A stretch of 45,956 bases of DNA from a virus, in the IMG/VR virus record IMGVR_UViG_3300023180_005414, positions 1 to 45,956 of that record, one strand, 5' to 3'. The notes beneath the pieces are model-generated. The model did no database searches, was not told where the DNA came from, and saw only the letters and a program-made list of their open reading frames with translations. Of the stretch, positions 1 through 45,956 are shown piece after piece (positions within the stretch are counted from its first letter, which is position 1; each line of letters starts with the position of its first letter). The position numbers and the translations under genes were made by a program.

Positions 1-590
1 GATGAGGTCTTGCTGGAACGTTGCGTCACCATCAACGTTGAGAGTGCTATTCAGTTCCGTGTGCTGATTAACAGTTAGAGTGTTATTGAGTGTTGTAGCA
101 TTGTATGCATACAACGTACCAGAAATATTAGTATTTCCGTTATCATAATCAACCGAGAATCGAGTAATATTACTACCGTCCTTAATTCTCAACTCTCGGT
201 TCGCACCAACAAAGTTGACATTCCCATTTACGGTTTGGTCAGCATTGATTGTTACGTTAGCATCAAACTGGGAAGTATTATCGACTTCCAGGGTGCCGTA
301 GATATAGGTGTTACCGTTGTCAGTATCAACTGTAAATCTGTTTGCTGCCGCTGCAGTACGAATGATAAACTCTTTGTTGTCTGCAGTGACAATCAGGTTG
401 TCGGTAATCTCAGTTTCCAATTGAACATCGAGAGTACCTTCGATGACAGTGTTGCCAGTGTCAGTATCAACAGTGAACACCGCCGCAGCATCACCATCAA
501 GAATAAGAAAATCTTCGTTTGCTGCCTGAATGACGAGAGAATCGAAAATAGTTACTTGACCCTCTATGTCCAAAGTGCTGTTAGCAAAAA
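1..590 (-). repeat. Fibre-shaft repeats in the tail fibre gene
   Basis: Three diverged copies of a roughly 45-50 residue unit are visible, each with a core F-x-VDxDxGNTxIxGTLxV (FTVDTDTGNTVIEGTLDV, FTVDTDNGNTYIYGTLEV, FSVDYDNGNTNISGTLYA). A fourth partial unit runs to the window edge. The spacing and the beta-prone alternation suit a trimeric shaft. Confidence 0.7.
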
Positions 591-2604
591 TTGCACCACC
601 GATACCTACACCACCAGCAACAATCAGAGCACCTGAGGTATGAGTGTTGGAGACTGTAGTATCTGTCAGCTCAATACTACCTGCGACCAGGGTAGAATCT
701 GTACCAGAGAAAACTTCGGATGAGTTGGTTGCAGCATGAAGCAAGTGATACTTGCCCATGTCATTATCCCAACCAAAGAACCCAAGACGTGCTTGAGTAT
801 CATAGTAACGGAACTCAATACCACGGTCTTTGGAGTCATTGACAGTAGGAGCAGTATCACCAGCAAGTGTGATGATGGGGTCATCGATTGTTACTACCGT
901 AGAATTTACGGTAGTTGTTGTTCCCATAACCGTGAGGTCACCCATGATGGAAACTGTACCTGCCGTGTTACCACCAGCAGGATACGGGTCGATTGTAATA
1001 GTGCCCGCAGAAGTATTACCGTAGATTGTAGAACCATTGAAGTGAATATCTTCAATGATAACGTCATTACTTGTAGATTGAATTGAGATATCATTATCAG
1101 CGGTCATTTCAATCTTCGCTTCACCAGCACCAGCGTTATTTGCTGTGAAGCGAAGGAATCTGTTGGATGTAGTGTTTGCATCCATGAGAACCGTCAGAGA
1201 ACCTTGACGGTTGATAGTCTGGATAGATGTGCTTGTCTTATCAAGAGTAATATCACTGAAGATTGTTGCCGTTGCAGTGTTTACATCTAGGTCTTGGTCG
1301 TGTGCAACATGCAGAAGGGAATTACCACTGGTGTTGTTTACACGCAGAGTATTAATAGTAGTAAAGCCTGTATAAGCATCAGCAGTAGTGTGCTCGTTGT
1401 CGAGCTCATAATCCGTGGTGGAATTTCCGTCTGTGAAGATGAGTCGGTTGTTTTGCAGCTGGGTGTTGTCGATTGCAGCTGCTGCGATTGTGACGTGTCC
1501 GTTAGTATCAACATCAAAGTCCTCCTGAGCAAAAGATGCTAAACCTTTCTGAGGTGTGCCAACTGCTGCCAGGAATCTCCAACCACCAGCATCTCCGCTG
1601 GTGTGAGAAGGAGCACCAAGACCAGAGTTGATTGATACCAGTGCCTGATATACATTGCCACCAGAGTGAATAATATCGTAGCGAGAATATGATGTCGCTG
1701 CATCATATTCAGGTTGTTTTGTACCTTCGATTGCAGTGGTAATCGGTATCGTTTCAGATGATGTGAAACGACCCCATCTGTCGAGGGTGTAGCGAACTGT
1801 ATTGACAGTTCTGTTGGTATTCAGCGGCAGGTCATCCCCACCAACAGAAATAATTGCGGGAATATTATAAAGTGCAGTGTCGTCAGTGCCTGTAGCAATA
1901 TATTCCGATTCGAGAGTAACCACAGAGACTGCTAAGTCAATTTGGGGGTTGCCGCTGACAGCGTTACCATTATCAATGTCAATTCTACCTGTGGTTCCCA
2001 GGAGAGTTCTTGCTTGAATCGTACCAGCAGCGGTACGAGAAACCATGCCCAGAGCAGACAATGCAGCGAGAGATGTCAGGTCAGGGTCGAGTGGTTGTAC
2101 GTCAGTAAGACCCATGTCCACATAGGACGTTGGGTTAGAAGCATTTGTGATGCGCCCCTTAGCATCAACAGTTAGTTTTGTATAAGTCCCGTTCGATGTG
2201 GTTGTACCATCATAGTGAGGTAGGGTTGTAACAACCTGAAGCAGCGCGTTAATGTTCAGGTTAGAACTACCATCAAATACACCAGAACCCACAACGTCCT
2301 GAGACAACTGAATTTGACGAGCAGTTGTCAGTCTCTGTGCGGTAGAAGCAGAACCAATCAGGTTTGCAGTAATGTTACCTGCAGAGAAGTTACCGTCAGC
2401 GTCTCTTTGAACAAGAGTGTTTGCTGTACTGGTAATCGACTCCAGAGGTCTTTCGTATCGTAGGGAGTTCCAAGACGTAACACCATCACCGATTTTGATA
2501 CGACCTGTATCAAGTTCGATTCCGAGTTCACCTTGAGCCAGAATAGGGTTAGCATTTGCCCATTCCTGAGCGCCACCACGACGTAGTTGGATTCTATTTG
2601 CCAT
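1..2604 (-). CDS. Tail fibre protein, 5' part (868 codons, runs off the window)
   Basis: The frame stays open from an ATG at 2604 to the window edge, so the gene is C-terminally incomplete. The first 50 residues (MANRIQLRRGGAQEWANANP, then LAQGELGIELDTGRIKIGDG) match the N-terminal domain of major-tropism-determinant-like tail fibres, which usually attaches the fibre to the baseplate. Residues about 558-622 carry a segment I recognise from cyanophage fibres (TVNSTVVTIDDPIITLAGD, then RGIEFRYYD and LGFFGWD). From about residue 670 three to four short beta repeats follow (RFTVDTDNGNTYIYGTLEV type), as in a trimeric fibre shaft. The gene has its own late promoter and sits behind a terminator, so it is a separate transcription unit. 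The receptor-binding tip lies beyond the window. Fibre identity is well supported; host receptor is unknown. Confidence 0.88.
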   Translation of the reverse strand, partial: MANRIQLRRGGAQEWANANPILAQGELGIELDTGRIKIGDGVTSWNSLRYERPLESITSTANTLVQRDADGNFSAGNITANLIGSASTAQRLTTARQIQLSQDVVGSGVFDGSSNLNINALLQVVTTLPHYDGTTTSNGTYTKLTVDAKGRITNASNPTSYVDMGLTDVQPLDPDLTSLAALSALGMVSRTAAGTIQARTLLGTTGRIDIDNGNAVSGNPQIDLAVSVVTLESEYIATGTDDTALYNIPAIISVGGDDLPLNTNRTVNTVRYTLDRWGRFTSSETIPITTAIEGTKQPEYDAATSYSRYDIIHSGGNVYQALVSINSGLGAPSHTSGDAGGWRFLAAVGTPQKGLASFAQEDFDVDTNGHVTIAAAAIDNTQLQNNRLIFTDGNSTTDYELDNEHTTADAYTGFTTINTLRVNNTSGNSLLHVAHDQDLDVNTATATIFSDITLDKTSTSIQTINRQGSLTVLMDANTTSNRFLRFTANNAGAGEAKIEMTADNDISIQSTSNDVIIEDIHFNGSTIYGNTSAGTITIDPYPAGGNTAGTVSIMGDLTVMGTTTTVNSTVVTIDDPIITLAGDTAPTVNDSKDRGIEFRYYDTQARLGFFGWDNDMGKYHLLHAATNSSEVFSGTDSTLVAGSIELTDTTVSNTHTSGALIVAGGVGIGGAIFANSTLDIEGQVTIFDSLVIQAANEDFLILDGDAAAVFTVDTDTGNTVIEGTLDVQLETEITDNLIVTADNKEFIIRTAAAANRFTVDTDNGNTYIYGTLEVDNTSQFDANVTINADQTVNGNVNFVGANRELRIKDGSNITRFSVDYDNGNTNISGTLYAYNATTLNNTLTVNQHTELNSTLNVDGDATFQQDLI

Positions 2605-2646
2605 TGTCTATAAACGCTGCTTAGGGGGACTTCTGTGAGTTATAGT

Positions 2647-2653
2647 TATTTAT
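2647..2653 (-). promoter_or_regulatory. Putative late promoter of the tail fibre gene
   Basis: The minus strand reads ATAAATA, the core of the T4-type late promoter recognised by the gp55-like sigma factor. It is 43 bases upstream of the fibre start and just past the terminator at 2662-2685, which is where a new transcription unit should begin. Confidence 0.65.
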
Positions 2654-2661
2654 CACAACAA

Positions 2662-2685
2662 AAAGGGGACCCGAAGGTCCCCTTT
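2662..2685 (-). terminator. Rho-independent terminator with UUCG tetraloop
   Basis: On the minus strand a perfect 10-bp stem (AAAGGGGACC pairing with GGTCCCCTTT) closes a TTCG loop with a C-G closing pair, the very stable cUUCGg tetraloop. A T-rich tract (TTTTTGTTG, counting the last stem bases) follows. It lies 7 bases past the 71-residue gene and before the fibre promoter, so it ends the long baseplate transcript. Confidence 0.85.
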
Positions 2686-2691
2686 ACTTAC

Positions 2692-2907
2692 TCATTCTTC
2701 AGGAGGGGTATCCGCTACGACCACCTCTTCTTCGGCAGGTGGGTCAACATAATACTCCAGTGCCTCAATAGCACCTTTGAGTTTGAGGATTGTCTGCTCA
2801 TTTTGGCGAATAGAAGAGACCAGTTTTTGGTTCTCTTCAAGCAGTCCTTCCATCCGTTGACGGAACTGCGTCAGCATTTCATCCTGGGAAACTTTCTCAA
2901 TTGTCAT
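2692..2907 (-). CDS. Small coiled-coil protein, 71 aa, unknown
   Basis: I do not recognise a family. Residues about 10-52 form a long amphipathic helix with heptad-like spacing (RQRMEGLLEENQKLVSSIRQ). The last 16 residues are acidic and proline-containing (PPAEEEVVVADTPPEE). The start overlaps the end of the upstream 82-residue gene by 11 bases, so the two are probably translationally coupled, and a terminator follows directly. A small structural connector or an assembly helper for the neighbouring large tail proteins is possible, but this is inferred from position and shape only. Confidence 0.75.
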   Translation of the reverse strand: MTIEKVSQDEMLTQFRQRMEGLLEENQKLVSSIRQNEQTILKLKGAIEALEYYVDPPAEEEVVVADTPPEE

Positions 2908-3145
2908 GATTTTTTTGGACTAACGTTAGTAGGAGTGATTTGATATCTCCCATTTCTGATTTTAACTCAGAAATCTCATTTTGTAAATCGTTTAGAGATT
3001 TGTTCTTCTTTTTATCCTGTTCAAGACCGCGCATGTAGTTTTCATACTCACGGCGGTTAGTGTTAACAACCGCCCCAGAGTACTTATCTCGCCCCAGGTG
3101 AGGGTGGTCCGTCACAGGTTGAAGTTCAATTTTCGGGTCAATCAT
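2897..3145 (-). CDS. Small coiled-coil protein, 82 aa, unknown
   Basis: No family is recognised. Residues 1-40 are polar with no clear fold (MIDPKIELQPVTDHPHLGRD). Residues about 50-78 form a heptad-patterned helix (LNDLQNEISELKSEMGDIKS, then LLLTLVQK). The ATG overlaps the stop of the 2385-residue gene as ATGA, typical of translational coupling, and its own end overlaps the 71-residue gene. The pair of coiled-coil proteins after a giant tail gene suggests a joint role in assembling or attaching it; this is inference. Confidence 0.75.
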   Translation of the reverse strand: MIDPKIELQPVTDHPHLGRDKYSGAVVNTNRREYENYMRGLEQDKKKNKSLNDLQNEISELKSEMGDIKSLLLTLVQKNHDN

Positions 3146-6100
3146 GATGCAAGTGCAATTGCTCTAAACTCTTTAATCTGTGGGGGATATGCTTGGTTTG
3201 CACTACGCATTACAATCTTAATTTGATATGCGGAGAATTCCAAACCAGTTACTTCGTACTCATAATCAGAGTACATTACTTGGTCTGTAGAAGAAGGAAT
3301 GGTTGCATCGGCTGTGGGGAAGTACTCATATCCGATTTCATCCAACTCCTGACCAGAACCAGGCGCGACTACCTTATATAGGACATCAATCTCAGCACCA
3401 TTTGGACGGTATGCACTAAACATAACCTTAATGGAGCGAGAAGTGTTAGTCAGACGTGCAACCTTAGTCAAGTAAACTGCGGAATGCGGGTCACCTGTAG
3501 GTTGCTTAGAAAGAGTCGGGTTAGAAGGATTGTTAACTCTATTAGAAGTTGTAATCAGAGAAACACGGTCAAGGTCAATGTAAGGACTTACATTATCAAC
3601 ACTAGACTGCAATGCACACTCAAGTCTAAGAGACTTCTGACCATTTAGTTCTTCATCCTCATTAACCTGCGAACAAACCATTCTCGGAGAAGCAAAGTAG
3701 TTTTGCTCATTCAGGAGAACGTCATCCAGAACACCATCATCAACAAAGGAATTTTGTGTAGTAGTGATACCATCATTAATTGAAGAGCCAGAGATTGTAC
3801 CGACCCTAGCAGTCATCTCGGTCTTCGGCAGAACGAGATTTTGTACTGTAGGTGTCAGAACTTCAAACGGAATGTTCTGAGTCGCAGATGCGTTAGCACC
3901 ACCACTGACAACGCCAAGGCGTGCAACAGACTGAGTAACGAGTTCATATGTATCCAGAGTCGGACTAGAAATCTGGTTATGAGTCTTATTGATTTCAATC
4001 AGAGGAATGCCATCAAGGTTGTAGCAATGTACTACATCACTTTCAGCATGAGCAGAAGCAGTGGTATTGTTAGCACCTCTTTCAACTACAGTAATAGACT
4101 TACCATCGGCAGAGACTTGGTTGTAGCTAATAATTTCATCGCCAATCTTAATGTATCCAGGGTTGCTGGCAGAAATACCGAGACCATTGACAACAGTGTG
4201 GAATGCCCGAGCATCGTTGATAGGAATTGTGGTATCATCATCGTCAACACCAGCAGTCAGATATGTGGGGTTGACTTCAGATTCAACGTTTTCAATAACA
4301 ACGTTGTTGCGGGTATCATGCATACCGTGGTTAGAGTGTAGTACGGTAACCTTCTTAGTGGATTGGTCGAATGTCGGTGTGATAGAAACGAACGATTCAA
4401 CAGAGTCGCCAGTTACAGTGTGGTTTGCACCATCAATAACACCAGAAACAACTGTACCACCAGTGTTGGTTGCCTCAACAGTTTCGTTATCAGTGAATGT
4501 CTTAGAAACAAACTTCAGAGTCAGAAGGCGGTTGACACTATCCCAACTTACAACTTCAGCAGTAGCACCACTGGTTTGACCAGTAATTGTTGTACCAACT
4601 TCAAAGTCACCTGTCAGACCAGCAGCAAGGATTGTCATACTGCCTTCCGAACGGGAAGAAACCAGAGAGTACGTTACAACACCACCAGTATTAGAACCAA
4701 CTTGGAAAGCACCACTAATATCAGTTACGGTGATTTGGTTGGGATTCGTAACGGTGTTGACTGCCGTAATGGTAGCAAGAGCATTAGAAGTCTTCTGATA
4801 GATTCTCGCACCAACAGTAAAGGTCTTACCTACACCATCAAGTACAAAGATTTGGTCAGGTTTATGTGTTTGGATTGGATTGTTTCTCAGATGGAGAACA
4901 CCGCCATTACCAAGACCAAGGCGAGCGTTAGTAAACGTTGCCGTAGCACCTGTGGTGCTAAACTTCGCTCTATAAAGGTTGAACTTAAGGTCTTCGTACT
5001 GGTCAGCAGTCCAGGTAGATGCGTTCTGCGACTTGAACAGAACACCAGCATAGGGTTGTTCGGAGATAGTTCTGTCTCCAGTGACATCAACGTCACCCAT
5101 TCTAGAAATCCAGACCTGATACTCGTTAGAGTCAGTGAACAAAATCAGTGCATATTCAACGCCTTGCTGCAAGTAGACAGGAGCACGGAATGTGAACTTA
5201 GTCGGAATTGCTGCAGATTCGGAGAGTTGTACGTCTTCTGGTTTGACCGTAGTATCAGAGAACGGAAGAATCTTGTTAGAAGGATAACCGTTAACCATAC
5301 TTCTAATCTGACAGTTAATAGGAATATTAGTATCTTTGGTGTAGAAGTAGAACTCGGCAGAGGTTACGAATACACCACCCTCATCGTCAACCAAGAAAGA
5401 TTGTGCAAGAGGGTCCCACCAACCAATCTGGCGAACCTCAGAACGTGTCGAGGTGATTGTCTGAGTATCGGTAACGGTATCCTTAACAATATCAGCATTA
5501 CGAATTGCCAGGATGTTCTCCTGAACGGTGTTCAGTGTACCACTAGCTTCGTACGTAACGTCTGCACTAGAAGATACTGCACCAGTAAGAAAGGAGTTTG
5601 TTTCACTTGTGGTCATACGAAGGACACGTTTGCCAGTTGCCCAACGAGGGTTAGCATCATTACCAGGGTCGGGAATGAAGAGAGTACCATAATACTGACC
5701 AATTCTATCGGTCAGGATTCTACGTGCTTTAACAACTGCCTTAGCACCAGAGGTGCCAACAAGAACTTCACCAACCTGAATATTACCGTAGTAATCACCA
5801 TTTACCTGAGTTGCCATCGCTTCGACATCAACGTTCAGATATACCGTCTCCGAAGAGTAGGAATCGGGAAGTTCAGAGTCATCATAGGGGTTCCACTTGT
5901 AACCGTCATTAGGTGCAACAACTTTCAACTTAACACCAGATGTTTCACCAGTAACAGTTTCACCAATCACAAACGGAGTAGCATTTGTTCTACTGTCTGT
6001 GTTGGGGTCCTTGATAAGTTCAATTAGTTTGGGAGTGATGTAGTTTACAACAGACTGACCATCGAAGAACGGATAGAATGTCGTTCTAGGCTTCAGACGT

Positions 6101-9100
6101 GCAATAGCAACACCAATATTTCTGGAACGAATCCAAGGAATAGAGGTCTGAGAAATTAGAGTATCACCCATCGACTTTCTGTCGATTCTGGGAACAATTC
6201 TAGTTCTAATACCAGTTCTAGACTGCTTCTGAGTTACAGTAATGTCTCTTGCTTCGTGAACATAAGCAAACCAACCAGTACCACCCAACCAGTGACCACC
6301 ACCGATGTTAGTGTGGGAAAGATATCTTCTAGTACCACCAACAGTTTCACCAGTCCAATCAGTCTGCCAGGAGTTCCACTGAACAGGTGCAAAACCATTC
6401 TGGTCAACGTTGTTTTCTCTAGCAACAGCAGAGAAGTCGCCCTCAATGTTCTCAACACGAGCAGGAAGACGCTTAGTGTCTACCCAGTCATCAGATGCAG
6501 GAGTCAGGTCAATACGTCCAATGTAAGTGAAAACGTTAAACGGGTTAACATTCTCAACACGAGATGCATAGGGTTGTTGAATAGCAAGCATCTCTTCATA
6601 AGGAAGAGTCAGAACAGGACCAGTCTTTTGTACGGTAGAGAGGTCTGGTTGGAATTCAAGAGAAACGTTAGTCGTATAGTGTGTAGGACGGCACTCACCA
6701 TTAGCAAAGTCCAGAGAAGCACGATAATCTTCATGCTGAAGGTCACTAACGTTGTGGGATGAGAAGTCGTCTACAATATAACCATTCTTAAATCTGTCCT
6801 TACCATTAGCATCAGTAATCTTGAGATTATTAGTATCTGCTTCCAGCATGGATAGAGCAGTGTAATACTCTACCTGGGAAAGACGCTGTTCAATTTCACC
6901 GATGTCACGCATTGTGTAACGACGGTTGTCTTCTTTCTTGATATAAACGTCTCTGTCTGGGTTATAACCATAGGGTCTATGGCGCATAAGTGCCAAGAAC
7001 ATGGCGTTCTTGATATCCTCTGGCGGTTGTGGGTTATCATCAGAAACACCCTTAACAACTTGGAACTGACGGTCTGCAGTCAGGAAGACCTTATCAATAC
7101 GTCTGAGATAATAATCATAGTCACAACGGAAGTCAGTATCAATCTTGGGAATATCAAATACTGTTGCGTTTACCAGTCCACCAATGTCAAATACACGGGA
7201 TTTGAAGTCATAGGTAGAACAGTTAACATATGCAGGCGAACCAACAGTACCAGTGCCACTGTAGAGAGGTTTAACAGCAGGACGGAAGTCGAGTACGTCT
7301 CTCAGTTCAATATTCTTGAATCTGGGAATATCTTTGTAAGCAATACCAGTATAAGATTGTCCAGCAAAATAATCGCCAGTGGACTGGTGAGAGAACCAGT
7401 CAACAACAACCTTAAGTTTACGGATAGGTGCAGCTGCACCAGCAACTCTTACAAGTCTGGAGCAGTCATAGAACATACCTCTCTGACCGTTGTCCAGATA
7501 ATAATTGTCAGTCACATCTTTAGAACCAACGACGATAGAACCCTCATTATCATTAATCAGGGCAGAAATCGATTCTTGCTGACTGTTAAGACCATCGATT
7601 GTTTCACCACCGATGAATGTACCACTCAGGGTAACAAATGTCAGACGCAGTGTAGTAGACGCAAAGTCAACGACAAGACCTCTAGCACCCGATGTTCTAC
7701 CAACGATAACAGAACCAACAGCAAAGAATGCTGGTTCAACCAGTTGCATCGAAGGGATTACGGGGTCATTATCATCATAGGATTCGTAAACTGCTCTGAG
7801 TCTATAACCATCGGGGAGACCCAAAGAGATTTCTTTATCTTCGATACGTGTACCATACAAGTTAGAATACTGAAGACCGAAGAGTTGATTATCCAGTTCT
7901 TGGATAGTCTTGAAGACCTTAAGAACAAACATGCTGTTGTTCGATTTAATCTTCTTAGTAGTTACGTTCTTGGAGATTGTAGCAGTCAACTTAACAGAAG
8001 TAACTGCGGTAAGACCAGTAACTTGAAGTGTAGTTCTGTCACTAGATGTGAAAGTTGCATAACCAGCAACACCAGGAGTACCGTCTTGTACCTCAATGAC
8101 ATCACCAACGCCAGAACCGCCAGTTACGACAAGACTATAGTTTTCTCTAGAAATAGAGGAGAACTGTTCGTTTTCTGGAAGAGTAACAGTAAATGCGTTG
8201 GATGAAATGGAGATATTATCAAATGTTCTCCGTACTGTCATCGATTCGTCGGAGATGGACTTGATAGATTCCCGAGGCATGGGAGAGAACAGGTCTGCAT
8301 TCTCTCTACCCTGAAGACTAGGACGGAATCTCAGTACGGGAGAATATGTGCCATCGGCAGGAGCATTAGCAGCAATACAAGTAGCAACCTGTGTTGTGGT
8401 ATTGATAATATTAGTGTAGTTTGTAGTTCCCAGCGAAGCGGGGTTTACTCTATCAACGATGACGTAGTTAGAAGCATTGAAGTAGATGTAGTCGCCAGGA
8501 CGGAGGTCCGCACCAAAGTTGGAGTTAAAACCTGTGAGTGTTGTACCAGAGGCACCGAGCTGGAAAGCATCACCACGAAGTTGTACAATATCATTCAGTA
8601 CAAGGTCAGATGTAAATTCAATGTTATTAGTCGTTTCATCTCTAGCAACCATCTGACGAGCATCAGTAAACTCGTATTTGTACAGATGGGCAATAGAACC
8701 TTTCTCTCTACCATCAACATGAATGACTTCATTCTTAGCAAAGTTACCAGTAATTTGGTAGAGTCTCATTTGAGTAGAAGCACTAATGCCATCTACAATG
8801 AAACCTCTCGCACCAGAAGTGGCACCCACAACCAAAGAACCTTGTCCAATAGTTTGAGCGGAAGAAAGTTCAACAACAGTGAACATGTTGATATCAAACA
8901 AGTTCGACTGATATTCGTCATCAGTGTTGCTAAAAGTTGCATCTGGGTCAGAAGCATATTCAGACGCAGCAATTCTAGCGTATCCAATAACATTGCCAGT
9001 AACATCACCAGGAGTTACAGTAGCAGTATCATACAATTCAACAGTTTGATATGAATTAGTTACTGAAGAACCACTAAAGTTGGGGAAACCATATACATTC

Positions 9101-10299
9101 TGGTTGAAAACAACGTTACCCAGGTCAAATGGAATAATTGTGTTTTGAACTGCTTTGGTATCTCTGGGTTTCTCCAGGTCAATATATGTTGGTTGCAGAG
9201 TTTCCATCTGATAACCACGTACATATGCTTTGCCAGGACCAAACTCCACAGCATACAACGAATCGCCTGCAGCATTACCTTGTGCAGTTACTTGCCCAAG
9301 ACTATAAACACCACCATTGAATCCATCGTTTACAGATTCACGCATTCTGATTTGGAAATCAGAGACAGTATAATCACCAGACTCATCGTATGTTCTGGCA
9401 GCAAGCGTCTTTTCAAGTTCAGAGTATGAAGTACGTTCAACAATCTTCTGAACTTTAGAGTTAGAGATACGAAGAAGTTCTACAAAGTTCTTATCAGAGT
9501 CATCATCAAGTGCTTTCTTGATAAGAGTGGTGCTAATTTTGAATCGGTGAGCACCAGGAGCCGAATAGTTTGAAGTACCAGCAGCGTTATCATTCAGGGA
9601 TACATCGTCTTCTGAAGTGATAATCGATTCGGAGATGGATAGACCAACCCTATATGAGGGGTTGTTTCCATACTGGTCAAGAAGAATATACTGAGAGGGA
9701 ACGTCAACAAAGTAACCTCTAATAAAGTAAACACCTTGGTTTACATATGCAGCAGAACCAACCGCAGTACCATTCGCAGGAAGAATCTGTGCAAAAGGAG
9801 AACCAACTTCAATCAGGGTTGTTCCAAAAGTAATATCATTACTTGCAACCAACTGTTCATTATTATCGAACGTATTCTTGGTTGCCGTCTCGTCGTCAGA
9901 CTCAATATACTTAACGTAAAGAGTAATGTACCCCTTTTCAGAATCTGCCGCAGAAAGGGTGTACAGAACTTTTGCTTTGATACCAGTATTGAGACCAGTA
10001 ATAATTTTCCCTGACAGTTGGGACCTATACTGCTCAACTGACGCACCCAAGAAACTTTCTTGAATCAGGATAGCACTAACCGACAAGTCATAACCGACCT
10101 GTCCAGGGATGACCATTGCACCCTCTTTGAACAGGTGCTGACCAATCGACTCCACCTGATTCTGCATGATGCTCTGCATCGTCGTGAGTTCCCTTGCCTG
10201 AATAGGGAAACCAGGACGGAACAGAACTTTGTAGAAGTTCTTATTCTTGTCAAAATCGTCGTAATACGGCGTGACGTTAAGGTTGGTATTCTGCGGCAT
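3142..10299 (-). CDS. DUF4815-type virion tail protein, 2385 aa
   Basis: The N-terminus (TPYYDDFDKNKNFYKVLFRP, followed by GFPIQARELTTMQSIMQNQV) matches the DUF4815 region of large cyanophage tail proteins, recognised from memory. At least five copies of a VGxxVxGxTSGAxxxVV motif occur, near residues 480, 870, 1450, 1517 and 1903, and look like small beta units. Residues about 1620-1760 hold a beta-rich segment (SAEFYFYTKDTNIPINCQIR). Near the C-terminus (about 2285-2335) lies IKVMFSAYRPNGAEIDVLYK, then a GYEYFP motif. There is no signal peptide or membrane segment. The start is four bases after the gp8 stop, so it is cotranscribed with gp8. Its place after gp8 suggests a baseplate periphery or fibre-network role like T4 gp10. 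The exact virion position is not known to me. Confidence 0.85.
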   Translation of the reverse strand: MPQNTNLNVTPYYDDFDKNKNFYKVLFRPGFPIQARELTTMQSIMQNQVESIGQHLFKEGAMVIPGQVGYDLSVSAILIQESFLGASVEQYRSQLSGKIITGLNTGIKAKVLYTLSAADSEKGYITLYVKYIESDDETATKNTFDNNEQLVASNDITFGTTLIEVGSPFAQILPANGTAVGSAAYVNQGVYFIRGYFVDVPSQYILLDQYGNNPSYRVGLSISESIITSEDDVSLNDNAAGTSNYSAPGAHRFKISTTLIKKALDDDSDKNFVELLRISNSKVQKIVERTSYSELEKTLAARTYDESGDYTVSDFQIRMRESVNDGFNGGVYSLGQVTAQGNAAGDSLYAVEFGPGKAYVRGYQMETLQPTYIDLEKPRDTKAVQNTIIPFDLGNVVFNQNVYGFPNFSGSSVTNSYQTVELYDTATVTPGDVTGNVIGYARIAASEYASDPDATFSNTDDEYQSNLFDINMFTVVELSSAQTIGQGSLVVGATSGARGFIVDGISASTQMRLYQITGNFAKNEVIHVDGREKGSIAHLYKYEFTDARQMVARDETTNNIEFTSDLVLNDIVQLRGDAFQLGASGTTLTGFNSNFGADLRPGDYIYFNASNYVIVDRVNPASLGTTNYTNIINTTTQVATCIAANAPADGTYSPVLRFRPSLQGRENADLFSPMPRESIKSISDESMTVRRTFDNISISSNAFTVTLPENEQFSSISRENYSLVVTGGSGVGDVIEVQDGTPGVAGYATFTSSDRTTLQVTGLTAVTSVKLTATISKNVTTKKIKSNNSMFVLKVFKTIQELDNQLFGLQYSNLYGTRIEDKEISLGLPDGYRLRAVYESYDDNDPVIPSMQLVEPAFFAVGSVIVGRTSGARGLVVDFASTTLRLTFVTLSGTFIGGETIDGLNSQQESISALINDNEGSIVVGSKDVTDNYYLDNGQRGMFYDCSRLVRVAGAAAPIRKLKVVVDWFSHQSTGDYFAGQSYTGIAYKDIPRFKNIELRDVLDFRPAVKPLYSGTGTVGSPAYVNCSTYDFKSRVFDIGGLVNATVFDIPKIDTDFRCDYDYYLRRIDKVFLTADRQFQVVKGVSDDNPQPPEDIKNAMFLALMRHRPYGYNPDRDVYIKKEDNRRYTMRDIGEIEQRLSQVEYYTALSMLEADTNNLKITDANGKDRFKNGYIVDDFSSHNVSDLQHEDYRASLDFANGECRPTHYTTNVSLEFQPDLSTVQKTGPVLTLPYEEMLAIQQPYASRVENVNPFNVFTYIGRIDLTPASDDWVDTKRLPARVENIEGDFSAVARENNVDQNGFAPVQWNSWQTDWTGETVGGTRRYLSHTNIGGGHWLGGTGWFAYVHEARDITVTQKQSRTGIRTRIVPRIDRKSMGDTLISQTSIPWIRSRNIGVAIARLKPRTTFYPFFDGQSVVNYITPKLIELIKDPNTDSRTNATPFVIGETVTGETSGVKLKVVAPNDGYKWNPYDDSELPDSYSSETVYLNVDVEAMATQVNGDYYGNIQVGEVLVGTSGAKAVVKARRILTDRIGQYYGTLFIPDPGNDANPRWATGKRVLRMTTSETNSFLTGAVSSSADVTYEASGTLNTVQENILAIRNADIVKDTVTDTQTITSTRSEVRQIGWWDPLAQSFLVDDEGGVFVTSAEFYFYTKDTNIPINCQIRSMVNGYPSNKILPFSDTTVKPEDVQLSESAAIPTKFTFRAPVYLQQGVEYALILFTDSNEYQVWISRMGDVDVTGDRTISEQPYAGVLFKSQNASTWTADQYEDLKFNLYRAKFSTTGATATFTNARLGLGNGGVLHLRNNPIQTHKPDQIFVLDGVGKTFTVGARIYQKTSNALATITAVNTVTNPNQITVTDISGAFQVGSNTGGVVTYSLVSSRSEGSMTILAAGLTGDFEVGTTITGQTSGATAEVVSWDSVNRLLTLKFVSKTFTDNETVEATNTGGTVVSGVIDGANHTVTGDSVESFVSITPTFDQSTKKVTVLHSNHGMHDTRNNVVIENVESEVNPTYLTAGVDDDDTTIPINDARAFHTVVNGLGISASNPGYIKIGDEIISYNQVSADGKSITVVERGANNTTASAHAESDVVHCYNLDGIPLIEINKTHNQISSPTLDTYELVTQSVARLGVVSGGANASATQNIPFEVLTPTVQNLVLPKTEMTARVGTISGSSINDGITTTQNSFVDDGVLDDVLLNEQNYFASPRMVCSQVNEDEELNGQKSLRLECALQSSVDNVSPYIDLDRVSLITTSNRVNNPSNPTLSKQPTGDPHSAVYLTKVARLTNTSRSIKVMFSAYRPNGAEIDVLYKVVAPGSGQELDEIGYEYFPTADATIPSSTDQVMYSDYEYEVTGLEFSAYQIKIVMRSANQAYPPQIKEFRAIALAS

Positions 10300-10303
10300 T
10301 TCT

Positions 10304-11836
10304 TTAGAACTCGATTACGATTTTAATATCTTCGATTTGGTCGTTTGCACGACTAATGGTCCGTCTATTATCTATGTAAATTACGTTACCACTATTTCTC
10401 TCAACTTCAGGTTTTGCATAACCAGAGGTAAAACGCATACCCAAGTCATACTCAGTGTTGTTAATAACACGAGATGATGTATTTGGGATAGCTGGGAAGT
10501 TAACGTCGGGTTCACCAGAAGCACCTGAACCAAGACCAGTGATGGAGTTGGAACCATCAAACTCGTTCAGAGAACCAGTTACTTCAGGGAAAATTCCGTC
10601 AACACGGTTCTGATAATACTTGAGAACTTTTGTAGTGGAGTTCCAAGAAACAACTCTGCCTCTGGATGTGACAGATTGACCACCAACAATACGAGTTTGC
10701 TGGAGAGTTTCGTCTGCAATAAAATTGCCTTGGAATGTGGGTGAGAAGATTGTTGCTTTAGTAGCAGATACGGTCAAATCATCAAGAAGTTCTACAGTAC
10801 CAAAGCGCAACGGGTTAACTACAAGTCCAACACGACGATAATCGTTATCGATGGGAAAATCGCCAGCACCCTCAGCATAAGAGAGTTTAGCGTTTACCAT
10901 GACACGATATGCACCAAGTTCAATCAGGGGGTCTGCTCCGTGGCCACCTGGGGGAGGAATAACAACATCGATGACGGCACCTGTTCCAGTACCAACACCA
11001 GAGATGTTATCAACTGTAATCTTACCAAAGGTGTATCCAGTACCACCAGAGGTCACAGTTGCGGAGATAACTTTACCACCGTCAATAACAATAGAAACAC
11101 GTCCACCAACACCGTCACCATTAATAGTAACGTTGTCATATGTACCGTTGTTATAACCAGAACCAGAGGAAGTAATTACAACAGTATCAATCTCACCAGG
11201 AACTGCGTTTGTTTTAACCGAAAGGTCTTGAAACACAGGCATATAGTCACTGGAGAAAAACTTTAGAACCTGTGCCACTGGGATGGTGTAGAGATACTTC
11301 CAACGATAACCATCAGCAGTAGAGATGATAGAAGTAGAAGTACCAGTTGGTTCGATAGTCGAGGGTTTTCCATTGGGGTCAGAAGGAGAAGTCCCGTTGT
11401 AAATACACTTATAAACTTGATAGTTCGAGTTTACAACATAGAAATCCGAATCATAAAGTTTGGTCGCACCAGAAGATGCAGTGTTAGTAGGAGAATAGTC
11501 ATGACGATACATGTCATAAGTAAAACCCAATCCACCAGTAGTCTTCTCGGGGGGAGTCCAGTCAATACGACGAACAACCTGAACCGTATCAGAGGAAAGG
11601 ACACGCTTCATGGAAATCATGTCGTCATACGAGTCAGAAAACTCGAAGAACGAGTCCACTGCTTGCGGAGGCGAGTTTTCATTATCCCACGCTTGAGGTC
11701 TACCAATAAACAGATACAATCTGTCTCTGGTGGAACCTGCCGCTGTATCACTTTGGTTTGGGTCGGGACCTTCCAAAGATTTAATGAATTTTTTCGCAGA
11801 AAAAATTCTAAATTGGTCCGTAAGAAGTGCTGACAT
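10304..11836 (-). CDS. gp8: Baseplate wedge protein gp8, 510 aa
   Basis: Residues 1-60 contain the gp8 signature as I know it from T4-like cyanophages (FRIFSAKKFIKSLEGPDPNQ, then RDRLYLFIGRPQAW and SPPQAVD), followed by SFFEFSDSYDDMISMKRV and GYRWKYLYTIP (about 176-186). T4 gp8 is 334 residues and forms a dimer in the wedge, bound to gp7 and gp6. This version is about 175 residues longer. Part of the excess is an insertion at about 214-296 holding two GxGY repeats (VITSSGSGYNN and TVTSGGTGYTF), after which the gp8-like sequence resumes (AEGAGDFPIDNDYRRVGLVV). A late-promoter motif lies 29 bases upstream. The downstream 2385-residue gene starts four bases after the stop. Confidence 0.87.
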   Translation of the reverse strand: MSALLTDQFRIFSAKKFIKSLEGPDPNQSDTAAGSTRDRLYLFIGRPQAWDNENSPPQAVDSFFEFSDSYDDMISMKRVLSSDTVQVVRRIDWTPPEKTTGGLGFTYDMYRHDYSPTNTASSGATKLYDSDFYVVNSNYQVYKCIYNGTSPSDPNGKPSTIEPTGTSTSIISTADGYRWKYLYTIPVAQVLKFFSSDYMPVFQDLSVKTNAVPGEIDTVVITSSGSGYNNGTYDNVTINGDGVGGRVSIVIDGGKVISATVTSGGTGYTFGKITVDNISGVGTGTGAVIDVVIPPPGGHGADPLIELGAYRVMVNAKLSYAEGAGDFPIDNDYRRVGLVVNPLRFGTVELLDDLTVSATKATIFSPTFQGNFIADETLQQTRIVGGQSVTSRGRVVSWNSTTKVLKYYQNRVDGIFPEVTGSLNEFDGSNSITGLGSGASGEPDVNFPAIPNTSSRVINNTEYDLGMRFTSGYAKPEVERNSGNVIYIDNRRTISRANDQIEDIKIVIEF

Positions 11837-11864
11837 TATTTGACGGGTATTTTTTCCTCTAGTT

Positions 11865-11871
11865 TATTTAT
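11865..11871 (-). promoter_or_regulatory. Putative late promoter of gp8
   Basis: ATAAATA on the minus strand, 29 bases upstream of the gp8 ATG and just after the stop of the 1181-residue gene. A short non-coding gap of 36 bases separates the two genes. Confidence 0.65.
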
Positions 11872-11872
11872 C

Positions 11873-14800
11873 TTAGTTGTCGTCACGTACCAAAACATCA
11901 TATTCGATGGACTTGATTCTCCAGGAAGCAGCAGTACCAACCAAACGCTCCCCACCAAGGACAACTTCACCGACAGCGCCAGAGCCAGTTGTGTCTCCTG
12001 GGTCGTTGGTGAATGTTACTGTTGGGTGTAAAGTAGAACCAGTCAACTCTTTCTCATAACCATAACCACCAGCAGTAACAGTAATACTAGAAACTTGGTC
12101 TCCAGATGCAGTCATTGTTGCAGTTGCAGTTGCTTGAATATCTCCAGCATTCTCAATCACGACTGACGGAGCTGCTGTATAGTCAAGACCAGGACTTACA
12201 ACACGTACTTCAACAATCGTGGAATTGTGTGAGAACGTATAGAAAATACCACCATCACCGATTAGTGCGTTACCAGTATCATATGGAATTGGGTTAATAA
12301 CTGTAAGAATGTGATTATCAGCATCCCATTCTTCTACAGTTGCACGAACGAGCGATTGGTCTCCTTCAACGAGTTCTCCGACTTGATAATTTTGCTGATT
12401 ACTATTATTAAGGTCAAGTTGGATTTTAAGTCTGGCAACGTGCTCAGTACCACTGTACAAACCGCCTGCTGCAGCAATACCTGCATATCGGAAGGGGATA
12501 GAAGCGTCCTTAATTTGGTCACCAACTGCAAGTAGAGTCGTGTTTTGTCCACCTTGAGTTTCCTCCAAACCATAAAGTGAGTTGTACAGACCACCATCCA
12601 GAGAAATCTGGTTCTCGAAATCTGTACCTGTATTTACGAGGTCAGGAATACCATCTCCCTCACCATCATTTTCATCATCATCTTCTAATCGAACGTTCTC
12701 TAGAACACCGATTGGTTCTGTCAGAACAGGAATAGATACGCCAGAGTCACCTGCAAGGTAAATCAGGACGTGAGGTGGATACGACTGGTTTGCCGAAGAG
12801 GGCAGACCCGCATCAAACGAAACAATATTTTCTTCAACTTCTGACCTACCAGCATCAATGAATGCAAGTTCGTCAACTTCAAAGACCAGGAACAATTCTC
12901 TAGTGTTTGGATTCCAGTCATATACTTTTGCAACTTTGTTGTTAGCGTTTTCAATTCTTCTGACAATTCTATCGCCAACGTTGAACTGATACTGAGAGAT
13001 ACCATCGGGAGTATTGTTAATAGTATCTAGAATAACTCTCTGGTCATATCTAAAGTTAGTACCTCGGGTACAATCAAGAAGCCTATTACCACTCTTAGAG
13101 GTATAACGAATTAACTCCCTGTTAACAAGAATAGTACCAGAACCAGGAAGTGCTGCTGTAGAGTTTAATATAACAGTTGGGTCGGTATCAGTTAGAGACC
13201 TAACCAATCCCATAAGGAAGAACTGAGAAGAGTTGAAAGAAACTCGGTTTCTTGTTACCCTCTTTACATTAACCAGTTTGGTGAAGATAATATTTGGAGG
13301 ATTTGTATATCCAGAACCAGGGTCTTCAATATCAATACGTGTAATAACACCTTGGTCAATAACTGCTCTACCTTTAGCACCTTTACCGCCACCGCCTTGA
13401 ATCAAGATATATGGTGCTTCCTGATAGAATTGTCCAGGGTTATCAATAACAATATTTGTTAAGATGCCAGTTGTGTCAATAGTAGCAACACCTTCGGCAC
13501 CAACACCACCACCACCTTGGAAAATAAGTTTTGGTGAGGATGCATATTCTCTACCAGCAGAGGAAATTGACAAACCAGTGACACTTTGAGTTACTGGTAC
13601 GAGTTGTGCTCCAGTACCACCGCCACCAAGTACCTTTACTTCAGCAGGACCGAAGTATCCGTCACCGCTGCTAACCATCTTAACGTAAGAGATAGCACCG
13701 AGACTATTCAAAATAGCTTCTGCCTTAGCACCATCTGGAGTATCCTCATTGACAGTTGGGATTGGGTCTCCATATAGAGTGGGGTTACCAAAATATGTTT
13801 GACCAATACAATATGGATATTGTGGTGCGCCAGACCCATCAATAGTCAAGAAGTATGCATATGTTCCTGAGGGGAAGTCTGGAGTGATGCAGAAACGACC
13901 GTTATGTTGGTCCAGGTCACCAATGGTCTCGTCCCAAATATAGTCTTGAGTAAACGCACCCATTGGGTAGTTGTCAACGTTTACTCTGTTACCTTTATTG
14001 ATATGGTTGTGACACCAGTAGTACAATCTACTGGGAGCGTCTACAGGCACTTCAAACTTAACGTATCTATCGGATGCAGCTGCCATCCCATCAACATATT
14101 CAAGCATCGACACCATGGAACCATCCAACCAATAAGAAACACCCTTATTGTAGTGTCCGCCACCTTCATGGTCGCCATCATCTGTGGCAGAGAACATGAC
14201 ATGGTGTTGGCGAATCAGACTGCCTTCCAGACCATAGTCTTCGTTGGTTGGGTCATTCTGGTCAAAGATGTATGTACGTCCACGCTCAAGGTTGATATAC
14301 GGTTGTTCAACGCCATCAATGTAGAATACACCAGTTGCTTTACCTTCAGTATTATCAACACCAACAGTAACAATGAATGTTGTAGTTTGTGTAGTATCCC
14401 CACTAATCAGAGGACGATTACCATCAATCTCAACACCTTGCTTATGTCTATAGGAAGAGTGCATTCTCTTCCAAATGATTTGGTTGCCAGGACCAGAAAG
14501 TTGGTTGATATCATTATCTAATGTCAGACCACTATCAAGAGTATCACCACCATTTGGTTGGGTTGGGTTTGCATAACCATATGGTCCATAGATGGGATAA
14601 CCATCGTATGAAATACCAAGAATCTTAGAGTGACCGTCTGGGTGTCTTAGATGGTCTCCTTGGAACCCACTGTTCTGATAATATGGTCCAAGTTCAGAAA
14701 CACTATCATCTTCCCTCCATGCTGGGAGGAATCTTGCATCATGATAGGTGTATAGACCCTCTGGTGTTACGTGACCACTATATTGGTCTTTGTGGAGGAA

Positions 14801-15418
14801 ATCAAACCTAGCAGCATCCAAATCAAACAGTGCTGGAGAATTTCCACCGCCATCAAGAATGGGTGATGAAATCGGTGTTCCATTTGAGAGAATACCAATC
14901 TGTCCCTGAGAAATTTGTTCAAATACAACTGCGGGAACTTCTTTACCACCTCTATAATAGACATTATGATGATACGACTGCACCAAAACAGGTGGCATGC
15001 CAGGATAACTTCCAATCGGTGCAGGGTCAGGAAGATTATTAGATTTGATTGTCAGAATCGGAGGATTCTGGAAAGAAAAACTTGTTAGTGAATATGAATT
15101 GCTAACTGCGATTTTGGAGATATCTATACTCGTATCAACCTTAGCACTATCTTGTAAAGGTGTAATTACAAGACGAAGAGGGTCATATCCTCTTCCAGAC
15201 TCAAGAACTCTAACGTGAACAATCTTACCAGAGATGTCATTAATTACAGGCCAAAGAACTGCGGGCACAGTTGGAATCCCACAGTTTTCAATCCTTAGAA
15301 TAGGCGCTTGTGCAGACGTATATCCCGACCCACCATTTTCAACCACAACCTCGCTAATGCCGAAAGATTGATTGAAAACGGGTTTGAGAATAGCACCAGA
15401 GCCAGGAACAGTCGCCAT
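11873..15418 (-). CDS. YHYH-domain virion protein with inserted cupredoxin-like domain, 1181 aa
   Basis: Residues 1-100 include two GxGY repeats (VVENGGSGYTSAQAP and VLESGRGYDP). Residues about 125-545 form a YHYH-type module with YTYH at 223-226, HPDGHSK at 259-265, DGYPIYGPYGY and the closing DLDQHNGRF...FPSGTYAYFLTID. This module is interrupted at about 345-485 by a cupredoxin-like domain (HH at 405-406, C469-x2-H472-x2-K475). Residues about 570-710 hold further GxGY/GGGGxGA repeats, and the C-terminal half is beta-rich with an acidic patch (EDDDENDGEGDGIPD). The gene follows the 398-residue gene by 15 bases. It is probably a peripheral baseplate or fibre protein. Module identities are good; function is not known. 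Confidence 0.85.
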   Translation of the reverse strand: MATVPGSGAILKPVFNQSFGISEVVVENGGSGYTSAQAPILRIENCGIPTVPAVLWPVINDISGKIVHVRVLESGRGYDPLRLVITPLQDSAKVDTSIDISKIAVSNSYSLTSFSFQNPPILTIKSNNLPDPAPIGSYPGMPPVLVQSYHHNVYYRGGKEVPAVVFEQISQGQIGILSNGTPISSPILDGGGNSPALFDLDAARFDFLHKDQYSGHVTPEGLYTYHDARFLPAWREDDSVSELGPYYQNSGFQGDHLRHPDGHSKILGISYDGYPIYGPYGYANPTQPNGGDTLDSGLTLDNDINQLSGPGNQIIWKRMHSSYRHKQGVEIDGNRPLISGDTTQTTTFIVTVGVDNTEGKATGVFYIDGVEQPYINLERGRTYIFDQNDPTNEDYGLEGSLIRQHHVMFSATDDGDHEGGGHYNKGVSYWLDGSMVSMLEYVDGMAAASDRYVKFEVPVDAPSRLYYWCHNHINKGNRVNVDNYPMGAFTQDYIWDETIGDLDQHNGRFCITPDFPSGTYAYFLTIDGSGAPQYPYCIGQTYFGNPTLYGDPIPTVNEDTPDGAKAEAILNSLGAISYVKMVSSGDGYFGPAEVKVLGGGGTGAQLVPVTQSVTGLSISSAGREYASSPKLIFQGGGGVGAEGVATIDTTGILTNIVIDNPGQFYQEAPYILIQGGGGKGAKGRAVIDQGVITRIDIEDPGSGYTNPPNIIFTKLVNVKRVTRNRVSFNSSQFFLMGLVRSLTDTDPTVILNSTAALPGSGTILVNRELIRYTSKSGNRLLDCTRGTNFRYDQRVILDTINNTPDGISQYQFNVGDRIVRRIENANNKVAKVYDWNPNTRELFLVFEVDELAFIDAGRSEVEENIVSFDAGLPSSANQSYPPHVLIYLAGDSGVSIPVLTEPIGVLENVRLEDDDENDGEGDGIPDLVNTGTDFENQISLDGGLYNSLYGLEETQGGQNTTLLAVGDQIKDASIPFRYAGIAAAGGLYSGTEHVARLKIQLDLNNSNQQNYQVGELVEGDQSLVRATVEEWDADNHILTVINPIPYDTGNALIGDGGIFYTFSHNSTIVEVRVVSPGLDYTAAPSVVIENAGDIQATATATMTASGDQVSSITVTAGGYGYEKELTGSTLHPTVTFTNDPGDTTGSGAVGEVVLGGERLVGTAASWRIKSIEYDVLVRDDN
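13784..15046 (-). other. YHYH-type module, split by an insertion
   Basis: The two parts correspond to the N- and C-terminal parts of the neighbouring 288-residue YHYH protein. The first part ends with a KRMHSSYRHK segment (MTSSYRKR in the 288-residue protein) and the second resumes with GAFTQDYIWDETIGDLDQHN (GTFIQDYEYVPELGILDQHN there). Confidence 0.75.
13964..14386 (-). other. Cupredoxin-like domain inserted in the YHYH module
   Basis: The segment contains a histidine-rich strand (LIRQHHVMFS), then VPVDAPSRLYYWCHNHINKG near its end. This aligns with VPMDAPSTLYYQCTIHSSMG of the 398-residue protein. The C-x2-H spacing is kept, but the axial methionine position is lysine, so type-1 copper binding is doubtful here. 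Confidence 0.6.
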
Positions 15419-15433
15419 TTAACTATTACGCAA

Positions 15434-16630
15434 TTAGACTATGTTGATTGTGTTGCCCATCGAAGAGTGAATCGTACACTGATAATACAGTGTAGAAGGA
15501 GCATCCATAGGAACAACAAATGTAGTAGTTCCTGTAGAAGAACCACTAACACCATCTGTATATGCCGTACCACCGTTAGACACTCTGATTTGGAATGGGT
15601 GAGAAACACCAGTACCGTTAATAAAGTGGTAGGTAAATCCTCTATAAAGATAGAGAACAGGGTCTTGCACAGAACCTGTAAAACCAGGACCAGAGAAGGT
15701 ATATGCTGATGTACCAGCAGCTGCTAGTGCCCAAGTAAGAACAGGACCAGCATTGCCTACCCAGTCACTACCATTATGGTACAGCATCGTACCAGAAGCA
15801 ATCGGGTCAGGGAAGGATGTTTCATCAACATCACTCAAACCACCAAGAGTTGCTGACCCGATAGGTCCACTATACGTAATAGTTAATACTTTGTTTGCTA
15901 CAGAAGTACTAATATAAGTACTACCTTGAATTGTTACTGTATCTTCTGATTGAGTTGCTGTTGCACTACCTGCATCAGAAGCAATTACAGAGAATCCATC
16001 TCCACCACCAGCACCACCACCAGTTTCAATAGCAGGTGCCCAAGCAGTACCAGACCACTTGAGAACGTTACCAATAGAAGGTGTTGCGGTAGATACGTTG
16101 GAGAGGCTTGAGAGTGGTTTCTCTTCGTCAATCAACTTAATCCAGTTACCACCATGGGCAAAGTAACCAGAAGCAGTTTCATGGACGTGGGCAAACATAC
16201 CGTGGTGGGTAGATGCCAGCGGAAGGTCAGATTCTGTAGCGTAAGCACCTTCCCACTTTAGGTTACCGTCTACACCGTCAATATAAACGTTGGATGAACC
16301 ACCAGCATTAAAGAGGATGTCTCCACTACCCTCTGCTTCAATGATGATGTTTCTACTAGAAGACGATACAATCTTAAATCCGTTTGTGTCAAAATGCTCC
16401 AGCATCCTGGCAACGGAAAGTTCTCCAGGTTCATATCTGGATGCAGTCGCATTCCAAATCAGAGGTTCTCCATCTTGGGCACCCTGAATATTGATTTGCG
16501 AGTTAGTACCATCACCGATGGAAGCATACAACTCGGTGAAGTTATCATTGATTTTAATTGCACCAGAGCGTAGGTTATCACCTGTTCCGTCGTTAGCAAC
16601 AGAACCTACGCCAATCGCTTGTTTTGGCAT
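15434..16630 (-). CDS. Virion/fibre protein with C-terminal cupredoxin domain, 398 aa
   Basis: Residues 8-43 carry the module VGSVANDGTGDNLRSGAIKI followed by NDNFTELYASIGDGTN, shared with the 152-residue neighbour. The middle has LSxVxxxxP...LxWxG motifs (LSNVSTATPSIGNVLKWSG, LSDVDETSF) and a histidine-rich patch (STHHGMFAHVHE, 140-151). Residues about 300-398 look like a cupredoxin: SHPFQIRV with H344, then LYYQCTIHSSMG giving C385, H388 and M391. That is the full set and order of type-1 copper ligands seen in plastocyanin-like proteins. No signal peptide is present, as expected for a virion part. The gene lies in a tight row between the 152- and 1181-residue genes. Copper binding and any redox role are inferred from motif only. 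Confidence 0.83.
   Translation of the reverse strand: MPKQAIGVGSVANDGTGDNLRSGAIKINDNFTELYASIGDGTNSQINIQGAQDGEPLIWNATASRYEPGELSVARMLEHFDTNGFKIVSSSSRNIIIEAEGSGDILFNAGGSSNVYIDGVDGNLKWEGAYATESDLPLASTHHGMFAHVHETASGYFAHGGNWIKLIDEEKPLSSLSNVSTATPSIGNVLKWSGTAWAPAIETGGGAGGGDGFSVIASDAGSATATQSEDTVTIQGSTYISTSVANKVLTITYSGPIGSATLGGLSDVDETSFPDPIASGTMLYHNGSDWVGNAGPVLTWALAAAGTSAYTFSGPGFTGSVQDPVLYLYRGFTYHFINGTGVSHPFQIRVSNGGTAYTDGVSGSSTGTTTFVVPMDAPSTLYYQCTIHSSMGNTINIV
15437..15733 (-). other. Cupredoxin domain with complete type-1 copper ligand set
   Basis: The domain runs from about residue 300 to the C-terminus of the 398-residue protein. Its ligand pattern is H344, C385, H388 and M391, in the order H...C-x2-H-x2-M. 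The polypeptide ends seven residues after the methionine, as expected for the last strand of a cupredoxin barrel. Confidence 0.65.
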
Positions 16631-16639
16631 TGTCTTCTA

Positions 16640-17098
16640 TTAAAGCTGAGTTGTAGTTAAATTACCAGAGTCATCCACACCAAGTTGGAATCTAGTTCCA
16701 TTAGGAGATGTCAGTACAAGTCCACTAAGAGGTTTGAAAGAACCACTAGGAACATCCCATGCCAAAGTTTGGTCTGCTGTCGGAGCAGCAGTTGTAAGGT
16801 CAACATCACTAAGTTCTCCGACGCTACCACTATTGTCGAGAATGGTTCTCCACTGCTGACCATCATCACGATGCAGTCTTCTGTCATCCTCAGTCTGAAT
16901 CAACCGACCAGGAGCATCAGAATTTACATCAGGTACTTGGGTTGCATCTGCAACAGTACGACTATAAAAGTTTGTACCATCACCAAGACGTTGATAAATC
17001 TCTCGAAGAGCATTATCAATCTTGGTTGCAGCCTGACGAATAGTATCGCCAGTTCCATCGTTGGGTGCTGCCCCGTAGTTTAGTGGACTTCTAGGCAT
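16640..17098 (-). CDS. Small virion/fibre protein with fibre N-terminal module, 152 aa
   Basis: Residues 9-43 (GAAPNDGTGDTIRQAATKID, then NALREIYQRLGDGTN) are closely similar to the start of the following 398-residue protein, so this is probably a shared attachment module. The rest includes LSDVDLTTAAP...TLAWD (about 96-114) and a short ending (LTSPNGTRFQLGVDDSGNLT) of a kind I associate with cyanophage structural proteins. A perfect TATAAATA late promoter lies 18 bases upstream of the ATG. The gap to the next gene is only nine bases. Function is most likely structural; the precise virion site is unknown. Confidence 0.8.
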   Translation of the reverse strand: MPRSPLNYGAAPNDGTGDTIRQAATKIDNALREIYQRLGDGTNFYSRTVADATQVPDVNSDAPGRLIQTEDDRRLHRDDGQQWRTILDNSGSVGELSDVDLTTAAPTADQTLAWDVPSGSFKPLSGLVLTSPNGTRFQLGVDDSGNLTTTQL

Positions 17099-17115
17099 GA
17101 CAGTACTTTTTTAGT

Positions 17116-17123
17116 TATTTATA
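17116..17123 (-). promoter_or_regulatory. Late promoter, full T4 consensus
   Basis: The minus strand reads TATAAATA, identical to the T4 late-promoter consensus, between the stop of the 288-residue gene and the ATG of the 152-residue gene. With the usual start point, the leader would be only about a dozen bases. Confidence 0.75.
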
Positions 17124-17990
17124 TCAACCGCCAAGAGCGGGTCTTTGCTCTCTTGTGAATGGACCAAAGATATATGGATAAACTGGATTTGACTCAGCAT
17201 CTTGTGATAAGAAATATGCATAAGTACCGTTCGGGTACTCGGGAGTCTTTTGATAACGACCATTGTGCTGGTCTAGGATACCCAACTCAGGAACATACTC
17301 ATAATCCTGAATGAATGTTCCTGCAGGAAGTTGAGAATAGTCATAGATTCTACCTTCAAGAACTTCACTTCTCTTCCGATATGAAGATGTCATTCTTACA
17401 ATATCAGACAGTTGGTCATCTGGGTCTGAATATGAGAAGGGTCCATAAACAGGATATCCATCAAAACACCAACCTACAATTTTAGAGTGTCCATCGGGGT
17501 GTCTAAAATTGTCTCCGTTATAATGTGTAGCGGAAAAATATGAATTTGAATTGATAACTGCTTGACCCCAGCAATGATTTAGGAAATCTGAAGAGTGGTA
17601 GTGATATTCACCACTTGCTTCTGGGTGTCCCCCACATACATCAACACCATAATTGGTTTCGTTAAAAACCGCGTCCCAAACAAAACCTTCTGGTGGTTGA
17701 ATCGCTCCTCCAGGGAGTGGTCCAGGACCAGCAGCGGGATTGAAAAGCACAACACCATTTAGTGCAATACCTTGAGGACCCAAAGTGGTTTCATCAGGGT
17801 TTGATGAGTTTTGCCCTCCTCTAAATGGAAACACAAAATTATGTGATTGTGCTACCACCACATTTGGATTACCAACGAAATCGTTGCTTCCTAGGGGCGT
17901 GCCATATCTAGCTGGGTCAGGGAGACCGTTAGAAGTAACAGTCATCTGACCCAGAATGTTGATTGTTGCAGATGTTTGTGAAACTGCCAT
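17124..17990 (-). CDS. YHYH-domain protein, 288 aa
   Basis: The protein is essentially one YHYH module. It has NGLPDPARYGTPLGSNDF near the start, CGGHPEASGEYHYHSS with the signature YHYH at 129-132, HPDGHSK at 164-170, DGYPVYGPFSY, then DQHNGRY and YPNGTYAYFLSQD near the end. It aligns along its length with the C-terminal part of the 6983-residue protein encoded directly upstream, including the final TREQRPALGG (TRQQRAEG there). The two are therefore a tandem duplication. The YHYH family is found in bacteria and marine phages, and its function is not established. The many histidines suggest metal binding, which is inference. No signal peptide is visible. A CTAAATA motif precedes it. Confidence 0.87.
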   Translation of the reverse strand: MAVSQTSATINILGQMTVTSNGLPDPARYGTPLGSNDFVGNPNVVVAQSHNFVFPFRGGQNSSNPDETTLGPQGIALNGVVLFNPAAGPGPLPGGAIQPPEGFVWDAVFNETNYGVDVCGGHPEASGEYHYHSSDFLNHCWGQAVINSNSYFSATHYNGDNFRHPDGHSKIVGWCFDGYPVYGPFSYSDPDDQLSDIVRMTSSYRKRSEVLEGRIYDYSQLPAGTFIQDYEYVPELGILDQHNGRYQKTPEYPNGTYAYFLSQDAESNPVYPYIFGPFTREQRPALGG

Positions 17991-18009
17991 GGTGTCTGGG
18001 ATACAGGGT

Positions 18010-18016
18010 TATTTAG
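18010..18016 (-). promoter_or_regulatory. Putative cyanophage-type late promoter
   Basis: The minus strand reads CTAAATA, the cyanophage variant of the late promoter, 20 bases upstream of the 288-residue gene. Its TAA is the stop codon of the giant gene, so stop and promoter overlap. Confidence 0.55.
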
Positions 18017-21000
18017 GTGAAGCTACTGGACCAGATAGTAGTCGCGTCGAAGTTGGGAATGGTGTACGCGGTGACTTCAGGGGTCGGCGGCGTCTCGGGA
18101 TTCTCAAGGTCATCAATAATCTGCGCGGTAAGAGGAATGACCTCAAGTTGCGAATCAGTGAATCCTTCTGCACGTTGCTGACGTGTTGCGTTACCGATGA
18201 TGTACGGGAAGATGGGGTTACCATCAGCATCAATTGTCATAAAGTATGCATAGGTGCCGTTGGGGAACTCAGGCGTGACAGAGAATCTTCCGTTGTGGAT
18301 ATCCAGGTCACCAAGTCCGTAGACGTACTCATAATCATTGATGAACGAACCAGGCGGCAAAGTGACGAAACTATGTGTCCGCCCGTAAGCCTCAGTAGCG
18401 AGAAGTCTGTACGAGGAGGTCATACGCTTGACACCACTGGTATTTTCTGCGCTAACGCGATATCCGAAAGGACCATAGATGGGATAACCATCAGATGCCC
18501 AACCGATAATCTTAGAGTGACCATCAGGATGACGATAGAAGTTGGACTTGAAGTTTGTGTCACTCAGGTAAGGGGTAGAGCGATAGAAGTTTCTTGTCCA
18601 GCAGTTCATCAGGAAGGAACCAGAACGGTAGCTGTACTCGCCAGATTGCTGGTCGGGCACGCCGCCGCAGGCGTCAACGCCGTACTTGTCTTCATGGAAG
18701 ACGCGGTTCCAGTAGAATCCTGTAGGTAGTTCCAGAGTTGTGGTTGGGAGAGTTGCCGAATCATCAAATGCAGTGCTGAGAACGACACCGTTGATAGCAA
18801 CACCGACAGGACCAATGCCCGTATGCATCGGGTTGGAAGTATTGCTTCCTGCGCGATAAGTGAAGGAATACTGTTCGTTCTGAGCGATAATTCCAAGACC
18901 AAGGTCGGGGAACTGTGAAGAACCCAGAGGAATGCCATTAAGCGCGGGAGCGGGTGTTCCAGCAGTATTAATCTCAAGCAGAGTTTGATTAGCGTTCAGG
19001 TCAGGGACAGTAGCAGAGTTGTCAACGCTGACGAAAGTTGTCTCGGGATTGAATCCAGAGATAACCGTGGGCGCGAGCACGCCCGCGAGCACGCCACCTT
19101 CGCTATCTAGAGTCTGAATACCATCTGCTGCAGCAGTGACATCGCCAGACTGTGGAGGATTATTTGCAGGAACTGCAGGAGCGATGATGTCTTCCTCCAG
19201 AACCTGAGCAGTACCCTCAGCAGGATATGAATTGATGTCGGGATATACATAACCCTCAGGAACTTCAGTGTCGGGATTTACGGATGCATAACCGTAGTTT
19301 GTACCGCCTTCCTTAACATCAATTCTCTGAACACCAACCAGTGCCTTGAGTTGTCCATCGAAACCACTTGTCGAGTCAACACGGACGACGGGTCTGGTTG
19401 TGTAACCATCACCAGGCGAGGTAATTTGTGCGTCTGTAATACGTCCTCTGAGAATCTGAGCACTTGCTGCAGCATCCTTACCAAAGATAGAACCAAGGTA
19501 GTCGAAGGTAATGAGCGAGTTAGACGATTCAATGATAGCGATTTCTCTATCTTCAGTTTCACCCTCAATGTCGAGGAGGTCACCAGCTTCCAGAGGAGGA
19601 ACGACGGTCGCCGCCACAACGTCTGCGTCAGAACCAATGTAAGAGAATCCAACGAATGTAGAACCGAATCTAGGAATCTCCGAGAAGATGATTCTAGAAC
19701 CAACCAGTTCAAAACCAATTCCAGGTTCCTGCAGAACGCCGTTGAGAGAGACAACGATGTTGTTTTCTGGACGAATAACGGTAGACTGTACACCTTCCGT
19801 CAGGGTCAGCGAGTAGAAGGAATCTTCAAACAGGAGGTTGAAGGAGGAGCGCAAGGAGTCAAACTCGAACGAGATGTCATTCAGGAAGCGCAGTTTGCCA
19901 ACATAGTAACCCGTGAAGGAAGAACCAGACTCGGGTGCTTCGGTGAACTGGATTTCATCGGAGAATGCCGTGTAAGCATTAGATGCACCAGGAGGTTGAA
20001 GAACACCATTGACGAAGGTGAGCAGGTGCCCTGCGGGGTCAGGGAAGTAGGGGTCGCCGTTGTTGGATGTAATCTTGAAGTTGGTCTGTGTACCGTCAAA
20101 TCCAACAAAGAATCTCTTGACTCTACCCTCAACAGAAACCACATCAGTAATTGCTGCCTTATAGGAGTTAGGACCAACAATCGTGTCATACTTAGTAGCA
20201 GTGCCCTTGACATCAGTGATGTAAAGTCTTTCATACTGGATGAAATCTTTCTTACTGACGACTGTAGCAGCGAACTGCGAAGCGACGTTTGTAACGACGC
20301 TAACTGCACCTTGACCAACTGGGTTACCACCACCAACATAAGTAGCAACGATGTCACTTGATTGGAAAGCACCCTCAACCATGGATACGTAAAGCGTATT
20401 TGTATCAGTATCCCACCCAGAAATAATACCTTCAACACCAGGCTGTGGGATGTTGTCGATAATCTTGTAAAGCGTACCACCAAGAACAAAGTTATCGCGT
20501 GTAACATTGTTGAATGTATCTTCGTAAGGAGTAACTGTAAGTGTTACATAACCCTGCGAGAGAATCTTGTCACTGAGAGAGATGTCACCAGAACCATTAT
20601 GCTTGTAAGCATCGATGTAGAAGGAAGACTTATCAGCGTAGATGACCGAGGTTTCTTCAAATGAACCCTGCAAACTATCAGTATCAATCGTGAGTTTACC
20701 GCCAGTGTTATCAAGAACAGCAGCGTTGTTGTCATAGTATTGAGTGATGATACCAGTAGTTCCAGAATCATATCCCTTGAATGCTTCAGAAGCACCGAAG
20801 GCACCGATTGGGCGGACCACGACCATTCTGTACTCAACAGAGTCAACAGTAGACTCTTCAGAGTTAGTCATGTCAATGAAAGTTCTGCCAGTAGTCCAAG
20901 CAACAGTTCCATTGTCAATGATATCCATGTACTTGTAGTTGCTATCTTCGTAAAGCGCGTAGATAGTACCTGTAGTATTGACTTCATTGACATCAGTGAC

Positions 21001-24000
21001 TGTCATGCCAAGGGTGTAATTGTCAATTAGGTTCGGGTCAGTCTCTGTGATGGTATAACGCAGACGAATCAGCATCTTCTGAACATCAGCAGCATTGCTA
21101 AAGATAGTTCCAGATTCAGCAGATGAACCACTAACCGTGCCATAGATGTATTCGTTAGGAATCAAACCACCGCCCAGAGGCGTGGGAACGATACGAGAGT
21201 TGGGTTTCACATATGTCTTAGACAGATACGTAATACCAGTGTTAGAAGCAACGGTCTCATAGTAATTAGAATCCAACCACTGACTCTTATACTTGTTCAT
21301 GATATCGAGAATCTGAGGCATATAGTCAGCAGAACTATATCCATTCATGTCAGACTTGTAGAACGCGGGGAACGATGCTCTGGTGGAAGGATTGACCAGG
21401 GTTTCGTCCATGGACTGCTGGTAGTAGCGATAGAGTTCATCCAGGATGAACGCCTTGATGTTGTACTCCTTATTTGTGTAGAACCGCTGGCCATCGCTAT
21501 TTGCCTCGTATGCATCCAGTGTTCCAGTGTTCAACTTAGCACCCCAGATGAGGATACCGTCCGTACCGTTACCAGCACCGTTGACCAGAACTTCCGCCAT
21601 GTAGTTGGAAACTCTAAACTCAGCAATACCGAACGGAATGTTGAATGTAATGTAGCAGCGATACCAACCATCACCATAAGGAATGACGTTCATGTCATCC
21701 ACGGTCATGCCACCACCAACAAAGTTGCTGGACTTCTCACCACTAATCAGGTTGAAGTTGAAGAATGCGTAGGAGTAGTTTGACAGATATCCAGCAAGAC
21801 CACTCATACCCCAGGATACGTGGAATCTTATCTGACCATAACCTGCTTCCTTGTAGAAGCAAGAATATGTAAACTTCTGGGAGGAACCTTCTGCACCAGT
21901 ATCGAATGTGCTGGAAGTATTATCGAAAGTAATACTGTTACCATCATACGTGCTGTAGGTAGAGAGTGGATAATTAAAGAAGATGACCTTTTGTGTGGTA
22001 TTGTTACCAGGAATCCACTTGTCAGCAGTCAGAGAACCATTAGGTGCTTCATACTGAGTGCCACTAATGCTGCCACCGTATCTGTACCATCCGCCAGGTG
22101 TCTGGTAGGAAGGAAGCATCATGTTTTCAGAGATGTCACCCCAGATAGTATTGCTCAGAATATTGTCAACAGAGCCTTCGTTATTAAGCAGGTTGGGCAG
22201 AGTACGAAGAGTTGCCAGAGTCTCTGTATTGTTATACGTCGTAGAACGTCCAGGTGTAGTTCTGGTTACAGTGTTCAGGAAGTCTGTCTGCGAGTTATCT
22301 GCTTGGTAGATTGTCTGATAGATGATATCCATCATTGTGGTGATGGATTGTGCAACTTCAGCACACAACGGCAGGTCGTCATCCAGAATGATATCATGGT
22401 TTCTAACCTGAATCTCATTGTGAGTACCAGTCTTAATTACGAAGTTGTTACGCATGACTTCAATTGCCATGTCTCTAGCAGCGTTGATTGCCCAGAGAGT
22501 TTCGGTAACTTCAGTTTCTACGTGGCTCAGTGCGATAGGATTCTGAGTGCGGTCAACATAAAGTGCAGCAGCATCCCATACTTCATGGTTTCCACCATTT
22601 CTCAGGTTGTATGCAACAGCATCGAGGATATCCTTGATGTCATCAACACAGTTAGAGTTACCGCCAGGAATTTGCAGTGCAGGATACTCTGCAACCAATC
22701 TAGCAACAACTTCTTCAGCAATAAAGTCGCGGTTGATGCCAATCAGGTTACCAGCATCTTGGAACTTATCACCAGGGCGAGAAGTGAGAGGAGTTGTGAT
22801 AACGTCGTAAACAATGTCATCGGTGATTGTATCAATCAGACCCTCATACTCAGTTGTATCCCACTCATTGATACCCCACTCTTGCTTGACCGTTTCTGCA
22901 ATTTCTTCCTTATAGTAGTGCTCATTAAACAGGATTGCATTCATTGCGCTGACAGACTGGAGTCCGCCAGGTGCAAGTTGCTCAACAGGAAGTGTCCAGA
23001 GAGTTTCGATTGCAGTCTTAACGTCTGCACAATCGCTATCAATGTATGTTCCACTAGAAACATCATGGGTGACCGTAGTGTCAATATAAGCATCTTCAGT
23101 GGTGTACATCGCAACATAATGGTCGGGAGAAGTTTGAACCGAACCTTGAGTTTGCAGCAACTGGTTGATTGCCTTGTGCGCGAGCATCTTGGCATAGTTT
23201 AGAGCATACAGAGTAGCGGGAAGTTGGTCTTCAACGTGAAGTACTTGCTTATTCGCATCAATGTAAGTCTCCAGAGCAATTACAGTATTGGAGTTACCAC
23301 CAGTCAGGAGGTCGGTGATAAGTGCCTTAATCATCTCCTTAACGTCTCTGATGCACTTATTACGTCCATCAATGCTACCACCAGGATATTCAAATGTCTT
23401 GTAAGAGACTTGGTTAATTTCGTAAGTGAAATATGCGTCAAGAGCACCTGCTGTTTCTTCAGCGATATAATCTTGATTCTTCCAAAGTGCATTACCAGCA
23501 TCGACAAATCTGTCTCCAGTAGGAGCAAGAATTGCATTCATTTGGTCGAGCATCGTATCAACTGCCGCCTTGACATCAGCACACTTACCAACAGCAACAA
23601 CCGAGTTAGGAAGGGCGCTGGAGAATGTGTGTGCATAATTACCGCCAGAGACAACTGCGCCAGCTGTAGCAGAGACGAACCTATGTTCGTACTGAGAAGA
23701 CGATGCTGCAATACCAACGTTAATGTTAATCGTGGTAGGTCCTACGCTATTAATCTTCAGAGCAGTGTCATATGCAGGGTCGGAAGCACGGGGGTAAGTG
23801 TGGGTGCTAGCGTAGTTGTCAGAAGAGCATGTGAATGTCAGAGAGTTAGCAGCAAGTTTGATGCTTGTACCAACAGGCAGCGAATGTGTACCGATAGTCA
23901 GTTGCAGGTTACCAGTTGCAGCATTGTAATAAGCATTGCTTACGTCGTAACTAACGATAGGTGAAGCACCTGCATTAACCGTAATCGTAGTTGCTGTAGC

Positions 24001-27000
24001 ACCAGTAATAGTAAAGTACTTCTGGTAGTTCGGGTCAGTGGTACGAGGATATGTGTGCAGTGCGTTACCACCGTCCATAGCACATGTAAATGTCATGGAG
24101 TTGGGAACGAGGTAAATCGAACTTCCAACAGGCAGAGAGTGAGCACCGATAGTGATTACAGAATCACCAGTTGCAGCATCATAAGTTGCTGTTGTTGGGG
24201 TGTAAGATGCCTGTCCACCTGCAGCAGTATCAGTCGTAATACCAATCGGAGGTACGACAATGCTGTTGCTGTAAACCGTTTGAAGGGTTCCATCGATAGC
24301 ATCCTTACACAGGTCCTTAATTTGCTCATGGGCAAATAGTGACTGTAGAAGTTGAAGTCTTACGTGAAGGATACCACCATTAGAATCCAGATAGAACCTA
24401 ACTGCTTGCAGAGTCTTCTCATTACCACCAACCTCAAGGTCATCAGCAACTGCGTTAGCAATCTGAACGAGGTCAGTACGGCATCTAGTTGTACCTGCAT
24501 CAGAAAGACCACCATTATTTCTTGGCATCAACTGAGTCAGTGTAGGATACTCATTAAGCATCCGACCGATTGCCTCATCAACGATAACATTGATGTTATC
24601 TCTAATCAGATTTGCAGCATCTTTGAATCTGTGACGGTCGTCACCATCAATCTGATAGGTAACAATATAATCATTAACGTTATCGACAGTACCAGCAATA
24701 AAGGGAACCGAAACGTAACCAGAGAAAGAACCACCAGAGTAAATGTAATCAGGAAGAACTCTGGTAATACCGTTCAGGTAGTTAGTACCAGTATTTGCCT
24801 GTTCGATTGTCTGGGTAATAATATTGAAGTGGTCTTCAATTGCAGTTTCGACGTTTGCACAGAAGAGTTGGTTGTTAGAAGCGGCCAGCGGGTCAATCGT
24901 GATGGTAGTATCACGAGAAACATCAGTATTGGTATACAGGGTGCTGTAAACAACAGGCCACTTAGAGGGACGAACTCTACCGTTGATTTCACCAGTTGTG
25001 GTGATAGACAGAGGATATGTAACAGCATCAGAACCACTGGGGTCTTGCAGAGTATCGGTAATAATCTGCATCAAGGTATCGATTGCAGACTCAACAGCAG
25101 CACAACGAGGAGATGCTGGGTCAATTGTAATTGTAGAATCGATTGTGGGTGTTAGACCATGGGAACCAACAGTTGTGGAAGGTTGACCCTGCATGATTTC
25201 TGTTGCCAGGTCACGAGCAGAGTTGATAATCCAAACAGTCTCTGTCAGGTTAGTGGTGATATGGTTGAAAGAACCACCATTCAAGAACCACCATGCCGAG
25301 TCCCAAACATGGTTGTTACCACCATGCTTCAGGTTAGTTACGACGGAGCGAAGTACATCCTTAATATCGTCGGAGCACTCTGTAGTCAGAGTTGCAGTAG
25401 AACTCGGGAATTGAGCAATACCTCTATCAAGTGCTTCAGCAGCGATGTAGTTGATATTAGCTTCAATCTCATTTGCAGCATCGATGTAAATGTCATCTAC
25501 AGCATTCCATGCATTATAGGTCTGAGAACCAATGTTATTCTCAATATTGTCAATACCAAACTGGTTTCTCATGGTTGCAATCGCGATGTCTTCCGCGATT
25601 CTCATGACATAGATGGTCTCAGGAACTTCACCGTCAACATGACTTAGAGTTGCCAGAGCAGGATTGTTCTCGTCCTCAACACGATAGTATGCCGCAGCAT
25701 CCCAAACATAGGAGTTGCCACCACTTCTAATAGATTTGGTCAGAGCATCGAGAGCAAGAACGAGGTCTTGCTTACAACGTGCTCCACCATCATCATTCGG
25801 GAATGTGAAGTTGTTGGGGTGACCAGCACCAGTGTTCTTAAAGAATTCAACTGCCTCATCAGCAATGATGCTAGCATTAGCATCAATCTGGTCACATGCA
25901 TCGTAGTAACGGAAAGGAATGGTGGTGTTTACATACTCATTGCCATAAGCATAAGTAGGTACACCAGACCAATCAGTGGTGTCAGTATCATTGTTCTCAC
26001 CATCAAAGTGAGTCAGCAGAACAGTGTTTGTATCACCTTGGAAGATACCCGCACGAGGAGTGAAATCTACATCATAACGTGCATTAGTAGAAACACGGAC
26101 CTCATCAATATAACCAATAAAGAGGTTTGCGTTTGTATAGTCTGCACCAATTCTAATTGGTCTTGTAGAACCATAATCAGAGGGGTCAGACTGTGTAGGA
26201 CCTTCTTGAACACCATTCAGGAACATTCTGATGGAGTTATTAGAGCGGCAAACTGCAACATGATACCAAGTGTTAGTGCTAATATTGGTTGTACCAGTAA
26301 TTGTAATACCACTGTTACCAGCGATATAGGTAAGAATGTCGCCATTCAGTGTCAGAGTTGCTGCTCTATCGGAAGATGCAGAACGCATATCAAAGATGAG
26401 TTTAGAACCAGCAGCAATAGAACCAGGACGAATCCATCCTTCAATCGTCCAATCACCAGTACCAAAACCAAATTCAGTATGAGTTGCTACATCAACGTAG
26501 TCTCCAGTACCATCTAAGTACAGTGAGGTGCCACCAAACTTAGACTGAACGTCAGAAATCTTGGCATCACCAGTGAAACTAAATGAATGTAGGTAGTCTG
26601 CACCTCTTGCTTGCTTACCGAGATAGAACCACTTTCTACCATAGTTTGTACCAATGACTTCTGCAGTTGCATTTTCTGCATAGATAGTCTGACCTGCGGT
26701 AACAAGGTCACCTTCAGAATCGAAGAAGGAAAGTTTGTTAACCCGTACTTCCTCATCTGTGATGAAGTTTCCACTTTGTCCACCAAACAGAATCTTGTAG
26801 TTTCTGAGGGTTTCACCAATAGTAAACCCTGTCCCATTGACGTTGGCTGGATTGTACGTCAGATAAGTGTTTCGTACAACTTCGTTGCCAGGGAACTTAT
26901 CATTAATCGCAGTCTCATTATCTGCAACATCGACAACTTGAATCTGAGATTGTGATATATCATCCAGAATAGTATTCGGATTTTCTGCAGAAACCAGTCT

Positions 27001-30000
27001 GTTGAACAGAAGACCAAAGAAACTAGAACCATCAGAAATATTGACCTGAGGAACAACAGTCTGAGTAACAGGGTCTCTGTATGGGGCAGAACTTACAACC
27101 TGGGCAACAATTCCAGAACGAGCCGAGATAATGTATTCGTCAGTGTTGATGTCAAAGAGACCAGGAGTAGACTGATATGTACCAGTTGTCTTACTGACCA
27201 GAATATTGTTAGTCTTAATGATATCCGTAGAATAGACATTAGAACCATTCTGGTGAGATACTGCAGCCGTTCCCAGTTCACCGCGAAGAATTGTCAACCT
27301 GTCATTAACGGTATCGATTGCTTGTACAGTGAAGATTTCAGAATCTAGTTGATACTGCTTATTAACTTCCCAAAGAGCATTTCCTTCAGCATCTTCGGTT
27401 TCAATGTACATGAACGTTGCAGAAGCACTAATCGAGAGATTCAAAGTTGCAATAGGCGAAGAAGTGCTATCGTCGAGGTTAATTGCCTCAACGGACGCAA
27501 TATCACCTTGGAAGTCAGTAATATTTTCTTTATACTCAAACAGATTATTGTTCTCTAGAAGAGTTTGACTATCAACGAATGCACTGAAACCAACAGCACT
27601 AGAGCGAATTTCCTCACCCTGAATTACAAGGATTTCAAACGTACATGTCTGGTCACCAGCAAGAACTGTGATAATATCACCAACCTGATAATCTCTACCA
27701 CCCGTATTCAGGACAATAGAAGTAACCTGACCACTAGCATTAGTATTGGTATCAACAGTGAGACCTGTACCAGAACCACCTGTGGTTGGGACATTAAAAC
27801 TATCGGTATAACCATTACCTGCCGTAATCGGTGGACCAAGAGTATTAACAACACCAACACGGAACATAATGTTCGGGTTGATAGGAGTGCCTTCTTGCTG
27901 GTCAGGATAGATGATATCTATTTCATTGGTGGCACTACGTACAACAAGAGCAGTATTGTTAGTTAGAACACCTCTTACCTGATAACCAACAGGAGGATAA
28001 GTACCGAGAACCGTGCTCAGGGAAAGACGATAGGTTTCCTTGAACGACAGACCCAAGTCAACATACTTGACGCTAGCAGGGGGTTGGGGTGGTTCCGCAA
28101 ATACAAGCTGGTCACCCTGAACTTCATATGCAGTACCAGGAGTCTGGATAACACCATTCATTACGACCATCAACTGATTTGTGGTCGAGACAACTTGATT
28201 TTGCTCAACTGTAAGCGGGAACGAGAATCTAACACCGTCAAACAGGTTAGAAATATCATCAAGCCGCTGTACAACAGAGGTAAGAATTTGCTCCGAAGAG
28301 GTCAATCTCTTTTGACGGAACAGAACCTCAGTATTATTGAAGTCGGTGTAAATCGGTTCAACCAGAGTAAAGTTTTGAATGTTTGGTACAACTGCAGAAT
28401 CTGCAAGGTTTACCGACTTAACAAGTTCAAAATCAATCTCTTTGTTCTCAATTGTTGCAGTTTCAGCAAGACCAAGTTCACCAAAAATCTTAAATCCACC
28501 TGGGTGTGCGTTCTTAGTGACAATATCACGCCACTTATCAATAGATACGGAAGACTTAACACTATAAGAGAAGTCCTGATAGTAGTAGGAGTCTTGAATC
28601 TTCTGAATAATTTCGGAAGGTTTACCAACGTCATCGGTAAATTTACCAGGAGTCTTGGTGATAGAGGAGATATTAAGAACACCTCTTGCCATGTTCAGGT
28701 TATCAATCGTACCAGAAGACTTGGAAATAGTACCAGTAATCTTCTGACCCTTCTCAAAAGTACCTGTGTAACCAGTGACTTTAAGAATCTTAGGTCCAGA
28801 CTGCCAACCTTCATTCTCCGAAATATAACCAAAGGCAGTTGCTTGGTCGAGGCTCTCACCCTGATAAATTCTTTCACCAGAGAGGAACTGACCAGTTGCA
28901 ACGATTGCCTGAGCAGCACCACCGAAAGATTCGGTCAGAACAATCTGTCTTCCAACACCAGCGTTAACGAAGGAAAGGAAGTCGCCAATAGCAGCGTTGT
29001 CAGGAGTCAGTGCAAGACGCATTTGGTCACCTTCAAGACCATTTGCAATACCTGTAATTGCATAGTACGTTTGACCAGGAACCAAAGGACCGAATGCGGT
29101 GATGCCGTATGCGGGGTCGCCATCGCCATTATCTTCAACAGTCAGTTTTACTTCAGCACCATTGGGAATACCATGTGGGAAAGAGAACTGGAAGAGATTC
29201 AAGTCAAGGTTAATGACATAAGAGAATGCCGAGTTAAGTGAGATTGTGGGTTCAGAAGAGTAACCTGCACCAGGGTCCTTAACTTCAATACTTTCAATAC
29301 GACCATTCTTGATGTTTGCAACTGCTGTTGCACCTTCTCCACCACCACCTTCAATAATGACGGTAGGTGCCTGAGAGTAACCAGAACCAGGGTCAGTGAC
29401 CTTAATGCTAGACAGAACAGATGTGTTAATAAGTTGCAGGTTAACAGGGAACGAAATCTCTGGACGCAGAGTGTAATCTTGAGGATAGTCGAAACCGAAG
29501 TTGTTATTCTTAAGTTTCTTAATCTTACCAACCTTAGTACCCTTAACAAATACCGAGGCACCACTACCAGCAGGGGGAATAACAACAGTCAATTCGGCAC
29601 CAGAACCAGCAAGGCTGGGTCCAAGAATGCCAGAGATTGCCTCAACATCAATAAATGCCGTAGTGTAATTCTTACCAGGAGAGGTAACAACAACCTGACT
29701 AATTTGACCAGGAATAAGTTGACCCTCTTCATCAAGACCATCTTCAACAGTGATTTGGATAAATCCGCCCTCACCATCACCTTGGATGGGGACATTATAG
29801 TAAACGCCTACAGCATATTCAGTACCAGGGTCTGTGATTTGAACTCTTTCAATTTTACGAGAAGAAACGATGCTATCTACAACAGGAAGTTTCTTATAGA
29901 AACCACCACCATTAACAATTCTGATATTTGCGATAGGACCAACTGCAGATTCTGCTTCTGTAGAGTAGGAAGAAGTTTCCCTATCAGCAGGACCTTCAGG

Positions 30001-33000
30001 TTCAATGTTTAGGGGGAACTTCATAATTGTTGCACCGCTGGTAATTGTTGCACCAGCAAGTTGTTCAATACGGAATCTTCCCAGATAAGGAGAATTCTGA
30101 ACGTCCAGATATGCCGTGTTGGACATCGGAGGTTCGGAAGTTGTTCTAGAGGGGTCGAAGTAGTACGAAATATTGGTAACTTCTTCGTTAACTGCAAGAG
30201 AAACGTAAGGTTTGACACCACCAGTAACAACGCCAGGAGTACCAGAACGCTCAATAGCATTGAAAGAGTATTCCAGTTTATAGAGATTATCTTTAGAGAA
30301 TGTTAGATAATAACCAACCATCGACGGGTCAGATACGTCAAAGACGTACTGGTGACCGTAGAACATCGGAAGAACAGGTGTCTTAGCAGAAACCACTACA
30401 TTATTTGCACCACCATTTGCTTCGGCGGGGTTATCTGTAGGAACTCCTCTCAGAGAGTATGTAAATTCTCTGCTGGTGAAGACTTCCTTAACGAAGAATG
30501 AACCGTCATAGTCATTAGCAGTACCATCACCACTGTTACCAGTAATGTGAATGATTTCATTGGGTTTGAGGTAATGTGCAGTTGCGGTTGTTACATATGC
30601 AATATCTGTGTTATTAATTGCACTATACTTAACAATTTTGGTCAGATTAGTCACCAAAGTAATTTTGGTGACACCAGTCAAACCACTAATAGTCAGAGTG
30701 CTATATTCGGAGTTGAAAGAAAGTTGGTCAGAGGTCAAACTGACAACAGAACCAACAACAAACTCAGAGGAGCCACTGATATCATCGATTCTTACGCTGT
30801 AATCTGGGTCACTATGGGGTTTGAATCTTGCAAACTCATCAAGATTATTTGTTGCAGATGGGTCAATCAGAGTGAAGTCTTCTTGTGCAAGGTTGAAATC
30901 AAAGACGCCAGGAGTAGTGTTAATTACTTCAGCAAAGACATATCCTTTAATTTCGTTAATATCATTGACATTAGTTTTCAGTTCTCCAGAATCAATATAA
31001 GTATCCCACTCACCAACAATATCAGCAATGTCAATTGTATTCGGATGTGCAGTTGTATCAACGTCAATAATCTTTGCTTGTGCTGCAATAGTGCCAGCAT
31101 TCCAGACCTGAAGTGTTGCACCCTTAGTGAAGTTCACAGGGAAAGCATTTGTAGTCAATCTTTGTACGTTGTTGACCTTGGTTGTGGTCGATTGTGCAAT
31201 AAAGAACTTACCATATGCCTTAGGAGTTACCCGAACCTTCTTAGAACCAGGAGCAGGAATTGTAGCAGTTCTAGTCGCCCAAACATCAGTAATCTGACTT
31301 ACCGTCATGATATCCTGAGTAAGAAGCGATGCTACGTCATTATAGTCAAGAACCTGATAACCTTCTGATGCTAGGTCATAACCAACAATGTTATTTGTTA
31401 CCGAAGCACCTCTAGTGATTGTAGTATCATCAGTTTTATTAAATACAATGCCATTATTGGTTGTAGAGAATCTACCAGTTCTTTCGTTTGCAGTTACCTT
31501 ATCTAACTTGTGCAGAATTGCATCTGTATGAATGTAATCGGTACGACCATAATACGCAGTGTATTCTGCAGTAACAGAAGGTGCAGTTTGAGACAGAACT
31601 CTATCACTAATCTTAACACCATCAATATAACCAGAGAACTGAGTCGATGCATCATAGGCACCAGCAGTATTGGTGAATCCAGGAGCGTTAGCAACGAAGA
31701 AGTTATTATTCAGATTAATAGAAGGAGCAGTTGCTTGGCAAGCAATAGTACCATCAACAGCAAGAGTGTATGTATTACCACTCTTAGTCAGCGAAACAAA
31801 GTGCCAAGTATCAGTCGAAATTACACCAGCGGGTGAAACAATCGGAGAGCTACCATAAAGTGCTGTAGCATTAGCATACAACAGAATTGCATTAGTATTG
31901 CCAGAAGAACCAGTTCTATCCCAAACAACACTGATGCCAGGTCCAGTCCAGTCACCAAATGTAAACAGGGCAGGATTTGCTCCAGTATAACCAGCAGTTA
32001 CATACTGAGAACTTGCATTGAAGAAACCAGAGACCGTGAAGTCTTTGCTGGTCATGTCACCAAGACCATACAGAGTTGCGGTGTCTCCACTTTGTACATT
32101 CAAGTATGCTGCGGAATATGTTGCAGCATTGATGTCATAACCTTGTACATCCAATGCAGTATTAGAACCTCTACCGATAGAACCTGCACTATCACCAGTC
32201 CAAGTTACGTTAGTAGTCTTTTCAGTTGTGTCTCCAAACCCTGGGGAAGAACCATCAAGTTCAAAATCAAATAGTGCAACAGTTCTATTGTGCTTCTGCT
32301 GACCAACAAGAACATGGTCTCCAGAAACATCAGAGTGAGATGCATACCAGGAACCACCCTCAGTACCACGCTCATAGTCAACCTTATAATTGGTTTGAAC
32401 GCTACCATTATAAGAAATCTTGAGGAAGTGGTTAATTACCTTCTTATCACTTGCTCGAACAACTTCAAGACCAACGTTAAGGTGGTTAAAGAGGTCAACA
32501 TTACCCGAAACCATCTTAATGCTGTCAATATTGACATTACCACAATCATAGATGTAGCTCCAGATAGGAGCAACTCCAAGACTGTACTTACCTACCCAGA
32601 AATTCTTACGCTCAAGATTAGTCTTATTAACAAGTTCAGCACTAATCCACAGTTCATTAAATTCGTCAATGACCATGTGTGCATTATCAAGTGCAAACCC
32701 AGCATTAGAAACTTGCTGCAGGGTGTTACTTACAATACCAAACTGAGTCAGTTGACACTTACCAATAACCAATGATTTGTCATCGCTGGTCGAGTTAGGG
32801 GCAGTTTCCATCAAATAGTAAATTCTATCGATGTCCTGACCAGTAGTTTCGTGGTGTACTACGATATCAAGCAGTTTCTCAGAACGAGTCAGAGAAGTGA
32901 ATTTTCTCTTAGCAACAAAGTTACCCAGTTCATTAAGAACGATGATAAAAGCATCATATGCAGAACTGGTGTTAGTATCTGTATATCCACCAAGGATATA

Positions 33001-36000
33001 ACGGTCTGTTGTCAGTTTTGTCAAAGACGTGATGTAATCACCACGAGAAATACCAGAAATACCAGCATACTCACGCTGCCAGTCGAGAGTTGCAAGAAGA
33101 CCAGTGTTATTTTGGTTATACTTAGCAACGATGATGTCTGGATTATGTGCGGGGTTGATTCCACTGGGTTTTGTATGTCCTGCGACGATAACGGTGTTAG
33201 CGTCATCTTCATCGACATAAATTTCCGTCAATTCACAATAAGAATCTCCAGTAATATTGGGAGAGTTAGAACGGAGCGACTTTTCCCAAACTTTGATACC
33301 AGTAGAGTTGTACTTAGCAACAAAACCGTAGAAGTTACCAACAGCATCCTGAGTCTTACCTACAACATAGGTATCTTTGTTAGAAGTTGTGGTGACATTA
33401 TGAATAACGGTCTCCTCACCAGTACCATTGATTGTGTTGAGGAAGTAGTCTGCCTTCTTAAAGATTTGGGGGTGAGATACCAGGATTCTGGGGTCAGTTG
33501 TGAATCCATTACCAGAATTGATAATATTAAATCCAACAACGTTACCAGTTGCAGTGTCTAGTTTGGGTTCAATAACTGCGTCTTGTCCAACGCCATCAAT
33601 TTCAACAGTGATAGGTACTTCTGAGGTATAACCAGTACCAACTTGAGTAACATTCAGTTCTTCAATACCCTTAACAACAGATACCTTAAATTCTTTATTG
33701 GTATTTGCCTGAATTGGTGTATATTGAACATTGATGATGTCAGCAATCTTCAGGTCATGAGGGTCTGCACAAGTAATAACGCCATAAGGAACGTCATTAA
33801 TCATTTCAAAGGTGTAAGAATCAATCGTCTTACCCTTAATTTCAGAAACTCTCGCAGAAATTCCATATCCATCAGTATCGGTATCATCAAAGACCAGTAC
33901 GTCATTTACCTGATAGGATTGACCAGGGTTTTCAATAATAAAACCGTCAACCTTAGCGTCTTCAAACTTAGTAGTCGTTTCTACTTCAATATCGACTCTA
34001 GAATCAAATTTGACAGTCGGGAAGTAATCAAATACCTCAAGACGGTCCTCTTCTTCAAGTTGATTGACCGCAGCTGCCTCAGTGGTATCAATAATAGAGT
34101 CTCTGTTATCGTCTTCGGGTTCTAACTGAATAAAGTCACCATCTTCAAAGGTGATTGTGTCAGTTTCAGCGTTAGGAGTTCTTTCAACGTCAATATCAAC
34201 ATTCTCATAAGGGTCACGGAATCTAACAACACCACCAGGGATATTTTGCTGTACCGCAGTCTGCTGGAGGTTCCACTTATCAACAACAGAGTTCCAAGAG
34301 GGACCAAGAACATAGGGGAAGACTGGATTGCCTGCTTCAGAAGCATCAATGGTAACGAAATAGCAATATCTGCCTGTTGGGAAATCAGGAGTCTTAGCAA
34401 AACGACCGTTGTACTGGTCAAGGTCACCAGAACCAAAGTTGTACTGATAATCTTCAACAAAAGAACCTTGTACATACTCGGTCAAAGAAGGACCATCAAT
34501 ACGAGCAGGGGTGGGATTTGTATCTGGATGATAAATTAGGTTTGTTTTTAATGCATAAGACGATGACATTCTCCTGATTGCAGAAGACTGGTCGGTTGGG
34601 TCATCATAACCATAAGGACCGTAAATAGGGTTACCATCAAATGCCCAACCAATAATTGGGGAGTGCTGAAGACCAACCTCTTGCTCTCTAATCAATCCGT
34701 TAGAGTCAAGAATCATATTGTCACCCAGAACGTATCTCAGACGCTGAGGGTTAGCAATGTGAGCATACTCACCACCATACTGGGTGTTATATCCTTCAAA
34801 AACAGCACCATATGCTTCGTCAAAGTCACTGTTTGCTTGGAGGTTATAAGTCCACTCAAATACTTGGGAATCGAACTCAGCGCCACTACCAACGGATGTC
34901 AGAGTAACAATTGTGGTGCCAGATTCGTATCCAATACCTTTGTTAAGGATTTCAATGCCAGTAACACGACCAGCATTCTCGCCATCGGTATCGATAACAG
35001 CACGAGCAACAGCACCGAAACCTTCGCCGTAAATAGCAACTTCAGGAGGAGTGGTGTATCCATTACCTGCAGCAACAATAGCAATGGAGATAATACGACC
35101 ATTATTAACGATTGCTTGTGCAGCAGCACCAGTACCAGAGCTTAGAGTGATATTTGGTTTGCTGGTGTAAGAAACACCACCATCACTAACAACAATCTCC
35201 TTAATAGGTCCACGAACTTGTGCTCTACCTGTAGCACCAGAACCGCCACCACCAACAATCGTAATATCGGGTCTAGAGGTAAAACCTGTGCCACCAGAGT
35301 TCAGTAGAATTCTAGAAACAACACCTTTAGTTACAATAGCAGTTGCAGATGCTCCTTCGCCCCCGCCTCCAACGATAGAAACAAGAGGTGAAGATGTATA
35401 TCCAGAACCACCGTTCAGTACCTCAATTTCGGTTACAGAACCATTAACGATGACATATCCTTCTGCACCAGTACCACCACCACCGCTGATGCTAAGAACT
35501 GGCGGAGAAGATGCATCATAACCTTCACCAGCATCAGTAATATTAACAGATGTCAGAGAACCATAGATTTTGGTCAGTTCAGACTTGTATGACCAAATAG
35601 ACACACCATTTGCCCAAGTACCGAGAGGACCAGGAGTAATGTTGTCTTTTGTAGAAATTGTTTCTGGGTTTCTGGGAAGTCTATACAGTTTTCTCTGGTT
35701 TCCAGGAATCAGAGCAGTTTCATTGAACGGACCAACTTTATAGTTGGGAATACCAGATGCTGCGATGTAAACGTAGTCAGTATTGAAGAACGTATTTTGG
35801 ATGTTTGTGGTATAGTTACCAATAATTTTTTGAATGGACTCAGTGTCAGATTTACCACGGTTAAGGTCAACCGAAATCAAAATATTACCTTGAGGAGTGG
35901 TAGATGCTGGTTGGGGAAGTTGATACTTGAAGATATAAGCATCTTCTCTAGATTGAACCAGGAATGTACCGTTGTACAGGTTAGGGTTTGCACCATAAAC

Positions 36001-38964
36001 CGTAACTTGGTCTCCAACCAGAAGACCATGGGGGTTAGTGCATGTTACGGTAGCAATTCTGTCTCCAACACCACCAAATTCAACGCTCTCAACCTGAACA
36101 AGTTTTTTGACGTTGTAAATCCAAGATTTCAGTTGAGGAATGTCTTCAGTAGAACCAAGTTTAGAAACGGTCAGTTTATCACCAGACAGATAGTAAGAAC
36201 CATCATCGGTCAGTACTGTTTGTTCTGCTTCAACGATACCAACAATCTGAACAACAACTTCCTGAGCGGTTCCTTTATTGATGTATGCATATGTGTCAGA
36301 TTGCACCTCTGTTGCAGCATCCCACTTCCTAGAAGTTGTTCCGTCGATGCCACGAGTACACTCAATGAACTGGTTTAGGGACTTTTCCTTATAACGAACC
36401 TTTTCCTCACCATTGATTACAAATACACCGTTTCTCTCAGGCCAACCAACAGTAGAGTCAACAATAATAATCTCATCCTTATCAGTAATACCTTCGCAAA
36501 GGCGTGTCTTGTAAGGAATTGCAAAAGAACCTTCGATTGTTTCCTCGGACAGAATCAGTTCAAAGATTTCATAATCTGAAGTACGAATAGTCAAATAGTT
36601 TTCAATCAGAGCACTTGCTGCTTTGACGTTAGTGTCAACAGCATCTGCATCTTGGGTCAGAAGACCATCAGTGATATTTCTTGGGTCACCAGAAATCAGA
36701 ATACAACGAAGAACTGTATCAATAGTCCAAGTCGCAGCAGAAGGTTTAACAATCTGCTCCTTAGGGTAGGTAATTTCAATATCCTCACCGTAAATCAGTT
36801 TGAATAGGAATGCAACCGAATCTTGAGTACCCTTAGATGCATAAAACTTTCTAATATTCTTGATGATGTTAATAACATCAATCTTCTCATAATCAAAGTA
36901 AGGAACATTGGGAAGATACTGTTCAGCAAACTTAGAAATCATTTTCTGAACGAAGAGACCGTCCAGAGAACTAACTCTAGGGGAGAATGTTGCTGTGAGT
37001 GTGTGTGCTTTTGCAGTAGTGCTATTTTCAAAGATAGCATTACCAGCAGAATCATATTCTACAAGTCCACTTACACCTCTAACACAACCCTCAAACTTTG
37101 CTTGAGTGTATTCTTGACCTTGCTCAAGTACTTTGAAACCTGTAACTGCAGCAAAACCAACTTCAGCAGATGCTTTTGCTGAGGGAGGTCTTTGGATAAT
37201 GATTTTGGGAGGGTTGGCAGTAGAATACCCAGTACCAAACTCAGTAATATTAATATCAGTGATAGAACCATTAAAAATGGTTGCTGTTGCCTTAGCACCA
37301 GTACCACCAATAGGAGTACCAGTTACAGGGTCAGTACGGTCATCAATAATATAAATCGAAGGAACGTCATCAAAACCGATGCCACCGTTCAGCATCTCAA
37401 CATCAATAACACGACCTGCAGCATCAACGGTAACGTCAAGTACCTGGGCCTGATTGTGCTCAACTACACGAACTCTAGGGGGATTTGCCTGACTATATCC
37501 CCTACCAGCATTATTTACAGTTACACTATCAATTTCACCCTTGCTGTTAATGGTGCAAGTGATATTTGCATTAATTGGGTTTTCACCAGTAGGTTCATCA
37601 ATGTAGATAGTCGGTGCTACAGAGTATCCTTTGCCAGGATTATCGATATTGATGGTGCTTGCAATAATTGCGCCATTACCATCAACATTAGGTTGGGTTA
37701 ATGTGCCACCACCAGGAACTTCAAATGTAATTCTAGGAGTAAATGTATATCTAGAACCAGAGTTCTGGAGTTCCAGACTAATTACCTGACCATCCTCACT
37801 TACAGTTGCCGTTGCCGTTGCAGCTTCTCCAGCAGCGTCTGTAGGTGGTTCAATATTTACAATAGGAGGATTAAGGTTACTAAAACCTTTACCTCCACTT
37901 AGAAGGGAAATGCTTTGTAGTCCATTGACAAGAGCAGATGCAACAGCACCGCTTCCATTGTCAGAAACAATAGTTACCTGAGGAGGATACTCAAGTTTGT
38001 AGTTAGAACCACCATTAGTAACTTTAATGCCTGTAATTTCACCAGTATCAGAAATCTGAGCAACTCCAGATGCACCACTACCATAGGAAAGGATAGGTGC
38101 TTCAATAGAACGAACGTTTGCTCTAGAACCCAAAGAAGGGGGATTCGTAAAGATGATGGTGTCACCGTTGATATTGTAATCAACCTTGGGTTCCAAAAGT
38201 TCATTATTCAGAACGACCATCGTATACTCAGTCAAAATAGGACTGTACGAGAAGTCGTTTACAGTGATATTGAAGGTTTTCGTAGTTCCATCAAATTGAC
38301 TATCAAGATTGTCAATTACCTGAATGTTATCTTGGAAGAAACCTTTGAGATATACAATGCTAGTCTGTTCAGACGAATCATTGAGCTGAGGAGACCTAGG
38401 AGGCGTTGTAAGGGTGATTGTAGAGGTATTCAGTACATAATCAACACCAGGCACCAGATACTCGCCATAAACGCGAACCAGGAGGTGATTAGCACTAGGG
38501 GGGACAACCAGATTGCTCTCTGTGGTTACAGAGAAAGTAGATGTAATACCGTCGAAAGAATTATAAGGGTTTACCAGAATTTGGAGTTTATTGTTAAACT
38601 CAGCGTATGAAATACCAGGGGTCAGAGATACTTGAGGCGAACTCGTTGCCTTTTCATAATAAACGATTTCGTCTTCCAGAAGAAAACTGCCATTCTGTTC
38701 CAGGAAGTTTTCAACAGACTCAACGATGATTGTCGAATCCGTAGCAGAGATGCTATTCAGGAGTTGCGTTCTTCCCTGAATCAGGTTGATATCGTACCTG
38801 TCGATATTTGCATAGTCAAGCAGATTTGACAGGATGTCCTGGGACAAACCAGTCTTTTCTTGAGACTTGTAGTAGTACTCAAGAAACTTGACGAAATGAG
38901 GGTTTTCGTCTCTGATGTACTGGGGCATTTGCCCCGCAACAAGCTGGGAAACCGTAGTATTCAT
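18013..38964 (-). CDS. Giant mosaic baseplate/tail protein, 6983 aa
   Basis: One open frame of 20,952 bases encodes a protein of roughly 0.75 MDa. Approximate order: residues 1-60 helical tail-protein start (MPQYIRDENPHFVKFLEYYY); 290-640 GxGY repeats; 700-760 phage-type segment (IIKNIRKFYASKGTQDSVAF, then YGEDIEITYP); 1130-1360 GxGY repeats; 1370-1560 YHYH-type module; 1840-2240 beta-propeller-like stretch; 2290-2455 and 4140-4310 LamG-like domains (GDWTIEGWIRPG, NTWYHVAV); 3005-3245 more GxGY repeats; 4355-5570 five helical repeats with a duplicated TFTC module between copies 3 and 4; 5590-5820 jelly-roll-like region (WYRCYITF...ILIWGAKL); 6670-6930 second YHYH-type module in which the signature reads YSYR. 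It lies between gp6 and gp8, where T4 has gp7 (1032 residues), so it may be the gp7 counterpart with large additions; that is positional inference. A virion role is likely, the details unknown. Confidence 0.85.
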   Translation of the reverse strand: MNTTVSQLVAGQMPQYIRDENPHFVKFLEYYYKSQEKTGLSQDILSNLLDYANIDRYDINLIQGRTQLLNSISATDSTIIVESVENFLEQNGSFLLEDEIVYYEKATSSPQVSLTPGISYAEFNNKLQILVNPYNSFDGITSTFSVTTESNLVVPPSANHLLVRVYGEYLVPGVDYVLNTSTITLTTPPRSPQLNDSSEQTSIVYLKGFFQDNIQVIDNLDSQFDGTTKTFNITVNDFSYSPILTEYTMVVLNNELLEPKVDYNINGDTIIFTNPPSLGSRANVRSIEAPILSYGSGASGVAQISDTGEITGIKVTNGGSNYKLEYPPQVTIVSDNGSGAVASALVNGLQSISLLSGGKGFSNLNPPIVNIEPPTDAAGEAATATATVSEDGQVISLELQNSGSRYTFTPRITFEVPGGGTLTQPNVDGNGAIIASTINIDNPGKGYSVAPTIYIDEPTGENPINANITCTINSKGEIDSVTVNNAGRGYSQANPPRVRVVEHNQAQVLDVTVDAAGRVIDVEMLNGGIGFDDVPSIYIIDDRTDPVTGTPIGGTGAKATATIFNGSITDINITEFGTGYSTANPPKIIIQRPPSAKASAEVGFAAVTGFKVLEQGQEYTQAKFEGCVRGVSGLVEYDSAGNAIFENSTTAKAHTLTATFSPRVSSLDGLFVQKMISKFAEQYLPNVPYFDYEKIDVINIIKNIRKFYASKGTQDSVAFLFKLIYGEDIEITYPKEQIVKPSAATWTIDTVLRCILISGDPRNITDGLLTQDADAVDTNVKAASALIENYLTIRTSDYEIFELILSEETIEGSFAIPYKTRLCEGITDKDEIIIVDSTVGWPERNGVFVINGEEKVRYKEKSLNQFIECTRGIDGTTSRKWDAATEVQSDTYAYINKGTAQEVVVQIVGIVEAEQTVLTDDGSYYLSGDKLTVSKLGSTEDIPQLKSWIYNVKKLVQVESVEFGGVGDRIATVTCTNPHGLLVGDQVTVYGANPNLYNGTFLVQSREDAYIFKYQLPQPASTTPQGNILISVDLNRGKSDTESIQKIIGNYTTNIQNTFFNTDYVYIAASGIPNYKVGPFNETALIPGNQRKLYRLPRNPETISTKDNITPGPLGTWANGVSIWSYKSELTKIYGSLTSVNITDAGEGYDASSPPVLSISGGGGTGAEGYVIVNGSVTEIEVLNGGSGYTSSPLVSIVGGGGEGASATAIVTKGVVSRILLNSGGTGFTSRPDITIVGGGGSGATGRAQVRGPIKEIVVSDGGVSYTSKPNITLSSGTGAAAQAIVNNGRIISIAIVAAGNGYTTPPEVAIYGEGFGAVARAVIDTDGENAGRVTGIEILNKGIGYESGTTIVTLTSVGSGAEFDSQVFEWTYNLQANSDFDEAYGAVFEGYNTQYGGEYAHIANPQRLRYVLGDNMILDSNGLIREQEVGLQHSPIIGWAFDGNPIYGPYGYDDPTDQSSAIRRMSSSYALKTNLIYHPDTNPTPARIDGPSLTEYVQGSFVEDYQYNFGSGDLDQYNGRFAKTPDFPTGRYCYFVTIDASEAGNPVFPYVLGPSWNSVVDKWNLQQTAVQQNIPGGVVRFRDPYENVDIDVERTPNAETDTITFEDGDFIQLEPEDDNRDSIIDTTEAAAVNQLEEEDRLEVFDYFPTVKFDSRVDIEVETTTKFEDAKVDGFIIENPGQSYQVNDVLVFDDTDTDGYGISARVSEIKGKTIDSYTFEMINDVPYGVITCADPHDLKIADIINVQYTPIQANTNKEFKVSVVKGIEELNVTQVGTGYTSEVPITVEIDGVGQDAVIEPKLDTATGNVVGFNIINSGNGFTTDPRILVSHPQIFKKADYFLNTINGTGEETVIHNVTTTSNKDTYVVGKTQDAVGNFYGFVAKYNSTGIKVWEKSLRSNSPNITGDSYCELTEIYVDEDDANTVIVAGHTKPSGINPAHNPDIIVAKYNQNNTGLLATLDWQREYAGISGISRGDYITSLTKLTTDRYILGGYTDTNTSSAYDAFIIVLNELGNFVAKRKFTSLTRSEKLLDIVVHHETTGQDIDRIYYLMETAPNSTSDDKSLVIGKCQLTQFGIVSNTLQQVSNAGFALDNAHMVIDEFNELWISAELVNKTNLERKNFWVGKYSLGVAPIWSYIYDCGNVNIDSIKMVSGNVDLFNHLNVGLEVVRASDKKVINHFLKISYNGSVQTNYKVDYERGTEGGSWYASHSDVSGDHVLVGQQKHNRTVALFDFELDGSSPGFGDTTEKTTNVTWTGDSAGSIGRGSNTALDVQGYDINAATYSAAYLNVQSGDTATLYGLGDMTSKDFTVSGFFNASSQYVTAGYTGANPALFTFGDWTGPGISVVWDRTGSSGNTNAILLYANATALYGSSPIVSPAGVISTDTWHFVSLTKSGNTYTLAVDGTIACQATAPSINLNNNFFVANAPGFTNTAGAYDASTQFSGYIDGVKISDRVLSQTAPSVTAEYTAYYGRTDYIHTDAILHKLDKVTANERTGRFSTTNNGIVFNKTDDTTITRGASVTNNIVGYDLASEGYQVLDYNDVASLLTQDIMTVSQITDVWATRTATIPAPGSKKVRVTPKAYGKFFIAQSTTTKVNNVQRLTTNAFPVNFTKGATLQVWNAGTIAAQAKIIDVDTTAHPNTIDIADIVGEWDTYIDSGELKTNVNDINEIKGYVFAEVINTTPGVFDFNLAQEDFTLIDPSATNNLDEFARFKPHSDPDYSVRIDDISGSSEFVVGSVVSLTSDQLSFNSEYSTLTISGLTGVTKITLVTNLTKIVKYSAINNTDIAYVTTATAHYLKPNEIIHITGNSGDGTANDYDGSFFVKEVFTSREFTYSLRGVPTDNPAEANGGANNVVVSAKTPVLPMFYGHQYVFDVSDPSMVGYYLTFSKDNLYKLEYSFNAIERSGTPGVVTGGVKPYVSLAVNEEVTNISYYFDPSRTTSEPPMSNTAYLDVQNSPYLGRFRIEQLAGATITSGATIMKFPLNIEPEGPADRETSSYSTEAESAVGPIANIRIVNGGGFYKKLPVVDSIVSSRKIERVQITDPGTEYAVGVYYNVPIQGDGEGGFIQITVEDGLDEEGQLIPGQISQVVVTSPGKNYTTAFIDVEAISGILGPSLAGSGAELTVVIPPAGSGASVFVKGTKVGKIKKLKNNNFGFDYPQDYTLRPEISFPVNLQLINTSVLSSIKVTDPGSGYSQAPTVIIEGGGGEGATAVANIKNGRIESIEVKDPGAGYSSEPTISLNSAFSYVINLDLNLFQFSFPHGIPNGAEVKLTVEDNGDGDPAYGITAFGPLVPGQTYYAITGIANGLEGDQMRLALTPDNAAIGDFLSFVNAGVGRQIVLTESFGGAAQAIVATGQFLSGERIYQGESLDQATAFGYISENEGWQSGPKILKVTGYTGTFEKGQKITGTISKSSGTIDNLNMARGVLNISSITKTPGKFTDDVGKPSEIIQKIQDSYYYQDFSYSVKSSVSIDKWRDIVTKNAHPGGFKIFGELGLAETATIENKEIDFELVKSVNLADSAVVPNIQNFTLVEPIYTDFNNTEVLFRQKRLTSSEQILTSVVQRLDDISNLFDGVRFSFPLTVEQNQVVSTTNQLMVVMNGVIQTPGTAYEVQGDQLVFAEPPQPPASVKYVDLGLSFKETYRLSLSTVLGTYPPVGYQVRGVLTNNTALVVRSATNEIDIIYPDQQEGTPINPNIMFRVGVVNTLGPPITAGNGYTDSFNVPTTGGSGTGLTVDTNTNASGQVTSIVLNTGGRDYQVGDIITVLAGDQTCTFEILVIQGEEIRSSAVGFSAFVDSQTLLENNNLFEYKENITDFQGDIASVEAINLDDSTSSPIATLNLSISASATFMYIETEDAEGNALWEVNKQYQLDSEIFTVQAIDTVNDRLTILRGELGTAAVSHQNGSNVYSTDIIKTNNILVSKTTGTYQSTPGLFDINTDEYIISARSGIVAQVVSSAPYRDPVTQTVVPQVNISDGSSFFGLLFNRLVSAENPNTILDDISQSQIQVVDVADNETAINDKFPGNEVVRNTYLTYNPANVNGTGFTIGETLRNYKILFGGQSGNFITDEEVRVNKLSFFDSEGDLVTAGQTIYAENATAEVIGTNYGRKWFYLGKQARGADYLHSFSFTGDAKISDVQSKFGGTSLYLDGTGDYVDVATHTEFGFGTGDWTIEGWIRPGSIAAGSKLIFDMRSASSDRAATLTLNGDILTYIAGNSGITITGTTNISTNTWYHVAVCRSNNSIRMFLNGVQEGPTQSDPSDYGSTRPIRIGADYTNANLFIGYIDEVRVSTNARYDVDFTPRAGIFQGDTNTVLLTHFDGENNDTDTTDWSGVPTYAYGNEYVNTTIPFRYYDACDQIDANASIIADEAVEFFKNTGAGHPNNFTFPNDDGGARCKQDLVLALDALTKSIRSGGNSYVWDAAAYYRVEDENNPALATLSHVDGEVPETIYVMRIAEDIAIATMRNQFGIDNIENNIGSQTYNAWNAVDDIYIDAANEIEANINYIAAEALDRGIAQFPSSTATLTTECSDDIKDVLRSVVTNLKHGGNNHVWDSAWWFLNGGSFNHITTNLTETVWIINSARDLATEIMQGQPSTTVGSHGLTPTIDSTITIDPASPRCAAVESAIDTLMQIITDTLQDPSGSDAVTYPLSITTTGEINGRVRPSKWPVVYSTLYTNTDVSRDTTITIDPLAASNNQLFCANVETAIEDHFNIITQTIEQANTGTNYLNGITRVLPDYIYSGGSFSGYVSVPFIAGTVDNVNDYIVTYQIDGDDRHRFKDAANLIRDNINVIVDEAIGRMLNEYPTLTQLMPRNNGGLSDAGTTRCRTDLVQIANAVADDLEVGGNEKTLQAVRFYLDSNGGILHVRLQLLQSLFAHEQIKDLCKDAIDGTLQTVYSNSIVVPPIGITTDTAAGGQASYTPTTATYDAATGDSVITIGAHSLPVGSSIYLVPNSMTFTCAMDGGNALHTYPRTTDPNYQKYFTITGATATTITVNAGASPIVSYDVSNAYYNAATGNLQLTIGTHSLPVGTSIKLAANSLTFTCSSDNYASTHTYPRASDPAYDTALKINSVGPTTININVGIAASSSQYEHRFVSATAGAVVSGGNYAHTFSSALPNSVVAVGKCADVKAAVDTMLDQMNAILAPTGDRFVDAGNALWKNQDYIAEETAGALDAYFTYEINQVSYKTFEYPGGSIDGRNKCIRDVKEMIKALITDLLTGGNSNTVIALETYIDANKQVLHVEDQLPATLYALNYAKMLAHKAINQLLQTQGSVQTSPDHYVAMYTTEDAYIDTTVTHDVSSGTYIDSDCADVKTAIETLWTLPVEQLAPGGLQSVSAMNAILFNEHYYKEEIAETVKQEWGINEWDTTEYEGLIDTITDDIVYDVITTPLTSRPGDKFQDAGNLIGINRDFIAEEVVARLVAEYPALQIPGGNSNCVDDIKDILDAVAYNLRNGGNHEVWDAAALYVDRTQNPIALSHVETEVTETLWAINAARDMAIEVMRNNFVIKTGTHNEIQVRNHDIILDDDLPLCAEVAQSITTMMDIIYQTIYQADNSQTDFLNTVTRTTPGRSTTYNNTETLATLRTLPNLLNNEGSVDNILSNTIWGDISENMMLPSYQTPGGWYRYGGSISGTQYEAPNGSLTADKWIPGNNTTQKVIFFNYPLSTYSTYDGNSITFDNTSSTFDTGAEGSSQKFTYSCFYKEAGYGQIRFHVSWGMSGLAGYLSNYSYAFFNFNLISGEKSSNFVGGGMTVDDMNVIPYGDGWYRCYITFNIPFGIAEFRVSNYMAEVLVNGAGNGTDGILIWGAKLNTGTLDAYEANSDGQRFYTNKEYNIKAFILDELYRYYQQSMDETLVNPSTRASFPAFYKSDMNGYSSADYMPQILDIMNKYKSQWLDSNYYETVASNTGITYLSKTYVKPNSRIVPTPLGGGLIPNEYIYGTVSGSSAESGTIFSNAADVQKMLIRLRYTITETDPNLIDNYTLGMTVTDVNEVNTTGTIYALYEDSNYKYMDIIDNGTVAWTTGRTFIDMTNSEESTVDSVEYRMVVVRPIGAFGASEAFKGYDSGTTGIITQYYDNNAAVLDNTGGKLTIDTDSLQGSFEETSVIYADKSSFYIDAYKHNGSGDISLSDKILSQGYVTLTVTPYEDTFNNVTRDNFVLGGTLYKIIDNIPQPGVEGIISGWDTDTNTLYVSMVEGAFQSSDIVATYVGGGNPVGQGAVSVVTNVASQFAATVVSKKDFIQYERLYITDVKGTATKYDTIVGPNSYKAAITDVVSVEGRVKRFFVGFDGTQTNFKITSNNGDPYFPDPAGHLLTFVNGVLQPPGASNAYTAFSDEIQFTEAPESGSSFTGYYVGKLRFLNDISFEFDSLRSSFNLLFEDSFYSLTLTEGVQSTVIRPENNIVVSLNGVLQEPGIGFELVGSRIIFSEIPRFGSTFVGFSYIGSDADVVAATVVPPLEAGDLLDIEGETEDREIAIIESSNSLITFDYLGSIFGKDAAASAQILRGRITDAQITSPGDGYTTRPVVRVDSTSGFDGQLKALVGVQRIDVKEGGTNYGYASVNPDTEVPEGYVYPDINSYPAEGTAQVLEEDIIAPAVPANNPPQSGDVTAAADGIQTLDSEGGVLAGVLAPTVISGFNPETTFVSVDNSATVPDLNANQTLLEINTAGTPAPALNGIPLGSSQFPDLGLGIIAQNEQYSFTYRAGSNTSNPMHTGIGPVGVAINGVVLSTAFDDSATLPTTTLELPTGFYWNRVFHEDKYGVDACGGVPDQQSGEYSYRSGSFLMNCWTRNFYRSTPYLSDTNFKSNFYRHPDGHSKIIGWASDGYPIYGPFGYRVSAENTSGVKRMTSSYRLLATEAYGRTHSFVTLPPGSFINDYEYVYGLGDLDIHNGRFSVTPEFPNGTYAYFMTIDADGNPIFPYIIGNATRQQRAEGFTDSQLEVIPLTAQIIDDLENPETPPTPEVTAYTIPNFDATTIWSSSFT
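18170..18960 (-). other. C-terminal YHYH-type module of the giant protein
   Basis: It contains DACGGVPDQQSGEYSYRSGS, RHPDGHSKIIGWASDGYPIY, DIHNGRF and FPNGTYAYFMTIDADGNPIF. It aligns with the neighbouring 288-residue protein, but the signature YHYH is YSYR, so both signature histidines are lost. Confidence 0.75.
21510..22190 (-). other. Jelly-roll-like region of the giant protein
   Basis: It runs from a GSLTADKWIPGN segment through WYRCYITFNIPFGIAEFRVS to ILIWGAKLNTGTLDAYEANS. This pattern resembles carbohydrate-binding-module-like beta sandwiches of phage tail proteins. The assignment rests on motif resemblance only. Confidence 0.45.
22250..25905 (-). repeat. Five copies of a helical repeat in the giant protein
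   Basis: Each copy has a core DAxNxIxxNxxxIxxEAxxR, a YP or FP, a C-x-x-D-(I/L/V) helix, LxxGGNxxxWDAAxxY, then LxHVExxxxETLWAINxARD and MRNN or a similar end. Copies start near 25905, 25498, 24636, 23505 and 22765. Between them lie shorter helices with CAxVxxAIxTxxxII (near 25110, 24870, 23590, 23040 and 22370). Spacing is irregular because other modules are inserted. Confidence 0.75.
23710..24190 (-). repeat. Tandem duplication of a TFTC/TYPR beta module
   Basis: Two adjacent copies of about 75-80 residues share YxAATGxxxxTIGxHSLPVG, then (S/T)SIxLxxNSxTFTC, then THTYPR or LHTYPR and DP. The copies have clearly diverged. They sit between helical repeats 3 and 4. Confidence 0.75.
26040..26540 (-). 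other. LamG-like domain 2 of the giant protein
   Basis: The order is characteristic of laminin-G/concanavalin-like sandwiches: SLYLDGTGDYVDV, FGTGDWTIEGWIRPGS, NTWYHVAVCRSNNSIRMFLN and YIDEVRVSTNARY. Such domains often bind glycans. Confidence 0.7.
29230..29950 (-). repeat. GxGY beta-repeat run in the giant protein (third)
   Basis: Repeats include VQITDPGTEYAVG, VVVTSPGKNYTTA, IKVTDPGSGYSQAPTVIIEG and IEVKDPGAGYSSEPTISL, alternating with GGxGxGAxAxA strands. Confidence 0.7.
31590..32100 (-). other. LamG-like domain 1 of the giant protein
   Basis: It has AAYLNVQSGDTATLY, DFTVSGFFNASSQYV, DTWHFVSLTKSGNTYTLAVD and YIDGVKISDRVLS, the same strand order as LamG-like domain 2 but strongly diverged. 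Confidence 0.6.
32240..33440 (-). other. Beta-propeller-like region of the giant protein
   Basis: Repeated strands of the type DTYVVGKTQDAVGNFYGFVA then KYNSTGIKVWEKSL, and TDRYILGGYTDTN...DAFIIVLNELGNFVAKRKF, recur every 55-70 residues. This resembles SBBP-type propeller blades. Blade number cannot be settled by eye. Confidence 0.55.
34290..34850 (-). other. Internal YHYH-type module of the giant protein
   Basis: It carries HSPIIGWAFDGNPIYGPYGY, RRMSSSYALK, GSFVEDYQYN, GDLDQYNGRFAKTPDFPTGR and VFPYVLGP, matching the second half of the other YHYH modules. The first half, with the signature motif, is degenerate (GEYAHI). Confidence 0.65.
34880..35575 (-). repeat. GxGY beta-repeat run in the giant protein (second)
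   Basis: Seven closely spaced units are visible, for example VNITDAGEGYDASSPPVLSI, IEVLNGGSGYTSSPLVSIVG and ILLNSGGTGFTSRPDITIVG, separated by GGGGxGAxxxAxV turns. It is the cleanest run in the window. Confidence 0.8.
37070..38090 (-). repeat. GxGY beta-repeat run in the giant protein (first)
   Basis: Units include IKVTNGGSNYKLEYPPQVTI, ISLLSGGKGFSNLNPPIVNI, VTVNNAGRGYSQANPPRVRV and INITEFGTGYSTANPPKIII. The spacing is wider than in the second run. Confidence 0.75.
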
Positions 38965-38990
38965 TCTGGTATTATCTACTATTAGTTAAA

Positions 38991-41027
38991 TCAGAAACAA
39001 GAAGCCAAGTCGAACAATCCGCCTGTGGTATCAGGAATGATTGGAGTCACTGTTTCAGGGATGCTTAAGAAGACTTCTGGCGTCAAATTATTTATCGGAA
39101 TAACCGCAGGAGGTGTTGTGCCAATCGGGGCAACTGTAATCTCGGGAATAGGCAGAGACAGGATTGTTCCAGTGTCAGAAGGATAAACTGTAGTAAAGTT
39201 ATCAGGAATAACTTGTACAGGAATTTGAAGGTCAATACCACCTTGCCCAGAACCGACTACAACGGTTGTATCACCAACCACAACCTGTGTCTGGTCACCA
39301 AAAATATTAATAGTTGCATTAAGGTTTCCTGTGGTAATAACATTCACTGGACCGAAACAAACTCTACCTGTGGAATAATCTACTGTACCTGCGGTTCTAT
39401 TTGTATAGACTTTGCTAGTACCAGAGTTATAGAAGGTCATCAGATTGCCAAAACCATCATCTTCAAAATATTGGTCAACATCAGGTCTATCAATGGTTCT
39501 AAAGGAACCAGAAAGGAGAATGGGTTCTTTAACACAATTTCCAGAACCATCATTGCTTGGATTTGAGTCATAAAGACTTGTACCAAAGTCAATACAGTAG
39601 GTGTTGGTCTGACCTTGTAAAGGATAGATGTACTTCAGCAATGTTGCCTGTACAGAAGAAGTGTCAATCGAGTTATCTGCAAGTTCAATCGCTTTTTGTA
39701 GTTTTGACAGGGAGAAAGAACCACCAAAGTTGTTAATATTCTCCTGCCCCGCATATTGAGCAATTCCCTGACTAATCAGAGACTGGAGTTCCGATTCAGA
39801 CAGACTTGTCGAGTTTTTATCGTATAGAACGAAAATATCGGTAATCAGATACATGTAATCTGGGTCAATGATTACAGGTTCGATAGATGCCATCGCATAC
39901 TTTTTCAAGTTGTTCTGGATGGACTTTTTAGTTGTATTATTGAGGGTAGTATTGTTCTTTGTCTTAATCGCAATGTAAACCTTGCCATAAACGGGCGGAT
40001 TCATCTCTTCTCCACCAAAAGCAATTACACTATCAGCATTGGTGTAGATTTGTTTGGTGATTGTCGAATAATCCTCGGCAGTAACTGCTCTATACTGAGT
40101 GGAATAATATCTCGGGGCATTGTACTTAATACTTGCCAGAGATTCTGCGCCATCGCCGTAGCGAGTTCTTTCTTTGAGGGTCAAATCAATATCGGCAGCA
40201 CCGATATTCCGATTTCCGCTAGTAACAATCTCACCAGAGAAAGTTAGATTGTTAATATCGTTCGCATCGGTTCCATTACAGCGAATATATTCAATTTCAA
40301 TTACTTCACCGTCTACAAGTGCTCTACCAATAGTACCATCGCCAAATTTTAGTTCATATCTCGAATCTTCAACTTCATTCAAGAAATAGACTCTAGATTC
40401 TGAGTTGAGGTCAACAATGTTCTCTACAAGATTGTAAGCATCAACCTGTTGGGACTGTGCATTGGGTCTAATCTTGACTACAAGAGTTGTAGTGTCAATT
40501 TGGTCGGCAGGAATGATATATCTCTGCTTCTGATAATTATTAACCGTGTATTTGTACGTAATAATCGAACCCTCATACAAAAGGCAATCATGGAAATGTG
40601 CCTTACCACTCGTATCAACCGTGGCGGTTCTGTCAGATTGACGTACAAACGAATATTTGCCACCTGCTGCTACAATGCCCTTTTTAAGGGTCACTGTCTC
40701 TGGATATACACCATTTTCAATATTTACGCTCACTGCGATGTCAACACACGCTTGAGCTGCTCTAAATGACCGAGGAACGTAGTTTAGAAGCTTTGCAATA
40801 TTAACAACGTTGTCTCTTGACGATGCGCTGTTAATGAAAATCTCGTTCAATGCCATATTAGCGTTGAACGAGTTATAGTAAGTATTATATGCTAGTACAT
40901 CAACCAAGTACGACAATGTACTACCTTCAAAATCATAATCTGTGAACTCAGGACGAGTCCGCATGTATGATTTGATGGATGCTTTAATCTCATCAAAGGT
41001 TATTGCTGTTAGATTGGTTGGCAGCAT
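38991..41027 (-). CDS. gp6: Baseplate wedge protein gp6, 678 aa
   Basis: The N-terminal 110 residues (TFDEIKASIKSYMRTRPEFT, DYDFEGSTLSYLVDVLAYNT, NEIFINSASSRDNVVNIAKL) are typical of T4-like gp6, which forms the inner ring of the baseplate and joins wedges. The middle contains the baseplate_J-like part (RTRYGDGAESLASIKYNAPR, YRAVTAEDY). T4 gp6 is 660 residues, so the length fits. The last 75 residues are a proline/isoleucine-rich tail (LPIPEITVAPIGTTPPAVIP, then TPEVFLSIPETVTPIIPD) that looks added to the core. The start follows the gp25 stop with a one-base gap, and the giant gene begins 26 bases after the stop. Assignment is firm. Confidence 0.92.
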   Translation of the reverse strand: MLPTNLTAITFDEIKASIKSYMRTRPEFTDYDFEGSTLSYLVDVLAYNTYYNSFNANMALNEIFINSASSRDNVVNIAKLLNYVPRSFRAAQACVDIAVSVNIENGVYPETVTLKKGIVAAGGKYSFVRQSDRTATVDTSGKAHFHDCLLYEGSIITYKYTVNNYQKQRYIIPADQIDTTTLVVKIRPNAQSQQVDAYNLVENIVDLNSESRVYFLNEVEDSRYELKFGDGTIGRALVDGEVIEIEYIRCNGTDANDINNLTFSGEIVTSGNRNIGAADIDLTLKERTRYGDGAESLASIKYNAPRYYSTQYRAVTAEDYSTITKQIYTNADSVIAFGGEEMNPPVYGKVYIAIKTKNNTTLNNTTKKSIQNNLKKYAMASIEPVIIDPDYMYLITDIFVLYDKNSTSLSESELQSLISQGIAQYAGQENINNFGGSFSLSKLQKAIELADNSIDTSSVQATLLKYIYPLQGQTNTYCIDFGTSLYDSNPSNDGSGNCVKEPILLSGSFRTIDRPDVDQYFEDDGFGNLMTFYNSGTSKVYTNRTAGTVDYSTGRVCFGPVNVITTGNLNATINIFGDQTQVVVGDTTVVVGSGQGGIDLQIPVQVIPDNFTTVYPSDTGTILSLPIPEITVAPIGTTPPAVIPINNLTPEVFLSIPETVTPIIPDTTGGLFDLASCF
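39089..39095 (-). promoter_or_regulatory. Possible late promoter of the giant gene
   Basis: ATAAATA on the minus strand lies inside the 3' end of gp6, about 125 bases upstream of the giant gene start. It encodes part of the gp6 tail, so it may be chance. No better motif is seen closer to that gene. Confidence 0.3.
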
Positions 41028-41028
41028 T

Positions 41029-41448
41029 TTAGAAGTCTCTTGCTAGAATGAAATCAATTTCATAACTAATGTTTTCCCCAACAATTTGGTACTCCAAGTT
41101 TACTTGGATGCTGTTTTCCTCATAATTAGGAATGAGGTCCAAATTTGTCACGATAATTCGACTCTCAAAGTTTCTAATGGTCTGACGAATCTCATCTTCG
41201 ATAGAGTTGAGTGTAAATGCGTCTAACTGTTCAAACAAAGCCGCATATACATCAGAACCCAGGTTGGGAGCAAAAGGACGCTCCCCCTTACGAGTCAAAA
41301 TTAAATTTTTAAGTGATTGCTTGATGGCATTCTCATTGAGAACCTTACCACAATCATTTGTTAAGGGATTACGCGCAAAACTGACTGCAATATCTAAAAA
41401 AGACTTGCTAAATTGAGATTTACTCGTATTAATCGGTTTTAGTGCCAT
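41029..41448 (-). CDS. gp25: Baseplate wedge protein gp25, 139 aa
   Basis: It belongs to the GPW/gp25 family, a component of the inner baseplate wedge that contacts gp6 and gp53 and starts sheath assembly. Visible family features are DIAVSFARNPLTNDCGKVLN, NAIKQSLKNLILTRKGERPF and PNLGSDVYAALFE, followed by IEDEIRQTIRNFESRI and a final beta pair (IQVNLEYQIVGENISYEIDF). The length is close to T4 gp25 (132). It is directly followed by gp6, an order conserved in T4-like cyanophages. A CTAAATA motif lies 29 bases upstream. Some databases call the family lysozyme-like, but no catalytic function is expected. Confidence 0.93.
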   Translation of the reverse strand: MALKPINTSKSQFSKSFLDIAVSFARNPLTNDCGKVLNENAIKQSLKNLILTRKGERPFAPNLGSDVYAALFEQLDAFTLNSIEDEIRQTIRNFESRIIVTNLDLIPNYEENSIQVNLEYQIVGENISYEIDFILARDF

Positions 41449-41476
41449 CCCACCTACAGGAGTTTTTCCTAATATG

Positions 41477-41483
41477 TATTTAG
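41477..41483 (-). promoter_or_regulatory. Putative late promoter of gp25-gp6
   Basis: The minus strand reads CTAAATA, the cyanophage late-promoter variant, in the 57-base gap between the 48-residue gene and gp25. Confidence 0.55.
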
Positions 41484-41505
41484 CACTGAAAACCGAGACG
41501 TTTAT

Positions 41506-41652
41506 TTACTTTCCTTGACCACGATATGGTTTACGTGCTTTATTACGGGAGGTAGCAGCATATTTTGTATTCTTGCTGTTACCCTGACGAGTACACTTCG
41601 GGTTCGATTGAATAATTTTCTTACCAGAAAGACCAACTTTTGCTTTTGCCAT
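41506..41652 (-). CDS. Small basic protein, 48 aa, unknown
   Basis: The sequence starts MAKAKVGLSGKKIIQSNPKC and ends NKARKPYRGQGK. It has 10 lysines and 4 arginines and no aspartate or glutamate, so its net charge is strongly positive. It contains one cysteine and no hydrophobic segment, and is probably extended or nucleic-acid-binding. It is flanked by its own promoter-like sequences and sits between the PAAR gene and gp25, separated from both by short gaps. I do not recognise a named family. Nucleic-acid or host-protein binding is a guess from composition only. Confidence 0.7.
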   Translation of the reverse strand: MAKAKVGLSGKKIIQSNPKCTRQGNSKNTKYAATSRNKARKPYRGQGK

Positions 41653-41675
41653 TGTAAATGAGCGAGTACCTAGTA

Positions 41676-41684
41676 ATTATACCA
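41676..41684 (-). promoter_or_regulatory. Sigma70-like extended -10 promoter
   Basis: The minus strand reads TGGTATAAT, a perfect extended -10 (TGnTATAAT), in the 35-base gap after the PAAR stop and 24 bases before the 48-residue gene. No clear -35 box is seen. It would be read by unmodified host polymerase, unlike the late motifs around it. Confidence 0.4.
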
Positions 41685-41687
41685 CAT

Positions 41688-42380
41688 TTACGCCATCATG
41701 GCAGCCTGGTCTGAAGCATTTAGTCTTGCTGACCATTGCTGACCTGCTGGAGAAGGTGTAATGCTGCCTGCGTTGGCACCAGCACCTGCTGCTGCGTCTG
41801 CTGACTGTGTACCTACATCTGCTGCGGCATCGCCAGCAGCATTTTCTGCATCTGCTCCATCATCTCCACCACCAACAATGACATTTGCAGAACCTGCAGC
41901 AATTTTACTGAGGCAAGGCGGACCTAGAGGGTCTCCAACCCGTGCCAGAGGGCGACCATTGACCAATACATTCTTACATGTGGCAATTACTACTCTAGGG
42001 TGACCAACACCTTTCTGGTCTTCAGCAGTTAGCATACTACAAGGTGCTGTAATGACTGTAGGAGCGCATCCTGTGGGACTACAGCAGTTCGAGATGACCG
42101 TATGCATAGTTGCAGACGTATGGTTCGTTAAAACGTCTCCATCGAGCACAGGGACGATGCTGTTAATGAATACATTTCTCAGTGGAAGTGTTCCAAGAGG
42201 TGCAATAGGAAATCCAATCCACAGACAAGTTGCATCTTTTGTTGCCAGAGGTTTTACAATAGCAGTAGCTGGTGTTACACCACATGGGTCAACTGCTTTA
42301 TTGTGAACATGACCTTCAATTGGTCTCCCATGACCAGTGCAAGTACCCTGATAAATTGCTGCGGGTTTTTTACCTGTCAT
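41688..42380 (-). CDS. PAAR-domain spike-tip protein, 230 aa
   Basis: PAAR proteins form the sharp metal-bound cone on the central spike of contractile tails; T4 gp5.4 is one. Visible features are GTCTGHGRP at residues 12-20, HVHN, several cysteines, and a second half with VVIATCKNVLVNGRPLARVG followed by PPCLSKIAAGSANVIVGG, which is the PAAR pattern. The last 60 residues are an alanine/glycine/aspartate-rich, probably flexible tail. I chose the ATG at 42380 because it overlaps the upstream stop as TAATG. A 16-residue longer start at 42428 lies deeper in the preceding gene. The protein is longer than gp5.4 (97 residues in T4). Assignment as PAAR is good. Confidence 0.85.
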   Translation of the reverse strand: MTGKKPAAIYQGTCTGHGRPIEGHVHNKAVDPCGVTPATAIVKPLATKDATCLWIGFPIAPLGTLPLRNVFINSIVPVLDGDVLTNHTSATMHTVISNCCSPTGCAPTVITAPCSMLTAEDQKGVGHPRVVIATCKNVLVNGRPLARVGDPLGPPCLSKIAAGSANVIVGGGDDGADAENAAGDAAADVGTQSADAAAGAGANAGSITPSPAGQQWSARLNASDQAAMMA

Positions 42381-44680
42381 TATTGTAAAGAGGGTACAGA
42401 TACAGTAGGAGTATTTATTTGCGGACACATAAAATCATATGGATTGCCAAATGCCTTAAGTGCATAACCATAAGTATCCACAGTTGCGGTCAAATTATTG
42501 TAAATTGTAAGGTCTGAGGATAGTTCCCACCCACTACATCCTGGTCCATGAGGTCCTGTAATGGTATATGACCTAGAAGTAGTGTAAGTAGTACCATCTG
42601 GGTGTTCTCCATCGTCTCCAGGGGTGGGAAGACCCGTAGGTGCCTCTGCATAAGAACCAGAACCACCCTCACAAGGACATTCCCACTCAAATCCAGTCTG
42701 CCCACTTACCTCAGGACACCCACCACAATCACCAATCGTGACCCCAAGAGTGATATTTGCGGTAATTTTGTCCCTCATGTCATTTTTGAACTGCTTGATG
42801 ATGTATTTTTCATGGGCAGTAGCGCAAGGAAGGTCAAAAAAACTTCCAATGACTGTATATTTCTTCTGAACGTTGTATCTGGCAATCTTTTCTTCCGTAA
42901 TTGACTGTACTGAGTGGTCAAATTCGTTGTTATTGAACGTATCTTCAATTTGTTTGTACTGATTTCCGAGTTTTACCAGACTTGAATCGTCAACTGTGTC
43001 GGGATTATTCAAAAAATGCTGTGAAATGTACGGTTGCATGAAATTATATGCAATCGGTTCAAGAACTTCTGCACTACCCTTCTGTTTTTCGAGGTAATGT
43101 TCGCGCTTATTCCGATTTGTATCATACACAAAGTCAATAAATGCATCAGTTGACACATCTACAGTGCGTTTTTCGTTTTGCCAGTCAATCAAACTGGTAA
43201 GTTCGCTCGTTTTGAAGTCTCCAAAGATGATATTACGAGATTCTTTGTCCATTGCTTCGGAGATTTTTTCCCAATGTTGCGTATTTGGATTGTCTTCGTG
43301 CTTAGTTTCGGGCCAAATTGTCTTGACATCAATTCTATCTGCGGTATGTACGCCTAATTTGGGTGCATTAGCACCTCCTTCATACCCTCTTCCCGCATAT
43401 TTGATGTTAACATCAACTAAAGTACCGCCAGACCAAACGCCTTCAATCTCAGCAGGGCGATATTTAACTCTATCTGTAGAATAATCCGCTGGTGGTAGCA
43501 CATAAAGATTGGGTTTGGGGTAAAAATCATCATAACCAGAGCCACCAAACTCAATTGTAACGTCAGTTAACCTTCCAGAAGTGATTGTTGGTGTCAAAAC
43601 GGGCTCTCTAATCTCATAATTCCACCCAGTTTTGAAGTCGGAGCGGATTTTTCCAATCATATATTGGATTTCTTTCTCTCTAAACTCATATCTTCCGAAC
43701 AATCCCGCTTTATCTTTGATTCCTTGACCCGCTTTTACGCGAATTACGTGCTGCTGTTGCCCTTGAGTGCCTGCTCCTGCCCAAAATGGACCAGCAGTTG
43801 CGGTATATGTGCCGTCATAAGTGAAATCTTCTCCGCTTCCCTCCAAATTAATGAGATGATACTTGTTATAATACAGAGATGAGTGCTTAATTTCCGCAAC
43901 TGTCCACCCATTAATGGTATCACCGACGCGAATTCCGTTAATTGACTTTGCTCCAGGACCAGTTGGCGGATTTGTGTACTCAAACATGATGGACATACTG
44001 GTAGTATGCGCTGTCCACAGCAAAGGATAACCATCTCTGGCATTTCCCTGCGAAGTATCATCAGGTGTCGTATATGAAATATAGGTAGTTTCTACATCAC
44101 ATGGACAGTCAATTGGTATATACGTTGTAGTTGTGGTTGTTGTTTCGTCTGTACCTTCAGGAAGATAGTCTGGTTGACCTACAGTCCCCGATTCAGGAGT
44201 CGTAGAAGTCTGTGTTTCGGTCACAGTTTTCAACAACCAGCAAGGAACACCGACTTTATGGTCCGATGTATCAAACAAATAATAGAACCACTCGTCTGAA
44301 GTGATGGGTTCAAACGAAATATCTGTAGGAAAAAAGTTTAATGCAGCAGTATAACTCGCAAAACCACTAGAAGAGAGAGGAACTCCTACTCTAGTACCAA
44401 TATCTTCGGAGCTAATTACGTCTCCAGCAGTTCCTTTATCGGATTTTTCTTCAATAATAGTGCCTCTATACAGAATTCTATCCCGACACCAATTATCTTC
44501 TTCAATCGGCCATGTAGCAGGGTGCTCATAAACTGCACTGTTTTGAGATTGCCCAGCAAATTGATGCCCAAACTCCATCGTAGCACCCCCTGAGGGAGGT
44601 GTCCAAACATCACAATGACTGGTATTAGGGTATCCAAAGGTGCTACCAGAAATAGAACCGTCTGTAGTGCAGCATGCCAT
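42380..44680 (-). CDS. Virion structural protein, 766 aa, unknown
   Basis: No named family is recognised. The protein is rich in Tyr, Thr and Gly. It begins MACCTTDGSISGSTFGYPNT and has a threonine run at about 180-186, paired cysteines (CPC at 192-194; GDCGGCPE and WECPCEGG near the C-terminus) and two GxGY repeats at about 370-435 (VTIEFGGSGYDDFYPKPNLY and VNIKYAGRGYEGGANAPKLG). Residues about 580-670 look helical. The GxGY units link it to gp8, the 1181-residue protein and the giant protein. It is coupled by TAATG overlaps to the 135-residue gene before it and the PAAR gene after it, so a role at the central hub or spike is plausible. That rests on position only. Confidence 0.78.
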   Translation of the reverse strand: MACCTTDGSISGSTFGYPNTSHCDVWTPPSGGATMEFGHQFAGQSQNSAVYEHPATWPIEEDNWCRDRILYRGTIIEEKSDKGTAGDVISSEDIGTRVGVPLSSSGFASYTAALNFFPTDISFEPITSDEWFYYLFDTSDHKVGVPCWLLKTVTETQTSTTPESGTVGQPDYLPEGTDETTTTTTTYIPIDCPCDVETTYISYTTPDDTSQGNARDGYPLLWTAHTTSMSIMFEYTNPPTGPGAKSINGIRVGDTINGWTVAEIKHSSLYYNKYHLINLEGSGEDFTYDGTYTATAGPFWAGAGTQGQQQHVIRVKAGQGIKDKAGLFGRYEFREKEIQYMIGKIRSDFKTGWNYEIREPVLTPTITSGRLTDVTIEFGGSGYDDFYPKPNLYVLPPADYSTDRVKYRPAEIEGVWSGGTLVDVNIKYAGRGYEGGANAPKLGVHTADRIDVKTIWPETKHEDNPNTQHWEKISEAMDKESRNIIFGDFKTSELTSLIDWQNEKRTVDVSTDAFIDFVYDTNRNKREHYLEKQKGSAEVLEPIAYNFMQPYISQHFLNNPDTVDDSSLVKLGNQYKQIEDTFNNNEFDHSVQSITEEKIARYNVQKKYTVIGSFFDLPCATAHEKYIIKQFKNDMRDKITANITLGVTIGDCGGCPEVSGQTGFEWECPCEGGSGSYAEAPTGLPTPGDDGEHPDGTTYTTSRSYTITGPHGPGCSGWELSSDLTIYNNLTATVDTYGYALKAFGNPYDFMCPQINTPTVSVPSLQ
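42412..42418 (-). promoter_or_regulatory. Possible late promoter upstream of the PAAR gene
   Basis: ATAAATA on the minus strand lies 32 bases before the PAAR start, inside the last codons of the 766-residue gene. The distance suits a late promoter, but the site also encodes protein. Confidence 0.4.
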
Positions 44681-45087
44681 TACTTTAAGTCCTCCAGTCT
44701 CTTGTAGATATCATCAAAAACTTCTTTAATTGACAGATACTCATCTGTACCTGGCGGTTTATACTTAATATCGTGAAAATTGGGTATCTCTTTCAGTCTG
44801 TTCTGCAGGGTTTCGATTGCCTCATTGTGCATCTGAAGCACTTTGTTAATAACTTCTGCCTGTACAGTGACATTATACTTCAGTTCTTCATACTCTTTGG
44901 CAAATGGAACCATCCATTCGGGTATCGGATACCGTTTATCAGGGTCCTGTAACTTCTCATACTCTGAATATGCTTGTTCAATACTCTGAAACTTTTCACC
45001 AGACCAGTCACCCTGATGCATTGGGTCCTGAAGTTCAGGATTGTGGTATCCAAACGGATTATCGGGGTCTTTTTGCTGTTCAGTCAT
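44680..45087 (-). CDS. Hypothetical protein, 135 aa
   Basis: I do not recognise this protein. Residues 1-35 are polar and proline-rich (KDPDNPFGYHNPELQDPMHQ). Residues about 60-100 form a long helix with coiled-coil character (YNVTVQAEVINKVLQMHNEA, then IETLQNRLKEI), and a second helix ends the protein (IKEVFDDIYKRLEDLK). It overlaps the oxygenase gene by eight bases and the 766-residue gene by one (TAATG). The coupling suggests it acts with one of them, for example as an assembly partner of the 766-residue virion protein; this is inference. Confidence 0.75.
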   Translation of the reverse strand: MTEQQKDPDNPFGYHNPELQDPMHQGDWSGEKFQSIEQAYSEYEKLQDPDKRYPIPEWMVPFAKEYEELKYNVTVQAEVINKVLQMHNEAIETLQNRLKEIPNFHDIKYKPPGTDEYLSIKEVFDDIYKRLEDLK

Positions 45088-45775
45088 AGTTGTTCAAGTC
45101 TACACACATGAGGGCGTAGCGGTCCATTTCACCAGTCTTGTACCATTCTGGTTCTATGTATGCTGCATGCCATAGCCAACCATCATACCAGGACACACGA
45201 TTATACTTCATCTCCATTACATGCCACATTTCCCAGTTATCATCGCCCTTAAAGCATTGCCAGGGTTCAACGGTCCTGGGACGCTCTAAGAACTCCCTAA
45301 AGAAATCATATCCACCGCCGTAGGCGGTACGCGCCGATGGGTCGTTTCCGAAGCGCGGTGACCTATAAAAAGCAGTGCCCCCATGACACTCTTTCGTTAG
45401 CCACATGCTAAAGACGTTCTGACACTCATCGGTGTGTGGCAGATAGTTCTGTCTACGAGCTGCCATGTCCCCATTGTATATGTTAGTCCCGTAGTTAAAA
45501 AACCCGTTGGGCACATACTTCTTATATTCTCTCTCAATGGGTAGCAACCACACTGAAGGAATCCATTGACGCTTCCCAGGAGCTTGGTCGATATCCCATT
45601 CTGCTGACGAGCCGACTGGGAAAGATTCCTGTAAGAATTGGGTAAATTCATCAGGACGTAAGAGAAAGTTGTCAAAGTGTATGAAACGTACTCCTTCGAC
45701 AATCTCCTCCGAGATTTCCATACGTGGGTTAATCTCTTGGACGTACTCTAGGGTTTCGCGGTCAATGTACTTCAT
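45080..45775 (-). CDS. Probable 2-oxoglutarate/Fe(II) oxygenase (DUF6445-like), 231 aa
   Basis: The protein resembles the DUF6445 group of 2OG-Fe(II) oxygenase-like proteins seen in cyanophages. The double-stranded beta-helix iron triad is present in order: YLPHTDECQN gives H114 and D116, and YDGWLWHAAYI gives H203. R219 in MDRYAL is a good candidate for 2-oxoglutarate binding. GGTAFYRSPRFG (132-143) follows the HxD as in P4H-like enzymes. The substrate is unknown; prolyl or lysyl hydroxylation of virion or host proteins is possible. The start ATG overlaps the stop of the upstream small gene (ATGA). Its setting among late virion genes suggests expression during assembly. Confidence in the fold is good, in the activity moderate. 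Confidence 0.8.
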   Translation of the reverse strand: MKYIDRETLEYVQEINPRMEISEEIVEGVRFIHFDNFLLRPDEFTQFLQESFPVGSSAEWDIDQAPGKRQWIPSVWLLPIEREYKKYVPNGFFNYGTNIYNGDMAARRQNYLPHTDECQNVFSMWLTKECHGGTAFYRSPRFGNDPSARTAYGGGYDFFREFLERPRTVEPWQCFKGDDNWEMWHVMEMKYNRVSWYDGWLWHAAYIEPEWYKTGEMDRYALMCVDLNNYD

Positions 45776-45939
45776 TCTGTTAGTCGCTTTGTTAAAATCC
45801 AGACGCCATCTTCGTCTATTTCATGGTCGAGCTCGTCTCCAACCTCCCACCGAAGTTCTTCGAGAAGTTCCTCAGGTATTGGCAGAAACAAATCGCCGTG
45901 CTCGTCCTCTTCGATAGTTATGGTAAATCTTTTTGACAT
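45772..45939 (-). CDS. AbrB/SpoVT-like small protein, 55 aa
   Basis: The sequence (MSKRFTITIEEDEHGDLFLP, IPEELLEELRWEVGDELDHE, then DEDGVWILTK) follows the swapped-hairpin AbrB pattern: a beta strand, a GDLxLPIPxELL loop-helix, a WxxGDxL strand and a final strand. Such domains are usually dimeric DNA-binding regulators or antitoxins. It is strongly acidic with 17 Asp/Glu, which is unusual for a DNA binder. No toxin gene is adjacent on the visible side. The stop overlaps the oxygenase start, so the two are coupled. Upstream context lies outside the window. It may be a regulator or a small adaptor. Confidence 0.65.
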   Translation of the reverse strand: MSKRFTITIEEDEHGDLFLPIPEELLEELRWEVGDELDHEIDEDGVWILTKRLTE

Positions 45940-45956
45940 ATTGCTACAATGGGGTT

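Follow-up and report, generated by a model that had tools for sequence, protein, structure and literature searches.

A 6983-residue cyanophage gp7 orthologue with inserted modules and phycobiliprotein-like repeats in its tail

The window analysed here, a 45956-base stretch of DNA from a marine cyanobacterial virus, encodes a giant protein of 6983 aa which sequence, gene order and copy number identify as the cyanophage orthologue of gp7. In T4, gp7 is the baseplate-wedge chain that links the two gp6 chains of its wedge. The C-terminal tail of the giant contains five repeats which have a phycobiliprotein-like fold, both by sequence and by predicted fold. The best overall explanation, which we consider quite probable, is a gp7 orthologue with module insertions and phycobiliprotein-like tail domains forming arms. 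Giant gp7 proteins are known in cyanophages. The phycobiliprotein-like arrays in a baseplate protein appear to be new: within the literature searched, which included few subscription journals, no report of such domains in phage structural proteins was found.

The giant gene and its neighbourhood

A single uninterrupted frame with an ATG start was found on the minus strand of the window. It covers 20952 of 45956 bases (45.6%), and an earlier sequence-only reading was correct that one intact frame fills almost half of the window.

18013..38964, minus strand: giant gp7 orthologue, 6983 aa, an intact frame with PHROG 701 matches along its length
38991..41027, minus strand: gp6, the gene preceding the giant (Pfam PF21379, 1.1e-18, and two more gp6 domains)
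41029..41448, minus strand: gp25 (Pfam PF04965, 8.6e-17)

In the direction of transcription the order of genes was PAAR, gp25, gp6, the giant, YHYH, two gp9/10-N, an 1181-aa YHYH/GxGY protein, gp8 and DUF4815, which marks this part as the tail-base genes of a T4-like phage. The sequence-only reading had placed the giant between gp6 and gp8. It does follow gp6 directly, but gp8 (10304-11836) lies downstream beyond four genes encoding the YHYH protein, two T4_gp9_10_N proteins and the 1181-aa protein. The PAAR-motif protein is encoded at 41688-42428, immediately upstream of gp25, an arrangement also seen in the annotations of ACG-2014d, S-RSM4 and MED4-213.

An assembly artefact is unlikely to account for the frame because near-identical metagenome contigs exist and because a 6817-aa protein occupies the equivalent place in ACG-2014d, a sequenced phage. 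Residues 601-900 were present with 98-100% identity on other metagenome contigs at four of the seven loci found, one of the four spanning 736-900 only. Residues 4345-4650 were present with 100% identity at all three metagenome loci, at least two of which are contigs already counted for 601-900. The genome record consists of this 46-kb fragment only, so whole-genome questions were asked of relatives instead.

PHROG 701 matches run along the whole giant. When its first 900 residues were searched against a phage collection, 478 records matched, and in 290 the match covered 80% or more of the query; 458 of the 478 go by the name of Synechococcus, Cyanophage or Prochlorococcus phage. The gene after gp6 encodes 503 aa in Stenotrophomonas phage Ps15, 896 aa in Melnitz-3 and 1006 aa in phiM7, which are compact relatives. 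Cyanophage gp7 proteins ranged from 1937 to 6817 aa (n = 11 measured): 1937 aa in S-CREM2, 3007-5195 aa in eight cyanophages, 6737 aa in S-WAM1 and 6817 aa in ACG-2014d. P-SSM3 and P-TIM40 have frames of 7312 and 7352 codons with the gp7 core. The cyanophage proteins of PHROG 701, for example those of ACG-2014d and S-WAM1, agree with the giant in gene, place, size class and architecture and differ from it in sequence only (55% identity to ACG-2014d over the first 900 residues). In annotations they appear as 'virion structural protein' and as 'baseplate wedge initiator'. A giant gp7 is therefore usual in cyanophages and large size by itself was already known; the sequence-only reading had the size right and missed that it is usual at this place.

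Identification of the giant as gp7

The N-terminal 330-430 residues of 11 relatives, T4 and the clade of the window excluded, were combined into a profile, which was searched against 368 sequences made up of the T4 baseplate-region frames, the window frames and 230 shuffles. T4 gp7 matched at 30.8 bits (E 3.1e-9), and the best of the 230 shuffles scored 4.9. This match makes the FYxxKG core of the giant homologous to residues 729-829 of T4 gp7. In a scan of the whole T4 genome with the same profile, gp7 was the sole match (E 2.1e-9). A profile of block C, built from 14 relatives around the HPxGF motif, matched residues 3440-3513 of the giant (E 7.1e-28) and residues 865-890 of T4 gp7 (E 8.1e-5, 16.8 bits; best shuffle 7.8), which puts the HPxGF block downstream of the core in both proteins. 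The profile search of the PDB gave two gp7 sequences with E values of 2.1e-9 and 1.7e-6, the next match having 0.15. PHROGs 26741, 17744 and 2885 match T4 gp7 (646-759; 1.7e-5 to 3.6e-4) as well as the giant. The sequence-only reading had assigned the frame to gp7 and had pointed to residues 650-1000; both suggestions held, as segments similar to gp7 were found and block B, at residues 618-938, holds gp7-like sequence.

Gene order and copy number led to the same identification. The counterpart of the giant adjoins gp6 in all 14 non-T4 phages opened (within the genome scans, adjacency was read in the 13 records of the first). All 25 non-T4 relatives scanned, namely these 13 records and 12 further cyanophages, have a single gp7 core each, counted as matches covering the FYxxKG region. 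A separate gp7 homologue elsewhere, which the sequence-only reading had named as evidence against its assignment, was found in none of them. The remaining profile matches in these genomes were pieces of block A in the gp7 gene or the small beta module elsewhere, and S-SSM7 had one extra weak match (profile positions 245-309, E 0.006). With a single-sequence query, block C was found once in 14 of 15 records, always in the core-bearing frame; among these 15 records the query did not find block C of T4 gp7.

T4 gp7 (AF158101; PDB 5hx2, 5iv5) and gp7 of the Klebsiella phage vB_Kpn_Lilla1 (9f4a) have the FYxxKG core and then HPxGF, as the giant does, and in both phages the gene follows gp6, likewise as in the window. 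The giant differs from T4 gp7 in two large insertions and an added 3470-residue tail, and no counterpart of T4 gp7 residues 1-640 was found in it. Pfam gp7 domains V and VI, whose models were built around T4-like gp7, are recognised in T4 gp7, whereas none was reported for the giant at E 0.05. These two domains are not known outside close T4 relatives. The 11-relative profile aligned T4 gp7 from residue 729 onward only, and block A was related to the T4 helical domain (643-689) through the bridging PHROGs and reading by eye. The AlphaFold model of the core was poor (pLDDT 53.6, pTM 0.35; the input comprised 44 environmental rows, for the most part taken from every second locus). When it was compared with 350,542 chains, its best fold match was a 1031-residue chain of 9f4a (E 2.9e-3), presumably the gp7 of vB_Kpn_Lilla1, and its seventh was a 1004-residue T4 baseplate chain (E 0.15).

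S-CREM2 gp122 is a homologue of the giant (core 4.9e-59, block C 6.6e-22). It was detected in virions with 91 unique peptides and 27.2% coverage, according to PMC10665884. Cyano- and pelagimyophages are described as being without gp7 and using VrlC in its stead in PMC7029224. For cyanomyophages, the results presented here speak against this absence, and they assign the largest structural proteins of cyanophages to the gp7 position of the T4 map. The GenBank entry of the P-SSM2 protein is already named gp7, and PMC3037559 calls gp7 very divergent.

Blocks, insertions and modules

The anatomy of the giant, by residues of the protein, was as follows.

38638..38961, minus strand: scaffold block A, residues 2-109, comprising the helices at the N terminus and half (the first) of a small beta module
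37114..38637, minus strand: insertion 1, residues 110-617 (508 aa), mainly beta modules and GxGY repeats
36151..37113, minus strand: scaffold block B, residues 618-938, with the FYxxKG core and the region after it
28648..36150, minus strand: insertion 2 between blocks B and C, residues 939-3439, with GxGY, YHYH, LamG and other modules
34342..34797, minus strand: YHYH domain 1, residues 1390-1541, without the YHYH part (Pfam PF14240, 2.1e-31)
31585..32085, minus strand: LamG domain 1, residues 2294-2460 (Pfam PF13385, 3.5e-8)
28426..28647, minus strand: scaffold block C, residues 3440-3513, HPxGF motif (E 7.1e-28)
18016..28425, minus strand: C-terminal tail, residues 3514-6983 (3470 residues)
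26077..26514, minus strand: LamG domain 2, residues 4151-4296 (Pfam PF13385, 5.6e-22)
18226..18867, minus strand: YHYH domain 2, residues 6700-6913, YSYR replacing YHYH (Pfam PF14240, 5.1e-34)

Block A matched profile positions 8-115 with 94.7 bits and block B positions 111-419 with 217.4 bits, the latter also having the gp7 matches in the PDB. Insertion 1 was recognised because its 508 residues separate two pieces that match neighbouring profile positions, and because it contains internal repeats. In the compact relatives the blocks lie close together and the 503-1006 aa forms are largely scaffold; in Ps15 (503 aa) block C matched residues 392-429, and in phiM7 (1006 aa) residues 942-1002. 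In S-CREM2 it matched residues 1862-1928 of 1937. The comparison reveals where in a wedge protein modules get added.

Of the modules listed in the sequence-only reading, the GxGY runs, the YHYH and LamG domains (two of each) and the helical repeats were recovered by the tools used; its propeller-like stretch (~1850-2170) is a candidate module. Internal repeats were detected with phmmer windows; blastp of the giant against itself returned the self row only. GxGY repeats are located at about residues 295-610, 1126-1372, 1751-1830, 3130-3262 and 6490-6560, and a beta module of ~65 residues occurs at five places. Residues 4909-4980 and 4994-5065, between phycobiliprotein-like repeats 3 and 4, are paired modules of ~72 residues that are strongly alike (7e-19). 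P-SSM2 gp7 is 45% identical to this paired-module part (4909-5065), though P-SSM2 is without a repeat match.

The 1181-aa protein of the window matched the gp7 profile at 17.6 bits through the small beta module only (positions 74-125). This module of block A, present at residues ~738-788 of the 1181-aa protein (11873-15418), recurs in other genes of related phages and is therefore a mobile module. Four YHYH-type domains were present in the cluster (17124-17990, 11873-15418, 18226-18867 and 34342-34797), and the YHYH motif is kept only in the separate 288-aa protein. YHYH domains are predicted as hydrolases in PMC7824862. This function was weakened as a candidate for the domains of the giant, in which copy 1 is without the YHYH part and copy 2 reads YSYR.

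A 242-aa gp7 orthologue, gp17 of Vibrio phage XM1, functions as the gp7 chain of that phage and contacts spikes via a loop after its N-terminal helices and via its C-terminus, as described in PMC10457771. It was absent among the PDB matches of the gp7 profile, and its relation to gp7 is taken from that paper. XM1 gp17 is minimal and its spikes are a separate protein, whereas the modules of the giant are part of the chain. It is possible that insertion 1 and the tail of the giant are at places comparable to the spike-binding sites of XM1 gp17.

Phycobiliprotein-like repeats

Tail residues 4340-5528 comprise five related units of ~140 residues each, and repeats 1 and 2 directly adjoin. The sequence-only reading had noted helical repeats in the giant; their likeness to phycobiliproteins had been missed.

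25528..25947, minus strand: phycobiliprotein-like repeat 1, residues 4340-4479 (profile matches)
25108..25527, minus strand: phycobiliprotein-like repeat 2, residues 4480-4619 (profile matches)
24232..24663, minus strand: phycobiliprotein-like repeat 3, residues 4768-4911 (profile matches)
23137..23541, minus strand: phycobiliprotein-like repeat 4, residues 5142-5276 (profile matches)
22381..22797, minus strand: phycobiliprotein-like repeat 5, residues 5390-5528 (modelled copy; fold matches)

A profile of the five window copies gave 109 matches in the PDB at E ≤10, with a best E of 2.8e-6. Among the best 60 of these 109, 59 were named phycobiliproteins and one was a 'bacterial fluorescent protein' (8u0f), the chains of which have the length of phycobiliprotein subunits. 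The reversed five-copy control gave one unrelated match (E 0.24). Environmental repeats (243 matches in 80 loci) were reduced to 73 that were non-redundant, and 71 of these were combined with the five window copies into a set of 76, a short one and one running into another domain being dropped. The profile of the 76 repeats gave 112 PDB matches (best 1.1e-5), and the best 60 of the 112 were all phycobiliproteins. Its CrrDigy stretch aligns to CARDIGY of alpha-phycocyanin, and the motif CxRD[IL]G was found in 50 of the 73 non-redundant environmental repeats. As single queries, a window repeat had phycobiliproteins in rows 1-27 of its 47 (best E 0.012) and an environmental repeat in rows 1-6 of its 27 (best 0.0017).

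The Pfam Phycobilisome family (PF00502) was matched by 27 of the 76 repeats and each other listed family by one; a single repeat reached 0.018, below the cut-off. Among 16 records, PF00502 matched at 18 places at E ≤1, all within repeats, and passed the cut-off in two records (S-RSM4 and S-WAM1). In the control, 4 of 14 named genomes, including that of E. coli, had matches at E ≤1 and one passed the cut-off. Weak PF00502 matches alone mean little.

Repeat 5 was modelled by AlphaFold2 without templates (pLDDT 87.8, pTM 0.83). In the best 50 rows of Foldseek, 49 were phycobiliprotein or phycobilisome entries and the other was 8u0f (best E 1.2e-2, probability 1.00), and the best 50 rows of VIA had the same composition. 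The best VIA match had a Z of 11.8 over 122 residues with an rmsd of 3.5, where Z below ~13 counts as weak for helical models. The phycobiliprotein claim holds despite this value because the fold rows were uniform and the sequence result is independent.

The repeats share with the subunits of phycocyanin, phycoerythrin and allophycocyanin the globin-like fold (predicted here, over the 122 aligned residues), the GG turn after the long helix, and the Cys and Asp of the bilin site. They differ in being tandem units inside a phage structural protein and in a changed Arg in 4 of the 5 window copies. The model of repeat 5 has no helix before residue 10, and the VIA alignments begin at chain residue 20-33. 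In phycobiliproteins, the N-terminal helix pair (X-Y) is used in alpha-beta pairing. This pair is missing in the repeats, which we therefore call phycobiliprotein-like and not members of the family. Derivation from a cyanobacterial phycobiliprotein explains the repeats most simply. By sequence and prediction, these phage structural proteins contain a host light-harvesting fold, most copies of which retain the cysteine for pigment attachment.

Repeats were present in 19 of 23 cyanophage genomes (7/11 and 12/12), the repeat-free ones being P-SSM2, S-SSM7, P-TIM68 and S-CREM2. The 19 genomes have 103 repeat places. Of these, 47 belong to the gp7 frame (8 each in S-WAM1 and P-TIM40), and 56 to different frames or to frames lying at record ends. 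Genes annotated as tail fibre are among the carriers, for example the 'short tail fiber' gene of S-RSM4 (162121-175569). The wider region 4370-5420 was matched by 377 phage records, whose names begin with Synechococcus, Cyanophage, Prochlorococcus or Marine, and T4, phiM7, Ps15 and Melnitz-3 gave no repeat match. With the window helical repeats as query, metagenomes returned near-identical contigs only (3 loci).

Proposed arrangement and alternative explanations

The sequence comparisons show three collinear blocks that make up the gp7 scaffold and represent the part of T4 gp7 after about residue 640; the added modules occupy the two gaps between the blocks and the long C-terminal tail. The five tail domains, phycobiliprotein-like in sequence and model, probably derive from cyanobacterial phycobiliprotein. 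The blocks may anchor the chain in the wedge while the modules protrude at the wedge edge; with modules protruding from each wedge, a virion would have six copies and six arms. The likeliest job of such an arm is contact with the host envelope, because the repeats also occur in separate tail-fibre genes of related phages, and an adhesion role of the giant, as suggested in the sequence-only reading, is plausible. The phycobiliprotein-like domains would most likely be a host fold that was co-opted to act as spacers or to bind.

Most of the length of the giant consists of fibre-type modules common to fibre genes, and VrlC replaces gp7 in cyano- and pelagimyophages in the account of PMC7029224. 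Both points would suit a fibre-like protein with a borrowed gp7 core, the wedge being filled by another protein. We regard this as most unlikely, since the three collinear blocks, the position after gp6 and the single core in 25 of 25 genomes argue against it, and the relatives of 503-1006 aa at the equivalent place are largely scaffold. It is also very improbable that the helical repeats resemble phycobiliproteins through convergence only. The modest scores of single repeats (PDB E 0.012; Pfam 0.018, missing the cut-off), the best Foldseek E of 1.2e-2 and the VIA Z of 11.8, under ~13, would allow for it. However, the matches listed were, 8u0f apart, phycobiliproteins by two routes, sequence and template-free fold, and the reversed repeats gave one unrelated match. 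The alignment of CxRD[IL]G (50/73) with CARDIGY, and PF00502 in 27 of 76 repeats against one for each other listed family, also speak for relationship to phycobiliproteins.

A different function of the gp7 arms would follow if the repeats carry bilin, joined to the conserved Cys either by the CpeT of the phage or by a CpeS/CpcS-type lyase of the host; the virion arms would then be pigmented, for protection, quenching or sensing. We consider this doubtful. The position of Cys-84, the attachment site that phycobiliproteins of cyanobacteria and red algae share according to PMC2327270, is a Cys in all five window copies and in 65 of 76 repeats, and the Asp three residues after it is present in 5/5 and 73/76. 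The Arg two residues after it is present in 57 of 76 repeats, but in just one of the five window copies, and the cysteine is missing in 11 of 76. CpcS-type lyases act on Cys-84 with low acceptor specificity, which favours attachment, whereas T-type lyases such as CpeT act on Cys-155 (also PMC2327270). A cpeT gene over the cut-off was found in 15 of 19 genomes with repeats and in none of the four without (one-sided Fisher 0.0079), a count that ignores kinship and in which 3 of the 12 added genomes were picked from the list of repeat-region matches. Bilin reductases appear uncoupled from the repeats, and the idea that their genes accompany them was unsupported (over cut-off in 5 of 19 genomes with repeats against 2 of 4 without). 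The 46-kb window holds no cpeT, although a fragment of this size is too small to decide the matter.

Bilin genes of cyanophages

Phage bilin genes have so far been explained as an aid to the host antenna, and the repeats are a candidate acceptor for them. A phage CpeT lyase reportedly gave no direct bilin transfer to host protein in a 2017 study. Work on phage CpeT from 2017 is cited in PMC10452541, and pebS is regarded as phage-exclusive in PMC13198022. That cyanophages acquired a host phycobiliprotein, multiplied it and made it a bilin-carrying part of their baseplate and fibre proteins, with pigmented virions as the outcome, seems to us rather unlikely. If it were true, phage cpeT, pebS, pcyA and ho1 would work, at least in part, for the virus's own particle.

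In S-RSM4, only ~1 kb, occupied by an HNH gene and tRNAs, separates cpeT (176523-177047) from the 'short tail fiber' gene that is rich in repeats (162121-175569). In the other genomes with cpeT coordinates that were examined, the repeats and cpeT are far apart.
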